Assembly: GCA_015057555.1 (NCBI GenBank)
Contig: SVEC01000003.1
Span: forward strand, 1-64,000
Direction of reading: 5' to 3'
Length of the DNA stretch: 64,000 nucleotides
From: Lachnospiraceae bacterium
Lineage (GTDB): Bacteria > Bacillota > Clostridia > Lachnospirales > Lachnospiraceae
A program made the translations under genes and the position numbers. The notes beneath the pieces were generated by a model. It was given only the letters and a program-made list of their open reading frames with translations, did no database searches and was not told the DNA's origin. Below, one piece after another: positions 1-64,000 of the stretch (position 1 is its first letter; every line of letters begins with the position of its first letter).

Positions 1-154
1 CCAACCTACACACCTATCACATGTTGAGACGGTAGTTCTCTTGTCCCGATAAAAACAGAAACATTACAAATCATTCTTTTTGGGGTTTGGGATTAAAAAA
101 TTTTTGATTTTTGTCGATACATTATTTATTATGTGCATTACAAGGAGTGAGGGT

Positions 155-3100
155 ATGAAAGGAAGACTAAAGAAAATATTTAGAATTCTTGCAGGAATAA
201 TTGTTATTGCATTGGTTTTAAATGATTACAAGTGCGGATTAAGCACTAGGGCTGCTGGGACTACCGATGGTAGTTATCTGCTGAGTAGCGTAAAGATAAA
301 AAATCCAGACACCAACGGAGAAATTAGCACTGGAGAAGAGATTACAGCTGATGACCAGCTTTTAGTTGAGTATTATTTGAAGGATTTGTATCCAGTTGGA
401 ACTGGACAAAATTTGGAGCAAGGAACTACATATTCCTTTAAGGTGCCGGATGAATTAAAGGTGTTATCTCAAGGAACATGGACACTTAGAGCTGGTACAT
501 ATACATTGGGTAGATGTTCATATGATTCAAGCACTCATACAATTCAGGTTATATTTGATGATGAATGCTTCGACTCCGCTGGATTCGCAGCAGATGGTGT
601 AACCGGTACATATATTGGCTTTACTGCTTGCTTAGATTCTGACAAATTGGGAAATCAAGATAATCAGTCACTTAAATTTCAGATAGCAGGTGGCGAATAT
701 GCATTTTCCTTTGTATATGGCGAGGATGCCAAGATGAGCAAGACTGGAAGCTATGATGATAATGCAGAGAAAATCACATGGACTATTACCATAGATGAAG
801 GTAGCAAGAATTATGACAAATTGGTGTTCCAGGACACCTTTTCAGCTAACCAGCAATATGTTACAGGAAGCTTAAAGGAGAAGGTTGGAGATAGTGGGGC
901 ATTTACCGCATGTAATAATGTGACAGTTTCTGGAAATACCATAGAATACGAATACACTCCTGGAGCTTCTACAAGAACCTTCACATACCAGACAAGCTTT
1001 ACAGAGGATGCCTTAAATCCTAATAATGCCACAAATAATAAAATAGAGCTTACTGCAACTAACAGTGCACGTATTGTATATCCACAGGATAATAACAAGG
1101 AGATTGCTAACACTGGACAGGTTACGGTAAGAGCAACTGTAACAGTAGAGAGCGAAGATACAAGTACAGTAATATTAGATAAGATTGGTAAATGGCATGT
1201 AAGAGAGGACAATGGTCTTCTGTGGCATATCGCAGTAAATGAAGCTAAGCAGAATTTAGGGGATAATGTATATCTAATTGAAACTATTGGTGGAAGTACC
1301 TCCGAAGCTGGAGATATTAAGCAAAAGCTGGGTGATAATCCAATTAGAAATGTAAAGGTTAATGGTGTAGACGCCACTGCGGAGCAGCTCGGGAAGATTA
1401 CCATAGGACCAGCAGGCGCAGGCTTTAAGTCCAATGAATACAAGATTTCATTCGGTGATTTGCTAGATGGAAATACTGTTGAATTTGATTTCTTTACTCT
1501 TATGTCAGAAGAGGAGATAGAGTTTTATCAGGGTAATAATTATACTGAAGAGTTGGGTAGAACCGGTAGAAATACAGTAACAATGTATCAGACAACCACT
1601 ATGTTAAAATCGGTGGATGCTATTGTCAGAGCATATCCGAAGGTATTGGATAAATCATTTAGTAGCTATAATTATGACACACATGAATTAGAGTGGATAA
1701 TTGATGTGAATTATGATTTTATGAAACTGGATGATGTTGTTTTGGAGGATAGTATTTTAGCGGGCTCATTTGCTGACAAGGTTATAGTTAGGACCTATGA
1801 AAATGGTGACTCTACATATGTGGCTGATACAACACAGCTTACCATCACCCCAAACACAAAGGGAATGTATTATGAGTACAATGAGCAGACCAAGTTGGTT
1901 ACAATTTATCTAGGAGATATCCCTCGCAACACAAAGTATGATGTACTAGTATACTCTGTGTTGGATGCTGAAGATGAAATTAATGATAATGGTACCATAA
2001 AGAAATTATCCAATTACAATGGTACAATTGACGTTGGTAACAGAGTTACAATGAAGAAAACAGGAAGCTCTCCAGTAACAGCAGAGGCTACAGGTACAAT
2101 TCAGAACAAGATTTTGGAGAAATCCGGTAGGGTTACTGCAGCGGGAGTTGCCTCCTACGAAATTAAGTTAAATCAGGCTCAGATGGATTGGCCACAGCAG
2201 TCTGAAATCGTGGATATTATGTCTCCGGGAATGATGCTAGATGTGGCGTCTATTCAATTATATGAAGCAAGCGTAGCAGAGGATGGAACTATGACAGCTA
2301 CGCAGCTGGTTGATAGGGAAGCTTATGAGAGAAATATAGTTGTTTTAGAAGAGGGTAATGCTGATGGTGAGGAAGCAGGCTCCACTAAGCTAACTATTGT
2401 TTTACCACAGAATGCTGGCAATAAGGCATATATATTGAAGTATGACTCAATCCTAGAGGAGGATACTACCTGTGAGAAATTTACAAATAAGGTAAAGCTT
2501 CAGGGAGTAACCAACGAGGAAACAAAAACAAATACCGAAATTGACGCTCAGGACCTTAGAGGATATGGTGGAGCCACTATAATAACATATAGTAAGGTTA
2601 AGATTATCAAGCATAATGAAAGCCAGGAAGCTCTAGATGGTGCAGAATTTGCCTTACTTCTTAATGGAGAGGAAATTGAGAGAAAAACCACAGATGCAAA
2701 TGGAGAGATTATCTTCTCTTACCTAAGTCCGGGAGAAACATATACCATAAAGGAGACCAAAGCACCAGATGGATATGTGATAGATGAAAGTGCTTCGGGA
2801 ACATGGGAATTTGTTGCTAAGGATAAGGGCGACAAGTATTACTTAGATAATCCACATATTTTTGTTAACAAGAAAGAACAAGTAACCACTGAAGAAGCAA
2901 CAACCCAGGAGGTAACCACCGAGGAAGTGACAACCCAGCAGGTAACCACTGAGGAAGTGACAACCCAGCAGGTAACCACTGAGGAAGCAACAACCCAGAC
3001 TGCAACAACTGAGGATACCTCTGGCGAAGATAGGTTAACCACAACTGAAAAGGACTCTGATACAGATGATGGTAAGAGTCAGCAGGAAAATAAGGTTCCA

Positions 3101-3208
3101 GGACCACAAACAGGAGATTACAACACGTTAGTAGCATTGATACTTTGTTTTGTAAGTGCTTTGTGTTTGTTAGTTATAAAACGATTTAGAGAAAGAACAG
3201 CTATCTAG
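155..3208 (+). CDS. Sortase-anchored surface adhesin with SpaA/Cna-B-type domain
   Basis: Predicted cell-wall-anchored adhesin of 1017 aa. The ATG at 155 is chosen because AAGGAGTGA (142-150) lies just upstream and the protein then begins with a basic stretch and a hydrophobic signal segment. An upstream in-frame start at 80 lacks a ribosome site. Most of the protein is repeated beta-rich modules resembling Gram-positive collagen-binding/SdrD-type folds. Near residue 840 there is a prealbumin-like SpaA/Cna-B domain (pattern LDGAEFAL...KETKAPDGY), a class that often forms internal isopeptide bonds. A Thr/Glu-rich stalk of ten-residue repeats follows, then GPQTGD, a hydrophobic helix and a basic tail (KRFRERTAI). 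GPQTGD replaces the usual LPxTG, so a sortase tolerating that variant is inferred. The gene is monocistronic and ends in a hairpin terminator. Ligand unknown. Confidence 0.85.
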   Translation: MKGRLKKIFRILAGIIVIALVLNDYKCGLSTRAAGTTDGSYLLSSVKIKNPDTNGEISTGEEITADDQLLVEYYLKDLYPVGTGQNLEQGTTYSFKVPDELKVLSQGTWTLRAGTYTLGRCSYDSSTHTIQVIFDDECFDSAGFAADGVTGTYIGFTACLDSDKLGNQDNQSLKFQIAGGEYAFSFVYGEDAKMSKTGSYDDNAEKITWTITIDEGSKNYDKLVFQDTFSANQQYVTGSLKEKVGDSGAFTACNNVTVSGNTIEYEYTPGASTRTFTYQTSFTEDALNPNNATNNKIELTATNSARIVYPQDNNKEIANTGQVTVRATVTVESEDTSTVILDKIGKWHVREDNGLLWHIAVNEAKQNLGDNVYLIETIGGSTSEAGDIKQKLGDNPIRNVKVNGVDATAEQLGKITIGPAGAGFKSNEYKISFGDLLDGNTVEFDFFTLMSEEEIEFYQGNNYTEELGRTGRNTVTMYQTTTMLKSVDAIVRAYPKVLDKSFSSYNYDTHELEWIIDVNYDFMKLDDVVLEDSILAGSFADKVIVRTYENGDSTYVADTTQLTITPNTKGMYYEYNEQTKLVTIYLGDIPRNTKYDVLVYSVLDAEDEINDNGTIKKLSNYNGTIDVGNRVTMKKTGSSPVTAEATGTIQNKILEKSGRVTAAGVASYEIKLNQAQMDWPQQSEIVDIMSPGMMLDVASIQLYEASVAEDGTMTATQLVDREAYERNIVVLEEGNADGEEAGSTKLTIVLPQNAGNKAYILKYDSILEEDTTCEKFTNKVKLQGVTNEETKTNTEIDAQDLRGYGGATIITYSKVKIIKHNESQEALDGAEFALLLNGEEIERKTTDANGEIIFSYLSPGETYTIKETKAPDGYVIDESASGTWEFVAKDKGDKYYLDNPHIFVNKKEQVTTEEATTQEVTTEEVTTQQVTTEEVTTQQVTTEEATTQTATTEDTSGEDRLTTTEKDSDTDDGKSQQENKVPGPQTGDYNTLVALILCFVSALCLLVIKRFRERTAI
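2882..3016 (+). repeat. In-frame 30-bp tandem repeat (Thr-rich stalk)
   Basis: Four full 30-bp units (starts 2882, 2912, 2942, 2972) and a partial fifth encode VTTEEVTTQQ-like decapeptides. Units differ by only a few bases, suggesting recent expansion. They form the wall-spanning stalk between the last folded domain and the sorting signal, and copy number probably varies between strains. Confidence 0.9.
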
Positions 3209-3215
3209 GCAAATT

Positions 3216-3270
3216 AAAACCTCTGAGTTAATGTAGATTATATACATTAATCCAGAGGTTTTATGTTTTT
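3216..3270. terminator. Bidirectional intrinsic terminator
   Basis: Arms AAAACCTCTG (from 3216) and CCAGAGGTTTT (to about 3264) form a long near-perfect hairpin. An A-tract lies on one side and T-rich sequence on the other, between the convergent adhesin and Hpt genes. Confidence 0.85.
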
Positions 3271-3273
3271 GGT

Positions 3274-3651
3274 TTAAGTAATATTTTTAACTTTCTCCAT
3301 CAAAGCCTTAAGAGCTAAAATATAGTTATCATAGTCACTGGTGATAAAGACCACGTCATTCGCTTTACCAGCAAGCTCGTGCTTAAGGCTAAGGTCAGCA
3401 AAATTATCAGCACCGATTGTTCTGGTGTTGCTCTTTAAGCTGTGAGCAACGATTGCATAATTAGCCCAATCCTTTTTCTCGTAGAATTCACCCAACTGAA
3501 TGATGAATTTTTCTGCTTGAGCCACAAAGGCCTCTAGGATTTCGTTGTAAAACTCCTCTGAGTCCATACAGAATTTCAAACCGTTTTCCTTATTGATTAC
3601 CAGATATTCATCTAAAATATTGGAGTTATTTGTTACATCTAAATTGTTCAT
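3274..3651 (-). CDS. Stand-alone Hpt (histidine phosphotransfer) domain protein
   Basis: A 125-aa protein consisting of essentially one Hpt helical bundle. The motif AHSLKS places the phosphorylatable histidine at about residue 70, with the conserved Lys two residues later. Hpt proteins carry phosphate between the receiver domain of a hybrid kinase and a downstream response regulator in the cytoplasm. No kinase or regulator is adjacent. The hybrid kinase at 24961 has a receiver but no Hpt, so it is a candidate partner by inference only. The start is supported by AAAGGAGC nine bases upstream of ATG and by a good promoter further upstream. Confidence 0.88.
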   Translation of the reverse strand: MNNLDVTNNSNILDEYLVINKENGLKFCMDSEEFYNEILEAFVAQAEKFIIQLGEFYEKKDWANYAIVAHSLKSNTRTIGADNFADLSLKHELAGKANDVVFITSDYDNYILALKALMEKVKNIT

Positions 3652-3720
3652 AATTACTAGCTCCTTTGGAAGATATTGTAATAATAATTCGTCTAGCTTA
3701 GTAGCTAAATATGTATCTAT

Positions 3721-3749
3721 ATAATATCACTGAAAATTAATATTATCAA
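3721..3749 (-). promoter_or_regulatory. Promoter of the Hpt gene
   Basis: Read on the minus strand, TTGATA (3749-3744) is separated by 17 bp from TATTAT (3726-3721), about 70 bp upstream of the Hpt start. This matches sigma-A consensus spacing. Confidence 0.6.
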
Positions 3750-3844
3750 TGTGGGAAAATGCATTTCAAATGAAGATTGTAGCGGTATAGAAATTGTTGT
3801 ATTATATGTATATTAGATATTTAGTTGTTGATTTGGAGAAGCCT

Positions 3845-5092
3845 ATGAAATTAGTACCTATTCCAGCAAATGAATATGAGAATTATCGTTTAGATTTGAT
3901 GTTTAACTGCTACAAATGGGATCCACAGTTTTTGGACAACAACACTGTGGCAAGGTATGCTCTGGTAATCACTGAGGAGGAGCATAAACAGCTTAAAATG
4001 CTCACAGAAGGCTTAGACATGGAGACAAGAGAAGCGGAGCAGTTCCTGAACAAGAATCAGAGCTTAGTAGCGCCCCTAAAGCTGACCAAACAGCTTCGTG
4101 GAGATATAGGGCGAATGAAAAATTACGACCCGGACAAGCATATAAGACTTGCCCGTTATGATTTCCACCCCGTGTCAGATGTAGAAGGTGGATGGGCTAT
4201 AAGCGAGGTAAATAGTGATGTGCCGGGAGGCTTTGCCGAGGCAAGTCTTATGCCCCTTGCGGCTATAGAAAGCATTAACAGGGCACAGCACATTCAGATT
4301 ATGGAGAAGACCGAATACCATATAGTAAGCTTTGGGGATGTGATGGTTGAAGCTGTTAAGAGAAAGGTTAGAGCCGGTGGAAGAATAATGCTTGTACACT
4401 GCACCTGCTACAGTGACGACCGACAGGTTATGCAGTTTTTGGGAGACAGGCTAAAGGCAGAGGGCTATCAGATAATATACGGCGCTGTGGAGCATGTGAA
4501 TTTTAAGTATAATAAAGCCTACTGCGTGTTGGATGGTAACGAAGGAGAGCTAGATGCTATATTTCGTTTTACACCCCTGGAGTGGTTTAAGGATATAAAG
4601 CCGAAAGGCTGGCAGGGGTATTTTGATACAGAGACAGTAAGCTGTAATCACCCAGTGGCCATATACGCCCAGACCAAAAGATTTCCTTTTATATGGAATG
4701 TGTTAGAAGCACAGGGTATAAATATGTCCACCTGGAGAAGACTGCTTCCTGATACCATAGAGGCAAAGGCGGCAGCAGGACGTGAGGACTACATATATAA
4801 GCCAGCCTACGGAAGAGTGGGTGAAGGAATTTCTATTAGAGAGGCTTTAGACATTAAGGAATATGAGAAGATAATGAAGGATGTGGGAAGACACCCATCC
4901 AGATATGTGGCACAGAAGAAATTCGCAAGTACACCTCTTAAAGGAGAAAGTGGCGAGGAATTCCACCTGTGCCTGGGCTCCTATGCCATAGACGGAGCCC
5001 AGGCTGGATACTATGCCAGAATAAGTAGCACACCTCGCATAGATTCAAATGCAGCGGACATTCCGGTGTTGATAGAAAGGGCAGGTGATTAG
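3845..5092 (+). CDS. Glutathionylspermidine-synthase-like ATP-grasp ligase
   Basis: A 415-aa member of the glutathionylspermidine synthase preATP-grasp/ATP-grasp family (YgiC/YjfC type), without the amidase domain of E. coli GspS. The motif EVNSDVPGG near residue 120 matches the family's E-x-N-x-D-x-P substrate/Mg loop, and YKPAYGRVGEG near residue 320 is the ATP-binding loop. The family makes amide bonds between a peptide carboxylate and an amine, classically glutathione and spermidine. Here homospermidine synthase lies two genes downstream, so homospermidine or a related polyamine is a plausible amine substrate (inference). The ATG at 3845 follows GGAGAA (3835-3840); upstream in-frame starts lack a ribosome site. 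The next gene begins at the stop codon, indicating translational coupling. Confidence 0.8.
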   Translation: MKLVPIPANEYENYRLDLMFNCYKWDPQFLDNNTVARYALVITEEEHKQLKMLTEGLDMETREAEQFLNKNQSLVAPLKLTKQLRGDIGRMKNYDPDKHIRLARYDFHPVSDVEGGWAISEVNSDVPGGFAEASLMPLAAIESINRAQHIQIMEKTEYHIVSFGDVMVEAVKRKVRAGGRIMLVHCTCYSDDRQVMQFLGDRLKAEGYQIIYGAVEHVNFKYNKAYCVLDGNEGELDAIFRFTPLEWFKDIKPKGWQGYFDTETVSCNHPVAIYAQTKRFPFIWNVLEAQGINMSTWRRLLPDTIEAKAAAGREDYIYKPAYGRVGEGISIREALDIKEYEKIMKDVGRHPSRYVAQKKFASTPLKGESGEEFHLCLGSYAIDGAQAGYYARISSTPRIDSNAADIPVLIERAGD

Positions 5093-5093
5093 T

Positions 5094-5795
5094 ATGACAG
5101 CTAAGGAAATATACAAAATCTGGGCACCAGACAGCGCAAAATGGGTAGACTGGGTTAGACCTGTACCCTTTATGTGTATAGGGCAGTATTCCAAGGCCTA
5201 CGCTATGCCGGACTTAGCACTGCCTAAGGTAGTATTCCTAGAGGAACCTCAGGATAAATCATTGTTAGAAATCTTACTTGGATCTGCCCCAGAGCTTGAC
5301 CTTAAGGAGACCGCCATAATAGTGGACTTAAATGGTGAGGAAGGTGTGAGATATGGAATGGCTCTTACCAAGGATGGCTTTAGACCAATTCCTATATATA
5401 ACGGTACCATAGAACAACAGGGCGCAAGAGCCACAACTGATAATCAGTCTGTAGGTATGGCTTTAGAGCGTTGGGCAAAGGAACTTCTTAAGGTGAACTT
5501 GGATGACAATGCAAACCCTGCATTTTTACTAGACAGAGGTAGGTTAAATAGATACAAGCTGGAGGATGCTATGTATGATAATAGCTGGGATGTGTACCCA
5601 CAGGATTTGCCGTCAGCACATTATTTTCTGGATCATGGAATTAATAACATATTGGTGATTGGTGGCAGAAAAATATCCAGAGACATAAAGAAAATACTGG
5701 TTGCACATCAGAAGAAAGGTTTAAAAATATATCATACCAACGGGTATGAAAGGCCTAAGAAGAAATACATATTCCATAAGCCCCAATGGGATTAA
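5094..5795 (+). CDS. Unknown protein of the polyamine cluster
   Basis: A 233-aa soluble protein that I do not recognise as a named family. It has no signal peptide or membrane segment. Visible features are a W-rich N-terminus (KIWAPDSAKWVDWVRP), a central segment ending YNGTIEQQGA, the stretch FLLDRGRLNRY, and a basic C-terminus with several Lys-Lys-Lys runs. ATG 5094 is preferred over GTG 5085 because AGGTGA (5083-5088) sits five bases upstream. The gene overlaps the end of the ATP-grasp gene and precedes homospermidine synthase by 85 bp, so it probably acts in the same pathway, perhaps as a partner or accessory subunit. Function unassigned. Confidence 0.75.
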   Translation: MTAKEIYKIWAPDSAKWVDWVRPVPFMCIGQYSKAYAMPDLALPKVVFLEEPQDKSLLEILLGSAPELDLKETAIIVDLNGEEGVRYGMALTKDGFRPIPIYNGTIEQQGARATTDNQSVGMALERWAKELLKVNLDDNANPAFLLDRGRLNRYKLEDAMYDNSWDVYPQDLPSAHYFLDHGINNILVIGGRKISRDIKKILVAHQKKGLKIYHTNGYERPKKKYIFHKPQWD

Positions 5796-5880
5796 CTTTA
5801 GATGGGATAGACGCAGGAGATTGTGCTGTAAAATTAGTATCAGCTAGAAGCATATTCGTCAGAAAAAAGAGGAAAGTAAA

Positions 5881-7353
5881 TTGATAAAATTCGACGGTCG
5901 CATAGTCCAGTTTGGATTTGGCGCAGTGGGAAAAAGCTTCTATGAGAAGCTACCCCTAGAGATACAATTTAATGAAAATAACTACTATGTCATAACCTGT
6001 GAAGAGGTGGAGTTTATAGCCTACATAAACCTAGGAGGTTTAGTGGAAAACTTCATCACCGCCCAGGTTACAAGGGACAACTTTAAGGAAATCTTCGGGA
6101 AAATCTTAAGGGAGGGAGATTTACTTATAGACTTTGCGGACACAGTGGGAACTAGAGATATATGTGAGTGGTGCGCCGAAAATAACATTATGTACCTAAA
6201 TACAGGGGAGGCAGATTGGCCAGATAATTGGTACTCCATATTCGATGAGCATGATAAAAAGTGGGAGCTAAAGAGGAGATTTGCTGATGAAGAAAACCAT
6301 AACAAATATCCCGTCGTCGTGCACCATGGCAATAACCCAGGGCTGGTGTCACACTTTGTAAAGGCGGCCTTAGAGTACATAGTTACTACTCAGTTTAAGA
6401 AGGACAAGGAGCTAAAAAGGCTGCTTAAGGAAGGCAGCTTTAATGAGCTTGCCCGTAGGCTAGGACTTAGACAGCTTCACGTCAGCGATATAGATTTGCA
6501 GAAGGTAAAGGGAGACTTTGACGAAAACCTCTTGATAAACACCTGGTGTACAGACTCCTTTTGGTTTGAGATGCTAAGTGAGGCAACCTTAGATCTGGGA
6601 ACAGCCGAGGATGTAGACTTTGAAAATGATTGTAGAATGTATAACAGGGAAAAGGGCTATATGGAGTTTAATTCTCTGGCAGCAGACAAACGCTGTGCTA
6701 CCTTTTATCCTGAGGGAGCCTTCCAAGGCCATCTGGTACCTCACGAGGAAACCATATCCATAGCAAAAAACCTAGAGGTGGTGGAGGATGGGAAGGTAGT
6801 ATATCGCCCTACAGTTGCATTTATATATGAGCCATGCCAGTATGCCAGCAGATATCTAAAGGGTGCCAAGGTTAATGATTATCCTAACCCAGACCCTACT
6901 AAGCCACTAGACTGTGAGGATTGGAATGGAACAAGCATAATAAGAGGATACATCTACCCAAATAATGTGGAAATGCTCTATGGGGATAAGATAGAATCCG
7001 GCACAGAGTATGTGGGAGTATTTCTTATGGGAGAAAAATTTAATCCTGTGTGGGTAGGTAACCGTATAGAATTACCATACCTATACAAGAACAAAGCTCC
7101 ACATAGCTGGCAGACACCAACCATAACACCGGTTGCCATGTCCGCCCTATCAGCCCTGTGTTGGATGCTAAAGAACAAGGACAAGGGAGGAATATACTTC
7201 CCGGACGAAATCCCAGACTATAAAGGAATAATTAAGACGGCGGAGAAATATATTTCCAAAACCATTTACAAAACCTTCTCCAAGGAAGAGGTGGAAGAAG
7301 GTCTGGGAGTGAATTTTAAGAATTTACAGGTGAAGGATATATTTAGGAGTTAA
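5881..7353 (+). CDS. hss: Homospermidine synthase
   Basis: A 490-aa homospermidine synthase of the saccharopine-dehydrogenase-like fold (EC 2.5.1.44/45). The family uses NAD to transfer an aminobutyl group from putrescine (or spermidine) to putrescine, giving sym-homospermidine. The N-terminus carries a Rossmann dinucleotide loop (QFGFGAVGKS), and the signature HGNNPGLVSHFVK lies near residue 155, as in bacterial Hss. Length matches the family. The TTG start at 5881 follows AGAGGAAAG (5868-5876) at good spacing; no nearby ATG fits. The gene is last in the cluster with the ATP-grasp ligase and the unknown protein, and a hairpin terminator follows. No putrescine-forming gene is in the window. 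Confidence 0.9.
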   Translation: MIKFDGRIVQFGFGAVGKSFYEKLPLEIQFNENNYYVITCEEVEFIAYINLGGLVENFITAQVTRDNFKEIFGKILREGDLLIDFADTVGTRDICEWCAENNIMYLNTGEADWPDNWYSIFDEHDKKWELKRRFADEENHNKYPVVVHHGNNPGLVSHFVKAALEYIVTTQFKKDKELKRLLKEGSFNELARRLGLRQLHVSDIDLQKVKGDFDENLLINTWCTDSFWFEMLSEATLDLGTAEDVDFENDCRMYNREKGYMEFNSLAADKRCATFYPEGAFQGHLVPHEETISIAKNLEVVEDGKVVYRPTVAFIYEPCQYASRYLKGAKVNDYPNPDPTKPLDCEDWNGTSIIRGYIYPNNVEMLYGDKIESGTEYVGVFLMGEKFNPVWVGNRIELPYLYKNKAPHSWQTPTITPVAMSALSALCWMLKNKDKGGIYFPDEIPDYKGIIKTAEKYISKTIYKTFSKEEVEEGLGVNFKNLQVKDIFRS

Positions 7354-7365
7354 TATATAAAATAC

Positions 7366-7398
7366 AAGGTTATAGGAGATTATCTCCTGTAGCCTTTT
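7366..7398 (+). terminator. Terminator of the polyamine cluster
   Basis: AAGGTTATAGGAGA and TCTCCTGTAGCCTT pair over about 14 bp, with GU pairs, around a short loop, followed by TTTTG. It lies 12 bp after the hss stop codon. Confidence 0.75.
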
Positions 7399-7448
7399 GT
7401 TATGTTAATACACCGCCTATGTTGTCGTATGAGGTTGTGAATATTACA

Positions 7449-7571
7449 AAAGGATGTGCGACATAATCTTCAGCCGGCCGCGATAGGGTCTCGCTGAGCT
7501 GACCGTTGTAGTGTCAGCGAGGGGAGAACCCTAGGCAGGTCCGGCCAAGAAATTAAATTGGCACATCCTTT
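7449..7571 (-). ncRNA. Structured repeat element, copy A (putative RNA)
   Basis: A 123-bp imperfect palindrome closed by AAAGGATGTGC/GCACATCCTTT. Read on the minus strand it contains the three blocks shared with copies B (26812) and C (47572): GCCGGACCTGCCTAGGG, CGCTGACACT..ACGGTCAGCT and CGCGGCCGG. The predicted fold is an outer helix, an AU-rich imperfect helix, a CCGG/CCGG helix, an internal loop, a variable helix, and a GCTGAC/GTCAGC hairpin with an ACT..ACG loop. GU pairs in the AU-rich helix are more numerous on the minus strand, which favours that strand as RNA. It begins 56 bp after the DUF2207 gene and may also end its transcript. Confidence 0.65.
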
Positions 7572-7627
7572 ATATAGTTCTATTCTATTGACAACGTGGG
7601 CGTTCGTTTAGAACCTGTAGGAGGATA

Positions 7628-9706
7628 TTAACTTCCCCCTCCTCCGTAGCTGCCCCAGCTACGTCCACCACCAGTATATCCTCTGCTGGCGGTATTTATT
7701 CGGTGTGTATGAGCTCCACTTCGAACCGCATGTCCTATGCCGCGACTACCTCTATGAACTCTACCTGTTCTAATGTATGTGTTGTTAAATATTCCGTAAT
7801 CATAGTAATATCCCGTATCCATAGCCATGGCAGAAGCTCCCTCTGGTAGCTTAACCCCCAGAGCCGCTGTAACCTTTGTAGGAATTCCAAAGGCTGTGGC
7901 GTAGATGAAAAATCTTTCCCATATAGGCATATTTGCCACATTAGAATCAGATATAATATGGTCACTCTTTAGATAGTTGTAAAGTCCTCTCCACTTAGCG
8001 TATTCATTTTCGCCAACCTGAGTGAGAAGCACATAATTACCAGCTGTTTTGTAAAGGTAGATAGCACATACCAAGCAGGTTATACCTAATACAAAATATG
8101 CTCCGAATGCAAGGTCCAACCTAGTAAGACTAGAGAAAAGATTTACCACAATTAGTAATATAACAGCCCAATTCCTGTAAGCCTTAGCAGTCTTAAGAAG
8201 CTGGTCCTTAGGTCCTGTAAAGTCAGCCTTCTGCACATAGCCACCATTTACACCCATATTAGTGATGGCTTTCTTAATATTATCCTCGAAGTTAGCAGTG
8301 TATTCGTAATCCTGTGAAACTCTTCTCTGGAAGACGCTCATAAATATCTTGTCCCCACCAGCGTGACGCACCAGAAGGTTGTAATATAATATCTCGCTTT
8401 CAGTAAGCGGCTCTGCAGGCATAATTGATGCCTCCTGACTTTGAGCAGGATTCTTAATAGTAATCAAGGCGTCATTTGAACCATATTCTTCTATGTCTAC
8501 GTAATCCTTTCTGGCTAAGCTAAGAAGCAGTGCAGTGTAAATTCTTGAGTCGTCCTTAGGTGATTTGTCCTTGGAAAATACCAGTGCCGCAGCAAAGTTA
8601 GGATCTAAGTCACTAGGAATTCCAGTATAGAACTCCGGTACCTCTGCAGGCTGGTAGAATTTATGCAGTGCATTCATACGCTTTCTAGTGTTAAAGGTAT
8701 GGAAAAGTATGTAGCCGGAGATAGCAAATAAAATAATAAATACCGCAATTTTAGTTGTATTTGCCATGGCTGGTTTATTTGCCTCTGCTTTAGCCTCAGC
8801 ACGAATTTCATTTAAGGCATAGTCGAGGGTGTAATCATTATATCTTGCACTGTCAGTAAATATATGCTTATCTGCTCCGTAGGCAACAAGCTCAAACTCT
8901 ATATACTGGTTATATGGCTTAAACTGTAAATCCTCCTCATCCAAATCTATGGTAAAGGTGTGATAGCCAGGGTATAGTGTAGAGGATTCATTCACGTTAA
9001 AGCCATTAGAATTTGTACCGTAGGTATAGTATTCATAGTTGCCATAAGCAGGCATATCCTCATCAGGAATAATAATCTCAGCCTTATAGGACTCTAAATC
9101 TGTAACCGGCATCTCCCCGTAAAGTAAAAGGTAAAGGTCGGAGCAATCCTTGTACTTAAGTCCCACATGATTTATCTCATAGCATATCTCAAATGTAACC
9201 TCATCCCTGTATATTCCATCCACATAGAAGAATAAAGCTTCATAGCGGTCGTTGGCCTTACTGTATGGTCCCGGACTGTGATACCAGGTACCAGCAAGCT
9301 CATCCACCTCTAAATTGTCCCATTTCAATTTGCTGCACTTCTCTAATTCCACCAATGAACCATCATCCATAACCTGGTGCACGGAAAGCACATTGTAATC
9401 AAGTCTAAGTCCGTCTACCTCCTGCTCGATTAAATCTCTCCACAGCTCATAGCATAAGTCACTCTTGCTAGACTGATGCACATCAAAGGTAACACGCTCT
9501 GTAACTATAGCCTTGGTACCGTGAGCTGACTCGTCATTATATATTATCTGTGCCTCTACATCAGTAAGCTTTTGATAATCCCATGGTGATAAATCCACAT
9601 ATTCAAATATATATCCGTATTCAAATATTAGTGGAACAAGAATAGGCAACAAAAAGCATATTGCAAATAAACTGAAATATAAGGTCATACACCCCTTACC
9701 GCTCAT
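7628..9706 (-). CDS. DUF2207 family membrane protein
   Basis: A 692-aa membrane protein of the DUF2207 (YciQ-like) family. It has an N-terminal hydrophobic segment, a large extracytoplasmic beta-rich domain to about residue 310, a transmembrane helix (AVFIILFAISGYILF), a cytoplasmic region with the PSDLDPNFAAAL motif typical of the family, two further helices near residues 525-570, and a C-terminus ending in a Gly/Ser-rich tail (SYGGGGS). Function is unknown for the family. A canonical AAGGAGG precedes the ATG. It is the last gene of a minus-strand set after the DUF1538 and P-II-like genes (33 bp gap) and is followed by structured element A. Confidence 0.8.
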   Translation of the reverse strand: MSGKGCMTLYFSLFAICFLLPILVPLIFEYGYIFEYVDLSPWDYQKLTDVEAQIIYNDESAHGTKAIVTERVTFDVHQSSKSDLCYELWRDLIEQEVDGLRLDYNVLSVHQVMDDGSLVELEKCSKLKWDNLEVDELAGTWYHSPGPYSKANDRYEALFFYVDGIYRDEVTFEICYEINHVGLKYKDCSDLYLLLYGEMPVTDLESYKAEIIIPDEDMPAYGNYEYYTYGTNSNGFNVNESSTLYPGYHTFTIDLDEEDLQFKPYNQYIEFELVAYGADKHIFTDSARYNDYTLDYALNEIRAEAKAEANKPAMANTTKIAVFIILFAISGYILFHTFNTRKRMNALHKFYQPAEVPEFYTGIPSDLDPNFAAALVFSKDKSPKDDSRIYTALLLSLARKDYVDIEEYGSNDALITIKNPAQSQEASIMPAEPLTESEILYYNLLVRHAGGDKIFMSVFQRRVSQDYEYTANFEDNIKKAITNMGVNGGYVQKADFTGPKDQLLKTAKAYRNWAVILLIVVNLFSSLTRLDLAFGAYFVLGITCLVCAIYLYKTAGNYVLLTQVGENEYAKWRGLYNYLKSDHIISDSNVANMPIWERFFIYATAFGIPTKVTAALGVKLPEGASAMAMDTGYYYDYGIFNNTYIRTGRVHRGSRGIGHAVRSGAHTHRINTASRGYTGGGRSWGSYGGGGS

Positions 9707-9739
9707 AATTTATCCTCCTTGTTAATTAATATCCTTTGA

Positions 9740-10417
9740 TTAATCCTCTAAAAGTCTAAGTCCTGCAGTATCTGTAACAGGAAGAGAGAAGCATATAGCC
9801 TTGGCCTTTGTATTAAGCCCTGCCTCCTCCATAATAGCCTGCATAATAGCGTTCTTTTGCTCGGTCTTAACAACTATATACACAAGCTCCTTCTCCTGTG
9901 CCAGGGATACACCCATGAATTTTTCCGCTGCTGCCATACCTGTACCCTTGGCGTGGATAACTGTACCACCGTAGGCTCCGGCCTTTCTGGCTGCATCCAT
10001 AATAAGATTTGTATATCCAAGCTCTGCTATTACTACTATCAAATCGTGGGCTGTATTCTTCAATGTGGATTCCTCCTGTCTTTCATACTTATCATTTTCT
10101 ATCAAAAACTGTAATGCCTTTCTGCCGCCTATACTACTTAGGGGAACTGTAAATGCTATTCCTCCGCCAGGAGCATCTATCTTAAGCACTTTTTCAAGCT
10201 GTCTTTTTACAGTAAGCCATTTGTCTTCCTCCATAATGGCGGTTACAACGGTTTTCTCCTTAGATTCTAGTCCAAGCAGGTCCATGGTCTCGTTGGAAAC
10301 CGTTCCATAGCCGAGAGAGAGAAACATAACATTTAGCTCATTCTCCTGATAGAGCTTAGCATAGCTTGATGCAATTTTTCTATCCACTATAGTGGTCATC
10401 ATATATAAATTTCCCAT
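9740..10417 (-). CDS. Tandem P-II-like regulatory protein
   Basis: A 225-aa protein made of two P-II-like ferredoxin-fold halves (about 1-105 and 110-225). The second half retains a P-II-like pattern, MDAARKAGAYGGTVIHAKGTG, at the T-loop position. P-II-like proteins sense nucleotides or small metabolites and gate membrane transporters. Here the partner is almost certainly the DUF1538 membrane protein encoded only 9 bp upstream, an arrangement reminiscent of AmtB-GlnK. The usual GlnK uridylylation tyrosine motif is not visible, so control by direct ligand binding is inferred. The ligand cannot be read from sequence. Confidence 0.75.
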   Translation of the reverse strand: MGNLYMMTTIVDRKIASSYAKLYQENELNVMFLSLGYGTVSNETMDLLGLESKEKTVVTAIMEEDKWLTVKRQLEKVLKIDAPGGGIAFTVPLSSIGGRKALQFLIENDKYERQEESTLKNTAHDLIVVIAELGYTNLIMDAARKAGAYGGTVIHAKGTGMAAAEKFMGVSLAQEKELVYIVVKTEQKNAIMQAIMEEAGLNTKAKAICFSLPVTDTAGLRLLED

Positions 10418-10426
10418 ATGTCCTCC

Positions 10427-11989
10427 TTATAACTCGATAATCTCCATATCTCCATAAGCGGCAAGTGCTGTAAGGTCTGCCTGGCTGGCAAGCTCCTTGT
10501 GAAGCTTTGTATCCTTGATGCGATATACGAGTCCCATAATCTGAATAGTAATAAGTGGTGTCATGGCAACCATAGACACGATACCAAAGGCGTCAGCCAC
10601 AATATTTCCACCTAAGGCCCCGCAGGCGCCCATAGCAAATGGAAGTAAGAATGTAGCAGTCATAGGTCCTGATGCAACTCCACCTGAGTCAAAGGCGATA
10701 GCTGTAAATATTTTTGGTACGAAAAATGTAAGTACCAAGGCAATTAGATAGCCTGGTACAAGGAACCACATGATTGAGATTCCGGTAAGTACTCTGGTCA
10801 TGGCAAGACCAACTGATGCAGCTACACCTATGGACAAGCTCATGCCCATGGCCTTAGCTGAGATAGAGCCATCTGTAAGCTCCTCAACCTGCTTGGTAAG
10901 AACGAATACCGCAGGCTCAGCTTTAACGATAAAGTAACCAATCAACATACCTATAGGAATAATTATCCAAGCATAGGAAAGACCTGCTATGGTCTGCCCC
11001 AAGTAATTTCCTGCTGGCATAAAGCCTACATTTACACCGGTTAAGAAAAGCACAAGACCTATGTAAGTGTAGAAAATGCCTACAGTTATCTTGATTATAG
11101 TTGTCTTATTAATATCTCTTACTATTAGCTGAATAATAGTGAAGATTACTACTATAGGAAGCAGTGAAGCTGCAATCTCGTGTATATATGTTGGTATCCC
11201 GGCGGAGAATAATTTCCACAAATCAACAGTGTTAGCAACATCAGGAATGGAATCAGAAACCTGCTCTGAGGCTCCTGGCTCGTAGATAATTCCCAGAAGC
11301 ATAACTGCAAGGATTGGTCCTATGGAGCCCATGGACACCAAACCAAAGCTATCGTCTGCAGCATGCTTATCGCTTCGGATAGCAGAAATACCGATACCGA
11401 AGGCCATTATAAATGGAACGGTCATAGGTCCTGTTGTAACTCCACCTGAATCAAAGGCCACAGATAAGAAGTCTTTTTGAACAAATGGTGTAAGTGCAAA
11501 TATAAGCACATAGAAAAACACCAATAGATATGACAGTGGTATGCTAAGGAGCATACGAAGGATTGCCAGTACAAGAAATACAGCAACTCCAAGGGCCACC
11601 GCCAGAATAAGTGTCATATTCGGAATAGATGGAACCTGATTAGCCAGAACCTGAAGGTCCGGTTCAGATATGGTAATAACAAAGCCCATTACGAAGCTGA
11701 CCAATATAACGATAAAAAGATTCTTGGATTTAGTCATTACGGTACCGGTCCTCTCCCCTATAGGTGTCATAGAAAGCTCCACTCCTACGTTGAAGAATAG
11801 CATACCTATGACAAGTAATGTGGCACCTACTAGAAATGTCATCAATATACTAGGAGGTATAGGTGCTATGGTAAAGCAAAGCAGTAGCACTATTGCAAGA
11901 ATTGGCAGAACTGCTTTCATAGTTTCGGAGAACTTCTCGGAGAATTTATTTTTAAGTCTAAAATGTGGTAATTTCAATATTATAGTCAC
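10427..11989 (-). CDS. DUF1538 membrane protein, putative transporter
   Basis: A 520-aa polytopic membrane protein with two homologous DUF1538 halves. Each half carries the conserved pattern AFDSGGV(T/A)(T/S)GPMT (near residues 180 and 415), so the two repeats are seen directly. DUF1538 proteins are predicted transporters of unknown substrate. The protein is co-transcribed with a tandem P-II-like protein that probably gates it. The GTG at 11989 overlaps the AAAGGTGA ribosome site; a TTG four codons later (11977) has better spacing and may be the true start. Confidence 0.78.
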   Translation of the reverse strand: MTIILKLPHFRLKNKFSEKFSETMKAVLPILAIVLLLCFTIAPIPPSILMTFLVGATLLVIGMLFFNVGVELSMTPIGERTGTVMTKSKNLFIVILVSFVMGFVITISEPDLQVLANQVPSIPNMTLILAVALGVAVFLVLAILRMLLSIPLSYLLVFFYVLIFALTPFVQKDFLSVAFDSGGVTTGPMTVPFIMAFGIGISAIRSDKHAADDSFGLVSMGSIGPILAVMLLGIIYEPGASEQVSDSIPDVANTVDLWKLFSAGIPTYIHEIAASLLPIVVIFTIIQLIVRDINKTTIIKITVGIFYTYIGLVLFLTGVNVGFMPAGNYLGQTIAGLSYAWIIIPIGMLIGYFIVKAEPAVFVLTKQVEELTDGSISAKAMGMSLSIGVAASVGLAMTRVLTGISIMWFLVPGYLIALVLTFFVPKIFTAIAFDSGGVASGPMTATFLLPFAMGACGALGGNIVADAFGIVSMVAMTPLITIQIMGLVYRIKDTKLHKELASQADLTALAAYGDMEIIEL

Positions 11990-12178
11990 CTTTCTAAACT
12001 GTTATCTATAGATAAGAAATCTATTCCATTATTATACTATCATAAAATCATAGTTCTGTGTGGAAAAGATTTGTTATTAAAAGAATATGGACTTATTAGT
12101 GTAAAAATGTTACTATTCATATAAGTATGTTTATAAATAATATAATGGTAAAAGTGTACCTATAATGGGGAGAAAGAT

Positions 12179-13564
12179 ATGAGTAATCCATTTTCTAAAA
12201 ATGAAAAAAGCTTGAAGATTATAATAGTTGGCTGTGGCAAGGTTGGTATGACCTTGGCGGAGAGACTTAGTCAGGAAAAGCATGATGTAACAGTAATAGA
12301 TATAGATGCTGAGGCCATTCAGAAGGTTACCACTCTTTATGACGTTATGGGCGTAACCGGCAATGGTGCCAGCTTCAGCGTTCAGGATGAGGCAGGTATA
12401 AAAAAGGCGGACCTTATTATTGCAGTTACCTCATCAGATGAGCTTAATCTGCTTTGCTGTACCATAGCCCAAAAGGTAGGAGAGTGCGCGGCCATAGCCA
12501 GAGTTAGAAATCCGGACTACAGTGAGGAGCTTAGCTATCTTCGTAAGCAGCTGGGTATTTCTCTTATAATTAATCCGGAGCTTGAGACTGCAAAGGAGAT
12601 GTCCAGACTTCTTCGTCTGCCAACTGCCATAAGCATGAATTCCTTTGCCAAGGGTCACGTAGAGCTTGTTAAGTTTAAGCTGCCTGAGGATAATATGCTG
12701 GTTGGAAAGAAGATTATGGAGATAGGAGCCTCAAAGCTAGGAGTACTTATCTGTGGAATCGAAAGTGAGGGACAGCTGGATATACCGGATGGTTCAAATG
12801 TGTTTAAGGCAGGGGATTTGATTTCCTTTATTGCAACACCTCTTAATACACATAAATTCTTTAGACATATAGGAATGAAGACACATCATGTTAAGGACTG
12901 TATTATAGTTGGTGGAGGAAAGACCTCTTACTATCTGGCAAAGCAGCTTTCTGAAATGAATATTAATGTAAAGGTTATTGAACGTGATAAGAAGCATTGC
13001 GAGACACTTTGCACATTACTACCTAATGCCCTTGTAATAAACGGAGATGGAGCAGATGAATCTTTATTATTAGAGGAAGGTATAAAGGAAGCAGGCTCAT
13101 TTATCCCACTTACAGGCTTGGATGAGGAGAATATTCTTCTTACACTTTTTGCCAAGAAGAATTCTAAGGCAAAGGTTATAACTAAGATTAACAGAAGTAC
13201 ATTTAATGATGTAATCGACGGACTTGATATAGGAAGTGTCATCTATCCTAGATATATGTCCACAGAGACTATTATACGATATGTTCGTGGTATGCAGAAT
13301 TCCATAGGAAGTAATATTGAGACTCTGTACCACATATTTGAAAATAGAGCAGAGGCTATAGAGTTTGAGATAACTGAGGAGTCCCAGATTACTGGAAAGC
13401 CTCTTATGGAGCTTACCCTTAAGGAGGACCTTCTTGTGGCATGTATTAACAGAAGGGGAAGGATAATCATTCCTCGAGGTGGTGACACCATTCAGCCAGG
13501 CGATACAGTGGTTATTGTAACTACACACACAGGCTTTAAGGATGTAAGTGATATATTAAAATAA
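12179..13564 (+). CDS. trkA: Trk potassium uptake system NAD-binding subunit TrkA
   Basis: A 461-aa cytoplasmic gating subunit with two RCK_N-RCK_C units. The first Rossmann loop GCGKVG is at about residue 18 and the second, VGGGKTSYYLAKQL, near residue 240. Each is followed by a C-terminal TrkA-C domain. TrkA binds NAD(H) and ATP/ADP and opens the TrkH channel. The start has a GGGGAGAAAG ribosome site. trkH follows after 15 bp, forming a classic two-gene operon. A TATAAT (12141-12146) lies 32 bp upstream of the start, but a convincing -35 box is not seen. Confidence 0.93.
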   Translation: MSNPFSKNEKSLKIIIVGCGKVGMTLAERLSQEKHDVTVIDIDAEAIQKVTTLYDVMGVTGNGASFSVQDEAGIKKADLIIAVTSSDELNLLCCTIAQKVGECAAIARVRNPDYSEELSYLRKQLGISLIINPELETAKEMSRLLRLPTAISMNSFAKGHVELVKFKLPEDNMLVGKKIMEIGASKLGVLICGIESEGQLDIPDGSNVFKAGDLISFIATPLNTHKFFRHIGMKTHHVKDCIIVGGGKTSYYLAKQLSEMNINVKVIERDKKHCETLCTLLPNALVINGDGADESLLLEEGIKEAGSFIPLTGLDEENILLTLFAKKNSKAKVITKINRSTFNDVIDGLDIGSVIYPRYMSTETIIRYVRGMQNSIGSNIETLYHIFENRAEAIEFEITEESQITGKPLMELTLKEDLLVACINRRGRIIIPRGGDTIQPGDTVVIVTTHTGFKDVSDILK

Positions 13565-13579
13565 AGACAGGTAGCTAAA

Positions 13580-15040
13580 ATGAATTACAGAGTTGTAACA
13601 TATATATTAGGATGGGTATTGAATATTGAAGCAGGACTTATGTTGCTGCCCTTTATAGTGTCCCTAATCTATGGGGAGCTAGATAAGGGTATGGCATTTA
13701 TCTGGGTAATCCTTGGAAGTGCCCTGGTAGGAACCCTGCTGGTGGTGAAAAAGCCAAAGGACACTACCTTCTATCTAAAGGAGGGCTTCGTCACAGTTGC
13801 CTTAAGCTGGCTGATGATGTCTATGGTAGGAGCAGTGCCATTTGTAATAAATGGAGATATTCCCAGATACGTGGATGCTTTTTTCGAGACAGTATCGGGC
13901 TTTACCACTACCGGAGCAAGTATTCTGTCAGACATAGAAGCTTTAGCTCATTGTAGCCTGTTTTGGAGAAGCTTTACCCACTGGATAGGTGGTATGGGAG
14001 TTTTGGTATTTCTTCTCGCTATAATTCCTATGGCAGGAGGAACTCATATGAACCTTATGAAGGCGGAAAGCCCTGGCCCTTCGGTAGGTAAGATAGTGCC
14101 GAAGGTTAAGAATAACGCTATATTCTTATATGGAATATATATTGTGTTAACACTTATTATGGTGATTCTTCTGGTGGCAGGAGGAATGTCCTTATTTGAG
14201 TCGCTATGTACTGCCTTTGGTACTGCGGGTACAGGTGGATTTGGTATTAGAAATGACAGTCTTATGAGTGCCAGCCCATATATCCAATGGGTGGTAACTA
14301 TATTTATGATGCTGTTCGGTATTAATTTTGGAGTGTACTTTTTGATAATAACCGGCAAGCTAAAGGCAGCCCTTAAGCATGAGGAGGCAAGAACCTATTT
14401 TGCCATAATAATAGGTGCAGCGGTTATTATGTTTATAGATTTAAAGGACATAATAGAGGGTACTGCTGATGCCATAAGGCATATATTTTTCCAGATAGGC
14501 TCCATAATAACCACTACAGGTTTTTCCAGTGTGGATTTTGATATGTGGCCGGAAACCTCTAAGACCATACTGGTGCTCCTTATGTTTATAGGAGCCTGTG
14601 CAGGTAGTACCGGTGGTGGAATAAAGGTTGCCAGAATATTAATATTAATCAAGACATTTATTAAAGAGATAGTTTCCTTCCTTCATCCAAGAAGTGTGAA
14701 GAAGGTTAAGGCGGAGGGCAAGGTGGTAGAGCATGAGACACTTCGAGCTACAAATGTGTACTTTGTAACCTTTATGCTATTATTTGTAGTGTCAATACTT
14801 TTACTTTCCTTTGAGGGAAAGGATATGGTAACAAACTTTACTGCAGTTGCAGCAACTATAAATAACATAGGTCCTGGTCTTAACATGGTAGGACCGACAC
14901 AGAATTTTGGATTCTTCTCAGACTTTTCTAAGATTGTGTTAAGTTTTGATATGCTGGCGGGAAGACTGGAGCTGTTCCCATTGCTCCTGCTGTTTTGCCC
15001 ATCAGTTTGGAAGCCTAAGAAGAAATCTAAGACAGCTTAA
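13580..15040 (+). CDS. trkH: Trk potassium uptake system membrane subunit TrkH
   Basis: A 486-aa integral membrane K+ channel subunit of the TrkH/KtrB superfamily. Four pore-loop repeats are recognisable, including FTTTGASIL, GTAGTGGFGI, TTTGFSSVDF and the last near NNIGPGLNM. The motif HWIGGMGVLVF after the first pore loop is typical of TrkH. It works with TrkA encoded immediately upstream to take up K+ driven by ion gradients. Confidence 0.93.
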   Translation: MNYRVVTYILGWVLNIEAGLMLLPFIVSLIYGELDKGMAFIWVILGSALVGTLLVVKKPKDTTFYLKEGFVTVALSWLMMSMVGAVPFVINGDIPRYVDAFFETVSGFTTTGASILSDIEALAHCSLFWRSFTHWIGGMGVLVFLLAIIPMAGGTHMNLMKAESPGPSVGKIVPKVKNNAIFLYGIYIVLTLIMVILLVAGGMSLFESLCTAFGTAGTGGFGIRNDSLMSASPYIQWVVTIFMMLFGINFGVYFLIITGKLKAALKHEEARTYFAIIIGAAVIMFIDLKDIIEGTADAIRHIFFQIGSIITTTGFSSVDFDMWPETSKTILVLLMFIGACAGSTGGGIKVARILILIKTFIKEIVSFLHPRSVKKVKAEGKVVEHETLRATNVYFVTFMLLFVVSILLLSFEGKDMVTNFTAVAATINNIGPGLNMVGPTQNFGFFSDFSKIVLSFDMLAGRLELFPLLLLFCPSVWKPKKKSKTA

Positions 15041-15055
15041 TTTAAGATGATAATT

Positions 15056-15071
15056 CACCTGCTTGCAGGTG
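15056..15071. other. Short perfect inverted repeat
   Basis: CACCTGC-TT-GCAGGTG lies between trkH and the glycosyltransferase. It has no T-tract, so it is not a clear terminator; it could be a weak pause or an operator. Confidence 0.4.
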
Positions 15072-15098
15072 TTAAAGGATAAAGAGAGGAGGGGTACC

Positions 15099-16898
15099 GT
15101 GAAGTTTAATTTATCTGCAATTAATTCAACAAATATTAAAAAGGGAATAAGCTATATTAGAGAAAATGGTCTTGATGGTATCGCCTCAAGAGTTAGATAT
15201 AAGATGCAGGGCCCTGGTCTTGCCTATAATGGGTGGTACAGGGACAACCATATGCCATCAGAGGAGGAGCTTATTAACCAGAGAAATACAGGCTTTGATT
15301 ACAGACCGCTTATAAGTATTTTGGTGCCAATCTATGAGACTCCAGAGAGGTACCTAAGAGATATGATAGAGTCTGTAATTAATCAGACCTATGACAACTG
15401 GCAGCTGGTTATGGTGGATGGTAGCAAGAGAGATCAGGGGATACCTCGTACAGAGACCATAATAAGAGAGTATATGACAGAAGACAGAAAGATAGTGTAT
15501 GCTCCTTTGGAGAAAAATATGGGTATTGCCATAAATACAAATATGGCCTTTAACCTTTCCACTGGAGAGTATATTACACTTCTAGACCACGACGATTTGC
15601 TGACAAGAGATGCGCTTTATTCTGTGGTAAATGCTCTTCAGGAGGAAAAGTACGATGTGCTTTATTCTGATGAGGACAAGATATCTGAGGATGGAACTAA
15701 GGTTTCCGACCCTGCCTTCAAGCCGGATTTTTCCATAGATTTGCTTAGAGCACATAATTATATAACCCATCTCTTTGTGGTTAGTAGAAAGCTTCTTCTT
15801 GAAGTAGGTGGATTTGATTCAGAATATGACGGAGCTCAGGATTATGATGTGGCATTAAAATGCAGTGAGAAAACCAAGAGCATAAAGCATATTCCAAGAG
15901 TGCTATATCACTGGAGAATCAATGACAAGTCAGTGGCATTAAATCCTCATAAAAAGGAGTATGCTAAGGAAGCAGGTAAGAGAGCTCTTCAAGCTCATAT
16001 AGATAGATGTGGTTGCTTTGCCACGGTAACCCATACGGAAATGTGGAGCATGTATAAGGTAAGCTATGATACTCCTGGAAATCCGCCACTTTCCATAGTG
16101 ATTTCAGGTGGCAAAAATCGAGATATTATAGAGCGTTGTATCGGACCACTTTTTGAAAAAACCAGATACAGTGATTTTGAATTAATAATTGTTAATCCAT
16201 ATTCCGATGACAATGTTATGCAGAAGTTTTATGCAAGACTTGAATCCACTAGAAAGAATATTAGAGTGGTGGAATATGGTGGAGAACCCAATCCTACAAG
16301 TATGAAAAATTTTGGAGCATCCAAGGCAAAGGGAGATTATATCTTATTCCTGGATTATGGTGTGGAGAAGCTGGAGGTTACTGCAGTAAAGGAAATGCTT
16401 GGACACTGTATGAGAAAGGATGTAGGAGTGGTAGGAGGAGCTATATTTGATGATAGAGGAATTACCATTTCCCAGGGAATGGCAGTAGGCATCAATGGAC
16501 CATTTTCACATCTTTATAAGGGTGTAAAGAAGGGGGATTTTGGTTACCTGATGCATAACCGTGTAAATGCAAACTACAGTGCAGTTTCAGGTGCCTGTAT
16601 GATGGTTAAGAGGTCGCTGCTCAAAGGTTTGGGAGGTTTTTCGGAAAAGTTTAAAACTGAACTTGCAGATGTGGATTTTTGTCTTAGAATTAGAGAGCAT
16701 GGATATCTGGTTGTAGGAGTGGCGGATGCTACATGGCATTTGTGTAGTGAGGCGGATAATAAATCAGAGGACTATGATACCTATTTCAAGAGAGAAACAG
16801 GACTTTTTGAAATACTCTGGAGCAATATTATTAATAATGGCGACCCATATTATAATCCTAACTTTACAAGGAATGGAGAATGTCACGATATAAAATAA
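15099..16898 (+). CDS. Family 2 glycosyltransferase (two GT2-like domains)
   Basis: A 599-aa glycosyltransferase. The first GT-A domain (about residues 70-300) shows ISILVPIYETPERYL, the DHDD metal/sugar-nucleotide motif and YSDEDK. The second, less conserved GT2-like domain occupies roughly residues 330-560 (LSIVISGG..., VDFCLRIREHG). The same architecture occurs in the 827-aa protein at 49217, so both probably elongate surface glycans. GTG 15099 is chosen because GAGGAGGGG (15086-15094) sits just upstream; the longer frame from TTG 15063 runs through that ribosome site. No transmembrane segments are seen. Donor and acceptor are unknown. Confidence 0.82.
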   Translation: MKFNLSAINSTNIKKGISYIRENGLDGIASRVRYKMQGPGLAYNGWYRDNHMPSEEELINQRNTGFDYRPLISILVPIYETPERYLRDMIESVINQTYDNWQLVMVDGSKRDQGIPRTETIIREYMTEDRKIVYAPLEKNMGIAINTNMAFNLSTGEYITLLDHDDLLTRDALYSVVNALQEEKYDVLYSDEDKISEDGTKVSDPAFKPDFSIDLLRAHNYITHLFVVSRKLLLEVGGFDSEYDGAQDYDVALKCSEKTKSIKHIPRVLYHWRINDKSVALNPHKKEYAKEAGKRALQAHIDRCGCFATVTHTEMWSMYKVSYDTPGNPPLSIVISGGKNRDIIERCIGPLFEKTRYSDFELIIVNPYSDDNVMQKFYARLESTRKNIRVVEYGGEPNPTSMKNFGASKAKGDYILFLDYGVEKLEVTAVKEMLGHCMRKDVGVVGGAIFDDRGITISQGMAVGINGPFSHLYKGVKKGDFGYLMHNRVNANYSAVSGACMMVKRSLLKGLGGFSEKFKTELADVDFCLRIREHGYLVVGVADATWHLCSEADNKSEDYDTYFKRETGLFEILWSNIINNGDPYYNPNFTRNGECHDIK

Positions 16899-16922
16899 CC
16901 TATAGAAAAATGGAGAGAAGAT

Positions 16923-18368
16923 ATGTTAATGAGTTTGAAACAAGAGCTTAACGATTGTTATATGTACGGAGAAATCATTTCTCATCAGGGTTTTGGTCCT
17001 GATACAGGAATATCTATGAGAGAGATGATTAAGTTTGATTTGTTACAGTTTTTGGCCTATCTTATTGATAGGGAGTCAAGTCCCACTCTGTATTCTGAAA
17101 TTAGTTTTATACATCAGTATTTGGGAGAATATTTCACTCCTAACAAGCTAGAGATATTTAAGATTGAGAGAACTTACGATAAGTCCTTTGCTGAAAATCC
17201 ACCACGTTCCCTCACATACTTTGCTAAGGCGGATTTATCAGGCAAATCAGCTTACACCACAAAGGGCTTTTCAAAATCTAGAAATCTCTACAATGTTTAC
17301 GAAAAGATGGGACGTGAATTTATCTCCTCAAAGCGTGAGGCAAGTGGAAAGGAATTAGAGGCATTTACTAATTACACCGCTATGATGGAGAAGTACATAA
17401 GAGACCTTAAGCTTTTTGAACCTGGAAATGGACCTATTCCTGCTGGAAAGGTAGGTAATATAGGTGGCTCAAATTCATCAAGCAAGAAGGACAATGTAGC
17501 TGGTAAGCTAGATGGTATGAAGGGTAAGCTTAATGTTAAGGAGTTCTCTGAGGAAGAGCTTGGCTATGAGGATCTTATGAAGGAGCTTAATACCTTAGTA
17601 GGACTTGATGAGGTTAAGAAGGACATTAAGAGCTTGGTAAATCTTCTTAAGGTTAAGAAGATGAGAGAAGAGCGAGGTATGAAACAACCATCAGTTTCAC
17701 TTCATATGGTGTTCTCTGGTAATCCTGGAACAGGTAAGACTACAGTTGCCAGACTTTTGGCTAAGATATATAAGTGCATCGACATTGTACCTAAGGGACA
17801 CTTAGTGGAGGTTGACCGTTCTAATCTTGTAGAGGGATATGTTGGCCAGACTGCTATCAAGACCAAGGAGGTTGTGGAGAGTGCATTGGGAGGAATCTTA
17901 TTCATAGATGAGGCCTACACTCTTACTGCTGGCAAGGATGGCAAGGACTTCGGTCAGGAGGCAGTAGATACCCTCCTTAAGCTTATGGAGGATAACAGAG
18001 ATAATCTGGTTGTAATTGTTGCAGGTTATACAGAGCTCATGAAGGAGTTTGTAGAGTCAAATCCAGGACTTAAGTCTAGATTTAACAAGTACATTTTCTT
18101 CAAGGATTACACAGGCGACCAGCTTTACGACATATTTATGTCCCTGTGTGATAAGCAGGAGTATGTACCTAATTCTGCCGGTAAGGAGTATGTTAAGGAA
18201 TACTTTAACAATCAAGTTAAGAACAAGGATGAGAACTTTGCAAATGCTCGTGAGGTAAGAAATTACCTGGAGCGTTCTATCTCCAGACAGGCAACTAGAA
18301 TAGTGGAATTGGAGAATGTAAGCGATAAGCAGCTTAAGACTCTTACAAAGTCCGACCTAGAGGAGTAA
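16923..18368 (+). CDS. CbbX/SpoVK-type AAA+ ATPase
   Basis: A 481-aa protein with a unique N-terminal region (about 1-200) and a C-terminal AAA+ module of the CbbX/CfxQ/SpoVK class. Walker A GNPGTGKT is at about residue 264, the pore-loop region VEGYVGQTA near 300, and Walker B ILFIDEAY near 325, followed by sensor and arginine-finger regions (SRFNKYIFF). Such proteins remodel partners, for example Rubisco activation by CbbX or sporulation and secretion systems, but no such partner is adjacent. The N-terminal half probably defines the substrate; I do not recognise it. GGAGAG precedes the ATG. A promoter for the next gene lies downstream. Confidence 0.8.
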   Translation: MLMSLKQELNDCYMYGEIISHQGFGPDTGISMREMIKFDLLQFLAYLIDRESSPTLYSEISFIHQYLGEYFTPNKLEIFKIERTYDKSFAENPPRSLTYFAKADLSGKSAYTTKGFSKSRNLYNVYEKMGREFISSKREASGKELEAFTNYTAMMEKYIRDLKLFEPGNGPIPAGKVGNIGGSNSSSKKDNVAGKLDGMKGKLNVKEFSEEELGYEDLMKELNTLVGLDEVKKDIKSLVNLLKVKKMREERGMKQPSVSLHMVFSGNPGTGKTTVARLLAKIYKCIDIVPKGHLVEVDRSNLVEGYVGQTAIKTKEVVESALGGILFIDEAYTLTAGKDGKDFGQEAVDTLLKLMEDNRDNLVVIVAGYTELMKEFVESNPGLKSRFNKYIFFKDYTGDQLYDIFMSLCDKQEYVPNSAGKEYVKEYFNNQVKNKDENFANAREVRNYLERSISRQATRIVELENVSDKQLKTLTKSDLEE

Positions 18369-18421
18369 AATGTGACAAATTCCCAGAGTATATTTGGGGA
18401 CTTTTACAAAGGGGTTTTAAG

Positions 18422-18450
18422 TTGATAAAAGTATAGTACTGTGATAAAAT
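18422..18450 (+). promoter_or_regulatory. Promoter upstream of hisA-like gene
   Basis: TTGATA (18422-18427), a 17-bp spacer and TAAAAT (18445-18450) lie about 62 bp upstream of the HisA start. Confidence 0.6.
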
Positions 18451-18512
18451 GATTAAGCCTAAGGTCACGTGCATTTTCTGTGATAGAAGGCATTGATGTA
18501 ACGGAGGATATT

Positions 18513-19289
18513 ATGAAATTTCGACCATGTATAGATATTCATAATGGCTCTGTAAAGCAGATAGTAGGTGGCAGTCTTAAGGATGAAGCTAACAGCGCTT
18601 TGGACAACTTTGTGTCCGAGCTTTCCGGTGACTTTTATGCAGACTTGTATAAGGGAAAGGGACTTAAGGGTGGTCACATTATAATTCTAAATCCTGAGGG
18701 AAGTCAGTTCTATGAGGCGGATGTGAACCAGGCTAAGCTTGCTCTTAGCACATATCCCGGAGGACTTCAAATCGGAGGCGGAATCAATAGCTCTAACGCA
18801 ACCAGATTTCTTGATATGGGAGCGTCCCATGTTATAGTTACCTCCTACGTTTTTAAGGAGGGAAGAATAAACTATGATAACCTAAAGGAGATAAGCCGAG
18901 AGGTTGGCAAGGACAGACTTGTTATAGACCTAAGCTGCAGGAAGCGGGGAGATGACTACTATGTGGTTACAGACAGATGGCAAAAATTTACAGATGTAAG
19001 ACTTGATGAGGAAACCTTAGATATGTTCTCTGAATACTGTGATGAATTTTTGATTCATGCAGTTGATGTGGAGGGTATGGCAAAGGGTATCGAGGAGGAG
19101 CTTGCCACTATGCTGGGGAATTGGAGTAGGATTCCTATGACATACGCAGGTGGGGTTGGAGCTTTTACAGATTTGGAAAAGCTTCGCTTACTAGGTAAGG
19201 ATAAGCTGGATGTAACTGTGGGCAGTGCTCTAGACATTTTTGGTGGTAATATGATATTTGAGGACGTAATATCATTTTGTAATACATAA
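18513..19289 (+). CDS. hisA: HisA, eukaryotic (HIS6) type phosphoribosyl isomerase
   Basis: A 258-aa TIM-barrel isomerase for histidine biosynthesis (ProFAR isomerase, EC 5.3.1.16). It resembles fungal/plant HIS6 rather than ordinary bacterial HisA. Visible HIS6-like features are PCIDIHNGSVKQIVGG at the N-terminus, LQIGGGIN, VIVTSYVF, DRLVIDLSCRK, FLIHAVDVEG and VGSALDIFGGN. The catalytic Asp pair is represented by CIDIH and AVDVEG. No other his gene is in the window; the gene sits 11 bp before a cellulase gene. ATG 18513 is chosen for its ACGGAGGA ribosome site; the longer frame lacks one. Confidence 0.85.
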   Translation: MKFRPCIDIHNGSVKQIVGGSLKDEANSALDNFVSELSGDFYADLYKGKGLKGGHIIILNPEGSQFYEADVNQAKLALSTYPGGLQIGGGINSSNATRFLDMGASHVIVTSYVFKEGRINYDNLKEISREVGKDRLVIDLSCRKRGDDYYVVTDRWQKFTDVRLDEETLDMFSEYCDEFLIHAVDVEGMAKGIEEELATMLGNWSRIPMTYAGGVGAFTDLEKLRLLGKDKLDVTVGSALDIFGGNMIFEDVISFCNT

Positions 19290-19300
19290 GGAGGGTAAAC

Positions 19301-21586
19301 ATGAGAAAGTTTAAGAAACACGTAGCACTTGTTCTTTCTGCTATTATGGCACTATCATTGGTGGCATGTGATAAAAAGGATAAGACTACAGAGGCAGAGG
19401 GTCCTACTACAACAGAGGCAATTGTTGCGGAGGTTATAGAGGACAATTATGACTGGCCTACAACAGAGGTTCCAGTTAAGGAGGATAACAGATTCACAAC
19501 TATCGAGGGTGCTGACGCTATGGGTGTTACCTTTGATACGGACGTAAATGGATTTGTTACATATGCAAATGGTGGTGCATTCCAGATGTACCAGGAGGAG
19601 GGACAGCTTATAGTTGATATTGAGAAAGCTGGTTCTCTTGAGCATTCAGTTCAGATTTACTATGATGGCTTTACTATGGCTAAGGGCTGTGTGTACAATG
19701 TTTCATTTGATATCAGCTCAACAGTTGAGCGTAATGTGGAGTGGAGAGTTCAGATTAATGGTGGTGATTACCATGCATACGCAAGTGAGCAGGTAGTAAT
19801 TGGGCCAGAGACTCAGACTATTAATATGGAGTTTACTATGAATGAAAATTCAGACCCGGCTCCAAGATTTGTTATCAACATGGGTGGCTACGAGGAAGAT
19901 CCAGAGCTTCCGGCACACAAGGTTACAGTTGATAATATTTCACTTTTTGTAGTAGATGGTTCAAAAGCAGAGAAAATAGAGGGTGCGCCAACACCTATTC
20001 AGGTAAAGGTTAACCAGATTGGTTATAGACCGGATGATGTTAAAACTGTAATTACAACATCTAAAGATGATGAGAGATTTAAGATTGTAAAGGCTGATAC
20101 AGGTGAGACAGTTTATATTGGAGAGTATGATCCAAAGCTTATCTTCGATGATAATGTAGGTTCAAACCTTCACAAGGGTGATTTCTCAGACTTTAAGGCA
20201 ACAGGTGATTTCAGAATCATCTCAAGCCCTTCAGGAGCTTCTTATGACTTCTCTATTGGAGAGGGACTTTATGATGATATCTATAAGGATATAGTTCTTA
20301 TGCTTTACAATCAGAGATGTGGTTGTGAGCTTGATGTAAATATTTCTGGTGACTTTGCACACAAGGCTTGTCATATGCAGGAGGCAACTGTATACGGTGA
20401 TAACTCTGGTAAGACTTATGATGTGTCAGGTGGTTGGCATGATGCAGGTGACTATGGACGTTACGTAGTACCTGGTGCTAAGACAATTCAGGATTTATTC
20501 CTTGCTTATGAGGATTATGGATATGCAGCAGATGACATAGGAATTCCAGAGAGTGGAAACGGAACTCCTGACCTTTTAGATGAGGCTAGATATGAGCTTG
20601 AGTGGATGCTTAAGATGCAGGATGAGGCAACTGGTGGTTTATACCACAAGGTAACTGCTCTTGTATTCCCAGAGACAGTTCTTGCAGTAGATGAGACAGA
20701 TCCTATGGTGCTTGCACCTATATCAGCGGCAGCTACAGGAGATTTTGCAGCAGTTATGGCTAAGGCATCAGTGCTTTACGCAGATTTCGATGCAGACTTT
20801 GCTGCTAAGTGTTTAGAAGCTTCAAAGAAGGCATATGCTTGGCTTGAGGCTAACCCAGATGCAAAGGGCTTCTGGAACCCAGATGATATAGTAACTGGAG
20901 AATATCCAGATAACTTCGTGTCAGACGAGAAGCTTTGGGCAGCAACAGAGCTTTATATAGCAACAGGTGAGCAGAAATATCTTGATGCTATAAATACAAT
21001 TATGGCTGAAAATTACAGAATAGGTCTTGGTTGGGCAGATATAGGAGCCTATGCACTTTACGACCTTGCAAAGGCAGAGGGTATTGATGCAACTGTTCAG
21101 GAGGCAGCTAAGACTAAGTTCTTAGAGAAGGCTGATAAGTATCTTGCAAGCTGTAAGACAGATGCATTCTTTATGGGACTTTCAGCATATAACTGGGGAA
21201 GTAATATGGATGTAGCTCAGAACGGTGAGATGCTCCTTATGGCTAATAAGATTGCGCCAAATCCAGAGTATGTAGAGTATGCTCAGAAACATAGAGATTA
21301 TATATTCGGATTAAATGGTGTAGGATACTGTTACGTTACAGGCTATGGAGATAATACACCTACAGGAACTCACCACAGACCTTCACAGGTGCTTGGAACA
21401 ACTATGCCAGGTATGCTTGTAGGTGGTGCAAATGAGAACCTTGAGGATCCATATGCACAGGCAGTATTATGGGGAATGCCAGGCTCACTTTGTTATGTAG
21501 ATAACGAGCAGAGCTTCTCATGTAACGAGATAACAATCTACTGGAATTCACCACTTATTTATCTTATGACAGGACTTGAAAAGTAA
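19301..21586 (+). CDS. GH9 endoglucanase lipoprotein
   Basis: A 761-aa secreted, lipid-anchored cellulase. The signal peptide ends with lipobox LSLVAC, giving Cys at about residue 23, followed by a charged Thr/Glu-rich linker. Residues about 60-225 form a carbohydrate-binding beta-sandwich (CBM4/9-like), then an N-terminal Ig-like CelD_N domain (VKVNQIGYRP). A GH9 (alpha/alpha)6 catalytic domain follows, with the nucleophile-side motif GGWHDAGDYGRY, the HHRPS motif and, near the C-terminus, NEITIYWNSPL containing the acid-catalyst Glu. GH9 enzymes hydrolyse beta-1,4-glucans. Surface anchoring suggests cell-attached degradation. AAGGAGGG precedes the ATG. It may be co-transcribed with hisA. 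Confidence 0.9.
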   Translation: MRKFKKHVALVLSAIMALSLVACDKKDKTTEAEGPTTTEAIVAEVIEDNYDWPTTEVPVKEDNRFTTIEGADAMGVTFDTDVNGFVTYANGGAFQMYQEEGQLIVDIEKAGSLEHSVQIYYDGFTMAKGCVYNVSFDISSTVERNVEWRVQINGGDYHAYASEQVVIGPETQTINMEFTMNENSDPAPRFVINMGGYEEDPELPAHKVTVDNISLFVVDGSKAEKIEGAPTPIQVKVNQIGYRPDDVKTVITTSKDDERFKIVKADTGETVYIGEYDPKLIFDDNVGSNLHKGDFSDFKATGDFRIISSPSGASYDFSIGEGLYDDIYKDIVLMLYNQRCGCELDVNISGDFAHKACHMQEATVYGDNSGKTYDVSGGWHDAGDYGRYVVPGAKTIQDLFLAYEDYGYAADDIGIPESGNGTPDLLDEARYELEWMLKMQDEATGGLYHKVTALVFPETVLAVDETDPMVLAPISAAATGDFAAVMAKASVLYADFDADFAAKCLEASKKAYAWLEANPDAKGFWNPDDIVTGEYPDNFVSDEKLWAATELYIATGEQKYLDAINTIMAENYRIGLGWADIGAYALYDLAKAEGIDATVQEAAKTKFLEKADKYLASCKTDAFFMGLSAYNWGSNMDVAQNGEMLLMANKIAPNPEYVEYAQKHRDYIFGLNGVGYCYVTGYGDNTPTGTHHRPSQVLGTTMPGMLVGGANENLEDPYAQAVLWGMPGSLCYVDNEQSFSCNEITIYWNSPLIYLMTGLEK

Positions 21587-21601
21587 TCGAGGTAGAGATT
21601 A

Positions 21602-24600
21602 ATGTTTAACTTAATTAAAAAAATGCTGGCAAGTGATAAGATTAGATATCTTGTTGCCGGAGGTTGTACAACCCTTGTAAACCTTGTAGCATTTTTCTTG
21701 CTGAGAAATTTTACAGACATTAATAGAAACACATGCAATGCCATAGCAATCGCTATGGCTATTGCTTTTGCGTACTTCATTAATAAGTATTTTGTTTTCA
21801 GAAGCAAGAAGCTGGGATTTTTAGGAACAATTACAGAGATGGCAAGCTTTGTAGGCATGAGGCTTATTTCTATGCTGGTGGAGATACTAGGCTTTGCCCT
21901 GCTATGCGATAGCTTTAGAATAAATGAGGTTGCATCAAAGCTATTAGTACAGGTAGCTGTTTTGGTGCTTAACTATTTGTTCAGCAAGCTTATTGTATTT
22001 AAGAAGGAGAAGAAGGGCATAATGCAGCATCTTAAAGATAATAGCTTGTGTTACATTTCTTTTTCCATAGTGGCAGTTGTGATGCTTGGAGTTTGTATCG
22101 CCTCGGGTATTATGCCCTTTGGCACACACGCTCTTACTTTGGTAGATAGCTTACATCAGTATGTGCCATTTTTTGCTGAGTTTAGAGATAAGCTTATTAA
22201 CGAGGGAAGCTTGTTTTATAGCTGGAATATAGCTTTGGGTTCAAACTTTTTATCCCTTACAAGCTATTATTTATCCAGTCCGTTTAACTTCCTTGTTCTT
22301 CTCTTTAGCAAGGAAAACGTACCTATGGCTATGTGCCTTATTATGTGCCTTAAGGTGTGCCTATCTGCATTTACCATGGCATATTTTCTCAGCAACAAGG
22401 GTAAGGAAAAGGACAATTCCTTCATTATTGTTGCAGTGGCAGTAGCATATGCATTGAATAACTATGTTATAGGCTTCTACTGGAATATAATGTGGATGGA
22501 TTGTATACTTATATTCCCTATTATAATTCTTGGCTTCCAGAAGCTGATGGAGGACAGAGACCCTAGAATGTACACTCTTGCTATGTTCTACGCACTTTAC
22601 TCAAATTACTACATCGGTTTTATGATTTGTATATTTATGGTTATGTGGTTTTTTGTATATAACCATAAGGGCATAAAGAAATTTTTTATAGATGGTATTA
22701 ACTTTGCTATATATTCCTTAGCATCAGGTGGCATGGCAGCCTTTCTGTTAATTCCGGCCTACAAGGGAATTATGGCTACGGCTTCAGCCTCAGCTAAGCT
22801 ACCTAAATGGACCTGGTATGGAAATATATTTGACCAGCTGAAGGAGCAGTTTGTGTGGACTGATGCATTTACCAATCAGACCTTTGATGGTGGAGTGAAT
22901 TTGTACTGTGGCGCATTGGCCATATTTGCAGCCTTCCTATATCTGGTATCTGATGATATAAAGCTGCTTGATAAGATAAAGAGAGTGGCATTGCTTGCAT
23001 TTCTTGCAATGAGCTTTAACAATGAGCTCCTAAATTTTATCTGGCACGGCTTTCACAACCAGTACGGAATACCAAATAGATTTTCATTTTTATTTATATT
23101 TGTTCTGTTATTAATGACCTATGATGCACTTAAGGGTATTAAGAAGCAGCACGTGCTTATGGTTATTTCTGCAAGTATGTTTGCAGGCTCATATATATTC
23201 CTTATAAAGCTTAAGGCAACCAGTGTGCAACCAATTAATATGTGGCTTACCATCGGATTGATTTTGGTATATACAGTAGTTTGTGCTCTTTATACATCTA
23301 AGAAGTTTAAAAAGGATATATTTGCCTATGTTTTATCAGGCATTTGTCTTATTGAGCTGGTGGCTTGCGGAGTTTACAACCTAGCTGACAATGGATATGC
23401 AGACATAGATAAATATTATAATTCCACCCCTGCTGTTACAGCAGCAAATGAAGAGGTGGTACGTATGGCCCAGGAGGATGAAGTAGGCTTTTATAGAGCG
23501 GAGCTTATGGATTCCACAGTTTTAAATGAGGTGACCTGGCACAATATGCCTAGTGTAGGCACGTTTTGCTCCACTGTTTTAGGTGAGCCGGTAACCACCA
23601 TGGGAAGATTGGGCTTTTACACTGGTGCAAATGAATTCCTTTATATGGGAGCAACACCATTTACCAACTCATTGTTTAATGTTAGATATCTTCTGGAGAG
23701 AGAAGGAGATTTAAATAACTTTGCCTTTGATTATGTAACAGAGGTTGAGGGAGTGGGCATATACGAGAACCCATATCCACTATCACTTGGCTTTGCAGTA
23801 TCAAATAATGTTAAGCAATACAATAGAGATGTAGGTGTGCCTCTCACAAATCAGGCTAATTTGGCAGCTTATATGACAGGGACCGAAAACTTCTATACAA
23901 ATGTTTTCCCTAGTTTGCTTGCAAGCAGTGACACCTTAGATGTGTCTGTTGCTTCAAATACCATTACCTACGAGACTAAGTCCAGTGGAAGTGCCAGCTT
24001 TATGGTGTCCTTTACTGTTGATACAGCTGGTGATTACTATGTAAATTGTAGAGGAAATAGTATTACAAATATTGCCTTTTACATCGACGGAGAGCTGGTG
24101 GATAAGGATAGATATATGTGGCAGATATTCCATTTAGGAGAGCTAGAGGTAGGTCAGCAGGTTAACATAGAATATATTTATAATAGCTTGTCTAATTCCG
24201 GCTCGGCATCTCTTTATGTGGCAACCTTTGATGAGGAAAAATATGCTTACACCCATGAGATATTAAGTCAGAATCTTCTTGATGTAGAGAAGTACGAGGA
24301 TGGATATATTTATGGAACTATTGATATGCCAGAGAGAAAGACCATGTTTACAACCATACCGTATGACAAGGGCTGGAAGGTTCTTGTGGATGGAGAAGAG
24401 GTAGAGTACTACGATATAGGAAAGGCCTTTATTGCTGTAGACATGACTCCAGGTGTTCACACTGTGGAAATGATTTATATACCAGTAGGACTTAAACTGG
24501 GAATTATAGTTTCAGCCGCAGCCTGGTTAATTCTCCTCCTTGGAACAATACTTTACACTAAGAGAGATAGTGTGGAGGAGAAAGAAAAATCCCAGGTTGA

Positions 24601-24709
24601 GGATGAAGAGAATGATGATACTGTAGATGAAGCTACAGAAAATGCAAATGAAACCGATGAAAACTCAGAATCAGAGTCCAATTCCGATGATTTTTTAGGG
24701 GAAGAATAA
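21602..24709 (+). CDS. GtrA-YfhO fusion membrane protein
   Basis: A 1035-aa polytopic membrane protein. Residues about 10-135 are a GtrA domain (KIRYLVAGGCTTLVNLVAFF, FAYFINKYFVFRS), a four-helix family proposed to flip lipid-linked sugars. Residues from about 150 on are YfhO-like, a large multi-pass GT-C-type membrane glycosyltransferase family, with VDSLHQYVPFFAEFRDKL and YWNIMWMD typical of the first loops and a periplasmic beta-domain before the last helix (YDKGWKVLVDG). The C-terminus is a highly acidic cytoplasmic tail of about 45 residues. Fusion implies coupled delivery and transfer of an undecaprenyl-linked sugar to an extracellular glycan. It lies 16 bp after the cellulase gene and ends with a terminator. 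Confidence 0.85.
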   Translation: MFNLIKKMLASDKIRYLVAGGCTTLVNLVAFFLLRNFTDINRNTCNAIAIAMAIAFAYFINKYFVFRSKKLGFLGTITEMASFVGMRLISMLVEILGFALLCDSFRINEVASKLLVQVAVLVLNYLFSKLIVFKKEKKGIMQHLKDNSLCYISFSIVAVVMLGVCIASGIMPFGTHALTLVDSLHQYVPFFAEFRDKLINEGSLFYSWNIALGSNFLSLTSYYLSSPFNFLVLLFSKENVPMAMCLIMCLKVCLSAFTMAYFLSNKGKEKDNSFIIVAVAVAYALNNYVIGFYWNIMWMDCILIFPIIILGFQKLMEDRDPRMYTLAMFYALYSNYYIGFMICIFMVMWFFVYNHKGIKKFFIDGINFAIYSLASGGMAAFLLIPAYKGIMATASASAKLPKWTWYGNIFDQLKEQFVWTDAFTNQTFDGGVNLYCGALAIFAAFLYLVSDDIKLLDKIKRVALLAFLAMSFNNELLNFIWHGFHNQYGIPNRFSFLFIFVLLLMTYDALKGIKKQHVLMVISASMFAGSYIFLIKLKATSVQPINMWLTIGLILVYTVVCALYTSKKFKKDIFAYVLSGICLIELVACGVYNLADNGYADIDKYYNSTPAVTAANEEVVRMAQEDEVGFYRAELMDSTVLNEVTWHNMPSVGTFCSTVLGEPVTTMGRLGFYTGANEFLYMGATPFTNSLFNVRYLLEREGDLNNFAFDYVTEVEGVGIYENPYPLSLGFAVSNNVKQYNRDVGVPLTNQANLAAYMTGTENFYTNVFPSLLASSDTLDVSVASNTITYETKSSGSASFMVSFTVDTAGDYYVNCRGNSITNIAFYIDGELVDKDRYMWQIFHLGELEVGQQVNIEYIYNSLSNSGSASLYVATFDEEKYAYTHEILSQNLLDVEKYEDGYIYGTIDMPERKTMFTTIPYDKGWKVLVDGEEVEYYDIGKAFIAVDMTPGVHTVEMIYIPVGLKLGIIVSAAAWLILLLGTILYTKRDSVEEKEKSQVEDEENDDTVDEATENANETDENSESESNSDDFLGEE

Positions 24710-24715
24710 ATTTAT

Positions 24716-24746
24716 AAATGGAGTGGTGTAATGCCACTCCATTTTA
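24716..24746 (+). terminator. Intrinsic terminator
   Basis: AAATGGAGTGG / CCACTCCATTTT pair around a 7-nt loop, just after the GtrA-YfhO stop codon. Confidence 0.85.
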
Positions 24747-24868
24747 TGTTTCATCAATATCCACAGGAAAATTTTTTATAAAAATTGATAGAGCTATAAA
24801 TTACAAAAATATACACAAATAATATAATAAAACTTGTAAAAAATTATCATAAAATGACAATTATCACA

Positions 24869-24897
24869 TTGACCGAAAATCAAATATATAGTAAAAT
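24869..24897 (+). promoter_or_regulatory. Promoter of the hybrid kinase gene
   Basis: TTGACC (24869-24874), a 17-bp spacer and TAAAAT (24892-24897). A GTAGTG/CACTAC inverted repeat (24911-24928) follows directly and could be an operator or leader hairpin. Confidence 0.65.
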
Positions 24898-24960
24898 AAA
24901 TCTTGAACTGTAGTGTAATATCACTACGATTATGCAAATAAGAAATACTAGGAATAAGAG

Positions 24961-26742
24961 GTGTATCAGTCTATGGAAAAAATAAGGGAGCTTGGATGGC
25001 AAAAGGTTATGATTGCCGTAGCAGCAATTGATGTGGTACTGGGTATAATTATAGGTGTAATAATGGGTGCAGTGCCAGCAGGAATTATCGTGGGAGTATT
25101 GGCAGGAGGCTTATCAGCAGGTGCTATATTTATACTTAATGGTGGAGAGATTAGAGGCCATTCTAAGAGCGATAAGTATAAGAAATTATTTATGAATCTT
25201 CCTATAGGATTTGCTCAGGCGAAGATTATTAATGACTCTATGGGTAATCCTAATGGATATTGTATCGAGGAGGCTAACGAGAGATTTGGTAGCTACTTTA
25301 ACCTTGATACTTCAGACTTCGAGGGCAAGATTCTCGGAGAGAGTAAGATAGATGTACTTCAGTCTATTAATGCTTGGTTCATGGCATATAATAACTCTGG
25401 TACTAAGGAGGGAGACTTCCTTGATGTAGAGATTACCATGGAAGAGCTTGGTAAGACCTTCAATACAGTTATGTATAAGTCTGAGGCAGACTATATCAAT
25501 ATGGTTGTTATTGATATCACTGATCTTAAGGAGACTGAAAGCAAGCTTTCTAAGGCTATTGAGGATGCTAATGCAGCATACAAGACTCAGGCAGAGTTCC
25601 TTGCAAATATGTCTCACGAGATTAGAACACCTATCAATGGTATTCTCGGTATGCTTCAGCTTACCCTTATGGCTGAGGACTTACAGGCAGATTACAGAGA
25701 TAACCTTGTAACTGCTAAGAACTGTGCAGATAACCTTCTTAGACTTATTAATGATATTCTTGATATAAGTAAGCTTGAGGCTGGTAAATACAACCTTAAG
25801 GAAGAAATATTTGATGTTAAGACAGCTATCGAAGAAACAGTTGCAGCTCAGGTTCCTACAGCTACTAACAAGGGACTTCAGCTTGATTGTACATTTGGTA
25901 ACAATATTCCAAAGCTTGTTAAGGGTGATGGACAGAGAATCCAGCAGATTCTTAACTGTCTCCTTTCAAATGCTTTGAAGTTTACATCTGAAGGTAATGT
26001 TAGAGTTAAGGTAGCAGCTATTGATGGTGAGAAGGAGAATATCACTCTTAGAATTGCGGTAGCAGATTCTGGTATCGGTATCTCAGAGAAGGATATGGAT
26101 AAGCTCTTTGTTAGATTCTCACAGGTTGATTCATCAGATACTAGAAAGTACGGTGGCTCAGGTCTTGGTCTTGTAATTTCAAAGCAGATTGCAGAGCTTA
26201 TGGGCGGTACAATCAGTGTTCAGAGTAAGGAAGGTATCGGTTCTACATTTATTGCAGAGGTACCACTTAAGATAGTTAAGGCGGCAGAGGTTGAGGCTCA
26301 GAAGGAAGCAGCTGAGAAGAAGGAAGAGGCAGCAGTGTTCTCCATCAACGCTCACAGCAAGGCTAGAATCCTTGTAGCAGAGGATGAGCCAGTTAACCAG
26401 CAGGTTATCGGTAAGCTTCTTGGTATGGCAGGCTTCTCATACGATATTGCTGAGAATGGAGAGAAGGCAGTTGAGCTCTTCAAGCAGAAGGAGTACGACG
26501 CAGCTCTCTTTGATGTACAGATGCCAGTTATGGATGGTATCGCAGCTACTCAAGAGATTCGTGATATCGAGAACAAGGAGCACAGAAAGAGACTTCCTAT
26601 CATCGCTGTTACAGCTAGAGCAATGTTTGGTGATAAGGAGAGAATCCTTGAGAACAAGCTTGATGATTACATAGCTAAACCATACAACTTAAATACAGTT
26701 GTTGAGACACTTAACAAGTATATAGACGATAAGGAAGACTAG
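24961..26742 (+). CDS. Membrane hybrid sensor histidine kinase with receiver domain
   Basis: A 593-aa hybrid kinase. Two closely spaced hydrophobic segments (about 15-60) anchor it. A PAS-like sensor region occupies about 75-190. HisKA carries the phospho-acceptor in MSHEIRTP (His at about 219). HATPase_c has DSGIGIS and GGSGLGL motifs. A C-terminal receiver has the phospho-acceptor Asp in LFDVQMP (about 518) and the conserved Lys in IAKPYN. It ends without an Hpt or output domain, so a separate Hpt protein (such as the one at 3274) and regulator are required. GTG 24961 (AGGA seven bases upstream) and ATG 24973 are both plausible starts. Confidence 0.88.
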   Translation: MYQSMEKIRELGWQKVMIAVAAIDVVLGIIIGVIMGAVPAGIIVGVLAGGLSAGAIFILNGGEIRGHSKSDKYKKLFMNLPIGFAQAKIINDSMGNPNGYCIEEANERFGSYFNLDTSDFEGKILGESKIDVLQSINAWFMAYNNSGTKEGDFLDVEITMEELGKTFNTVMYKSEADYINMVVIDITDLKETESKLSKAIEDANAAYKTQAEFLANMSHEIRTPINGILGMLQLTLMAEDLQADYRDNLVTAKNCADNLLRLINDILDISKLEAGKYNLKEEIFDVKTAIEETVAAQVPTATNKGLQLDCTFGNNIPKLVKGDGQRIQQILNCLLSNALKFTSEGNVRVKVAAIDGEKENITLRIAVADSGIGISEKDMDKLFVRFSQVDSSDTRKYGGSGLGLVISKQIAELMGGTISVQSKEGIGSTFIAEVPLKIVKAAEVEAQKEAAEKKEEAAVFSINAHSKARILVAEDEPVNQQVIGKLLGMAGFSYDIAENGEKAVELFKQKEYDAALFDVQMPVMDGIAATQEIRDIENKEHRKRLPIIAVTARAMFGDKERILENKLDDYIAKPYNLNTVVETLNKYIDDKED

Positions 26743-26768
26743 AGCTTCCCAGAGAGTGAAAGTTGTGA

Positions 26769-26797
26769 CCCCGGTACATTCTTTGTGCCGGGGTTTT
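26769..26797 (+). terminator. Terminator of the hybrid kinase gene
   Basis: CCCCGGTACA / TGTGCCGGGG form a 10-bp stem around TTCTT, followed by TTTT, 26 bp after the stop codon. Confidence 0.85.
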
Positions 26798-26811
26798 AGT
26801 ATGCTTACGAT

Positions 26812-26946
26812 TAAAAAGAGAAGGCGCAAGTTAATGTTTTTTGCCGGCCTGCCTAGGGTCGGTCCACGCTGACACTACGAACGGTCAGCTTAGTCCCGAC
26901 CACTGTCGCGGCCGTAAGGGGATTTGTTGGCACCTTCTCTTTTTTA
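26812..26946 (+). ncRNA. Structured repeat element, copy B (putative RNA)
   Basis: A 135-bp imperfect palindrome with outer arms TAAAAAGAGAAGG / CCTTCTCTTTTTTA. It shares with copies A and C the blocks GCCGGCCTGCCTAGGG, CGCTGACACT..ACGGTCAGCT and CGCGGCCG. Its variable helix is GGTCGG/CCGACC, unlike A (AGGGT.CTC/GAGACCCT) and C (TAATGC/GCATTA), so complementarity rather than sequence is kept. The outer helix also differs from A and C in compensating fashion (GAAGG/CCTTC instead of GGATG/CATCC). Several GU pairs in the AU-rich section form only in the plus-strand RNA. It lies downstream of, and in the same direction as, the hybrid kinase. Confidence 0.65.
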
Positions 26947-27065
26947 TTCTGAATATATGTGATTTTGGCACAAAGAATGTACCGGGACAACTTTCACTGT
27001 CGCCTGCGGCGACCTATGGAAGCATCTACGTATTACTTACTTTGAGATTCATTAAAAAAATCTTA

Positions 27066-27118
27066 TTGACAGCTGTATCAACACGTGTTATAACTGTATC
27101 AATACGAGTGGTACAGCT
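27066..27118 (+). promoter_or_regulatory. Promoter and operator of the GntR-ABC operon
   Basis: TTGACA (27066-27071), a 17-bp spacer and TATAAC (27089-27094) form a near-consensus promoter. The spacer contains the palindrome AACACGTGTT (27080-27089). CTGTATCAACACG and CTGTATCAATACG are direct repeats 21 bp apart, and AGCTGTA (27071-27077) is inverted as TACAGCT (27112-27118). This layout suggests autoregulation by the GntR-family protein encoded next. Confidence 0.7.
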
Positions 27119-27181
27119 GAGGAAGTGCTGTATTACTAAGGTTAGTAGAAAACTAGGTAGGTTTTATTGGGAGGTGATTAT

Positions 27182-27559
27182 TTGATTAGGTTAGATTTGA
27201 AGAGGGATACCCCTATATATGAGCAGATTGTAGAGCAGGTAAAGTATCATGTTGTTAAGGGGAATATTAAGCCAGGGATGGCTATTCCGTCGGTGAGGAA
27301 GCTTGCACTAGAGCTTAATATTACTCCTGGAACAGTGGCTAAGGCGTATCAGGAGCTTGAGCGTCAGGGTATTGTGGAAACCATAAGAGGCAAGGGTGTA
27401 TATATTGCTGGAGAATCTGATAGAAAGCCAGATTCAGCAAAACTTGAAGCTGTTAAGAAAAGCTTAGAACCAGGGCTGCTGGAGCTTAAGGTTATGGGTT
27501 TAGATGAGCAGGAGGTTTTGGCTCTGGTTAAGGAGTTGTATGGGAAGTTAAGTAATTAA
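27182..27559 (+). CDS. GntR-family (YtrA-type) transcriptional regulator
   Basis: A 125-aa repressor with an N-terminal winged helix typical of GntR (PIYEQIVEQVKYHVVKGNIKPG, PSVRKLALELNITPGTVAKAY) and only a short C-terminal helical extension. This is the YtrA subclass, which usually controls a linked ABC transporter. The next two genes encode exactly such a transporter. TTG 27182 follows GGGAGGTGAT; the earlier in-frame start at 27167 lies inside the ribosome site. A palindromic promoter region upstream fits autoregulation. Confidence 0.9.
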   Translation: MIRLDLKRDTPIYEQIVEQVKYHVVKGNIKPGMAIPSVRKLALELNITPGTVAKAYQELERQGIVETIRGKGVYIAGESDRKPDSAKLEAVKKSLEPGLLELKVMGLDEQEVLALVKELYGKLSN

Positions 27560-27635
27560 GAGCACGGAGCATTAAATGCATTAGTAAATAGGTGCTTGAC
27601 GGTATATATGTGTAGCATATAAAGGAGATGAAAAA

Positions 27636-28595
27636 ATGATTAAAGTAGATAATATAAGCAAAAGCTACTATGACAAGGTGGCTATAGATGGTATTAGTCT
27701 TACAGTTGTGCCTGGTAAGATTCAAGGCCTGGTAGGGGATAATGGAGCCGGTAAAACCACACTTATAAAGTGTATGGCTGGTATATATAAGCCAGCGCAG
27801 GGGACTATTACATACTGTGAAGCTGATGTTTCAGGTGCTTTAAGCAGTACTGAGAAACAAAATGTAGCCACCAGTGATCAAAGTGGCGTGAAACAGGAAT
27901 GTAGCGTATATGAAAATCCAAGTCTCAGAGAAAAGATAGGCTACGTCTCAGACAACAATGAATACATAGGAAGATACACCGTTAAGAAAATGCTTAAGGT
28001 GTATGAGACATATTTCCCAAGGTTTGATAGGGACAAATTCGAAAAGCTTAACCAGGAATTCAAACTGGAGCTTGGAGCGAAAATAGATTCTTTATCCAAG
28101 GGTCAGAAGATGCGACTGGGATTTATGTTAGAGGTGGCGAAGAAACCGGAGTATTTGCTCCTAGATGAGCCAACCTCAGGCCTCGACCCGGTTGCGAAGA
28201 AAGCGTTTTTTGAAAGATTAGTTGAAGAGGTTGAGAAGGAAAATATTGGAGTGTTAATTAGCTCTCACAATCTGAGTGACTTAGAAAAGCTTTGCGACAC
28301 CATTACCATACTTGACGGCGGCAAAGTTAGAAGCGAATCAGGCTTGGATGAGCTTAAGGAAAGCTTAACAAAGCTTCAGGTGGTATTCGAAAAAGGAGTG
28401 GACGAGAAGCTTCTCTCTCGGGACACAGTCCTGAGCTTCAGTAGAGTAGGAAGTGTGTACACCCTTATTATAGAAGACTACGATAGCAAGAAGGAGAAGT
28501 GGCTTAAGGATCTTGGGGCAGGATATATGGAGGAGCTTGACATGAGTTTGGAGGAGCTTTATATCGCTCTTGAGACACGAAAGGGGGAGAGCTAG
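27636..28595 (+). CDS. ABC transporter ATP-binding protein
   Basis: A 319-aa ABC ATPase. Walker A GDNGAGKTT (about 35), signature LSKGQKMRLG, Walker B LLLDEPTSGLDP and the switch His in SSHNLSD are intact. Between Walker A and the Q-loop region there is an extra segment of about 35 residues (around 67-105, Ser/Glu/Gln-rich), unusual for this family. The C-terminal region after residue 225 is a small extra domain. The gene is paired with the permease that starts at the next base after its stop, and follows the YtrA-like regulator. The substrate is unknown; YtrBC-like systems respond to cell-wall stress or lantibiotics. Confidence 0.88.
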   Translation: MIKVDNISKSYYDKVAIDGISLTVVPGKIQGLVGDNGAGKTTLIKCMAGIYKPAQGTITYCEADVSGALSSTEKQNVATSDQSGVKQECSVYENPSLREKIGYVSDNNEYIGRYTVKKMLKVYETYFPRFDRDKFEKLNQEFKLELGAKIDSLSKGQKMRLGFMLEVAKKPEYLLLDEPTSGLDPVAKKAFFERLVEEVEKENIGVLISSHNLSDLEKLCDTITILDGGKVRSESGLDELKESLTKLQVVFEKGVDEKLLSRDTVLSFSRVGSVYTLIIEDYDSKKEKWLKDLGAGYMEELDMSLEELYIALETRKGES

Positions 28596-29747
28596 ATGAA
28601 GAAGTGGTTGAAGTTAAATTACAAGTATTATGTGGTGGCCTTGGTTGCATTTGTGGCAATAATGATTCGAAATGTGTTTGAATGTAATCAGTTTTATCTG
28701 GAAAATTATATCAAGTCGGAAATTCTTCATCTTCAGCAGAATTATCCGGAGACCATAGATAGTCTTATACCATTAATACTTAAAGAGGCAGTGGAAAATA
28801 TATCGGGTGCAAATGGTCAGTTTCTAATTGTGTATCCGAAGATGTTCATATTAGGATTTATAATTCTTCATGGTATTATGTTGTGGGGACAGCGTAATAA
28901 GTCGGAGAGAGAATTCTTAGAAACTTTGCCTGTGAAGAGAGAGAAAGTAGTGCTTTATCGATTCCTTATGGATGTGGCTACTGTGATTCCTGCGGTGGTT
29001 ATAGCCTGTGTTGTTACCTATGTGAGATTTTATAGCTATCTTAAAAAATATGATATAACTCTTCCGTGGATGGGCCAGACTATGTTTGGATATGGATTTA
29101 CTCTTATCTGCTATGTGATATTTGTGTTGGGAATAATGTATTTCCTGGAGTCTACTGTAGTTAGAGGAGACCTTAAGATTATCACCACAGCAGGCTGTAT
29201 GGCAATGTTTTACTGTAGTATGAACTGGCTTTACGAGGCAGTAATGTTTGGTAAGGATAACATTTTCAATAAATTCGTAGGCTTTATAAAAATGTATGGC
29301 GTAGGTGGAAAATACTATCAGACCTATCAGGGCGGTTGGGGTCCTGAAGGATATTGGATGGATAAGAATCTTCTCTATGATGCGTATTATCAGAGTGAAA
29401 AATACGAGCTTAGCACATATGTTGTAATAGGCAGAACTTGCAGTACTGACGGTGTAGTAGGTATGAGCAGACCGGCACTTTATATGGGTTATGCTTTGGG
29501 GTATATAGCAATTGGTTTGCTGCTATTTGCATTGGCAAGCTATCTGACCAAGAAGCAGGATTTGGCTAAGAGAAGCTTCTACTTTGACTTCGCACCACTG
29601 ATGGTTGGGTTGCTTATTTTCGTAACGGTGTATATGTTCTTCTTCGTACAGATACCTGAGTACTGGTATTCTTGCATATTGATGGGACTTATTGCATTCC
29701 TTGGGTTTTTGTATCTTACCAGGGGCAAGTCTAGAGTGAAGCTGTAA
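28596..29747 (+). CDS. ABC transporter permease
   Basis: A 383-aa membrane protein with an N-terminal helix (YYVVALVAFVAIMI), a large loop, then further helices through the centre and three at the C-terminus (GYALGYIAIGLLLFALASYL and following). This resembles ABC-2-type permeases of YtrC/D-like exporters. The motif LETLPVKREKVVLYRF after the second helix is typical of that class. The start codon abuts the stop codon of the ATPase gene, so translation is coupled. The stop codon lies inside the terminator stem. Confidence 0.78.
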   Translation: MKKWLKLNYKYYVVALVAFVAIMIRNVFECNQFYLENYIKSEILHLQQNYPETIDSLIPLILKEAVENISGANGQFLIVYPKMFILGFIILHGIMLWGQRNKSEREFLETLPVKREKVVLYRFLMDVATVIPAVVIACVVTYVRFYSYLKKYDITLPWMGQTMFGYGFTLICYVIFVLGIMYFLESTVVRGDLKIITTAGCMAMFYCSMNWLYEAVMFGKDNIFNKFVGFIKMYGVGGKYYQTYQGGWGPEGYWMDKNLLYDAYYQSEKYELSTYVVIGRTCSTDGVVGMSRPALYMGYALGYIAIGLLLFALASYLTKKQDLAKRSFYFDFAPLMVGLLIFVTVYMFFFVQIPEYWYSCILMGLIAFLGFLYLTRGKSRVKL

Positions 29748-29800
29748 ATGGGCTGTGCCAATAAACTTTATACTGACCGCGCCCATTTACACAGAATTTT
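29743..29800 (+). terminator. Terminator of the GntR-ABC operon
   Basis: TGTAAATGGGC (29743-29753) and GCCCATTTACA (29781-29791) form a perfect 11-bp stem around a 27-nt loop, followed by an A/T-rich tail. Confidence 0.65.
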
Positions 29801-29821
29801 TACCAAATCTTTGGGAAGTTA

Positions 29822-29851
29822 TTGACGAGAAGCCTTTTTATCTTGTATAAT
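29822..29851 (+). promoter_or_regulatory. pckA promoter
   Basis: TTGACG (29822-29827), an 18-bp spacer and perfect TATAAT (29846-29851). The leader then carries a CCATACT-TTCGGT-AGTATGG hairpin (29882-29901) before the start codon at 29963. Confidence 0.75.
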
Positions 29852-29962
29852 ATGAAACTGGTTAGTATCGTATTAAAATGCCCATACTTTCGGTAGTATG
29901 GACTGCAGGAAATGATGCTATATATAAAAAACAATATAAAGAAAGACGAGGTAAAAAGGTAA

Positions 29963-31567
29963 ATGTCAAACATCAATTTGGAAAAGTATGGTATTACTGG
30001 TAGTGTAGAAATCGTACACAACCCATCTTTTGAGGAGTTATTTGTTGAGGAGACAAAGGCTGGTTTAGAGGGTTATGAGGTAGGTCAGGAGACAGAGCTT
30101 GGCGCTGTTAACGTTATGACTGGTATTTATACAGGTCGTTCACCTCAGGATAAGTACATCGTTATGGATGAGAATTCAAAGGACACTGTATGGTGGACTA
30201 CTCCAGATTACAAGAACGACAACCACCCAATGAGTGAGGAGGTTTGGAATACTCTTAAGGATTTAGCAGTTAAGGAGCTTTCAAACAAGAGATTATTCGT
30301 AGTAGATACATTCTGTGGTGCTAACGAAGATACTAGAATGGCAGTTAGATTCATCGTTGAGGTTGCTTGGCAGGCTCACTTTGTTAAGAACATGTTCATC
30401 ATCCCAACAGATGAGGAGCTCGCAAACTTCGAGCCAGATTTCGTAGTTTACAATGCATCAAAGGCTAAGGTTGAGAACTACAAGGAGTTAGGACTTAACT
30501 CAGAGACAGCTGTAGCATTCAACATCACAAGCAAGGAGCAGGTTATCCTTAACACTTGGTACGGTGGAGAGATGAAGAAGGGTATGTTCTCTATGATGAA
30601 CTACTACCTTCCACTTAAGGGTATCGCTTCAATGCACTGTTCAGCAAACACTGATATGAACGGCGAGAATACAGCTATTTTCTTCGGTCTTTCAGGAACA
30701 GGTAAGACTACATTATCAACTGATCCTAAGCGTCTTCTTATCGGTGATGACGAGCACGGCTGGGATGACAACGGCGTATTCAACTTCGAGGGTGGATGCT
30801 ACGCTAAGGTTATCGACCTTGATAAGGAGTCAGAGCCAGACATTTACAATGCAATCAAGAGAAACGCTCTCCTTGAGAACGTTACAGTTGATGCAAATGG
30901 TAAGATTGATTTCACTGATGGTAGTGTTACAGAGAATACTCGTGTATCATACCCAATCAACCACATTAACAATATCGTAACTCCAGTTTCAGCAGCACCT
31001 GCAGCAAAGAACGTTATCTTCCTTTCAGCAGATGCATTTGGAGTACTTCCTCCAGTTTCTGTTCTTACTCCAGAGCAGACTAAGTACTACTTCTTATCAG
31101 GATTCACTGCTAAGCTTGCTGGTACTGAGAGAGGTATTACAGAGCCAACTCCAACTTTCTCAGCTTGTTTCGGTCAGGCATTCTTAGAGTTACATCCTAC
31201 TAAGTACGCTGAGGAGCTTGTAAAGAGAATGGAGATGAGTGGAGCTAAGGCTTACTTAGTTAACACTGGATGGAATGGTACTGGAAAGAGAATCTCTATT
31301 AAGGATACTCGTGGTATCATCGATGCAATCCTTGATGGTTCAATCGAGAAGGCTGATACAAAGGTTATTCCTATGTTCAACTTCGAGGTTCCAACAGAGC
31401 TTCCAGGTGTTGATACTAACATCCTTGATCCTAGAAATACATACGCTGACGCTTCTGAGTGGGAGACTAAGGCTAAGGATCTTGCAGGACGTTTCGTAAA
31501 GAACTTCGCTAAGTATGAGGGTAACGAGGCTGGTAAGGCACTTGTAAGTGCTGGTCCACAGTTATAG
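29963..31567 (+). CDS. pckA: Phosphoenolpyruvate carboxykinase (ATP)
   Basis: A 534-aa cytosolic enzyme (EC 4.1.1.49) interconverting oxaloacetate + ATP and PEP + CO2 + ADP. The kinase P-loop GLSGTGKTT is at about residue 242, followed by the metal-binding/kinase-2 region [22 protein letters not shown] near the N-terminus is the substrate-binding motif. In rumen and gut anaerobes it often runs toward oxaloacetate for succinate formation. Heavily biased codons, a consensus promoter and a strong terminator suggest high expression as a single-gene unit. Confidence 0.97.
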
Positions 31568-31584
31568 AAACTAGATAAATAGAC

Positions 31585-31623
31585 AAAAAGAAGTCCCGGT
31601 GCAATGCACCGGGACTTCTTTTT
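31585..31623. terminator. Bidirectional terminator
   Basis: AAAAAGAAGTCCCGGTGCA / TGCACCGGGACTTCTTTTT form a perfect 19-bp stem with almost no loop, between convergent pckA and the DUF885 gene. Confidence 0.95.
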
Positions 31624-31634
31624 ATATTCATCAC

Positions 31635-33413
31635 TTACTTCTTTTCCTTAACATATTCCTCAACTATATCCTCTAAGATGTAGAACTGACATGGACCTGC
31701 GTCAAGAACAACCTTGTGGAATTCAACCTCGTTAAACTTATCTCCAAGTTCTTTTTCCGCGTATTCTCTAAGCTCTTCAAATTCAAGCCAGCCCATTACA
31801 TACATCTGGTAGTTTCCTGGTTCAGCAACTACATAGTCATAGATATCTCCAGCGGCAGAACCATCAAAACCGCTAGTATTCATATAATCAGCAGTTTCAT
31901 CTAATGACCAGCCTTCGTAGTTAACACCTATTTCAATTCTAGCACTGACTAAAAGGTTAAGCTTGGTATTAATAGCTTCAATATCGCCATAGCTCTCATC
32001 AGCGTACTTATCGTAGTAGCCATAGGACATAAGCTCAACATAGGTAGCCCATCCCTCCTGGTAGCCATTAAAGCTTAAAAGTGTACGAATTGGCTCAGGG
32101 TCATTTGATAAGAAATATACAAACTGGTACATATGTCCAGGTATTCCCTCGTGAGCAAGGGTGCTCCAAAGTCCACCGGCACTATCAGAACCTTCATTAA
32201 TATAAATTGAGTTATTCTCGTAATCATCCATAGGTGGAGTCATATAAAAGGCTGGGCTTACAATACCCTCAAGTGACTCGTGAACAGGTGATACTGTAAA
32301 ATTGATTTCAGGAATATCTGGGAATTTATCCACACACATTTCCTCAAAGTATCTAATGGTTTCCTCGGTATCTAAATCACCGTAAAGATTCTCGTAATCC
32401 TCCATGTAGCCCATATAGCCCTCATAGTTAATCATAGCTAAGGCATACATTTCACCCATAACCTCTTCAATCTCGGTGTCTAGCTTTTCTATAATCTCAT
32501 CAGGTGTTTTATCTGTACCAACCTTACTCTTGAGAAGGTACTCATAATATGCCTTTCCACCATCAAAATGTACAAGTCCCATATCGTTAGTACCTGTGCC
32601 TTTAAGGCTTGTAAAGGTATCTATAACATTTTCGTAAGAAGGAATTACAGAGTTCATAACTGCATCCTGGTTCTGCTTTTTGTAATCCTCAATTTTCTCT
32701 GGTGTCATACCAGGAACATCCCCGATTCTATCATTGAAGGTTGCGATTAGTAGATTATTTTCTGGGTCAGCTATATATTCCTGACACTGTCTTATAACCT
32801 CGTCGGCACTTTTGTCACTCATAAAGAAGCCTTTTTCGGATTTAACCTTCTCGAAGTCTAAGCATTTCTGATAGTAATCAGGAAGAAGGTTTAAAAGCGC
32901 AAGGTAATCCTTTACGTCATCCTCATCATAAAATGTATACTCTGACATTGTAATAGGAAGATTTGACTGTAAACCACTGGTGTAAGCAAATGGCTCGTAG
33001 AGATAAGGGTTCTCGTAGGAGAGAAGATTTGTCTCTAGTAGGTCAACCAAAATATCATAGGTGAGCTGCTGGTCATCTGTGAGAAGCTCATAATTAAATT
33101 CCTTAAGCTCAGCCATCTCATCCTTGATTTCCTGTGTATCCTTAGCAACTGCCTCATCGCTAACATCAAAATCCCCTAGTGTAACCTCATCCATAGTGAT
33201 GCCATAGTTCTCAGGATGAGCTAAGGTATAGTGAAGAGTTACGGTATCCTCTGTAACTGACTCCTCAAAGCTTTCCTGAAGGTAAGTATCAAATTTTTCC
33301 TGCTCCTTTTTTGCGGAAGCAGAGTTTCTGTTTTTCTCACAGCCCGCCATAGAAAGTGTCATGGCAACCACTAAAGCTATGGCTGTGATTTTTTTAAATC
33401 TCTTTTTAATCAT
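31635..33413 (-). CDS. DUF885 family lipoprotein, putative metallopeptidase
   Basis: A 592-aa exported lipoprotein. The signal peptide ends in lipobox LSMAGC. The body matches DUF885, a helical family with an HEGxPGH motif (HEGIPGH, about residues 421-427) that resembles a zinc-binding peptidase site; a downstream Glu-rich helix may supply the third ligand. Peptidase activity is inferred for the family rather than seen. ATG 33413 is chosen because GGGAGG lies seven bases upstream and the signal peptide then starts MIKKRFKK. It is a single gene convergent with pckA. Confidence 0.85.
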   Translation of the reverse strand: MIKKRFKKITAIALVVAMTLSMAGCEKNRNSASAKKEQEKFDTYLQESFEESVTEDTVTLHYTLAHPENYGITMDEVTLGDFDVSDEAVAKDTQEIKDEMAELKEFNYELLTDDQQLTYDILVDLLETNLLSYENPYLYEPFAYTSGLQSNLPITMSEYTFYDEDDVKDYLALLNLLPDYYQKCLDFEKVKSEKGFFMSDKSADEVIRQCQEYIADPENNLLIATFNDRIGDVPGMTPEKIEDYKKQNQDAVMNSVIPSYENVIDTFTSLKGTGTNDMGLVHFDGGKAYYEYLLKSKVGTDKTPDEIIEKLDTEIEEVMGEMYALAMINYEGYMGYMEDYENLYGDLDTEETIRYFEEMCVDKFPDIPEINFTVSPVHESLEGIVSPAFYMTPPMDDYENNSIYINEGSDSAGGLWSTLAHEGIPGHMYQFVYFLSNDPEPIRTLLSFNGYQEGWATYVELMSYGYYDKYADESYGDIEAINTKLNLLVSARIEIGVNYEGWSLDETADYMNTSGFDGSAAGDIYDYVVAEPGNYQMYVMGWLEFEELREYAEKELGDKFNEVEFHKVVLDAGPCQFYILEDIVEEYVKEKK

Positions 33414-33627
33414 CTTATTTCCTCCCAAATGATTCATAGACTGAAACAAACAGTCTAAAATAGATTATATATATTAGAGGGAAAATATGCAAGTGGCATA
33501 AATTAAAGATATTTCTAAGGAAATTTAAAGAAAATTGTAAGAAAAATGCATACGAAAAAATACTTATAAAATCCAATCCTATGTTAATGTTAAGGGTATG
33601 AAAAATAAGGAATTTTGGAGGAATGAT

Positions 33628-34272
33628 ATGGATATGATAATGATAAAGGATGCGGCTAAAAAGCTTCAGGTGGAAAGTCATGTTCTTAGATATTGGGAGG
33701 AGGAGCTTAATCTTGAAATCAAGAGAAACTCTATGGGTCATAGATTTTATGACGAGAGAGATATTAAGATGTTTCAGGAGGTAAAGGAGCTAAGAGATAG
33801 GGGCTTTAGCTTAAAGGATATTAAGGATGGTATTGAAAAACAGAAGGAAAGGCTTAAGGAAGAACTTAAGGAGAAGGACAGTAAGCTGGCAGAAGAAAAG
33901 GAAGGACAACAAATGATAACTCAGCAGGATAAGGATAGATTTGGGGAGCTGCCTGTGAAAAAGGTGGTTATAGATAGTACAGACCAGCAGCTTAAGGTGG
34001 TGGATTTTAAGACTGCTCAGCTTCAAACCATAATGAATAAAATAGTGGCAAATGCACTGAGAGAAAATAAGGATATTATCACCTCATCTATTAAGTCAGA
34101 GCTTACTTCAGATGTTATGAGACAGTTTGATACTGTGATGAGGGAGAAGGAAGAAAAGGAGGAGGAAAGATATAGAAAATTGGATGAAACCATTAGATTA
34201 CTTCAAAGAGGTAATGAGGAGGTAGCTGCTACTAGGGTTAAGAAGGGTTTGTTTGGAAAAAGGAAGAGATAA
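33628..34272 (+). CDS. MerR-like DNA-binding protein with coiled coil
   Basis: A 214-aa protein. The N-terminus (1-70) is a MerR-type winged helix-turn-helix (MIKDAAKKLQVESHVLRYWEEEL, GHRFYDERDIKMFQEVKELRDRGFSLKDI). A charged coiled coil (about 75-105) and a C-terminal Glu/Lys-rich helix with a basic end follow. There is no metal- or drug-binding domain. Similar Firmicutes proteins (DUF3967/RacA-like) have nucleoid or regulatory roles; the exact role here is unknown. ATG 33628 follows TTGGAGG; the frame open from 33598 includes that ribosome site. Confidence 0.75.
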   Translation: MDMIMIKDAAKKLQVESHVLRYWEEELNLEIKRNSMGHRFYDERDIKMFQEVKELRDRGFSLKDIKDGIEKQKERLKEELKEKDSKLAEEKEGQQMITQQDKDRFGELPVKKVVIDSTDQQLKVVDFKTAQLQTIMNKIVANALRENKDIITSSIKSELTSDVMRQFDTVMREKEEKEEERYRKLDETIRLLQRGNEEVAATRVKKGLFGKRKR

Positions 34273-34290
34273 AATCCTGTTAGTAGATTA

Positions 34291-34319
34291 TTGAAATTTT
34301 GGTATAAAGGTGTTATTCT
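34291..34319 (+). promoter_or_regulatory. Promoter upstream of RluA-family gene
   Basis: TTGAAA (34291-34296), a 17-bp spacer and TATTCT (34314-34319), 33 bp before the start codon. Confidence 0.45.
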
Positions 34320-34351
34320 AACAAAAGCATAGTTATAAATAGGTGATAAAT

Positions 34352-35053
34352 ATGAAGTTAAACATTTTATATGAGGATGATGTGATGTTAGCATGTGTGA
34401 AGCCTTTCGGAATACCTTCCCAGGCGGACAAGTCCAATGATGAGGATATGATAACATTGCTTAAGAATTACATATTTGATAAGCAGGATAGTTATGAGGA
34501 ACCATACCTTGCAGTTATCCATAGGCTGGACCGACCCGTAGGGGGTGTAATGATATTTGCCAGGACTCCTGAGGCTGCGGCAAAGCTTTCAGATGATATG
34601 CAGGATGGAAATATTATAAAGTACTATCAGGCAATACTTACAGGTGAGTTACCTAACGAGTTTGGCGAGATGACAGATTATCTTGTGAGAGATGGTAAGA
34701 CCAACACTGCTAAGGTTGCTAAAAAAGGTGACAAGGGTGCCAAGAAGGCGGTGCTTAGCTACGAGGTCTTAGATGTGATGGAGACTGACGATGGAGTTTT
34801 ATCCTATGTATTGGTGGAGCTTATCACAGGCAGACATCATCAGATAAGAGCACAGATGGCTGCACGTGGTTGTGGTATCTGGGGAGACACCAAGTATAAC
34901 CCTAGATTTGCTAGAACCAAGAGAAGATATATGCAGATAGGTCTTTACTCTTCAAGAATAGAGCTTGACCATCCCGTAACAGGAGAGCACATGGTATTTA
35001 AGCATGAGCCGGAGGGAGAAGCATTTGAGGTTATTGAATTAGACGAATTTTAA
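34352..35053 (+). CDS. RluA-family RNA pseudouridine synthase
   Basis: A 233-aa pseudouridine synthase. The catalytic loop IHRLDRPVGGVM (about residues 55-65) contains the essential Asp, and GRHHQIRAQMA is the conserved RNA-binding motif. There is no S4 domain, as in the short RluA/RluC-like enzymes that modify rRNA or tRNA. The target site is not predictable. ATG 34352 follows AGGTGA with five-base spacing. proS follows after 19 bp, giving a translation-related cluster with cca. Confidence 0.88.
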   Translation: MKLNILYEDDVMLACVKPFGIPSQADKSNDEDMITLLKNYIFDKQDSYEEPYLAVIHRLDRPVGGVMIFARTPEAAAKLSDDMQDGNIIKYYQAILTGELPNEFGEMTDYLVRDGKTNTAKVAKKGDKGAKKAVLSYEVLDVMETDDGVLSYVLVELITGRHHQIRAQMAARGCGIWGDTKYNPRFARTKRRYMQIGLYSSRIELDHPVTGEHMVFKHEPEGEAFEVIELDEF

Positions 35054-35072
35054 GAATTGAGAGGAAAATAAA

Positions 35073-36506
35073 ATGGCTAAAGACAAGAAATTAGTAGAGC
35101 AGATTACTTCTATGGAGGTAGATTTTGCCCAGTGGTATACAGATGTAGTAACAAAGGCAGGACTTATAGACTATACAAGTGTTAAGGGCTGTATGGTTTT
35201 AAAACCAGCAGGATATGCGATTTGGGAGCTTATTCAGAGCCAGCTTGATGCAAGATTTAAGGCAACTGGTGTAGAGAATGTGTACCTTCCAATGTTTATC
35301 CCAGAGAGTCTTCTTCAGAAGGAGAAGGATCATGTAGAGGGTTTTGCACCAGAGGTTGCATGGGTAACTCACGGCGGACTTAACCCACTTCAGGAGAGAA
35401 TGTGTGTGAGACCTACATCAGAGACTCTTTTCTGTGATTTTTATGCTAAGGACATTCAGTCATATAGGGATTTGCCAAAGGTTTACAACCAGTGGTGTTC
35501 AGTAGTTAGATGGGAGAAGGAGACCAGACCATTCCTTCGTTCTAGAGAGTTCTTGTGGCAGGAGGGACACACTGCTCATGCAACTGCAGAGGACGCAGAG
35601 GCAAGAACTATTCAGATGTTAAATGTATACGCTGACTTCTGTGAACAGGTTTTAGCTATGCCGGTTATCAAGGGTAGAAAGACTGACAAGGAGAAGTTTG
35701 CAGGTGCTGAGGCTACTTATACCATCGAGGCACTTATGCATGATGGTAAGGCACTTCAGTCTGGTACATCACACAACTTCGGTGATGGCTTTGCGAAAGC
35801 ATTTGGCATTCAGTACACAGATAAGGAGAACAAGCTTCAGTATGTACACCAGACCTCATGGGGTATGACTACAAGACTTATCGGTGCTGTTATTATGGTA
35901 CATGGTGATGATTCAGGACTTGTACTTCCACCAAGAGTTGCTCCAACTCAGGTGATGATAGTTCCTATCATGCAGAAGAAGGAAGGAGTTCTCGAGAAGG
36001 CGGCAGAGCTTAAATGTATGCTTTCTTCTTATAGAGTTAAGGTTGATGATTCAGACAAGAATCCAGGCTTTAAGTTTGCTGAGCAGGAGATGAGAGGAAT
36101 TCCACTTCGTGTTGAGGTAGGTCCTAAGGATATCGAGGCTGGACAGGCTGTAGTTGTTAGAAGAGATACAAGAGAAAAATATGTTGTTGCATTTGAGGAC
36201 CTTAACACTAAGGTGGGAGAAATCCTTGAGCAGATGCAGCAGGATATGTTTGATAGAGCACTTGCACATAGAGAGGAAAACACTCATGTGGCTACAAACT
36301 GGGATGAGTTTACAGATATACTTGAGAAGAAGCAGGGCTTCATCAAGGGTATGTGGTGTGGAGACCAGGAGTGTGAGATTGCTATCAAGGACAAGACTGG
36401 TGCTACTACAAGATGTATGCCATTTGAGCAGGAGAACCTTGGAGACGTATGTGTTCACTGTGGCAAGCCAGCTAAGAAGATGGTATACTTTGGAAAGGCA
36501 TACTAA
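35073..36506 (+). CDS. proS: Prolyl-tRNA synthetase, archaeal/eukaryal type
   Basis: A 477-aa class II aminoacyl-tRNA synthetase (EC 6.1.1.15). It is the short form without the bacterial editing (INS) domain, with a C-terminal zinc-binding-like extension rich in Cys (MWCGDQEC ... CVHCGKP). Motif 2 ([19 protein letters not shown]) and the HATAEDA segment are typical of ProS type 3. It charges tRNA-Pro. The start is supported by GAGAGGA. No T-box leader is visible in the 19-bp gap upstream. Confidence 0.95.
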
Positions 36507-36515
36507 GAAATTACA

Positions 36516-36543
36516 GGCCGCGAGCCTTTAAGGGCTCGCGGCA
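36516..36543 (+). terminator. GC-rich hairpin after proS
   Basis: GCCGCGAGCC / GGGCTCGCGGC around TTTAA, with no T-run after it. It may attenuate or protect the transcript between proS and cca rather than terminate it fully. Confidence 0.55.
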
Positions 36544-36570
36544 TTACTATATGGAGAGGAGGGAACCTTG

Positions 36571-37929
36571 ATGCAGAAGCTACATATGCCCGCCGGGGCG
36601 AAGTATATAATTGAACAATTGAATAGCAAGGGCTTTGAGGCTTATATCGTAGGTGGTTGTGTTCGTGACTGTTTACTTGGCAAGACTCCAAACGACTGGG
36701 ATATAACTACCTCCGCAACTCCTTATGAGGTAAAGGAAATATTTAGGAGAACTATAGACACAGGTATTCAGCATGGTACCGTAACTGTTATGGTGGATAA
36801 GTCCGTTTCTAATGGTGGTGAGTATGCCTTTGAGGTTACTACCTACAGGGTGGATGGAAAGTATGAGGACCACAGACGTCCTACAGAGGTTACATTTACT
36901 GCCTGTTTGGAAGAGGATTTAAAGAGAAGAGATTTCACTATCAATGCTATGGCATACAATCCTAACGAGGGTGTGGTGGATATCTTTGGAGGGCAGCAGG
37001 ACCTTGAAGAGGGTGTTATAAAAGCTGTTGGTGTGGCAGAGCATCGCTTTAGTGAGGATGCACTTAGAATACTTAGAGCGGTTAGATTTGCAGCACAGCT
37101 GGGCTTTTCCATAGAGGAAGAAACCAAGAAGGCTATGACTAAGCTGGCTGACAACTTAAAATATATCAGCGCAGAGAGAATTCAAGTGGAGCTTACTAAG
37201 CTCATAACCTCAGACCATCCGGATAGGTTGGTAGAGGCCTATGAGCTGGGCCTTACCAAGGTGATATTGCCAGAGTTTGACGTTATGATGGAGACTGAGC
37301 AGGATTCCCCATATCATTTGTATAATGTTGGAATGCACACTATAAAGGTTATGGAGCATGTTCCCCCTACACAGATTCTTAGATACACAGCTCTGCTCCA
37401 TGATGTGGCTAAGCCGCTGACTAAAACTATTGATGAGGAGGGAAATGGTCATTTTTACGGACACCCTATAAAGAGTGCGGATATGGCTAGAGATATCCTT
37501 AAGAGACTTAAGCTTGATAACCATACCATAGACGAGACCTGCCTTCTTGTTAAGGAGCATGATTTTGCTCTACACGGGACAAATATTAAAGCCTTTAGAA
37601 GATTTTTAAATAGGATAGGAAAGGAAAGATTTGAAGATTTCCTTATAATCAAAAGAGCTGATATGGCAGGACAAAGCGACTATCATAGGGAGGAGAGACA
37701 GGGTTTCGTAACTGATATGATAGCTATGTTTGAACAGGTAAATCAGGAAAACCAATGTATTAAAATGAGCGATATGGCTATTAGAGGTCAGGATCTTATT
37801 GCCATGGGTTATGCCCCGGGCAAGGAGATGGGAGATATTTTAAAAAGTCTGTTTGAACAGGTTTTAGATGACCCGACTTTGAATAAGAGAGAAATATTAA
37901 TAAAGATGGTTGAAGAAAAGATGTATTAA
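36571..37929 (+). CDS. cca: CCA-adding tRNA nucleotidyltransferase
   Basis: A 452-aa class II nucleotidyltransferase that builds or repairs the 3'-CCA of tRNAs. The NTP-binding motif VGGCVRDCLLGKTPNDWDIT is near residue 25, RRDFTINAMAYN near 115 and the template region EDALRILRAVRFAAQLGF near 155. A central HD domain (LLHDVAKP) follows, as in Gram-positive enzymes that may also have 2',3'-cyclic phosphodiesterase activity. ATG 36571 has GAGGAGGG seven bases upstream. Its neighbours are proS and a pseudouridine synthase. Confidence 0.92.
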   Translation: MQKLHMPAGAKYIIEQLNSKGFEAYIVGGCVRDCLLGKTPNDWDITTSATPYEVKEIFRRTIDTGIQHGTVTVMVDKSVSNGGEYAFEVTTYRVDGKYEDHRRPTEVTFTACLEEDLKRRDFTINAMAYNPNEGVVDIFGGQQDLEEGVIKAVGVAEHRFSEDALRILRAVRFAAQLGFSIEEETKKAMTKLADNLKYISAERIQVELTKLITSDHPDRLVEAYELGLTKVILPEFDVMMETEQDSPYHLYNVGMHTIKVMEHVPPTQILRYTALLHDVAKPLTKTIDEEGNGHFYGHPIKSADMARDILKRLKLDNHTIDETCLLVKEHDFALHGTNIKAFRRFLNRIGKERFEDFLIIKRADMAGQSDYHREERQGFVTDMIAMFEQVNQENQCIKMSDMAIRGQDLIAMGYAPGKEMGDILKSLFEQVLDDPTLNKREILIKMVEEKMY

Positions 37930-37932
37930 TTC

Positions 37933-37982
37933 ATCCCCCCTCACATACAATTTATAAGACTAGTATGTGGGAGGGGATTTTC
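37933..37982 (+). terminator. Terminator-like hairpin containing the next gene's ribosome site
   Basis: CCCCCCTCACATAC (from 37935) pairs with GTATGTGGGAGGGG (37963-37976), followed by ATTTT. The 3' arm carries GGGAGGGG, which is also the ribosome binding site of the next gene (TTG 37985), so folding would both stop transcription and mask that site. Confidence 0.7.
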
Positions 37983-37984
37983 AT

Positions 37985-38965
37985 TTGGCTGATAAAATGT
38001 TAGAGGTATATGAAGCATATGACTTACAGATAAATCAAGTGGTGCGAGGAAGAGGTGCATTTGTACTTAGGACTGATAAGGGAATATTTCAGCTTAAGGC
38101 TTTGGATGTAAATCCCAGCAGACTTGAGGCAGAATACGAATTTAAGGTTGGTCTGGTGGAACTAGGCTTTGATAGTATAGATTATGTGGTGAAAAATAAG
38201 GATGACCAGCAGTACACCTGTGACAGATATGGCAATCCCTTTGTTATGAGAAGGTTTTTCTTGGGAAGGGAATGTAATCCTATGAATAACCAGGACGTGA
38301 TAATGGGGGTTAGAAATCTGGCCAGATTTCATCAGATAGGTAAGGCAGCCTTTGAGAAAACTGAGAAGGATGTGCATATAAGAATTACAGGAGATTTTAA
38401 AAAGAGAAATCAAAGTATTAAGAGAGTAAACAATTACATTTTAAGGCAAAAATCTAAGAGGGAATTCGAAACCAAGTTTCTTAAGACCTTTGATTATTTT
38501 TATAGCCAAGGAGAAAGGTGCCAGAAGGATTACGAGGGACTATGTCAGTGTAAAAATCATCTGGGATATTGCCATGGAATGTACAATCATCATAGCGTTA
38601 TAATCAACCTTGATGACAATGTGGAAGTAGGAACCATAAGCTTCGATAAGTTTTATCTGGGTAATCAAATGGATGACCTATATCATTACATAAGAAAAAT
38701 GGTGGAGAAAAATGATTATAGCTTTGGGGTGCTTACCACAATTTTAGATGAGTATTCAAGGATAAATCCATTAACTAAGGAGGATTATCAGTATATTTAT
38801 ATTAATTACTGCTATCCTGAGAAGCTGTATAAGCTGGGAAATCAATATATGAATGGCAGTAAGAACTGGTTATCACCTAAATTATTAGAGAAAATGAACA
38901 AATTTATAGAGGACGAGGGTAAAAAGCAGCTGATACTGGATAGAATGGAAAAAACCTATCTATAA
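37985..38965 (+). CDS. CotS-like kinase-fold protein
   Basis: A 326-aa protein resembling the CotS/YutH family of spore-coat-associated proteins with the aminoglycoside-phosphotransferase fold. Conserved features are an N-terminal glycine-containing loop (VVRGRGAFVLRT), the lysine strand FQLKALDV, and the catalytic-loop position CHGMYNHHSVIIN, where the canonical H-x-D-x-x-x-x-N is altered (H-x-M-x-x-x-x-S). It may therefore be a pseudokinase. The TTG start is chosen for spacing to GGGAGGGG; ATG 37997 is an alternative. No sporulation gene is adjacent. Confidence 0.7.
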   Translation: MADKMLEVYEAYDLQINQVVRGRGAFVLRTDKGIFQLKALDVNPSRLEAEYEFKVGLVELGFDSIDYVVKNKDDQQYTCDRYGNPFVMRRFFLGRECNPMNNQDVIMGVRNLARFHQIGKAAFEKTEKDVHIRITGDFKKRNQSIKRVNNYILRQKSKREFETKFLKTFDYFYSQGERCQKDYEGLCQCKNHLGYCHGMYNHHSVIINLDDNVEVGTISFDKFYLGNQMDDLYHYIRKMVEKNDYSFGVLTTILDEYSRINPLTKEDYQYIYINYCYPEKLYKLGNQYMNGSKNWLSPKLLEKMNKFIEDEGKKQLILDRMEKTYL

Positions 38966-38982
38966 AAAATAAATCTGCTATC

Positions 38983-39011
38983 TTCACATTTTGAATTATA
39001 TCTAGTATAAT
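38983..39011 (+). promoter_or_regulatory. Promoter of PEGA lipoprotein gene
   Basis: TTCACA (38983-38988), a 17-bp spacer and perfect TATAAT (39006-39011). Confidence 0.65.
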
Positions 39012-39032
39012 ATACAAGTTAAGGTGGGACTT

Positions 39033-40391
39033 ATGCGTAAAAAATTGATATTACTTACAATTTTATGCTTGGTTCTTCTTCTGGTTGGATGTGATACAAA
39101 TACTGACGTGAAGGTTTATGAGGACACTGAGGAGGTCACTGTTACTCATGTGGAGGTTGAGAGAACAGCGGTGGTAACAGATATTGACCTAGAGACTAAT
39201 ATAATTAGTTTCAGGGATTGCATTAACACAGAGGATTTCCAACTGATATATCACGGTGGCGTTAGTGTGCTGAATACATATGGTAGAGACATAGGTATAA
39301 GTGGTATTGGTAACGGCAGCGTGGTTGATGTGTTCTACTATTCTGATACAGAAAAAATAGTTAGTATTACATTGAATGATAAGACCACAGTGCTTAAGGG
39401 TATAACTAAGTTCAGTGCAGACCCTAACAGTGGCACGGCAAAGTACAAGGGAACCAGCTGTTCCTTGTGGGAGGATGTGGTGGCTTATGACGGAGATAAG
39501 CTACTTGACATCAAAGAGGTTAATACTGAGGATCAGGTAACACTTTCCATTTTTGGAGGCAAGCTGGTATCAGTTGTTATAGAATTAGGTCACGGATATG
39601 TGAGATTAGTTAACCAGGACACCTATGTTGGTGGAATGGTAGAGATAGGCTACGATGTTATAGTTCCAGTAACATCTGATATGCTGGTGGCAGTCAGGGA
39701 GGGAAAGTACACTCTTAGAATTTACAATGGTAACTACAGTGACAGCAAGCCGGTGGAGGTTAGAAAAGGAAAAGAGGTTACTGTGGATTTGACGGATATT
39801 GCAATTCCTACAGGTACGGTCACCTTTAATATCACTCCAGCAGATGCCACCCTTTACGTAAATGGTGAAGAGCAGGATGATTTTGCCTACACTAACCTAT
39901 ATGGAACCTACAGCATAAGAATTACTTGCGAAGGCTATAATGCCTTCAATGGCAGTTTCAAGATTTCTCAGCCTGTTAATACCTTTGACATAGAGCTTAA
40001 GGAAAATGAAGACCTTAAGGAGACTACAGAGGAAACAACAGAAACCACTACAGAAACAACAGAGACTACTACAGAAACTACAGGAACTACTGGCAGTGGG
40101 GATACTACACAAGAGAATACAACCACAGAGAAGCCAGGCACTGAAAGCTCTAGCACAACCAGTAATACGATTACCATTAAGGGGCCTGCGGGAGTAGGAG
40201 TTTACGTGGATGGAGACTATGTGGGATTGGCACCTGTCACAATTCCTAAGGTGGTAGGTACCCATACTATAACTCTGTATAAGACAGGTTATCTAATTAA
40301 GAGCTATACCATTACTGCAGTGGATAATGGAGAGAATGATGAACATACCTTCCCAGAGCTAACATCGGTTTTCGATGCTCTGGAGGAGTAA
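39033..40391 (+). CDS. PEGA-domain lipoprotein
   Basis: A 452-aa exported lipoprotein. The signal peptide ends in LLLVGC. Residues about 40-260 form unrecognised beta-rich modules. A first PEGA-like domain lies near 260-320 (TGTVTFNITPADATLYVNG). A Thr/Glu-rich linker of (E)TT repeats follows (about 325-375). A second PEGA domain is at the C-terminus (VGVYVDGDYVGLAPVTIPKVVGTHTI, interrupted here for length). PEGA domains are extracellular beta modules often linked to the envelope. ATG 39033 follows AAGGTGG; the frame's GTG at 39024 lies within that site. Function unknown. Confidence 0.75.
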   Translation: MRKKLILLTILCLVLLLVGCDTNTDVKVYEDTEEVTVTHVEVERTAVVTDIDLETNIISFRDCINTEDFQLIYHGGVSVLNTYGRDIGISGIGNGSVVDVFYYSDTEKIVSITLNDKTTVLKGITKFSADPNSGTAKYKGTSCSLWEDVVAYDGDKLLDIKEVNTEDQVTLSIFGGKLVSVVIELGHGYVRLVNQDTYVGGMVEIGYDVIVPVTSDMLVAVREGKYTLRIYNGNYSDSKPVEVRKGKEVTVDLTDIAIPTGTVTFNITPADATLYVNGEEQDDFAYTNLYGTYSIRITCEGYNAFNGSFKISQPVNTFDIELKENEDLKETTEETTETTTETTETTTETTGTTGSGDTTQENTTTEKPGTESSSTTSNTITIKGPAGVGVYVDGDYVGLAPVTIPKVVGTHTITLYKTGYLIKSYTITAVDNGENDEHTFPELTSVFDALEE

Positions 40392-40476
40392 ATATATATT
40401 AAGGCGACGTAGTGACTGCCTATAAATGACTAAAAAGATTAGGACTTGCTTAAGTCTTGAAATAAGGAGGAACATC

Positions 40477-42204
40477 ATGGATTACATGAAGGTGTACGAG
40501 GAGTGGTCAACAAATCCATTTTTCAATGAGGCCACAAGAAATGAGCTTTTAGCCATAAAGGATGACGAGAGGGAAATCAAAGAGAGATTCTATGCGGACC
40601 TTGAATTTGGTACAGCCGGACTTAGAGGAATTATTGGCGCTGGAATCAATAGAATGAACGACTACGTAGTTGCTAAAGCAACACAGGGTTTGGCAAACTA
40701 TATTAAGCTTCGTAAGAAGCAGAATAAAGGAGTTGCCATAGCATATGACTCAAGAAGATGCTCACCTGAGTTCGCAGATGTTGCAGCACTTTGCTTGGCA
40801 GCAAATGGTATCAAGGCTTATGTGTTTGATTCACTCAGACCAACACCAGAGCTTTCATTTGCAGTTAGATACTTAAATTGTGTGGCTGGTATCAATATAA
40901 CAGCAAGCCACAACCCACCAGAGTACAATGGCTACAAGGTGTACTGGGAGGACGGCGCACAGATTACACCACCTCATGATGCAGGTATCATGAAAGAGGT
41001 TAAAGCTATTACAGTTCAGGATGCTTTAACTATGCCTAAGCAGGAGGCAATTCATGAGGGACTCTATGAGGTAATCGGCAAGGAACTTGATGATGCTTAT
41101 ATGGCAGAGTTAAAGAAGCTAGTTATCCATCAGGAATGTATAGATAAATACGGCAAGGAGCTTAAGATTGTGTACACTCCACTTCACGGAACTGGAAATG
41201 TCCCAGCTAGAAGAATCTTAAGAGAGCTTGGTTTTGAGAATGTTTATGTGGTACCACAGCAGGAGATGCCAGATGGGGAATTCCCTACTGTAAGCTACCC
41301 TAATCCAGAGGCTGAGGAAGCCTTTACACTTGCATTAAAGCTTGCTAAGGAAAAGGATGCGGATGTGGTTCTTGCAACTGACCCAGATGCGGACAGACTT
41401 GGAGTGTATGTCAAGGACAAGGCCGGAGAGTACCACTGCTTAACAGGAAATATGTCAGGAAGCTTGCTTGCAGATTATGAAATTGGTCAAATGAAGGCTA
41501 CAAAGGGACTTCCAGAGGACGGAGCACTTGTTAAGTCCATCGTTACTACTAATCTTGTAGATGAGATGGCTAAGCAATACGGCATTAGACTTATAGAGGT
41601 TCTTACAGGCTTCAAGTTCATCGGACAGAAGATGCTTGAGTTCGAGCAGAAAAGAAATGGTACATACCTCTTTGGTTTCGAGGAGAGCTATGGATGTCTC
41701 ATCGGAACTCACGCTAGAGATAAGGACGCAATCGTTGCAACTATGGCGCTTTGTGAGGCAGCAGCTTACTACAAGTCACTTGACATGACTCTTTGGGATG
41801 CTATGCTTCAGGTATATGATAAGTATGGTTGCTACGTAGATGATATTAAGACACTTACCCTTAAGGGAATCGAGGGCTTAGAGCAGATTCAGAAAATTAT
41901 GACTCACTTAAAGGAGAACACTCCTACAGAAATCGCTGGATACAAGGTGCTTTGGGCTAAGAATTATGATAATGACACTATTACAAATATGATAAATAAG
42001 GCAGTGGTGCCTACAGGGCTTCCAAAGTCAAATGTAGTTTACTACGACCTTGAGGGTGGTTCATGGCTTTGTGTAAGACCTTCAGGAACAGAGCCAAAGA
42101 TCAAGTTCTACTATGGAGTAGTAGGTCAGAACATCGAAGAAGCTCAGGAGTTATCAGCTAAGTTTGGTGACGCCGTGCTAAAGATGATTGAATATATGAT
42201 GTAA
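40477..42204 (+). CDS. Phosphoglucomutase/phosphomannomutase (PGM2-like)
   Basis: A 575-aa alpha-D-phosphohexomutase. The phosphoserine loop TASHNPPEYNGYK (about 145), metal-binding DPDADRLG (about 310), sugar-binding loop GFEESYG (about 405) and phosphate-binding RPSGTEPKIK are all intact. It interconverts hexose 6- and 1-phosphates, feeding glycogen and sugar-nucleotide synthesis. It is the stand-alone paralogue of the two enzymes encoded in the polysaccharide locus at 54-57.6 kb and is closest to the first. ATG 40477 follows AAGGAGG; the earlier in-frame start lacks a ribosome site. A long bidirectional hairpin terminator follows. Confidence 0.9.
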   Translation: MDYMKVYEEWSTNPFFNEATRNELLAIKDDEREIKERFYADLEFGTAGLRGIIGAGINRMNDYVVAKATQGLANYIKLRKKQNKGVAIAYDSRRCSPEFADVAALCLAANGIKAYVFDSLRPTPELSFAVRYLNCVAGINITASHNPPEYNGYKVYWEDGAQITPPHDAGIMKEVKAITVQDALTMPKQEAIHEGLYEVIGKELDDAYMAELKKLVIHQECIDKYGKELKIVYTPLHGTGNVPARRILRELGFENVYVVPQQEMPDGEFPTVSYPNPEAEEAFTLALKLAKEKDADVVLATDPDADRLGVYVKDKAGEYHCLTGNMSGSLLADYEIGQMKATKGLPEDGALVKSIVTTNLVDEMAKQYGIRLIEVLTGFKFIGQKMLEFEQKRNGTYLFGFEESYGCLIGTHARDKDAIVATMALCEAAAYYKSLDMTLWDAMLQVYDKYGCYVDDIKTLTLKGIEGLEQIQKIMTHLKENTPTEIAGYKVLWAKNYDNDTITNMINKAVVPTGLPKSNVVYYDLEGGSWLCVRPSGTEPKIKFYYGVVGQNIEEAQELSAKFGDAVLKMIEYMM

Positions 42205-42215
42205 CTGAGACCAGC

Positions 42216-42278
42216 AGAAAAAAGCAGGAATGGGACTTCCGTGCTCGCACGTAGAAGTCACCATTCCTGCTTTTTTCT
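42216..42278. terminator. Long bidirectional terminator
   Basis: AGAAAAAAGCAGGAAT / ATTCCTGCTTTTTTCT continue inward through GACTTC/GAAGTC and CGTGC/GCACG. The rod-like stem is flanked by A- and T-tracts. Confidence 0.92.
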
Positions 42279-42281
42279 ATT

Positions 42282-42418
42282 GGGCGAAAACCAACACCGA
42301 CCCCGGAACGAAGAGAAGGGGGAGGTGGTTTTCGGGCTGTTCTCAGTTACATCAGATTGGGGCGGGCGAAAACCAACACCGACCCCGGAACGAAGAGAAG
42401 GGGGAGGTGGTTTTCGGG
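42282..42418. repeat. Two identical 55-bp direct repeats forming hairpins
   Basis: Copies at 42282-42336 and 42364-42418 are identical, 82 bp apart start to start, with partly similar flanks (TCTCAGTT). Each can fold through CGAAAACCA/TGGTTTTCG with CCCC/GGGG further in. An open frame crosses both, but it has no ribosome site and is a shadow of the repeat. Confidence 0.9.
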
Positions 42419-42446
42419 ATGGTCTCAGTTGCTTTATGAGCTTCCA

Positions 42447-42483
42447 TGGGTAGTGCGATTAAGAAACCGAGCACTACTACCCA
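42447..42483. repeat. Solitary hairpin of the TGGGTAGT family
   Basis: TGGGTAGT / ACTACCCA arms enclose a 21-nt loop and are followed by CAGGAAACTAG. The same 11 bases occur in the loop of the third hairpin in the array at 44207-44366, so this is a relocated relative. Confidence 0.8.
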
Positions 42484-42569
42484 CAGGAAACTAGGAAAAT
42501 CAGGTGGAAATAGACAAATAATCAAAATTGTATTATAGTAAAACAAGAAAAACAAACGAGGAACACATT

Positions 42570-43337
42570 ATGAAAAAAACAATACACATAGTAATGCAAA
42601 TTATATTTATTATATTAGGAACACTTGTCCTTGCAAATGGCCTATATGCATCCACAGTATGCAATATGAACGCAGGTCTCATAGTAAACATATTACTAGG
42701 AATAATTATTTTGGCGTATGGTATATTTTACAGACCACTAATCAAAAGGATTCCTAAATGGTTTATAGGCTTGTTTTACCTTGGCCTTACAGTATTGGCT
42801 GTAGTAATCCCAACACTATTTATATCTGGAAGAACCGACAACGTTACCTACCAAGAAGACGCCATAATAGTTTTAGGCGCAGCTGTGAGAGGAGAGAGAA
42901 TATCAGGGGCACTTCAGAGAAGGCTTGACGCAGCCATCGACTATTATGAGGAAAATCCAGAGGTGGTTATTGTGGTAACTGGAGGCAAAGGACCACAGGA
43001 GGATATTACGGAGGCTCTTGCCATGGAGCGATACCTTGTGGCAAATGGTATTCCTAAGGACAAAATCATCAAGGAAGAAAAGGCTACCAGTACCTACGAA
43101 AATTTCAAATATTCCAAGGAATTATTGGATGAGTATTTTGGTCAGCAGGGAAAGACAGATTATGAATTGGCATATATAACCGATGATTATCACATTTATC
43201 GAGCAGGTCAATTAGCAAAAATAGCTGGGCTCGGTGAGATGACACATTGTCACAGTAATACACATAAAACCATAATACTTCCTAGTGGGTTAAGGGAGTG
43301 CATGGCCATAGTGAAGCTGTGGGTATTTAAGAATTAA
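42570..43337 (+). CDS. YdcF/SanA-like (DUF218) membrane protein
   Basis: A 255-aa protein with three N-terminal transmembrane helices (about 5-95) and a DUF218/YdcF-SanA domain (about 105-250). Typical family motifs are AIIVLGAAV near 106, VVTGGKGPQED near 143 and EEKATSTYENFKYSKELL near 175. The domain is extracytoplasmic and implicated in envelope or vancomycin-related phenotypes in other bacteria; the reaction is unknown. ATG 42570 follows GAGGA. A terminator shared with the convergent gene follows. Confidence 0.82.
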   Translation: MKKTIHIVMQIIFIILGTLVLANGLYASTVCNMNAGLIVNILLGIIILAYGIFYRPLIKRIPKWFIGLFYLGLTVLAVVIPTLFISGRTDNVTYQEDAIIVLGAAVRGERISGALQRRLDAAIDYYEENPEVVIVVTGGKGPQEDITEALAMERYLVANGIPKDKIIKEEKATSTYENFKYSKELLDEYFGQQGKTDYELAYITDDYHIYRAGQLAKIAGLGEMTHCHSNTHKTIILPSGLRECMAIVKLWVFKN

Positions 43338-43355
43338 TATCATTAAAAGCTGGAT

Positions 43356-43407
43356 AAAAACATCCTAAAGGTTAGATAAATGATATCTAGCGTTTGGGAT
43401 GTTTTTT
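43356..43407. terminator. Bidirectional terminator
   Basis: AAAAACATCC.. / ..GGGATGTTTTTT with an inner TTAGAT/ATCTAG stem, between convergent genes. Confidence 0.85.
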
Positions 43408-43412
43408 ATGAC

Positions 43413-43958
43413 TTAAGTAAAATAATATTTTACAAGCTCTTCAATCATTCCTATGTCCAAGGGGTTATCTTTGGTTTCGAAGGTGGTTATTAGATTAATA
43501 GATGGGTAAATGTCATTTGAGATGTAGGTTTGTAGCTTTGTCATTGCATTGTGAGCATAAGAAGGATTATCGATTAATCCAAAATGCTCCCAGTAGAAGA
43601 TTTGATTGGTTACAGGATGCATAATAGTAAAATCGGGATAAATGGTCAAGCCATTTAGACTTAGTCCACATTCATACCGAAATGGAATATTGTGAGAAGA
43701 CAAAATATTGGCTATGATAACCTCGGATTTCGAACGGACGAGTCCTCCCTGAATAGTCTTAAATTTTAGACCTTCTGGATAGCTTTTGTTTTTGTCAAAT
43801 ACTTCAGATGACCATGAAATTATGATGGTATTGCTTGTGGAAACTATTCCTGAAAGTAACCTTTGATATTCAGGATTTTGTTCTAGAAAAATGTCAGAGA
43901 AGTTTTCTTTTGGATAATGAGTAAGACATTCTTCAATGGCTTTCAGTTCTGTTAACAA
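43413..43958 (-). CDS. 5'-truncated PD-(D/E)XK-like nuclease family protein
   Basis: A 181-aa frame. SKSEVIIA, YPDFTI and YWEHFGL give the spaced acidic/basic residues expected of PD-(D/E)XK nuclease folds. From memory, Lachnospiraceae have many related proteins, roughly 250-300 aa long, ending the same way; this copy lacks their N-terminal part. The coding-like frame continues 21 codons upstream of the first possible start (TTG 43958) to a stop at 44022-44024, with family-like residues AEKLALKKYY, and has no proper ribosome site. I therefore regard it as a 5'-decayed remnant, though a short product cannot be excluded. Confidence 0.6.
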   Translation of the reverse strand: MLTELKAIEECLTHYPKENFSDIFLEQNPEYQRLLSGIVSTSNTIIISWSSEVFDKNKSYPEGLKFKTIQGGLVRSKSEVIIANILSSHNIPFRYECGLSLNGLTIYPDFTIMHPVTNQIFYWEHFGLIDNPSYAHNAMTKLQTYISNDIYPSINLITTFETKDNPLDIGMIEELVKYYFT

Positions 43959-44146
43959 TCCTTCTAGTTTAACTTGATAGTATTTTTTTAGAGCTAGCTT
44001 TTCAGCTTTCTTTTTCCTTAATCAGTACATTATAAATCGTAAAAAGTCCTCCTTTCCATATGGAAAAATATTGATAATAATATCGCTTCTTTGTAAAAAA
44101 ATCTAATATCCCCTGGAAATTGATTGAATAAATCTTTTGATAATAT
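43959..44146. other. Noncoding decay region upstream of truncated gene
   Basis: Holds the open but startless 5' extension of the nuclease-like frame (to 44021), a minus-strand AAAGGAGG with no usable start after it, and a perfect palindrome TTTCCATATGGAAA (44053-44066). No intact gene is seen. Confidence 0.5.
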
Positions 44147-44177
44147 TTGAAAAGAAAAATAAACCCGTAGCTATAAT
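44147..44177 (+). promoter_or_regulatory. Possible promoter in front of hairpin array
   Basis: TTGAAA (44147-44152) and perfect TATAAT (44172-44177) with a long 19-bp spacer, about 30 bp before the first array hairpin. Confidence 0.4.
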
Positions 44178-44206
44178 ATATAGTGCTTAGTTTGTAATGT
44201 CAAGCG

Positions 44207-44366
44207 TGGGTAGTAGAGGGGGTTCTTATGTGTTACTACCCATACGGGATATGCCACCAGGAGGGAATGGGTAGTAGAGATGCTGAAATAATACTTACTA
44301 CCCACGGGAGGTACAGAAGCAAGCGAGAATGGGTAGTACGGACAGGAAACTAGAGGCTACTACCCA
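44207..44366 (+). repeat. Tandem array of three TGGGTAGTA hairpins
   Basis: Three units start at 44207, 44268 and 44330 (61-62 bp period). Each has perfect 9-bp arms TGGGTAGTA / TACTACCCA around 18-19-nt loops of different sequence, separated by 25-bp linkers rich in GGAGG and GAA. Stems are invariant while loops differ. No cas, reverse-transcriptase or toxin gene is adjacent. It could be transcribed from the TATAAT upstream; the strand is assigned on that basis only. Confidence 0.8.
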
Positions 44367-44456
44367 CAGGAGGGAAAACAGCAAGCAGGTCAAGTACATT
44401 TACCCACATTTCACAAATATTTCATAATATTTACAAAGAAATTTCTTGCATTAATA

Positions 44457-44483
44457 TTGACAATGCTACATAAATATTATAAG
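44457..44483 (+). promoter_or_regulatory. Possible promoter of the MacB-like gene
   Basis: TTGACA (44457-44462) and TATAAG (44478-44483) with a short 15-bp spacer, about 65 bp upstream of the start. Confidence 0.45.
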
Positions 44484-44548
44484 TTGGTGTAGTTTGGAAA
44501 TGGTTTAATGGAAAACTATACATATACATCAACATAGGAGGTAAAATC

Positions 44549-47500
44549 ATGTTAGAGCTTAAAGGCATAAAGAAGGATTACCCTGCCGGTAGTGGTGTGG
44601 TTCATGCTCTTAAGGGAATTGACCTTAGATTCCGTAAGGCAGAGTTCGTGTCTATCTTAGGACAGTCAGGCTGTGGTAAGACTACAATGCTTAATATCAT
44701 CGGTGGATTAGATGGTTACACAGAGGGAGACCTTGTAATCAATGGAATTTCCACTAAGGAGTACAAGGACAGAGACTGGGATGCATACAGAAACCATTCT
44801 ATTGGTTTCGTGTTCCAGAGCTACAACTTAATTCCACATCAGTCAGTGCTTCAAAATGTAGAGATAGCACTTTCCTTGTCAGGAGTTTCAAAGGCAGAGA
44901 GAAGAGCTAGAGCGAAGCAGGCTCTTGAGGACGTAGGTCTTGGAGATCAGCTTAAGAAAAAGCCAAGCGAGATGTCAGGTGGACAGATGCAGAGAGTTGC
45001 CATAGCAAGAGCATTGGTTAATAACCCAGACATTATCCTTGCAGATGAGCCAACTGGAGCCCTTGACACAGAGACCAGTGTGCAGGTTATGGATATCCTT
45101 AAGAAGATATCTAAGGATAGACTTATAATTATGGTAACACATAACCCAGAGCTTGCCGAGAAATATTCTTCAAGAATAATCAGAATGTTGGACGGACTTA
45201 TTACAGACGATTCTGCTCCGCTTACAGATGAGGAAATCGCTGCAGAGGAGAAGACTTTTGCAGAGGAAAAGGAAGCAAACAAGGGCAAGAAGAAAAAGAA
45301 GGAGAAGAAGCCTTCTATGAAGTTTTGGACTTCATTTATGCTTTCCCTTAAGAACTTATTTACAAAGAAGGGACGTACCATACTTACCTCTTTTGCAGGT
45401 TCTATCGGTATTATAGGTATTGCACTTATTCTTGCTATATCAACAGGTATGACAAAATATATAAATGATGTGCAGGAAAGCACTCTTTCAGCATATCCAC
45501 TTACCTTAGAGGCTAAAACGGTAGAGATGTCAGCCATTATAGAATCATTTATGAATGTGGCTAAGGACAATGAGGAGCATGAGAAGGATGCGGTATATAA
45601 GCAGACTGCCCTCTATGATATGATTGACGCCATGAACAATGTTGAGGAGAGCGAGAACGACCTTAAGACATTTAATGATTACCTTAGAACACAGGTGGCA
45701 GATGAAAATACTGAGCTTCATAAGGCGGTAAATGGTATCCAATATACATACGACTTGAATATGCTTATCTACACCGAAAATGTAGATGGAGAGATTATGG
45801 ATACCAACCTAGAGCAGGTATTGATAGATTTATTTATAAAGTATTTGGATGTAGATATGTCTGCCATGTCATCTACATCAGCATTAGGACAGTCATCTAT
45901 GGGTCAGATGAGTGCTATGAGCATGGGCACAACCCTGTGGCAGGAGCTTCTGCCGGGCTTGGATGGGGCACCTGTAAATGATCTTATACTAGACCAGTAT
46001 GATGTGATATACGGTTCATGGCCAAATAGCTACAATGAGGTTGTACTGGTTGTAAACCAGAATAACGAGTTAGATGATATTGTGCTATACACATTAGGTT
46101 TGCTTCCTGCGGAGGATTTGGATAACCTGGCTCAGGCAGCAGTAAATGGTGGTGAGCTTAGTGGCACAGGCGCCAATAGATGGACATATGAGGAAATATG
46201 TGCTAGAGATTACAGAACTATATTGAATGCAGATTGTTACTCTTATGATGAGGCAACTGGACTTTATACAGACCTTCGAGAGACAGAAGCGGGACTTCGC
46301 TATCTATATGATAATGGACTTACACTTAAGGTTACAGGTATAGTTCGTCCTAAGGAGGATGCTGATACCAGAATGTTAACAGGAAGCATCTGCTATACTA
46401 GTGAGCTTACAGAATATGTTATAGATAAGTCACAGGGTGCTGAGGTTATCGAAGCACAGTTGGCTAACCCTGATAGAGATGTAATCAGCGGATTGCCATT
46501 TGATACAACCACAGGAACATTGACAGACAAGGAAAAGGAAGAGGCATTTAGAGAATTTATAGATAATATGAATGATGCTGACAAGGCGGCCGCATTTGTA
46601 TCCATAAATTGTATCCCAGACAAGGCATTTGTGGAGGAGCAGCTTAAGGCAAACTTTGGTGCTATGACCAGAGTAGACAAGGAGGCTATGCTCTTAGAGG
46701 GAATCGGCTCACAGGTTGGTGTAAGCGAGGATGACATTGTGGAATACCTGGCAAATATGTCTGATGAGGAATTCGATGAGATATTCAATCAGCTAGCAAC
46801 TGAGCAGATAAAGGCTCAGTATGCACAGCAGGTTATTGCACAGATGGCAACCATGCAGCCAGAGGAGCTTCTTATGGGCCTTCAGGCGGCACTTCCTAAC
46901 TACACTACAGAGCAGTGTGCAGTGTATTACGACGAGCTTGTCGAATTCTCAGACTCATCCTACGAAGCAAATCTGCTTGCTATGGGATATGTTGAGCTTG
47001 AGCATCCGGCGTCAATAAATATCTATGCTTCATCATTTGAGAACAAGGACATAATCACTGCAGCAATTGAAAACTATAACAATGATGTAGAAGAGCTTCA
47101 GCAGATTAAGTATACAGATTACTTAGGAATTATGATGTCATCAATCACAACAATTATCAATGCTATCACCTACGTGCTTATAGCCTTTGTTGCTATTTCA
47201 CTTGTAGTATCATCTATAATGATTGGAGTAATAACACTTATTTCTGTACAGGAGAGAACCAAGGAGATTGGTATCCTTCGTGCAATCGGTGCATCTAAGA
47301 AAAATGTATCAAGAATGTTCAATGCAGAGACTATGATAGTGGGCTTTGCCTCGGGACTTTTAGGTGTAGTGGTAACATACTTACTTTGTATACCAGTAAA
47401 TATGATTATTCATCACCTGACAGGAATAGAGCAGCTTAACGCATTCTTGCCTGTTCCTGCAGCTATAATTCTTGTAATAATAAGCGTATGTCTTACTCTT

Positions 47501-47569
47501 ATATCAGGAATTATACCTTCTAGAAGTGCAGCTAAGAAGGATCCGGTGGTTGCACTTAGAACTGAGTAG
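44549..47569 (+). CDS. MacB-like ABC transporter (ATPase-permease fusion)
   Basis: A 1006-aa single-chain ABC protein of the MacB/FtsX superfamily. The N-terminal ATPase (1-225) has Walker A GQSGCGKTT, signature MSGGQMQRVAIARAL, Walker B IILADEPTGAL and the H-switch VTHNPEL. A Lys-rich linker leads to the first transmembrane helix near 280, then an extracytoplasmic domain of over 500 residues with Met/Ser-rich and acidic parts. Three C-terminal helices form the FtsX domain (QERTKEIGILRAIGASKKNV). Such proteins couple ATP hydrolysis to extracellular work, exporting peptides or lipoproteins or transmitting signals. AGGAGG precedes the ATG. Structured element C begins three bases after the stop codon. 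Confidence 0.9.
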   Translation: MLELKGIKKDYPAGSGVVHALKGIDLRFRKAEFVSILGQSGCGKTTMLNIIGGLDGYTEGDLVINGISTKEYKDRDWDAYRNHSIGFVFQSYNLIPHQSVLQNVEIALSLSGVSKAERRARAKQALEDVGLGDQLKKKPSEMSGGQMQRVAIARALVNNPDIILADEPTGALDTETSVQVMDILKKISKDRLIIMVTHNPELAEKYSSRIIRMLDGLITDDSAPLTDEEIAAEEKTFAEEKEANKGKKKKKEKKPSMKFWTSFMLSLKNLFTKKGRTILTSFAGSIGIIGIALILAISTGMTKYINDVQESTLSAYPLTLEAKTVEMSAIIESFMNVAKDNEEHEKDAVYKQTALYDMIDAMNNVEESENDLKTFNDYLRTQVADENTELHKAVNGIQYTYDLNMLIYTENVDGEIMDTNLEQVLIDLFIKYLDVDMSAMSSTSALGQSSMGQMSAMSMGTTLWQELLPGLDGAPVNDLILDQYDVIYGSWPNSYNEVVLVVNQNNELDDIVLYTLGLLPAEDLDNLAQAAVNGGELSGTGANRWTYEEICARDYRTILNADCYSYDEATGLYTDLRETEAGLRYLYDNGLTLKVTGIVRPKEDADTRMLTGSICYTSELTEYVIDKSQGAEVIEAQLANPDRDVISGLPFDTTTGTLTDKEKEEAFREFIDNMNDADKAAAFVSINCIPDKAFVEEQLKANFGAMTRVDKEAMLLEGIGSQVGVSEDDIVEYLANMSDEEFDEIFNQLATEQIKAQYAQQVIAQMATMQPEELLMGLQAALPNYTTEQCAVYYDELVEFSDSSYEANLLAMGYVELEHPASINIYASSFENKDIITAAIENYNNDVEELQQIKYTDYLGIMMSSITTIINAITYVLIAFVAISLVVSSIMIGVITLISVQERTKEIGILRAIGASKKNVSRMFNAETMIVGFASGLLGVVVTYLLCIPVNMIIHHLTGIEQLNAFLPVPAAIILVIISVCLTLISGIIPSRSAAKKDPVVALRTE

Positions 47570-47571
47570 GG

Positions 47572-47713
47572 AAATATATAAAGAGGATGTGCGAATATAC
47601 TTAGAATCCCGGTCTGTCTAGGGATAATGCTTCGCTGACACTTAAGACGGTCAGCTGCGCATTACCCTGCCGCGGCCGGTTTCGAGGTTATAGCGCACAT
47701 CCTTTATATATTT
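47572..47713 (+). ncRNA. Structured repeat element, copy C (putative RNA)
   Basis: A 142-bp imperfect palindrome. The outer stem AAATATATAAAG.GGATGTGCG / CGCACATCCTTTATATATTT is about 20 bp with a one-base bulge. It contains the shared blocks CCCGGTCTGTCTAGGG, CGCTGACACT..ACGGTCAGCT and CGCGGCCGG. The variable helix here is AGGG.TAATGC/GCATTACCCT. The RNA strand matches A and B by alignment. Directly adjoining the ABC gene's stop codon, it is that gene's 3' UTR and may serve as its terminator. Confidence 0.68.
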
Positions 47714-47770
47714 ACAGGAAAATGGCTTTGTGATAAACTAATTTAGGCAGGTATTGAATCTGGCATTTAA

Positions 47771-47858
47771 GGAGACGTATCGAAGTGGTCATAACGGGGC
47801 TGACTCGAAATCAGTTAGCCGGGAAACCGGCACGGGGGTTCGAATCCCCCCGTCTCCG
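47771..47858 (+). tRNA. tRNA-Ser (anticodon CGA)
   Basis: An 88-nt class II tRNA. Acceptor GGAGACG pairs with CGTCTCC, anticodon loop ACTCGAAAT reads CGA (codon UCG), the long variable arm AGCCGGGAAACCGGCA is typical of serine tRNAs, the T-arm has GGTTCGAATCC, and the discriminator is G. The 3'-CCA is not encoded, so it depends on the CCA-adding enzyme. A terminator follows at once. Confidence 0.95.
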
Positions 47859-47860
47859 CT

Positions 47861-47894
47861 AAAATTCTTCCCCAATTCGGGGAAGAATTTTTTT
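47861..47894 (+). terminator. tRNA-Ser terminator
   Basis: AAAATTCTTCCCC / GGGGAAGAATTTTTTT, a perfect stem with a T-run. Confidence 0.93.
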
Positions 47895-47960
47895 GTTGCT
47901 ACTTTGAAAAAATTGGCTATACTATATAGAGAAAATATAAGTATACTACGAGGAAACAAT

Positions 47961-48353
47961 ATGAAATACATTAAGCAGTTTGCCATAATAATATTAATAT
48001 CTTTCTTAGGAGAAGTACTTTCTAGGGTGCTTCCTTTTTCCATACCAGCCAGCGTGTATGGGTTATTTCTTATGCTTATAGCACTTATGACCAAGGTGAT
48101 AAAGCCAGCCCAGGTGAAGGATGTGAGTAACTTTTTGATGGATGTTATGCCTATAATGTTCGTGCCTTCCTCAGTGGGCATTATGGTGAGCTGGGGACTA
48201 CTTAAGGATATACTTGTGCCAGCACTTATAGTGTCAATGCTGGGAACTCTTTTAGTTATGATTGCATCTGGAAAGATAGTTGATTTGCTTGTTAAGCTGA
48301 CAGGGAAAGCTGCGGTGGTGGCAGATGGACAGGAGGGCAAAGCAGATGAGTAA
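47961..48353 (+). CDS. lrgA: LrgA/CidA-family holin-like protein
   Basis: A 130-aa membrane protein with four hydrophobic helices and the family motifs PFSIPASVYGLFLM and MPIMFVPSSVGIM. LrgA/CidA proteins are holin-like and, with LrgB/CidB, influence autolysis or pyruvate/overflow-metabolite transport. The longer open frame upstream overlaps the tRNA gene; ATG 47961 with GAGGA upstream is the real start. The lrgB start codon lies within its last codons. Confidence 0.9.
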   Translation: MKYIKQFAIIILISFLGEVLSRVLPFSIPASVYGLFLMLIALMTKVIKPAQVKDVSNFLMDVMPIMFVPSSVGIMVSWGLLKDILVPALIVSMLGTLLVMIASGKIVDLLVKLTGKAAVVADGQEGKADE

Positions 48354-49053
48354 AATAGAAGCATTTTTAAATACCTTATCAGCAACCATGTTCTTCGGCG
48401 CAGCCATTACTCTGATATGTTTCTCCATAGGATTGATAGTTCAGAAGAAATTTAAGCTAAAGGTACTAAATCCAATCATAATCTCAGTGGCTATGATAAT
48501 CATAATATTGAATATATCAGGCATAAGCTATGACACATATAACAACGGAGCACAGCTTATATCCATATTCCTAACCCCTGCCACAGTATGTCTTGCGGTG
48601 CCTCTCTATGAGAAGCTGCAGTTGCTAAAGGACAACTTCGTAGCAGTAATGGGAGGAATAATTGCAGGAGTGGCAGCAAATCTTCTCCTTATATGGGGAG
48701 TGTGCGTGGCATTTAATTTGGACAAGACCATATTCGCAACTATGGCGCCAAAATCTATAACCACAGCTATAGGAATAGCACTATCCGAGGAAACAGGTGG
48801 AATAGTAAATATAACCGTAGCCATGATAGTTATAACCGGAAACACAGGATATTTATTGGCAGAAACCATTATAAGAATATTTAAGATAAAAAGCTCCATA
48901 GCAAAGGGAATTGCCATAGGAACCTCAACTCATGTGCTTGGAACCTCCAAGGCTGTGGAACTAGGAGATGTAGAAGGTGCTATGAGTGGACTTGCAGTGG
49001 CAGTGGCTGGAATAGTGACAGTTATTGTGGTGCCATTGGTGCTTGGAATGTAA
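48346..49053 (+). CDS. lrgB: LrgB-family membrane protein
   Basis: A 235-aa polytopic membrane partner of LrgA. Family motifs visible include FLTPATVCLAVPLYE, APKSITTAIGIALSEE and GTSTHVLGTSKAVE. It overlaps lrgA by 8 bp; AGGAGGG (48331-48337) inside lrgA supports ATG 48346. No LytSR-type two-component regulator is adjacent. Confidence 0.92.
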   Translation: MSKIEAFLNTLSATMFFGAAITLICFSIGLIVQKKFKLKVLNPIIISVAMIIIILNISGISYDTYNNGAQLISIFLTPATVCLAVPLYEKLQLLKDNFVAVMGGIIAGVAANLLLIWGVCVAFNLDKTIFATMAPKSITTAIGIALSEETGGIVNITVAMIVITGNTGYLLAETIIRIFKIKSSIAKGIAIGTSTHVLGTSKAVELGDVEGAMSGLAVAVAGIVTVIVVPLVLGM

Positions 49054-49071
49054 AGAATGATAAAACCTCGA

Positions 49072-49107
49072 TAGACTAAGAGAAATGCTTAGGATATTCG
49101 AGGTTTT
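49072..49107 (+). terminator. Terminator of lrgAB
   Basis: AAAACCTCGA / TCGAGGTTTTTT, a perfect 10-bp stem with a T-run. Confidence 0.88.
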
Positions 49108-49122
49108 TTCGGTTTGAATAAG

Positions 49123-49151
49123 TTGATATAAGATTATTAATGTGGTATGAT
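49123..49151 (+). promoter_or_regulatory. Promoter at the head of the polysaccharide locus
   Basis: TTGATA (49123-49128), a 17-bp spacer and TATGAT (49146-49151), 66 bp upstream of the first glycosyltransferase. Confidence 0.65.
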
Positions 49152-49216
49152 ATATAAGTATATTTGCGTCAAAAAATAGTGAGGCAAATTGGAGAAAAAA
49201 GGTAAGAGAGACAGAT

Positions 49217-51700
49217 ATGAAACCAAAATTCATCTTCGACAGGGTTCGTAAGGGAGTAACAAAGGACAACCAAATAGCCATTCAAGGGTTCTGCAGTGAG
49301 GGATTTCTGGAGGACTTAGAGGTGAGGGCTGAGCTTAGTAGTGCTGAGGGAAAGGTGGAGCTACCTTGTGAGATGAAGGTGTCGAATATTCCGGCCTTAA
49401 AGCGTATGGAGCTTAAGGATAGTGACATAAGCAGGATGCTTACAGTAGTAGTAAATGTTGGTGAGAATTTGGCAGTGAATTCCCAGCTTATAGTACAGGG
49501 ACTAATAAGTCAGGATGGATTTACTGATAGGGACCAGATAGAAATATACTCCTGCAAGGGTAAGAGACTAGAGGCTATTACCAAGGAGCTTAATGTATGC
49601 GTGGAGACAGTATTTGCCCAGGGTGACAAGTTGGTCATAAAGGGTTGGGCAGCAGATAACAACCAGTTGGATTTTCAGGTATTTAGCAAAAAAGGAAATA
49701 AACCTATAGAGATTATAAGCAAGGAATCCACCATAAGATCTGACTTAGAAAGCGCATTTGTGGAGAAGGATGATTGTAGTAATGTAGGATTTCTAATTAC
49801 TGTGCCACACATTGAAGACAGGATGAAGTTTCAGGTGGTAGCAGGTGATATTATATATGAGCAAACAGTTGAGTGGACTCAGATAAGCAGTAAGGGCGGT
49901 CTGGTGCCAAGGGTTAAGAACCTTGCCAGAAAGACCATGCTTTCCCTGAATAACAATGGATTAAAGGCCACAGTAAAAAAGATTAATAGAAGAATATTAT
50001 CCAGGTTTGATTCTAAGCCTAAGGAGTACAATAGATGGTTTAATGAGCATAAGGCTACAGAAGAGGAGCTGGCAAAGCAAAGGGAGGCACATTTTGACTA
50101 TGAGCCAGCCTTCAGTATATTGGTTCCCCTTTATGAAACGGATGAGAGATTCCTAAAGGAATTAATAGAATCTGTAAAGGCACAGAGCTATGACAAGTGG
50201 GAGCTGTGCTTCTCTGATGGAAGTAAGGATAGTGGTAGATTAAATAAGCTTTTGAGTCCGTATATAGAACAGGACCAAAGAATCAAATATATAGCAAATA
50301 AGAAGGGCCCACTTGGAATATCAGATAACACCAATCAGGCTCTGGAGCTTGCCACAGGAGAATACATTGTACTGGGCGACCACGATGATTTATTTGCTCC
50401 AAATGCTTTGTATGAATGTGTGAAGGCTTTGAACAAAGAAAAGTGGGATGTTATATACACTGATGAGGACAAGATTGATTTTAAGGGCAAGAAGCATTTT
50501 GAACCACATTTCAAGTCGGATTTTAATATTGATTTGCTGAGAAGTAACAACTATATTTGCCATATGTTTGTGGCAGCTAGGAGTCTTATAGATCAGGTTG
50601 GATTATTTGATGATAGCTTTGACGGGGCACAGGATTATGATTTTGTGTTAAGGTGTGTGGATAAAGCCCAGAGCATATATCACATACCTAAGATACTTTA
50701 TCATTGGAGGTCCCATATGGCATCCACTGCCAGCTCGCCAGAGGCAAAGCTATATGCCTTCGAGGCGGGAAAGAAGGCACTGGAGGCACATTACAAGAGA
50801 CGTGGTCTAGAAGCCACAGTAGAATCTATAGAGGAATATGGCTTCTACCGTACAAACTACAAGATAATAGACAATCCTAAGGTATCCATAGTTATACCGA
50901 ATAAGGACCACATTGAGGACCTTATGAAATGTATGGATTCCATAGATAGATTATCAGACTATAGAAATTATGAATTTATAATAGTTGAAAATAACAGTAC
51001 CGAGGATAGAACCTTTGAATTCTACAAGAGTATAGAGGACAGAGATAATGTTAAGGTTCTATATTGGGACAAGGAATTTAATTACTCAGCTATAAATAAC
51101 TTCGGTGTGGAAGCAGCAGATGGAGAATACATCCTACTGCTTAATAATGACACAGAAATTATAAACCCTGACTGTCTGAGTCAGATGCTGGGATATTGCC
51201 AGCGAGAGGATGTGGGCATAGTGGGAGCCAGACTCTATTACGAGGATGGAAGCATCCAGCACGCAGGAGTGGTTATAGGCTTCGGCGGAATAGCAGGACA
51301 TGCCTTTGTAGGACTTTACGAGGATAATGGACTCTATATGTCCAGAACCAAGGTTGCCTGCAATTACAGTGCAGTTACCGCAGCCTGCCTTATGGTTAAG
51401 AAATCTATCTTCCAGCAGGTTGGAGGCTTGGATGAAAGCTTCAAGGTTGCATTTAACGATATAGACTTCTGTATGATGGTTCGTGAATTGGGCAAGCTTG
51501 TGGTATATAACCCAAATGCAAAGCTGTATCACTACGAGTCTAAGTCTAGGGGGTATGAGGATACTCCTGAGAAGCAGGCAAGATTTGCCAGCGAGATAGA
51601 GAGATTCAGCAAGAAGTGGCCAGATATTTTGGCAAAGGGCGACCCTTATTACAATGAGAATTTGGCGCTGGATAAGGCGGATTTTTCGGTGAAGGGGTAG
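49217..51700 (+). CDS. Glycosyltransferase with two GT2 domains
   Basis: An 827-aa protein. Residues 1-225 are a beta-rich, unrecognised N-terminal region. GT2 domain one (about 290-510) has FSILVPLYETDERFL, GDHDD and YTDEDK. GT2 domain two (about 555-800) has VSIVIPNKDH, LLNNDTE and the acceptor-side motif FNDIDFCMMVRE. Two active GT-A domains suggest addition of two sugars or alternating linkages in a surface glycan. Related to the 599-aa enzyme at 15099. It has its own promoter; a second promoter separates it from manC. Confidence 0.88.
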   Translation: MKPKFIFDRVRKGVTKDNQIAIQGFCSEGFLEDLEVRAELSSAEGKVELPCEMKVSNIPALKRMELKDSDISRMLTVVVNVGENLAVNSQLIVQGLISQDGFTDRDQIEIYSCKGKRLEAITKELNVCVETVFAQGDKLVIKGWAADNNQLDFQVFSKKGNKPIEIISKESTIRSDLESAFVEKDDCSNVGFLITVPHIEDRMKFQVVAGDIIYEQTVEWTQISSKGGLVPRVKNLARKTMLSLNNNGLKATVKKINRRILSRFDSKPKEYNRWFNEHKATEEELAKQREAHFDYEPAFSILVPLYETDERFLKELIESVKAQSYDKWELCFSDGSKDSGRLNKLLSPYIEQDQRIKYIANKKGPLGISDNTNQALELATGEYIVLGDHDDLFAPNALYECVKALNKEKWDVIYTDEDKIDFKGKKHFEPHFKSDFNIDLLRSNNYICHMFVAARSLIDQVGLFDDSFDGAQDYDFVLRCVDKAQSIYHIPKILYHWRSHMASTASSPEAKLYAFEAGKKALEAHYKRRGLEATVESIEEYGFYRTNYKIIDNPKVSIVIPNKDHIEDLMKCMDSIDRLSDYRNYEFIIVENNSTEDRTFEFYKSIEDRDNVKVLYWDKEFNYSAINNFGVEAADGEYILLLNNDTEIINPDCLSQMLGYCQREDVGIVGARLYYEDGSIQHAGVVIGFGGIAGHAFVGLYEDNGLYMSRTKVACNYSAVTAACLMVKKSIFQQVGGLDESFKVAFNDIDFCMMVRELGKLVVYNPNAKLYHYESKSRGYEDTPEKQARFASEIERFSKKWPDILAKGDPYYNENLALDKADFSVKG

Positions 51701-51711
51701 AGTGGTAAAAG

Positions 51712-51740
51712 TTGATATAATTATAGGATTGTGGTAAAAT
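51712..51740 (+). promoter_or_regulatory. Promoter of the GDP-mannose/export operon
   Basis: TTGATA (51712-51717), a 17-bp spacer and TAAAAT (51735-51740), 38 bp upstream of manC. The downstream genes are spaced 7-15 bp or overlap, so one transcript probably runs beyond the window. Confidence 0.68.
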
Positions 51741-51778
51741 TTTGATAATTATGGGATAGTGTATCTAGGAGGAAAAAT

Positions 51779-53092
51779 ATGAACATAGTACTATTATCAG
51801 GAGGCTCGGGGAAAAGATTGTGGCCTCTGTCAAATGATGTAAGATCAAAGCAATTTATAAAGCTTTTTAAGACAGAAGATAATGATTATTTGTCAATGGT
51901 ACAGAGAGTATATAATCAGATTTGTGAGGTTGATAAGGCTGCTAATGTTACTATAGCAACCTCCAAGACACAGGTATCATCTATTCACAATCAGTTAGGG
52001 AAACAGGTAGGAGTATGTGTTGAGCCATGTCGTAGAGACACATTTCCAGCTATAGCTTTAGCCACTGCATATCTTCACGACGTGAAGGGTGTGTCAGAGG
52101 ATGAAGCGGTTATAGTATGCCCCGTAGATCCATATGTAAATTTGGATTATTTCCAAGCTGTGAAGAAACTGGGAGAGCTTGCTGAATTAGGAGATTCGAA
52201 TCTTACACTTATGGGAATAGAACCAACATACCCTAGTGAAAAGTATGGATATATTATGCCTACAGACAAAGAGAATATAAGCAAGGTAGATTCCTTTAAA
52301 GAGAAACCGGACACAGAAACAGCCAAGACCTATATTAGTCAGGGGGCTTTGTGGAATGCTGGTGTATTTGCATATAAATTAGGATATATGCTTGATAAGG
52401 CGCATGAATTAATTGATTTCGATAACTATCATGATTTGTTTAATAAATACGAAACTCTTACAAAAATCAGTTTTGATTATGCGGTGGTAGAGAAGGAAGA
52501 TAATATTCAGGTAATGCGTTTCTCTGGACAGTGGAAGGATTTGGGAACATGGAATACATTTGCTGAGGCCATGGAGGACGCAACCATAGGTAAGGTTATA
52601 ATGAATGATACCTGCCAGGATGTTAATGTAATAAATGAATTAGACATTCCTGTACTTTGTATGGGGTTAAAGAACGTAGTTGTATCTGCAAGTGCACAAG
52701 GAATATTGATATCAGATAAAGAGGAAACAGATTTTATTAAGCCATTTGTAGACAATATGGATGAGGACATAATGTTTGCCGATAAGTCTTGGGGAAGCTA
52801 TAGGGTACTTTCTAAGGGAGAGGACAGCTTAACTATAAAGTTAAATATAAAGGCAGGATCATGGCTCAGCTATCATTCACACGCAAGTAGGGATGAGATA
52901 TGGAATATAGTATCCGGACAGGGAGAGGTTACTGTTGATGAAGATAGTCGTCAGGTAAACAAAGGAGATGTAATATCAATAAAATCCGGAAGTAAGCATA
53001 TGATTAAGGCTATTACAGATATGGAAGTAATCGAGATACAGATGGGTAAGGAGATTAGTGTTAATGACAAGTGTAAGTTCAAGTTTGATTAA
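51779..53092 (+). CDS. manC: Mannose-1-phosphate guanylyltransferase (ManC-like)
   Basis: A 437-aa enzyme making GDP-mannose from mannose-1-phosphate and GTP (EC 2.7.7.13). The nucleotidyltransferase signature LSGGSGKRLWPLS is at the N-terminus and PSEKYGYI plus FKEKPD further in. The C-terminal cupin domain (about 330-430, YHSHASRDEIWNIVSGQG) is as in bifunctional ManC/AlgA proteins, which may add isomerase activity. A separate ManA is encoded next. Strong AGGAGG start. The 3' end overlaps manA. Confidence 0.9.
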   Translation: MNIVLLSGGSGKRLWPLSNDVRSKQFIKLFKTEDNDYLSMVQRVYNQICEVDKAANVTIATSKTQVSSIHNQLGKQVGVCVEPCRRDTFPAIALATAYLHDVKGVSEDEAVIVCPVDPYVNLDYFQAVKKLGELAELGDSNLTLMGIEPTYPSEKYGYIMPTDKENISKVDSFKEKPDTETAKTYISQGALWNAGVFAYKLGYMLDKAHELIDFDNYHDLFNKYETLTKISFDYAVVEKEDNIQVMRFSGQWKDLGTWNTFAEAMEDATIGKVIMNDTCQDVNVINELDIPVLCMGLKNVVVSASAQGILISDKEETDFIKPFVDNMDEDIMFADKSWGSYRVLSKGEDSLTIKLNIKAGSWLSYHSHASRDEIWNIVSGQGEVTVDEDSRQVNKGDVISIKSGSKHMIKAITDMEVIEIQMGKEISVNDKCKFKFD

Positions 53093-54065
53093 CAAGCCTT
53101 TTATGTTAGCCCCTGCAGGTAAGGATTACCTCTGGGGTGGTAATAGATTGAAAGTAGATTATAATAAAAATATAGATTTAACACCACTGGCTGAGACCTG
53201 GGAATGTTCTACTCATCCAGACGGACCTAGTATGGTTATTAGTGGAGAATATAATGGATGGACTCTGCCACAAGTGTTAAAGGAGCACCCTGATTATCTG
53301 GGTACCAATAATGCTAATAGCAGTGACCTGCCGGTATTAATTAAATTTATCGACGCAGAAAAAGACTTATCAGTACAGGTGCACCCAAGTGATGAGTATG
53401 CTATGGAATATGAGAATGGTTCTTATGGTAAGACAGAGATGTGGTATGTTCTTGATGCTACAGAGGATGCAAAGTTAGTGTATGGCTTCAATCAGGATGT
53501 GGATGAAGAAACCTTAAGACAAGCCCTGAAAGAAGGGGAATTAGAAAAATATCTAAATACAGTAGCTATAGAAAAGGGAGATGTGTTCTTTATACCATCA
53601 GGGCAGGTGCATGCCATAGGAGCAGGAGCTGTTATAGCTGAGATACAGCAGAATTCAAATCTGACCTACAGACTTTATGATTACAATAGAAGAGACAAGG
53701 ATGGTAACCTAAGAGAGCTTCATATAGATAAGGCCCTTGCGGTGTCTAATATGAGCAGTAGTTCAAAACCATCCAAGACAACAACAGAGATAAAGTCCAC
53801 CAAAGAATATGACATTGAGCAGATAAGTGATTGTAAGTATTTTCAGGTAGATAATGTAAATATACATACAGAGGCTTATGCTACAGTAAATTATAACACT
53901 GGAAAAGAGACTTTTAATGTGCTCCTTTGCGTAGATGGACAGGGAATACTTGCAGTTAATGAAGAAACATTTAACATAAACAAAGGCGACTGCGTATTTG
54001 TTCCAGCTAATTCTGTAAATATGAAGCTGAGTGGAAATATGCAGATATTAAGAACAAGCTGTTAA
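53064..54065 (+). CDS. manA: Mannose-6-phosphate isomerase, class I
   Basis: A 333-aa cupin zinc enzyme (EC 5.3.1.8) converting fructose-6-P to mannose-6-P. The N-terminal KDYLWGG motif, zinc-ligand motif VQVHPSDEYA and second cupin region IPSGQVHAIG are present. The start is uncertain: TAAGGAG (53047-53053) serves either GTG 53058 (four bases) or ATG 53064 (ten bases); both overlap the end of manC. It provides the first step of GDP-mannose synthesis, followed by the phosphomannomutase and ManC of the same operon. Confidence 0.9.
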   Translation: MTSVSSSLINKPFMLAPAGKDYLWGGNRLKVDYNKNIDLTPLAETWECSTHPDGPSMVISGEYNGWTLPQVLKEHPDYLGTNNANSSDLPVLIKFIDAEKDLSVQVHPSDEYAMEYENGSYGKTEMWYVLDATEDAKLVYGFNQDVDEETLRQALKEGELEKYLNTVAIEKGDVFFIPSGQVHAIGAGAVIAEIQQNSNLTYRLYDYNRRDKDGNLRELHIDKALAVSNMSSSSKPSKTTTEIKSTKEYDIEQISDCKYFQVDNVNIHTEAYATVNYNTGKETFNVLLCVDGQGILAVNEETFNINKGDCVFVPANSVNMKLSGNMQILRTSC

Positions 54066-54075
54066 GGAGAAAAAT

Positions 54076-55839
54076 ATGAACTATCAGGAAAGATATAAAG
54101 AATGGCTAGATTCAGAGGTATTTGATGAGGAGACAAAAACTGAGCTTCGAGCAATCGCCAATGACGATAAGGAAATAGAGGATAGATTCTACAAGGACCT
54201 TAAGTTTGGTACAGGAGGACTTAGAGGAGTAATTGGTGCTGGAACTAACAGAATGAATATATATACTGTTACAAAGGCTACTCAAGGACTTGCAAATTAC
54301 ATTAGGAGCCTTGGTGACGAAGCCATATCAAAGGGAGTTGCTTTAGCCTACGACTCTAGAAATATGTCTCCAGAATTTGCTGAGGCAACTGCCTTATGTC
54401 TTAATGCAAACGGAATAAAGACATATATATTTGATTCTCTTAGACCAACTCCTGAGCTTTCCTATGCAGTTCGTAAGCTTAATTGTGTAGCAGGTGTAGT
54501 AATAACCGCAAGCCATAATCCACCAGAGTATAATGGCTATAAGGTTTACTGGGAGGATGGTGCGCAGATAACACCTCCTCACGATAAGAATATACTGGCA
54601 CATGTTGCAGAGGTAACAGATTTCGATCAGGTTCTTAAAATGAACTTGGCTGATGCTAAGGAGCAAGGTCTATACAATATGGTTCCAGATAGTGTTGATG
54701 AAGATTATTATAACGAGCTTGTACAACAGACCATACACTCAGATATTATTCCTAAGATAGCTGATGATATGACTATAGTATTTACACCTCTTCATGGAAC
54801 AGGAAATGTACCTGTTCAGGAGGTATTAAAGAGATTAGGATTTACAAAGGTTTATATTGTACCAGAGCAGGAGCAGCCTGATGGAGATTTCCCTACAGTT
54901 GCATCACCAAATCCAGAGAATCCAGAGGGCTTTGCTATGGCTTTAGCACTAGCCAAAAAGGTTGATGCGGATATAGTTATGGCTACAGATCCTGATGCAG
55001 ATAGATTAGGAATATATGTAAAGGATACAAATGGTGTATTTGAAGGTACGGAATTAGCTAATACAGATGACTATCCATATGTATGCTTCAATGCAAATAT
55101 GACAGGTGCCTTAGTTGCGGAGTATGTTTGTCGTGAGCGAAAAAATACAGGAACCCTGCCTGCAAATGGAGCATTGTGTAGCACAATAGTATCCACTAAT
55201 TTAGCCGCAGCAATTGCCAAGGCTTATGACCTTAAATTCATAGAGACACTTACAGGCTTTAAATATATAGGAGAGCAGATAAAGTTCTTTGATGAGAATC
55301 ATTCTTATAAATTCATCTATGGTATGGAGGAAAGCTATGGTTGCCTTGTGGGCGATTATACTAGAGATAAGGATGCCTGTGGAGCTGTGGTAATGCTTAG
55401 TGAGGTTGCAGCATTTTACAAGACTCAGGGCAAAACTCTATGTGATGCCATGGAAGAGATATATGAAAAGTATGGTTATTATAGAGAGGGTGCTCATTCA
55501 CTTACCTTAAAGGGTGCAGACGGAGAAGCACGCATCAAAGAGATAATGAATAACCTTCGAAGCAATCCTATTACAGAGGTGGCTGGTCTTAAGGTTGTTG
55601 CATTAAGAGATTATAAGGAAGATAGAAGAGTTGATTTTGAAAGTAAAGTGGAGACAGCTACGGGTCTACCAAGGTCAAATGTGCTTTACTTCGAATTAGA
55701 TAAGGATGGCTGGTTTGCAGTTAGACCATCAGGAACAGAGCCAAAGATAAAGTTTTATTTTGGAGTAAATGAAGCTACCATGAAAGATGCCAATGACAAG
55801 CTAGCTGAGATTAAGAGATTTGTTGTTACATTAGCATAA
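54076..55839 (+). CDS. Phosphohexomutase (phosphomannomutase/phosphoglucomutase)
   Basis: A 587-aa alpha-D-phosphohexomutase. Phosphoserine loop TASHNPPEYNGYK, metal loop DPDADRLG, sugar loop GMEESYG and C-terminal RPSGTEPKIK are intact. It closely resembles the stand-alone enzyme at 40477, including WEDGAQITPPHD after the active serine. In this operon it would turn mannose-6-P into mannose-1-P or supply glucose-1-P for dTDP-sugars. AAGGAG precedes the ATG. Confidence 0.88.
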   Translation: MNYQERYKEWLDSEVFDEETKTELRAIANDDKEIEDRFYKDLKFGTGGLRGVIGAGTNRMNIYTVTKATQGLANYIRSLGDEAISKGVALAYDSRNMSPEFAEATALCLNANGIKTYIFDSLRPTPELSYAVRKLNCVAGVVITASHNPPEYNGYKVYWEDGAQITPPHDKNILAHVAEVTDFDQVLKMNLADAKEQGLYNMVPDSVDEDYYNELVQQTIHSDIIPKIADDMTIVFTPLHGTGNVPVQEVLKRLGFTKVYIVPEQEQPDGDFPTVASPNPENPEGFAMALALAKKVDADIVMATDPDADRLGIYVKDTNGVFEGTELANTDDYPYVCFNANMTGALVAEYVCRERKNTGTLPANGALCSTIVSTNLAAAIAKAYDLKFIETLTGFKYIGEQIKFFDENHSYKFIYGMEESYGCLVGDYTRDKDACGAVVMLSEVAAFYKTQGKTLCDAMEEIYEKYGYYREGAHSLTLKGADGEARIKEIMNNLRSNPITEVAGLKVVALRDYKEDRRVDFESKVETATGLPRSNVLYFELDKDGWFAVRPSGTEPKIKFYFGVNEATMKDANDKLAEIKRFVVTLA

Positions 55840-55852
55840 TAAGGAGATGCCT

Positions 55853-57580
55853 ATGAGTGCAAGAGCTAATTACGAAGCTTGGTTAAATAGTGAAATAATT
55901 GATGAGGCTACAAAGGAAGAGTTACGTAGCATATCTGATAATTCCGATGAGATAGAAGAAAGATTCTATATGGATTTGGAATTTGGTACAGGTGGTCTAA
56001 GAGGTGTAATGGGTGCTGGAACTAATCGTATGAATATTTATACTGTTAGAAAAGCCACTCAGGGTTTGGCCAACTATATTAAAAAAAATAATGAGTTTTC
56101 AGATTGCTCTGTGGTAATATCTTATGATAATAGGCATAATTCTAAGGAATACGCTATAGAAACAGCAGGATGCCTGGTGGCAAATGGAATAAAAACATAT
56201 ATATTTGATTCTTTACGACCAACACCAGTGTTATCCTTTGCGGTAAGATATTTGGAGTGTACAGCAGGTGTTAATATAACCGCTAGTCACAATCCAAAGG
56301 AATATAATGGATATAAGGTATATGGACCAGATGGCTCACAGGTGGTGTCACCTATGGATAAAGCCATAATGAATGAGGTTAGAGCTATTCAAACATTGGA
56401 GGAATGTGCTAGCTTATCCGAAGAAGAGCTGTTAAGCAATCCATTATATAAGGTGTTAGATGAAGATGTGGATGAGGCTTATTATGATGCTATAAAGGAT
56501 ATAAGTATTAGACCTGGAGTTATAAAGCAGAATCCAGACATATCCATCGTATATAGTCCGTTGCACGGAACAGGACTAGTTCCTGTAACAAAGGTGTTAA
56601 AGGAAAATGGATTAGAGAATGTTCACATAGTGGAGGAACAGGCGGTTCAGAATGGTGACTTCGCTACTGTCAAATCCCCTAATCCAGAAAATGAAAAAGC
56701 ATTTGAGTGCGCCTTAAAGTTGGCGGAGAAAGTCAAATCAGATTTGGTATTACTTACTGACCCAGATGCAGATAGACTAGGACTTTGTGCTCTAGATAAA
56801 ATGTCGGGAGAGTATAAGCACTTTACTGGGAATATGATGGGAGCACTTCTATGTGAGTACGTTCTATCTTCTAGAACAGAGCTTGGTACTATGCCTAATA
56901 ACCCTAGCATAGTTAGTACGGTAGTAATTACAGATTTGGTGAGAAAAATATGTGATAGTTATGGTGTATATTGTGATGCAAATAATCTAATTGGCTTCAA
57001 GTATATAGCTAATAAAATTAGAGAATATGAGGGAAATTCCTCCTATGAATATGTATTTGGTTTAGAGGATAGTGATGGATGTCTTCCAGGCACCTATGCA
57101 AGAGATAAGGATGCGGTAGGAACGGTACTGTTATTGTGCGAGGCTGCTGCATATTATCATTCCATTGGGTTGACATTGTGGGAACAAATGCTTAATATCT
57201 ATGAGAAATATGGATACTTTGCAGAGGATTTAAAGACCAAGAAAATCCCAGGAGTAGATGGACAGGAAAAGATAGCTAATATGATAGCCACCTTGCGAGA
57301 GAACCCACTAGATATGATAGGAGAATCTAAGGTAGTATCGGTATCCGATTATAAGACAGGAATATACTTTGATGCTGTTACTGGTGAAAGTCGAGAGGCG
57401 AAGCTGGACAAGTCCAATATGATATATTACAGATTGGAAAATGATGGGTGGTTCTTGGTGAGACCATCTGGTACAGAACCAAAGATAAAGTTTTATATGG
57501 GTGCAAAGGGGAATTCATTAGAGGATTCCAAGACCAAAATAGAAGCGTTAATTAACGCAGTTATGAAGATATTTGAGTAA
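55853..57580 (+). CDS. Divergent phosphohexomutase paralogue
   Basis: A 575-aa paralogue of the preceding gene. The phosphoserine loop TASHNPKEYNGYK, DPDADRLG and RPSGTEPKIK are kept. The sugar-binding loop is GLEDSDG instead of G(F/M)EESYG, and the segment after the serine is YGPDGSQVVSPMD instead of WEDGAQITPPHD. This points to a different sugar specificity, so one of the pair is likely the phosphomannomutase and the other a phosphoglucomutase (inference). ATG 55853 is chosen because AAGGAG directly abuts the earlier ATG 55847. Confidence 0.86.
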   Translation: MSARANYEAWLNSEIIDEATKEELRSISDNSDEIEERFYMDLEFGTGGLRGVMGAGTNRMNIYTVRKATQGLANYIKKNNEFSDCSVVISYDNRHNSKEYAIETAGCLVANGIKTYIFDSLRPTPVLSFAVRYLECTAGVNITASHNPKEYNGYKVYGPDGSQVVSPMDKAIMNEVRAIQTLEECASLSEEELLSNPLYKVLDEDVDEAYYDAIKDISIRPGVIKQNPDISIVYSPLHGTGLVPVTKVLKENGLENVHIVEEQAVQNGDFATVKSPNPENEKAFECALKLAEKVKSDLVLLTDPDADRLGLCALDKMSGEYKHFTGNMMGALLCEYVLSSRTELGTMPNNPSIVSTVVITDLVRKICDSYGVYCDANNLIGFKYIANKIREYEGNSSYEYVFGLEDSDGCLPGTYARDKDAVGTVLLLCEAAAYYHSIGLTLWEQMLNIYEKYGYFAEDLKTKKIPGVDGQEKIANMIATLRENPLDMIGESKVVSVSDYKTGIYFDAVTGESREAKLDKSNMIYYRLENDGWFLVRPSGTEPKIKFYMGAKGNSLEDSKTKIEALINAVMKIFE

Positions 57581-57595
57581 GATTAGGAGAGAAAA

Positions 57596-58174
57596 ATGGC
57601 AGTAGAAAAATTCGGAAAGATTACAGTAGAGACATGTGACATAGAGGGATTAAAGGTGATTACTCCATCTGTATTTGGAGATGATAGAGGATACTTTATG
57701 GAGACATATAATTACAATGATTTTGCTACGGCAGGTATTGACTGTAAGTTCGTACAGGATAACCAGTCAAGCTCAAAAAAGGGCGTTCTTAGAGGACTGC
57801 ATTTCCAGATTAACTTTCCACAGGACAAGCTTGTAAGAGTGGTAAGTGGAGAGGTATTTGATGTGGCTGTAGATCTTAGAGAAGGTTCAGAAACATATGG
57901 AAAATGGTATGGAGTGCATCTGTCTGCTGAGAATAAAAAGCAGTTTTTCATTCCAAAGAATTTTGCTCATGGATTTATAGTATTATCAGACAGCGCAGAA
58001 TTTTGTTATAAGTGTACTGACTTCTATCATGCAAATGATGAGGGTGGACTTCTCTGGTGTGACCCTGAAATCGGTGTAGAGTGGCCTATGCCAGAGGGTA
58101 TGACAAAAGAGGATTTGACTATATCTGATAAAGATCAAAAGTGGAGTGGAATAAAGGAACTTTCTAAGAACTAG
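57596..58174 (+). CDS. rfbC: dTDP-4-dehydrorhamnose 3,5-epimerase
   Basis: A 192-aa cupin epimerase (RmlC, EC 5.1.3.13) of the dTDP-L-rhamnose pathway. DDRGYFMETYN, QDNQSSSKKGVLRGLHFQ with the catalytic His, and FAHGFIVLSD are characteristic. RmlA, B and D are not in the window, so they must lie elsewhere or beyond its end. Its presence suggests rhamnose or another 6-deoxyhexose in the glycan. AGGAGAG precedes the ATG. Confidence 0.93.
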   Translation: MAVEKFGKITVETCDIEGLKVITPSVFGDDRGYFMETYNYNDFATAGIDCKFVQDNQSSSKKGVLRGLHFQINFPQDKLVRVVSGEVFDVAVDLREGSETYGKWYGVHLSAENKKQFFIPKNFAHGFIVLSDSAEFCYKCTDFYHANDEGGLLWCDPEIGVEWPMPEGMTKEDLTISDKDQKWSGIKELSKN

Positions 58175-58189
58175 TCTAGGAGAAATAGT

Positions 58190-58993
58190 ATGAAACTATT
58201 AGTATCTGCAAAGGATGCAATCAGCAAAAGAAAAATAATGATAGAGTTGGCAAAAACAGACTTCAAAAAAAGATTTGCAGGCTCATATTTTGGTATAGTC
58301 TGGATGTTTGTGCAGCCCATAGTTACTATATTTATTTATTACTGTGTATTTCAGTTGGGATTTAAGGCTAATCCACCTTCTGCCATTGACGCGCCGTATG
58401 TGTTATGGTTGGTTCCAGGAATAGTTCCATGGTTTTATTATAGTGAGGCGGTACAGATGGGTACTAACTGCTTGTTTGATTACAATTATTTGGTTAAAAA
58501 GGTTGTATTCAAGGTAAGTATAATACCGATTATAAAAAATATATCCTGTGCCTTTGTACATTTGATTTTTGTTTTCATTATGATTGGTTTCTTCTTGATA
58601 TATGGTTATGCACCAGAGTTATCATGGATACAAATACTGTATTATTCCGGATGCACCTTTGTGTTAATAACAGGAACGATATTAATCACATCATCAGTAA
58701 CAGTGTTTTTCAAGGATATGAGCCAGATAGTATCTATTTTGGTTCAGTTTGGTATGTGGATTACACCGATAATGTGGGACTATAATATGTTTGGAGAAAA
58801 GATCGTACCATTTTTAAAGATTAACCCATTTTTCTATATATCAGAAGGCTACAGAGATAGTATGTTGAATGGTGTGTGGTTTTGGGAAAGACCATTAGAT
58901 ACGTTGTATTTTTGGATAATAACATTGATTATATTTGCTATTGGAACAAAGCTATTCAAGAAACTTAGACCGCACTTTGCGGATGTTCTATAA
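58190..58993 (+). CDS. wzm: Polysaccharide ABC exporter permease (Wzm/TagG type)
   Basis: A 267-aa membrane protein of the ABC-2 polysaccharide exporter family. It begins with the typical cytoplasmic helix and DFKKRFAGSYFGIVWMFVQP motif and has six predicted helices. The FYYSEAVQMG loop and ITPIMWDYNM are also family-like. With the next-gene ATPase it would move a lipid-linked glycan across the membrane. Confidence 0.92.
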   Translation: MKLLVSAKDAISKRKIMIELAKTDFKKRFAGSYFGIVWMFVQPIVTIFIYYCVFQLGFKANPPSAIDAPYVLWLVPGIVPWFYYSEAVQMGTNCLFDYNYLVKKVVFKVSIIPIIKNISCAFVHLIFVFIMIGFFLIYGYAPELSWIQILYYSGCTFVLITGTILITSSVTVFFKDMSQIVSILVQFGMWITPIMWDYNMFGEKIVPFLKINPFFYISEGYRDSMLNGVWFWERPLDTLYFWIITLIIFAIGTKLFKKLRPHFADVL

Positions 58994-59002
58994 GGAGTCA
59001 GT

Positions 59003-60319
59003 ATGGATATTATTACTGTAGAAAATGTTTCAAAGGTATACCCTTTGTATGACAAAACAATAGATAGATTAAAAGAGACATTGTCTATTACCAAAAAAAG
59101 CTATCATAGGGATTTCTATGCCTTGAATGATGTAAGCTTCAATATAGGAGCAGGTGAGACTATTGGAATAATAGGTACTAATGGTTCTGGCAAATCAACC
59201 ATTCTAAAAATTATTACTGGTGTACTAACTCCAACAGAAGGAAATGTAACAGTTAATGGCAAAATTTCGGCTCTATTGGAACTAGGTGCAGGCTTTAATA
59301 TGGACTATACAGGAATGGAAAATCTCTATATGAATGGAACTATGATGGGTTACTCCAAAGAAGAGATGGAAGAAAAGATTCCGGCCATATTGGACTTCGC
59401 GGATATAGGAGAGTTTGTTCACCAGCCAGTGAAGACCTACTCAAGTGGAATGTTTGTCCGATTAGCTTTTGCTTTAGCTATAAATGTTGAACCAGAGATT
59501 TTAATAGTTGATGAAGCACTAGCAGTTGGAGATGCTTTTTTTCAGGCAAAATGTTTCTCTAAGCTTGAGGAGATAAGAAATGCTGGAACTACTATATTAT
59601 TTGTATCTCATGACATAGTGTCAGTAAAACAATTATGTAAGCGAGCTATTTGGATAGAAAAAGGGTTGGTGCGTATGGATGGAGACTCTAACGAAGTATG
59701 CGAACAATACCTAAGTATGCAAATAGAAGAAAACAACAGAATGAAGTCCGAGCTGGTAAAGGGCTTGCATCTGGAAAATAACGCAAAAACCATAAAAGAA
59801 AAGGACAAAATTGTAGTTAGAAAACTAGATTACACTTCCATGAAGAATGTAACAGCTACTGATGCAGCAGACATGCTATCCTTTTACATTAGAGATGAAA
59901 AAGGTGATGATGTCAATGTTCTAAGGCCAAACAAAAAATATACATTTGGCATAATTGCAGAGTTTAAGGAAAGTGTAGAAAATGCACTATTTGGCTTTGA
60001 GATGGAAAATGCAAAAGGCGTTAAGCTGTTTAGTATTAATAATTTTCTTAGCAATAGCGTGATGAGCTTAGCAGAAAAAGGAAAGATATATGAGGTAAAA
60101 TTCGATATAAGATTGCCTAAGGTTTGCAATGGAGAATATCTTATTAGTCCATGTATAGCTGCAGGAGAGCAAAACAACCATATAGTACATGTTAGATTGC
60201 ATAACGCTATTATGATTAATGTGGATAATTCGGAAGGATACAATCTATCAATTTTTGATTTGGATGCAAAGACAACTTTAATTGAACGAGACAGAAAAAG
60301 TATCAAGTTCTATGAGTAG
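59003..60319 (+). CDS. wzt: Polysaccharide ABC exporter ATPase (Wzt type)
   Basis: A 438-aa ATPase. Walker A GTNGSGKST, signature YSSGMFVRLAFALA, Walker B ILIVDEAL and the H-switch VSHD are present in residues 1-240. The C-terminal 180 residues form a beta-rich Wzt-C-like carbohydrate-binding domain, which in O-antigen exporters recognises a terminal modification of the finished chain. The following gene's methyltransferase domain could supply such a cap (inference). It starts 9 bp after the permease gene. Confidence 0.92.
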   Translation: MDIITVENVSKVYPLYDKTIDRLKETLSITKKSYHRDFYALNDVSFNIGAGETIGIIGTNGSGKSTILKIITGVLTPTEGNVTVNGKISALLELGAGFNMDYTGMENLYMNGTMMGYSKEEMEEKIPAILDFADIGEFVHQPVKTYSSGMFVRLAFALAINVEPEILIVDEALAVGDAFFQAKCFSKLEEIRNAGTTILFVSHDIVSVKQLCKRAIWIEKGLVRMDGDSNEVCEQYLSMQIEENNRMKSELVKGLHLENNAKTIKEKDKIVVRKLDYTSMKNVTATDAADMLSFYIRDEKGDDVNVLRPNKKYTFGIIAEFKESVENALFGFEMENAKGVKLFSINNFLSNSVMSLAEKGKIYEVKFDIRLPKVCNGEYLISPCIAAGEQNNHIVHVRLHNAIMINVDNSEGYNLSIFDLDAKTTLIERDRKSIKFYE

Positions 60320-60328
60320 GAGATAAAT

Positions 60329-63300
60329 ATGAAGGAAAATGTTAATGAAATTTTTACTGGAGAAAGATTTGTTCCAGGAGTAGAAGATGATGAGATAACA
60401 ATTGAACACTATCAAAGATATGAATCTATAGTAGAAATTGTTCGGGATAAGGTTGTAGTGGATGCAGCTTGTGGAGAAGGATACGGAACTTCTATTCTTG
60501 GAAAAACTGCCAAGTCTGTAGTTGGTATAGATATCTCTGAGGAAGCTGTGGAGAGAGCAAAGAGGGAATATGAGACTGACAATGTAAAGTATCAGGTAGG
60601 TGATATTTCTAAGCTAGACCTAGAAGACTCATCTATTGATGTTTTTGTGTCTTTCGAAACTATAGAGCACGTTAACAAAGAACTTCAGAAAAAGTTTGTA
60701 TCCGAGGTATCAAGAGTATTAAAAGATGATGGAGTATTTGTGATATCATCTCCTAATAAGGCGATTTATTCGGATTTTTTTGGTTACAATAATGAGTTTC
60801 ATGTTTGTGAGATGTACAAGGATGAGTTTGTAGAATTATTACAGGCCCAGTTCCAGTATGTAAAAATATATAACCAGTACCTTGAGGTGGCAAGTATAGT
60901 TGATAACAATGATATTCATAAGGATGGTGCAAAGTTCAAGAAGAATAGAGATACCTACACTTCAGATGGAAAATACTTTATAGCTATAGCAAGTAAAAAA
61001 GCTATAGGGGACATATGTATACAATCAGTTTATCTTAAGCATGATGTAACCTATAGAAAAAACATCCAAAGAATCTTTGAGTTACAAAAAGAGGTGGATG
61101 ATAGGAATGAGCATCTTACAAAGCTAGATAAGGAAATCAAGGATAAGGACCAGAGAATAATTGAACTTCAGGAAGAACATGAGAAGGGTATGGTTCAATT
61201 AAGAGGCTTTTTGGATGAAATTGAAGATCACGTTAGACAGAAGGAAGAACTTTTAAAACTGAATGAAGAACTTAGAGAGAAGATTGAGTTAAATGAGTAT
61301 CATTTAAACAAAGCCAATAAAGCGATTCACGATAAGGATGTCCATATTGGAAATCTTGAAAATATTATTAGAGACAAGGATAATCATATAAATAATCTAG
61401 AAAATACTTTGAGAAGAATCAAGAAGTTTGTTCCGGCTCCGTTAAGGAAGCTGGCCAAATTTATTGTACGTGGATTTAGAAAAATTAAGAGAACTTTAAA
61501 AGGAAACAAAAAGATGAAGAAGCTTCGTAAGCTGAAGGTCTCTTCAAGTCAGAATCCAATAGTATCTATAATTATACCGGTATATAATCAGTTTGATTAT
61601 ACCTACCAGTGTATTAAGTCAATTATAGAGTACACAGCAGATGTGGAATATGAAATTATTATAGGCGACGATGTTTCTTCAGACGAAACAGTAAATATTA
61701 ATAAGTACATCAAGGGAATAAATGTTATAAGAAACAGTGAGAATCTTAAGTTCTTGCTTAACTGTAATAATGCTGCAAAGTCAGCTATAGGTAAATACAT
61801 TTTATTCTTAAATAATGACACAAAGGTTACTGAAGGCTGGTTATCAAGTCTAGTTAAGCTGATAGAAGCTGATGAATCCATCGGGATGGTTGGTTCAAAG
61901 CTTGTATATCCAGATGGTCGACTTCAGGAGGCGGGTGGCATTGTATGGAAGGATGCATCAGCTTGGAATTACGGTCATGGCCAAGATCCAGAAGCACCAG
62001 AGTATAACTATGTAAGAGAGGTGGATTATATATCAGGAGCCTCTATTATGATTAAGAAAGCTCTGTGGGAGGAACTAGGTGGTTTTGATGAAGAGTTTGC
62101 ACCTGCATACTACGAGGATACAGACTTAGCATTCCAGGTAAGAAAAGCTGGATATAAGGTTATGTATCAGCCACAATCTGTAGTTGTACATTTCGAAGGT
62201 GTGTCTAATGGAACAGATGTAAGCACAGGATTGAAACAATATCAGGTAGTAAATGAGAAAAAGTTTAGAGATAAATGGGCAGAAGAATTGAGTAATCACT
62301 ATGAAAATGGAGAAAAGGTTATTCGCGCAAAGGATAGATGCTTTGAGGGCAAAAAGAATATTTTGTTCATAGACCATTATGTGCCTCATTACGACAAGGA
62401 TGCAGGCTCAAGATGTGTGTATTATTATCTGAACTTATTCCTAAAGAAGGGATATAATGTTAAGTTTATCGGAGATAATTTTTATAAGCACGAGCCATAT
62501 ACTACACATCTCAATCAAATGGGAATAGAGGTATTACATGGTAATTGGTATGCGCAAAATATTTTCACCTGGTTAGAGGAAAATAAAGACAATATAGATT
62601 TTGCCTTTATGAATAGACCACATATAACTGAAAAATATATTGATTTCTTCAAGGAAAAGATGAACACAAAACTGGCATACTTTGGACACGATCTACATTT
62701 CCTTAGAGCTATGAGAGAATACGAAATTACTGGTGATGAGGAAAAACGCTTGGAGTCTGCCGATTGGAAGAAGAAGGAACTTGATATAATTAACAAGGTG
62801 GATCTGGTATTATATCCATCAACTGTTGAGACAAATATGATTAAGGAAATCAACAGTGACCTTAATGCTAAGACCCTTATCCTATATATATATGATGAGT
62901 TCCTTAATTATGATAGAAAATCAAAGAACAACAAGGGAATAATGTTCGTAGGAGGATTTAGTCACACTCCAAATGTGGATGCAGTAAAGTGGTTTGTGGA
63001 GGAAGTGTATAGCAAGGTTCGAGAAAAGATGGACATACCTTTCTATATAGTAGGCTCAAATCCTCCAGAAGAAATCAAAGCATTACACGGAAATGGAATA
63101 GATGTGAAGGGCTTTGTATCAGATGAGGAACTTAACCAACTCTATAGAAACTGTAAGTTGGTTGTTGTTCCACTTAGATACGGAGCAGGTGTTAAAGGTA
63201 AGGTTGTGGAGGCTATATATAATGGTGCTCCTACATTAACTACAAGCATTGGAGCTGAGGGTATTCCTGACATTGAAGATGTATTAGTTGTGAAGGATGA

Positions 63301-63445
63301 GGCAGAGGAATTTGCGGATTCGATAATCAAGCTATATAATGATGATGCTGAGCTAGATAGATTGTCAAAGAATATGCAGAAGTATATCAAGGAGTATAAT
63401 AGTTTGGATGCAGCTTGGGAAGTTATAGGAGAAGATTTTGAGTAG
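60329..63445 (+). CDS. Methyltransferase - GT2 - GT4 fusion protein
   Basis: A 1038-aa multidomain enzyme. Residues about 1-225 are a class I SAM methyltransferase (VVDAACGEGYGTSIL, SFETIEHVN). Residues about 245-360 are a long charged coiled coil with repeated KDxHIxNLEN-type heptads, then a basic amphipathic stretch. A GT2 domain follows (about 410-640, VSIIIPVYNQFDYTYQC, LNNDTKVTEGW). The C-terminus (about 680-1035) is a GT-B, GT4-like domain (FVGGFSHTPNVDAVKWF, PLRYGAGVKGKVVEAIYNG). The layout resembles O-antigen chain-terminating/polymerising enzymes in which a coiled coil sets chain length. Position directly after wzt supports a role in finishing the exported chain. Confidence 0.85.
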   Translation: MKENVNEIFTGERFVPGVEDDEITIEHYQRYESIVEIVRDKVVVDAACGEGYGTSILGKTAKSVVGIDISEEAVERAKREYETDNVKYQVGDISKLDLEDSSIDVFVSFETIEHVNKELQKKFVSEVSRVLKDDGVFVISSPNKAIYSDFFGYNNEFHVCEMYKDEFVELLQAQFQYVKIYNQYLEVASIVDNNDIHKDGAKFKKNRDTYTSDGKYFIAIASKKAIGDICIQSVYLKHDVTYRKNIQRIFELQKEVDDRNEHLTKLDKEIKDKDQRIIELQEEHEKGMVQLRGFLDEIEDHVRQKEELLKLNEELREKIELNEYHLNKANKAIHDKDVHIGNLENIIRDKDNHINNLENTLRRIKKFVPAPLRKLAKFIVRGFRKIKRTLKGNKKMKKLRKLKVSSSQNPIVSIIIPVYNQFDYTYQCIKSIIEYTADVEYEIIIGDDVSSDETVNINKYIKGINVIRNSENLKFLLNCNNAAKSAIGKYILFLNNDTKVTEGWLSSLVKLIEADESIGMVGSKLVYPDGRLQEAGGIVWKDASAWNYGHGQDPEAPEYNYVREVDYISGASIMIKKALWEELGGFDEEFAPAYYEDTDLAFQVRKAGYKVMYQPQSVVVHFEGVSNGTDVSTGLKQYQVVNEKKFRDKWAEELSNHYENGEKVIRAKDRCFEGKKNILFIDHYVPHYDKDAGSRCVYYYLNLFLKKGYNVKFIGDNFYKHEPYTTHLNQMGIEVLHGNWYAQNIFTWLEENKDNIDFAFMNRPHITEKYIDFFKEKMNTKLAYFGHDLHFLRAMREYEITGDEEKRLESADWKKKELDIINKVDLVLYPSTVETNMIKEINSDLNAKTLILYIYDEFLNYDRKSKNNKGIMFVGGFSHTPNVDAVKWFVEEVYSKVREKMDIPFYIVGSNPPEEIKALHGNGIDVKGFVSDEELNQLYRNCKLVVVPLRYGAGVKGKVVEAIYNGAPTLTTSIGAEGIPDIEDVLVVKDEAEEFADSIIKLYNDDAELDRLSKNMQKYIKEYNSLDAAWEVIGEDFE

Positions 63446-63468
63446 TCTTTTTGGTTAGGAGGATAATT

Positions 63469-64000
63469 GTGAAACTCAAAAGATTAAGAACAGAAGTATC
63501 GCATATATTTAGTTTTTTTGGTGTTTTTCTTTTGTTATTACTATATCCTGTCATAGGTAAATATGTTGATGAAAAAATGGAGTTGTCCGGATTTATAAAG
63601 AAGGACACTATGCCAGAGATATCTAGAAATGGAGTTTTAGATGGAACATGGCAAGAAAAAATGGATGTATATTTACGCAATAATATGCCAGGTAAAAATT
63701 TTTTGGTTAAAGTAAATAGCCAAGTGCAATACTCTGTTTTTGGAAGATCATCAAACACAAATGTTTTGGTGGGAGAAAACAAACAATTATATGAAGCGCC
63801 CTATCTAAATTACCAAATGAACATAAAGGGACAAGTTTCGGAAGAAAAAATTATAGAGTTAGTTGATAAATTAGAAAAACTAGAAGGTGTTTTAGAAAAC
63901 AAAAATAAGGAATTATATGTATTTATAACTCCTTCAAAAGTAAGATATTGTTATGATGAAGCACCGTATTATTATCGAGTGTGTGCAAATGATAATGAAG
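63469..64000 (+). CDS. AlgX/AlgJ-like SGNH-type acetyltransferase, partial
   Basis: The start of a gene that runs off the window (177 codons visible, no stop). GTG 63469 follows TAGGAGGATA. The protein begins with a basic segment and one hydrophobic helix (FSFFGVFLLLLLYPVIG), then an extracytoplasmic part with LRNNMPGKNFLVKVNSQVQ, VFGRSSNTNVLVGENKQLYE and LYVFITPSKVRYCYD. These resemble the AlgX/AlgJ/DHHW family of SGNH-like proteins that O-acetylate exported polysaccharides. A membrane-bound O-acyltransferase partner would be expected just downstream. The catalytic residues are not within the visible part. Confidence 0.72.
   Translation, partial: MKLKRLRTEVSHIFSFFGVFLLLLLYPVIGKYVDEKMELSGFIKKDTMPEISRNGVLDGTWQEKMDVYLRNNMPGKNFLVKVNSQVQYSVFGRSSNTNVLVGENKQLYEAPYLNYQMNIKGQVSEEKIIELVDKLEKLEGVLENKNKELYVFITPSKVRYCYDEAPYYYRVCANDNE

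What the first reader, a model, noticed from the sequence alone, without database searches (positions are those of the whole stretch)
7449..47713. Three dispersed structured elements (A, B, C) with conserved blocks and compensating helices
Elements at 7449-7571 (minus), 26812-26946 (plus) and 47572-47713 (plus) align in one orientation. Shared blocks are (G/C)CCGG..CTG(C/T)CTAGGG, CGCTGACACT...ACGGTCAGCT and YCGCGGCCG. Between the blocks, the variable helix is AGGGT.CTC/GAGACCCT in A, GGTCGG/CCGACC in B and TAATGC/GCATTA in C: different sequence, same pairing. The closing helix in B (GAAGG/CCTTC) also differs from A and C (GGATG/CATCC). All three lie just downstream of a gene and in the same direction (56, 70 and 3 bp after stop). 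GU pairs in the AU-rich helix favour that strand as RNA. Three copies in 64 kb implies many per genome. It may be a 3'-UTR/terminator-linked regulatory RNA or a REP/ERIC-like mobile palindrome.
Basis: seen in the sequence. Interest (0 to 1): 0.85.

Follow-up and report, generated by a model that had tools for sequence, protein, structure and literature searches.

The report
Repeated hairpins acting as gene-end terminators
About forty related folded DNA repeats sit at gene ends in this gut bacterium, probably stopping transcription from both sides, and their paired arms change together even though the sequences differ from site to site.

Summary
Observation confirmed. A, B and C are three of about 40 copies per genome of a 120-140 bp palindromic repeat without an Rfam match. 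It is dense in 5 of 37 genomes of one ruminant Lachnospiraceae genus; no match in 298 other sampled genomes of the family. Covariation is strong: 15 of 24 core pairs change on both sides, 0 of 500 shuffles reach that. A strand-specific regulatory RNA is not favoured: copies lie mostly between convergent genes, rarely divergent ones, in either orientation; 11 of 58 orthologous comparisons are inverted; both strands fold about equally well. At site C four relatives have terminator-like hairpins instead. Best reading: terminator-like interspersed palindromes working as bidirectional intrinsic terminators. A shared structured cap (P2-P4) sits on an outer stem (P1) that varies by site. Copies nest, invert and swap helices; three look corrected along one arm. 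How copies arise is unknown. Closest known kinds: pneumococcal SPRITE and BOX repeats; not a RAYT-driven REP system.

The parts
7449..7571 (-). Element A: P1 AAAGGATGTGC/GCACATCCTTT, linker, P2-P4 core at 7469-7553; 56 bp after the stop of the minus-strand ORF 7628-9706, facing the plus-strand ORF that ends at 7353 (convergent)
26809..26948 (+). Element B: P1 GATTAAAAAGAGAAGGCGC..., P2-P4 core at 26835-26920; 66-70 bp (by stem boundary) after the stop of ORF 24961-26742 (sensor-kinase-like by my reading)
47576..47711 (+). Element C: P1 ATATAAAGAGGATGTGCG/CGCACATCCTTTATATAT, core at 47600-47684; 6 bp after the stop of ORF 44549-47569 (ABC-transporter-like by my reading), before a tRNA gene at 47771-47858; the fold extends the stem out to 47572
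26755..26998 (+). Composite around B: concentric inverted repeat AGTGAAAGTTG...CAACTTTCACT enclosing a terminator hairpin, element B, and the reverse complement of the hairpin
   Evidence: positions read from the sequence
26769..26797 (+). Terminator hairpin CCCCGGTACAT..GTGCCGGGG with TTTT, left arm of the composite; a similar lone hairpin stands at this place in relative G008
26967..26987 (+). Right arm: reverse complement of the terminator hairpin including its loop
26999..27013 (+). Short hairpin GTCGCCTGCGGCGAC after the composite; hairpins of the same form follow other composites

Best explanation
This is a genus-level family of small interspersed palindromes (28, 40, 40 and 42 model matches in the four densest genomes) that sit at gene 3' ends and most likely work as bidirectional intrinsic terminators. 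The outer stem P1, with A-rich 5' and T-rich 3' flanks, would do the terminating on either strand. A conserved cap (P2, asymmetric internal loop, P3, internal loop, P4 with apical loop) is shared between copies, while P1 varies from site to site independently of the cap. Shown: copy number, 3'-end and convergent bias, mixed orientation, covariation, terminator-like hairpins at the orthologous place in relatives, nesting, inversion, block exchange of P3, and three copies perfected along one arm. Inferred: termination itself; that the coupled arm changes arise largely from template switching and ectopic exchange between copies as well as from selection for pairing; and that the conserved internal loops are a binding or processing site. 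Unknown: what makes new copies.
For: Copy number and range: 40, 28, 40, 42 and 10 model matches in G000, G008, G012, G018 and G046; G011 and G045 have two and one weak, divergent matches; 30 of 37 have none (at most 121 candidates scored per genome). Context: of 112 distinct copies 97 could be classified (12 at a locus edge, 3 inside a called ORF): 54 convergent, 42 tandem, 1 divergent. Counted by gap, 43 of 80 element gaps are convergent against 28 of 236 other gaps of >=60 bp in the same loci, Fisher p 2e-13; divergent 3 of 80 against 69 of 236, p 3e-7. 33 of 54 convergent copies have both gene ends within 60 bp, leaving little room for another terminator. T-rich 3' flank in 84 of 103 and A-rich 5' flank in 70 of 103, against 78 and 54 of 203 control stretches. 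Site C: G008, G012, G018 and G046 show no element as far as their contigs reach, and each has a different terminator-like hairpin after the gene. Site B: G012 and G008 have simple terminator-like hairpins and no element; G018 has the composite with one element nested in another; G046 is unresolved. P1 uncoupled from core: in 72 same-genome pairs with core identity >=0.95, mean P1 similarity is 0.53 (shuffled 0.46) and 3% reach 0.8. Coupled change: the orthologous trio L065/L088/L140, flanks 90-95% identical, shares P1 and P2 but has P3 swapped in both arms. Templating: 117 of 119 apical hairpins have no Watson-Crick pair directly beyond the hairpin, two (L070, L117) have exactly 9; L200 has its other internal loop made perfectly complementary. 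Inversion: 11 of 58 comparisons. P1, scored on Watson-Crick pairs only: 1445 of 1506 Watson-Crick, 10 G-U.
Against: No transcript data exist, so termination is not shown. The simple terminator scan did not flag element C; its loop limit is 8 bases. Over whole arms G-U exceeds A-C (228 v 170, p 0.004 on non-independent cells), which leaves room for strand selection. Composites look strictly oriented: the upstream gene is on the element's strand in all 10 classified of 12. P1 is not wholly site-specific: similarity is above shuffled in every band of core identity, and 57 of 103 P1 stems fall in my GGNTGTGC-like group. Two of the eight inverted sites involve a partner with two elements, so they are not clean inversions. 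The convergent bias could simply reflect where insertions are tolerated. No clean empty site was found, so insertion and target cannot be defined. The terminator-like hairpins were recognised by eye. Perfect stems can be kept by selection alone.
Confidence: 0.6

Rival explanations
1. A strand-specific structured RNA at mRNA 3' ends (sRNA, processing or stability element); the covariation reflects selection for the RNA fold and the conserved loops bind a ligand or protein.
For: Strong covariation, asymmetry beyond the apical hairpin kept in 117 of 119 copies, overall G-U excess, fixed orientation of the composite form in 10 of 10 classified, position after genes.
Against: Orientation is mixed among tandem genes, 16 sense and 26 antisense; 11 of 58 orthologous comparisons inverted; both strands fold about equally; few G-U in P1 and none at the two most variable P3 pairs.
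Confidence: 0.2
2. A non-autonomous transposon (MITE) moved by a transposase acting in trans, selfish, with gene 3' ends merely the tolerated places.
For: Dispersed copies, presence/absence differences at sites B and C, nested copies in L026, L087 and G018; convergent bias is also reported for pneumococcal repeats and IS elements (PMC3049150, passages).
Against: Outer ends are not a conserved terminal repeat: P1 differs even between copies with near-identical cores. No Y1 transposase (PF01797) match in G000, G008, G012 or G018. Not found with one copy as query in the plasmid and phage collections, nor with one exact pattern in viral contigs. Other transposase families were not searched.
Confidence: 0.3
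3. A transposase-driven REP (RAYT) system.
For: Many intergenic palindromes after genes, as described for REPs (PMC3733652, abstract).
Against: Y1 transposase not found in four of the five element-rich genomes; the fifth, G046, has only a fragment match of 36 of 121 positions. 121-141 bp in the 30 copies measured where REPs are 20-40 bp.
Confidence: 0.03

Closest known systems
SPRITE repeats of Streptococcus pneumoniae (PMC3049150, passages seen)
   Same: Small interspersed repeat with AAAA/TTTT ends, resembles a Rho-independent terminator, strongly enriched between convergent genes and near gene 3' ends, mainly in close relatives.
   Different: SPRITE is described as an 18 bp duplex followed by a U-rich tract. 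Here a conserved structured cap sits on a variable stem, with nesting, inversion and composite forms. No sequence comparison was run.
BOX elements of S. pneumoniae (PMC3049150, passages)
   Same: Modular, tightly folded small repeats, also enriched between convergent genes.
   Different: BOX has three sequence modules, terminal inverted repeats and target duplications; none of these could be defined here.
bcr1 of the Bacillus cereus group (table rows and a reference in PMC2267715; the original paper is not held)
   Same: Repeat of similar size (147 and 167 bp in the table) with a conserved structure; group-specific with mobile-element features according to the title of the cited paper.
   Different: Not compared by sequence; further details would be recalled only.
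REP elements with RAYT transposases (PMC3733652, abstract)
   Same: Extragenic palindromes, mostly downstream of coding regions and between convergent or unidirectional ORFs.
   Different: 20-40 bp, GTAG/CGTC-tagged; GTAG type tied to RAYTs. No such transposase found in G000, G008, G012 or G018, and only a fragment in G046.
Template-switch maintained hairpins (PMC8794818, abstract and opening text; PMC7202029, start of abstract in a listing)
   Same: Hairpin-templated synthesis can create or repair perfect stems in one event and gives multi-base coupled changes.
   Different: A mutational process, not an element family; proposed here for three copies and for P1, not shown experimentally.

Membership tests
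REP/RAYT system | RAYT (Y1_Tnp, PF01797) in the genome | tested here: not met
   No match in G000, G008, G012, G018; one fragment match (36 of 121 positions) in G046; assemblies are 82-98% complete
REP/RAYT system | 20-40 bp palindrome | tested here: not met
   30 copies measured are 121-141 bp; size criterion from PMC3733652 abstract
REP/RAYT system | GTAG or CGTC tag at one end | not tested
   No systematic search for the tags was made
Terminator-like interspersed repeat (SPRITE-like kind) | Long stem with A-rich and T-rich ends | tested here: met
   T-rich 3' 84/103, A-rich 5' 70/103, both 65/103; controls 78/203 and 54/203
Terminator-like interspersed repeat (SPRITE-like kind) | Enriched between convergent genes, close to 3' ends | tested here: met
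   43/80 v 28/236 gaps; median 9.5 and 19.5 bp to the gene ends in 54 convergent sites
Terminator-like interspersed repeat (SPRITE-like kind) | Terminates transcription in vivo | not testable with these tools
   No transcript data; only the orthologous-hairpin argument
MITE | Conserved terminal inverted repeats | tested here: not met
   P1 similarity 0.53 v shuffled 0.46 in 72 same-genome pairs with core identity >=0.95
MITE | Target-site duplication at an empty/occupied pair | tested here: inconclusive
   Flanks of the polymorphic sites seen are too diverged
Known Rfam RNA family | Match to a covariance model | tested here: not met
   No element match at gathering in the window; none at E<=1 for A, B, C; in 8 other loci nine matches at E<=10, none on an element proper, one His_leader at E 6.6 beside the element in L004 within the composite arm

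The most novel reading that the evidence does not exclude
A transposase-free hairpin-tip element: a structured cap that spreads between terminator hairpins by replication template switching and ectopic exchange, keeping each site's own stem, able to nest in its own tip and to build concentric composites from a pre-existing terminator and its inverted copy. Its covariation would then be largely a mutational by-product and not proof of selection on RNA.
Probability: 0.25. Interest if true: 0.82.

Novelty: new variant of a known kind. Interest (0 to 1): 0.62.

Why it matters
Compensatory change is the usual proof of functional RNA structure. This family shows strong covariation, yet it is found inverted between relatives, lies mostly at convergent gene ends and includes copies in which one arm appears to have templated the other. 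It is a natural test case for separating selection on RNA from hairpin-templated mutation, and an example of interspersed repeats standing where relatives have ordinary terminator-like hairpins.

Tried and rejected
Core inserted into the loop of a pre-existing terminator with P1 taken from the target: suggested by near-identical cores on different P1 stems, but not demonstrated. At site C the relatives' hairpin stems are unrelated to P1 by eye. Orthologous sites share P1 with coupled changes. The only exact GGCTGTGC...GCACAGCC hairpin with a 3-24 base loop in the own genome (L154) has no counterpart in the one relative checked, which has another small hairpin there, so its history is open.

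REP/RAYT: rejected. SbcCD loss as the reason for stable palindromes: no link seen; over-cut-off SbcD hits in 13 of 37 genomes, including element-rich G012 and G046 but not G000, G008 or G018. Mobile carriage: none with one copy as query in plasmids and phages, none with one exact pattern in viral contigs. Divergent relatives: a second type in G011 and G045 keeps P2 and the first internal loop with another tip; an order-wide DNA search with it gave one 41-base match in 392 genomes, not pursued, and phage and viral searches with it gave none. The family-wide search used stricter filters and scored at most 15 candidates per genome, nearly all genomes being one per genus, so weak relatives may be missed. 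The G-U/A-C strand test is mixed.

Rows dropped: the covariation alignment used 98 sources; L115, L146 and L153 were not given, and L096 was left out because its copy is cut by the locus end. On the 'further pair types' measure 5 of 500 shuffles reached the observed value.

Literature: nine of ten searches used. None listed this family; the absence claim covers only those searches. PMC8040213, a large set of candidate structured RNAs from human microbiomes, appeared and was not opened.

Scripts that failed or stopped early: wrong file name, redone; stopped at L115; the later groups were run except L069/L081 and L028/L082/L056, which were not, and L089/L115, where no element was called in L115.
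Full report
What is there. Each is one long hairpin: an outer stem P1, an AT-rich linker helix, P2 (CCGGCC type), a conserved asymmetric internal loop (CTGYCTAGGG facing CCCTGYCGCG), a variable P3, a second internal loop, and P4 GCTGAC/GTCAGC with a conserved apical loop. They fold with z-scores of -7.2, -3.9 and -9.0, and the opposite strands with -7.0, -5.8 and -6.3.

How many and where. DNA search of the own genome gave 31 matches at E<=10. A covariance model built from 17 copies found 40 in the own genome at E<=0.001, and in the genus 7 of 37 genomes matched: strongly G000, G008 (28), G012 (40), G018 (42) and G046 (10), weakly G011 (2) and G045 (1). An exact-pattern scan of the named genome collection (one genome for each of 84,980 species) gave 76 stretches, all in four Lachnospiraceae MAGs: RGIG4033 (roe deer), RGIG6221 (sheep), RGIG8543 (water deer) and SIG302. 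A second model matched only the own genome among 299 of the family; the other 298 include one congener (stricter filters). Plasmid and phage collections (one copy as query) and viral contigs (one pattern) gave none.

Covariation. On 106 aligned copies (103 distinct; 98 sources given), 98.1% of 2466 pair cells are standard; 15 of 24 pairs show double changes; 205 double-changed cells against 48.5 in shuffles, 0 of 500; sliding the partner by one to three columns drops paired cells to at most 47.2%. The alignment was fitted to the model structure, which favours it. The two most variable P3 pairs hold all four Watson-Crick types and no G-U. P1, with helices chosen on Watson-Crick pairs only, has 1445 Watson-Crick, 10 G-U, 17 A-C and 34 other among 1506 pairs. 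A strand test over whole arms of 107 copies is mixed: G-U 228 v A-C 170 overall, P1/linker 137 v 80, P2 54 v 9, P3 28 v 59, P4 9 v 22; cells are not independent.

Genomic setting. Of 112 distinct copies 97 could be classified with simple ORF calls: 54 convergent, 16 tandem sense, 26 tandem antisense, 1 divergent. Against other gaps of >=60 bp in the same loci the convergent excess is 43/80 v 28/236 and the divergent deficit 3/80 v 69/236 (that call counts gaps, not copies, so its numbers differ). In convergent sites the median distance to the gene ends is 9.5 and 19.5 bp, and in 33 of 54 both are within 60 bp. T-rich and A-rich flanks are above control stretches (84/103 v 78/203; 70/103 v 54/203).

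Orthologous sites. At site C four relatives carry no element as far as the contigs reach (G012 and G046 end soon after), and each has its own, different terminator-like hairpin. At site B, G012 and G008 have simple terminator-like hairpins and no element; the own genome has the composite; G018 has the composite with an element nested inside the element; G046 is not resolved because of contig ends. Sites shared between relatives often keep P1, with matched changes in both arms including a mirrored two-base indel (GGGCTGTGC against GGGCTGTGTGC), or keep nearly everything but P3, which is exchanged in both arms. Eleven of 58 pairwise comparisons, from eight sites by my reading, have the element inverted relative to its flanks; at two of the eight (L117, L073) one partner has two elements. 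At three sites the stem is essentially the same in both species (L009/L063, L062/L077, L079/L132).

Modularity and nesting. Copies L026 and L087 and the G018 site-B copy have their P3/P4 replaced by a whole second element. G008 has a hairpin that shares only the P4 tip. G011 and G045 have relatives that share P2 and the first internal loop but not the tip. Twelve of 106 copies, nine sites by my reading, sit in a larger concentric composite: outer arm, terminator hairpin with T-tract, element, reverse complement of that hairpin including its loop, outer arm, short hairpin (21 of 106 had flank-palindrome scores of 28 or more, a set that also contains other palindromes; best control score 25). 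Arms and loops of the composite differ between copies while staying largely complementary.

Templated correction. Of 119 distinct apical hairpins 117 have no Watson-Crick pair directly beyond the hairpin, because an asymmetric loop is conserved there; L070 and L117 have exactly nine perfect pairs instead, and L200 has the other loop converted to perfect complementarity. One hairpin-templated synthesis event would explain each. Such events are known from E. coli quasipalindromes (PMC7202029, start of abstract only) and have been proposed for RNA genes (PMC8794818, abstract and opening text). That the loop stays asymmetric in nearly all other copies suggests that the asymmetry is selected.

Mechanism. 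I favour a bidirectional intrinsic terminator whose P1 and flanking A/T tracts act on both strands, carrying a conserved cap of unknown binding partner, evolving by exchange between copies and by template switching. Termination, the partner and the means of spread are inference. P1 similarity between same-genome copies with core identity of 0.95 or more is little above shuffled (0.53 v 0.46, 72 pairs), although 57 of 103 P1 stems belong to one GGNTGTGC-like group by my labels; so P1 does not behave like a normal transposon end, but it is not random either.

Known kinds. SPRITE and BOX repeats of S. pneumoniae (PMC3049150, passages) are closest in behaviour; REPs (PMC3733652, abstract) share the location, but no Y1 transposase was found here apart from a fragment in G046. 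I know no described family with this combination; nine literature searches did not list one.

Noticed in passing
L164 end, L169 start (G012), L167 end and L174 start (G046): Tandem repeats of about 60 bp with a palindromic unit (GCGGGTAT...ATACCCGC plus spacer) at gene ends and contig breaks, next to the site-C and site-B orthologues.
   Followed up: no
L175:893-1169 (G008:C93), orthologous to window about 31567-31635: A different nested palindrome that shares only the P4 tip GCTGACACTTAAGACGGTCAGC; the own genome has a plain terminator-like hairpin there, G046 has tandem palindromic repeats.
   Followed up: partly
L053 (G011), L054 (G045), L060 (G011): Divergent relatives with another tip; L053 and L054 are near-identical to each other and their flanks look GC-rich by eye, so they might be contamination or a mobile piece.
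   Followed up: partly
L154:1501-1527 (own genome C8:28604-28630): Bare hairpin GGCTGTGC...GCACAGCC with T-tract and no core; absent at the orthologous place in RGIG6221.
   Followed up: partly
L171 (G008 site-B orthologue): Beside a simple terminator-like hairpin lies another inverted repeat, GTGGTATATATCCACGC...GCGTGGATGTATACCAC, with an unrelated interior.
   Followed up: no
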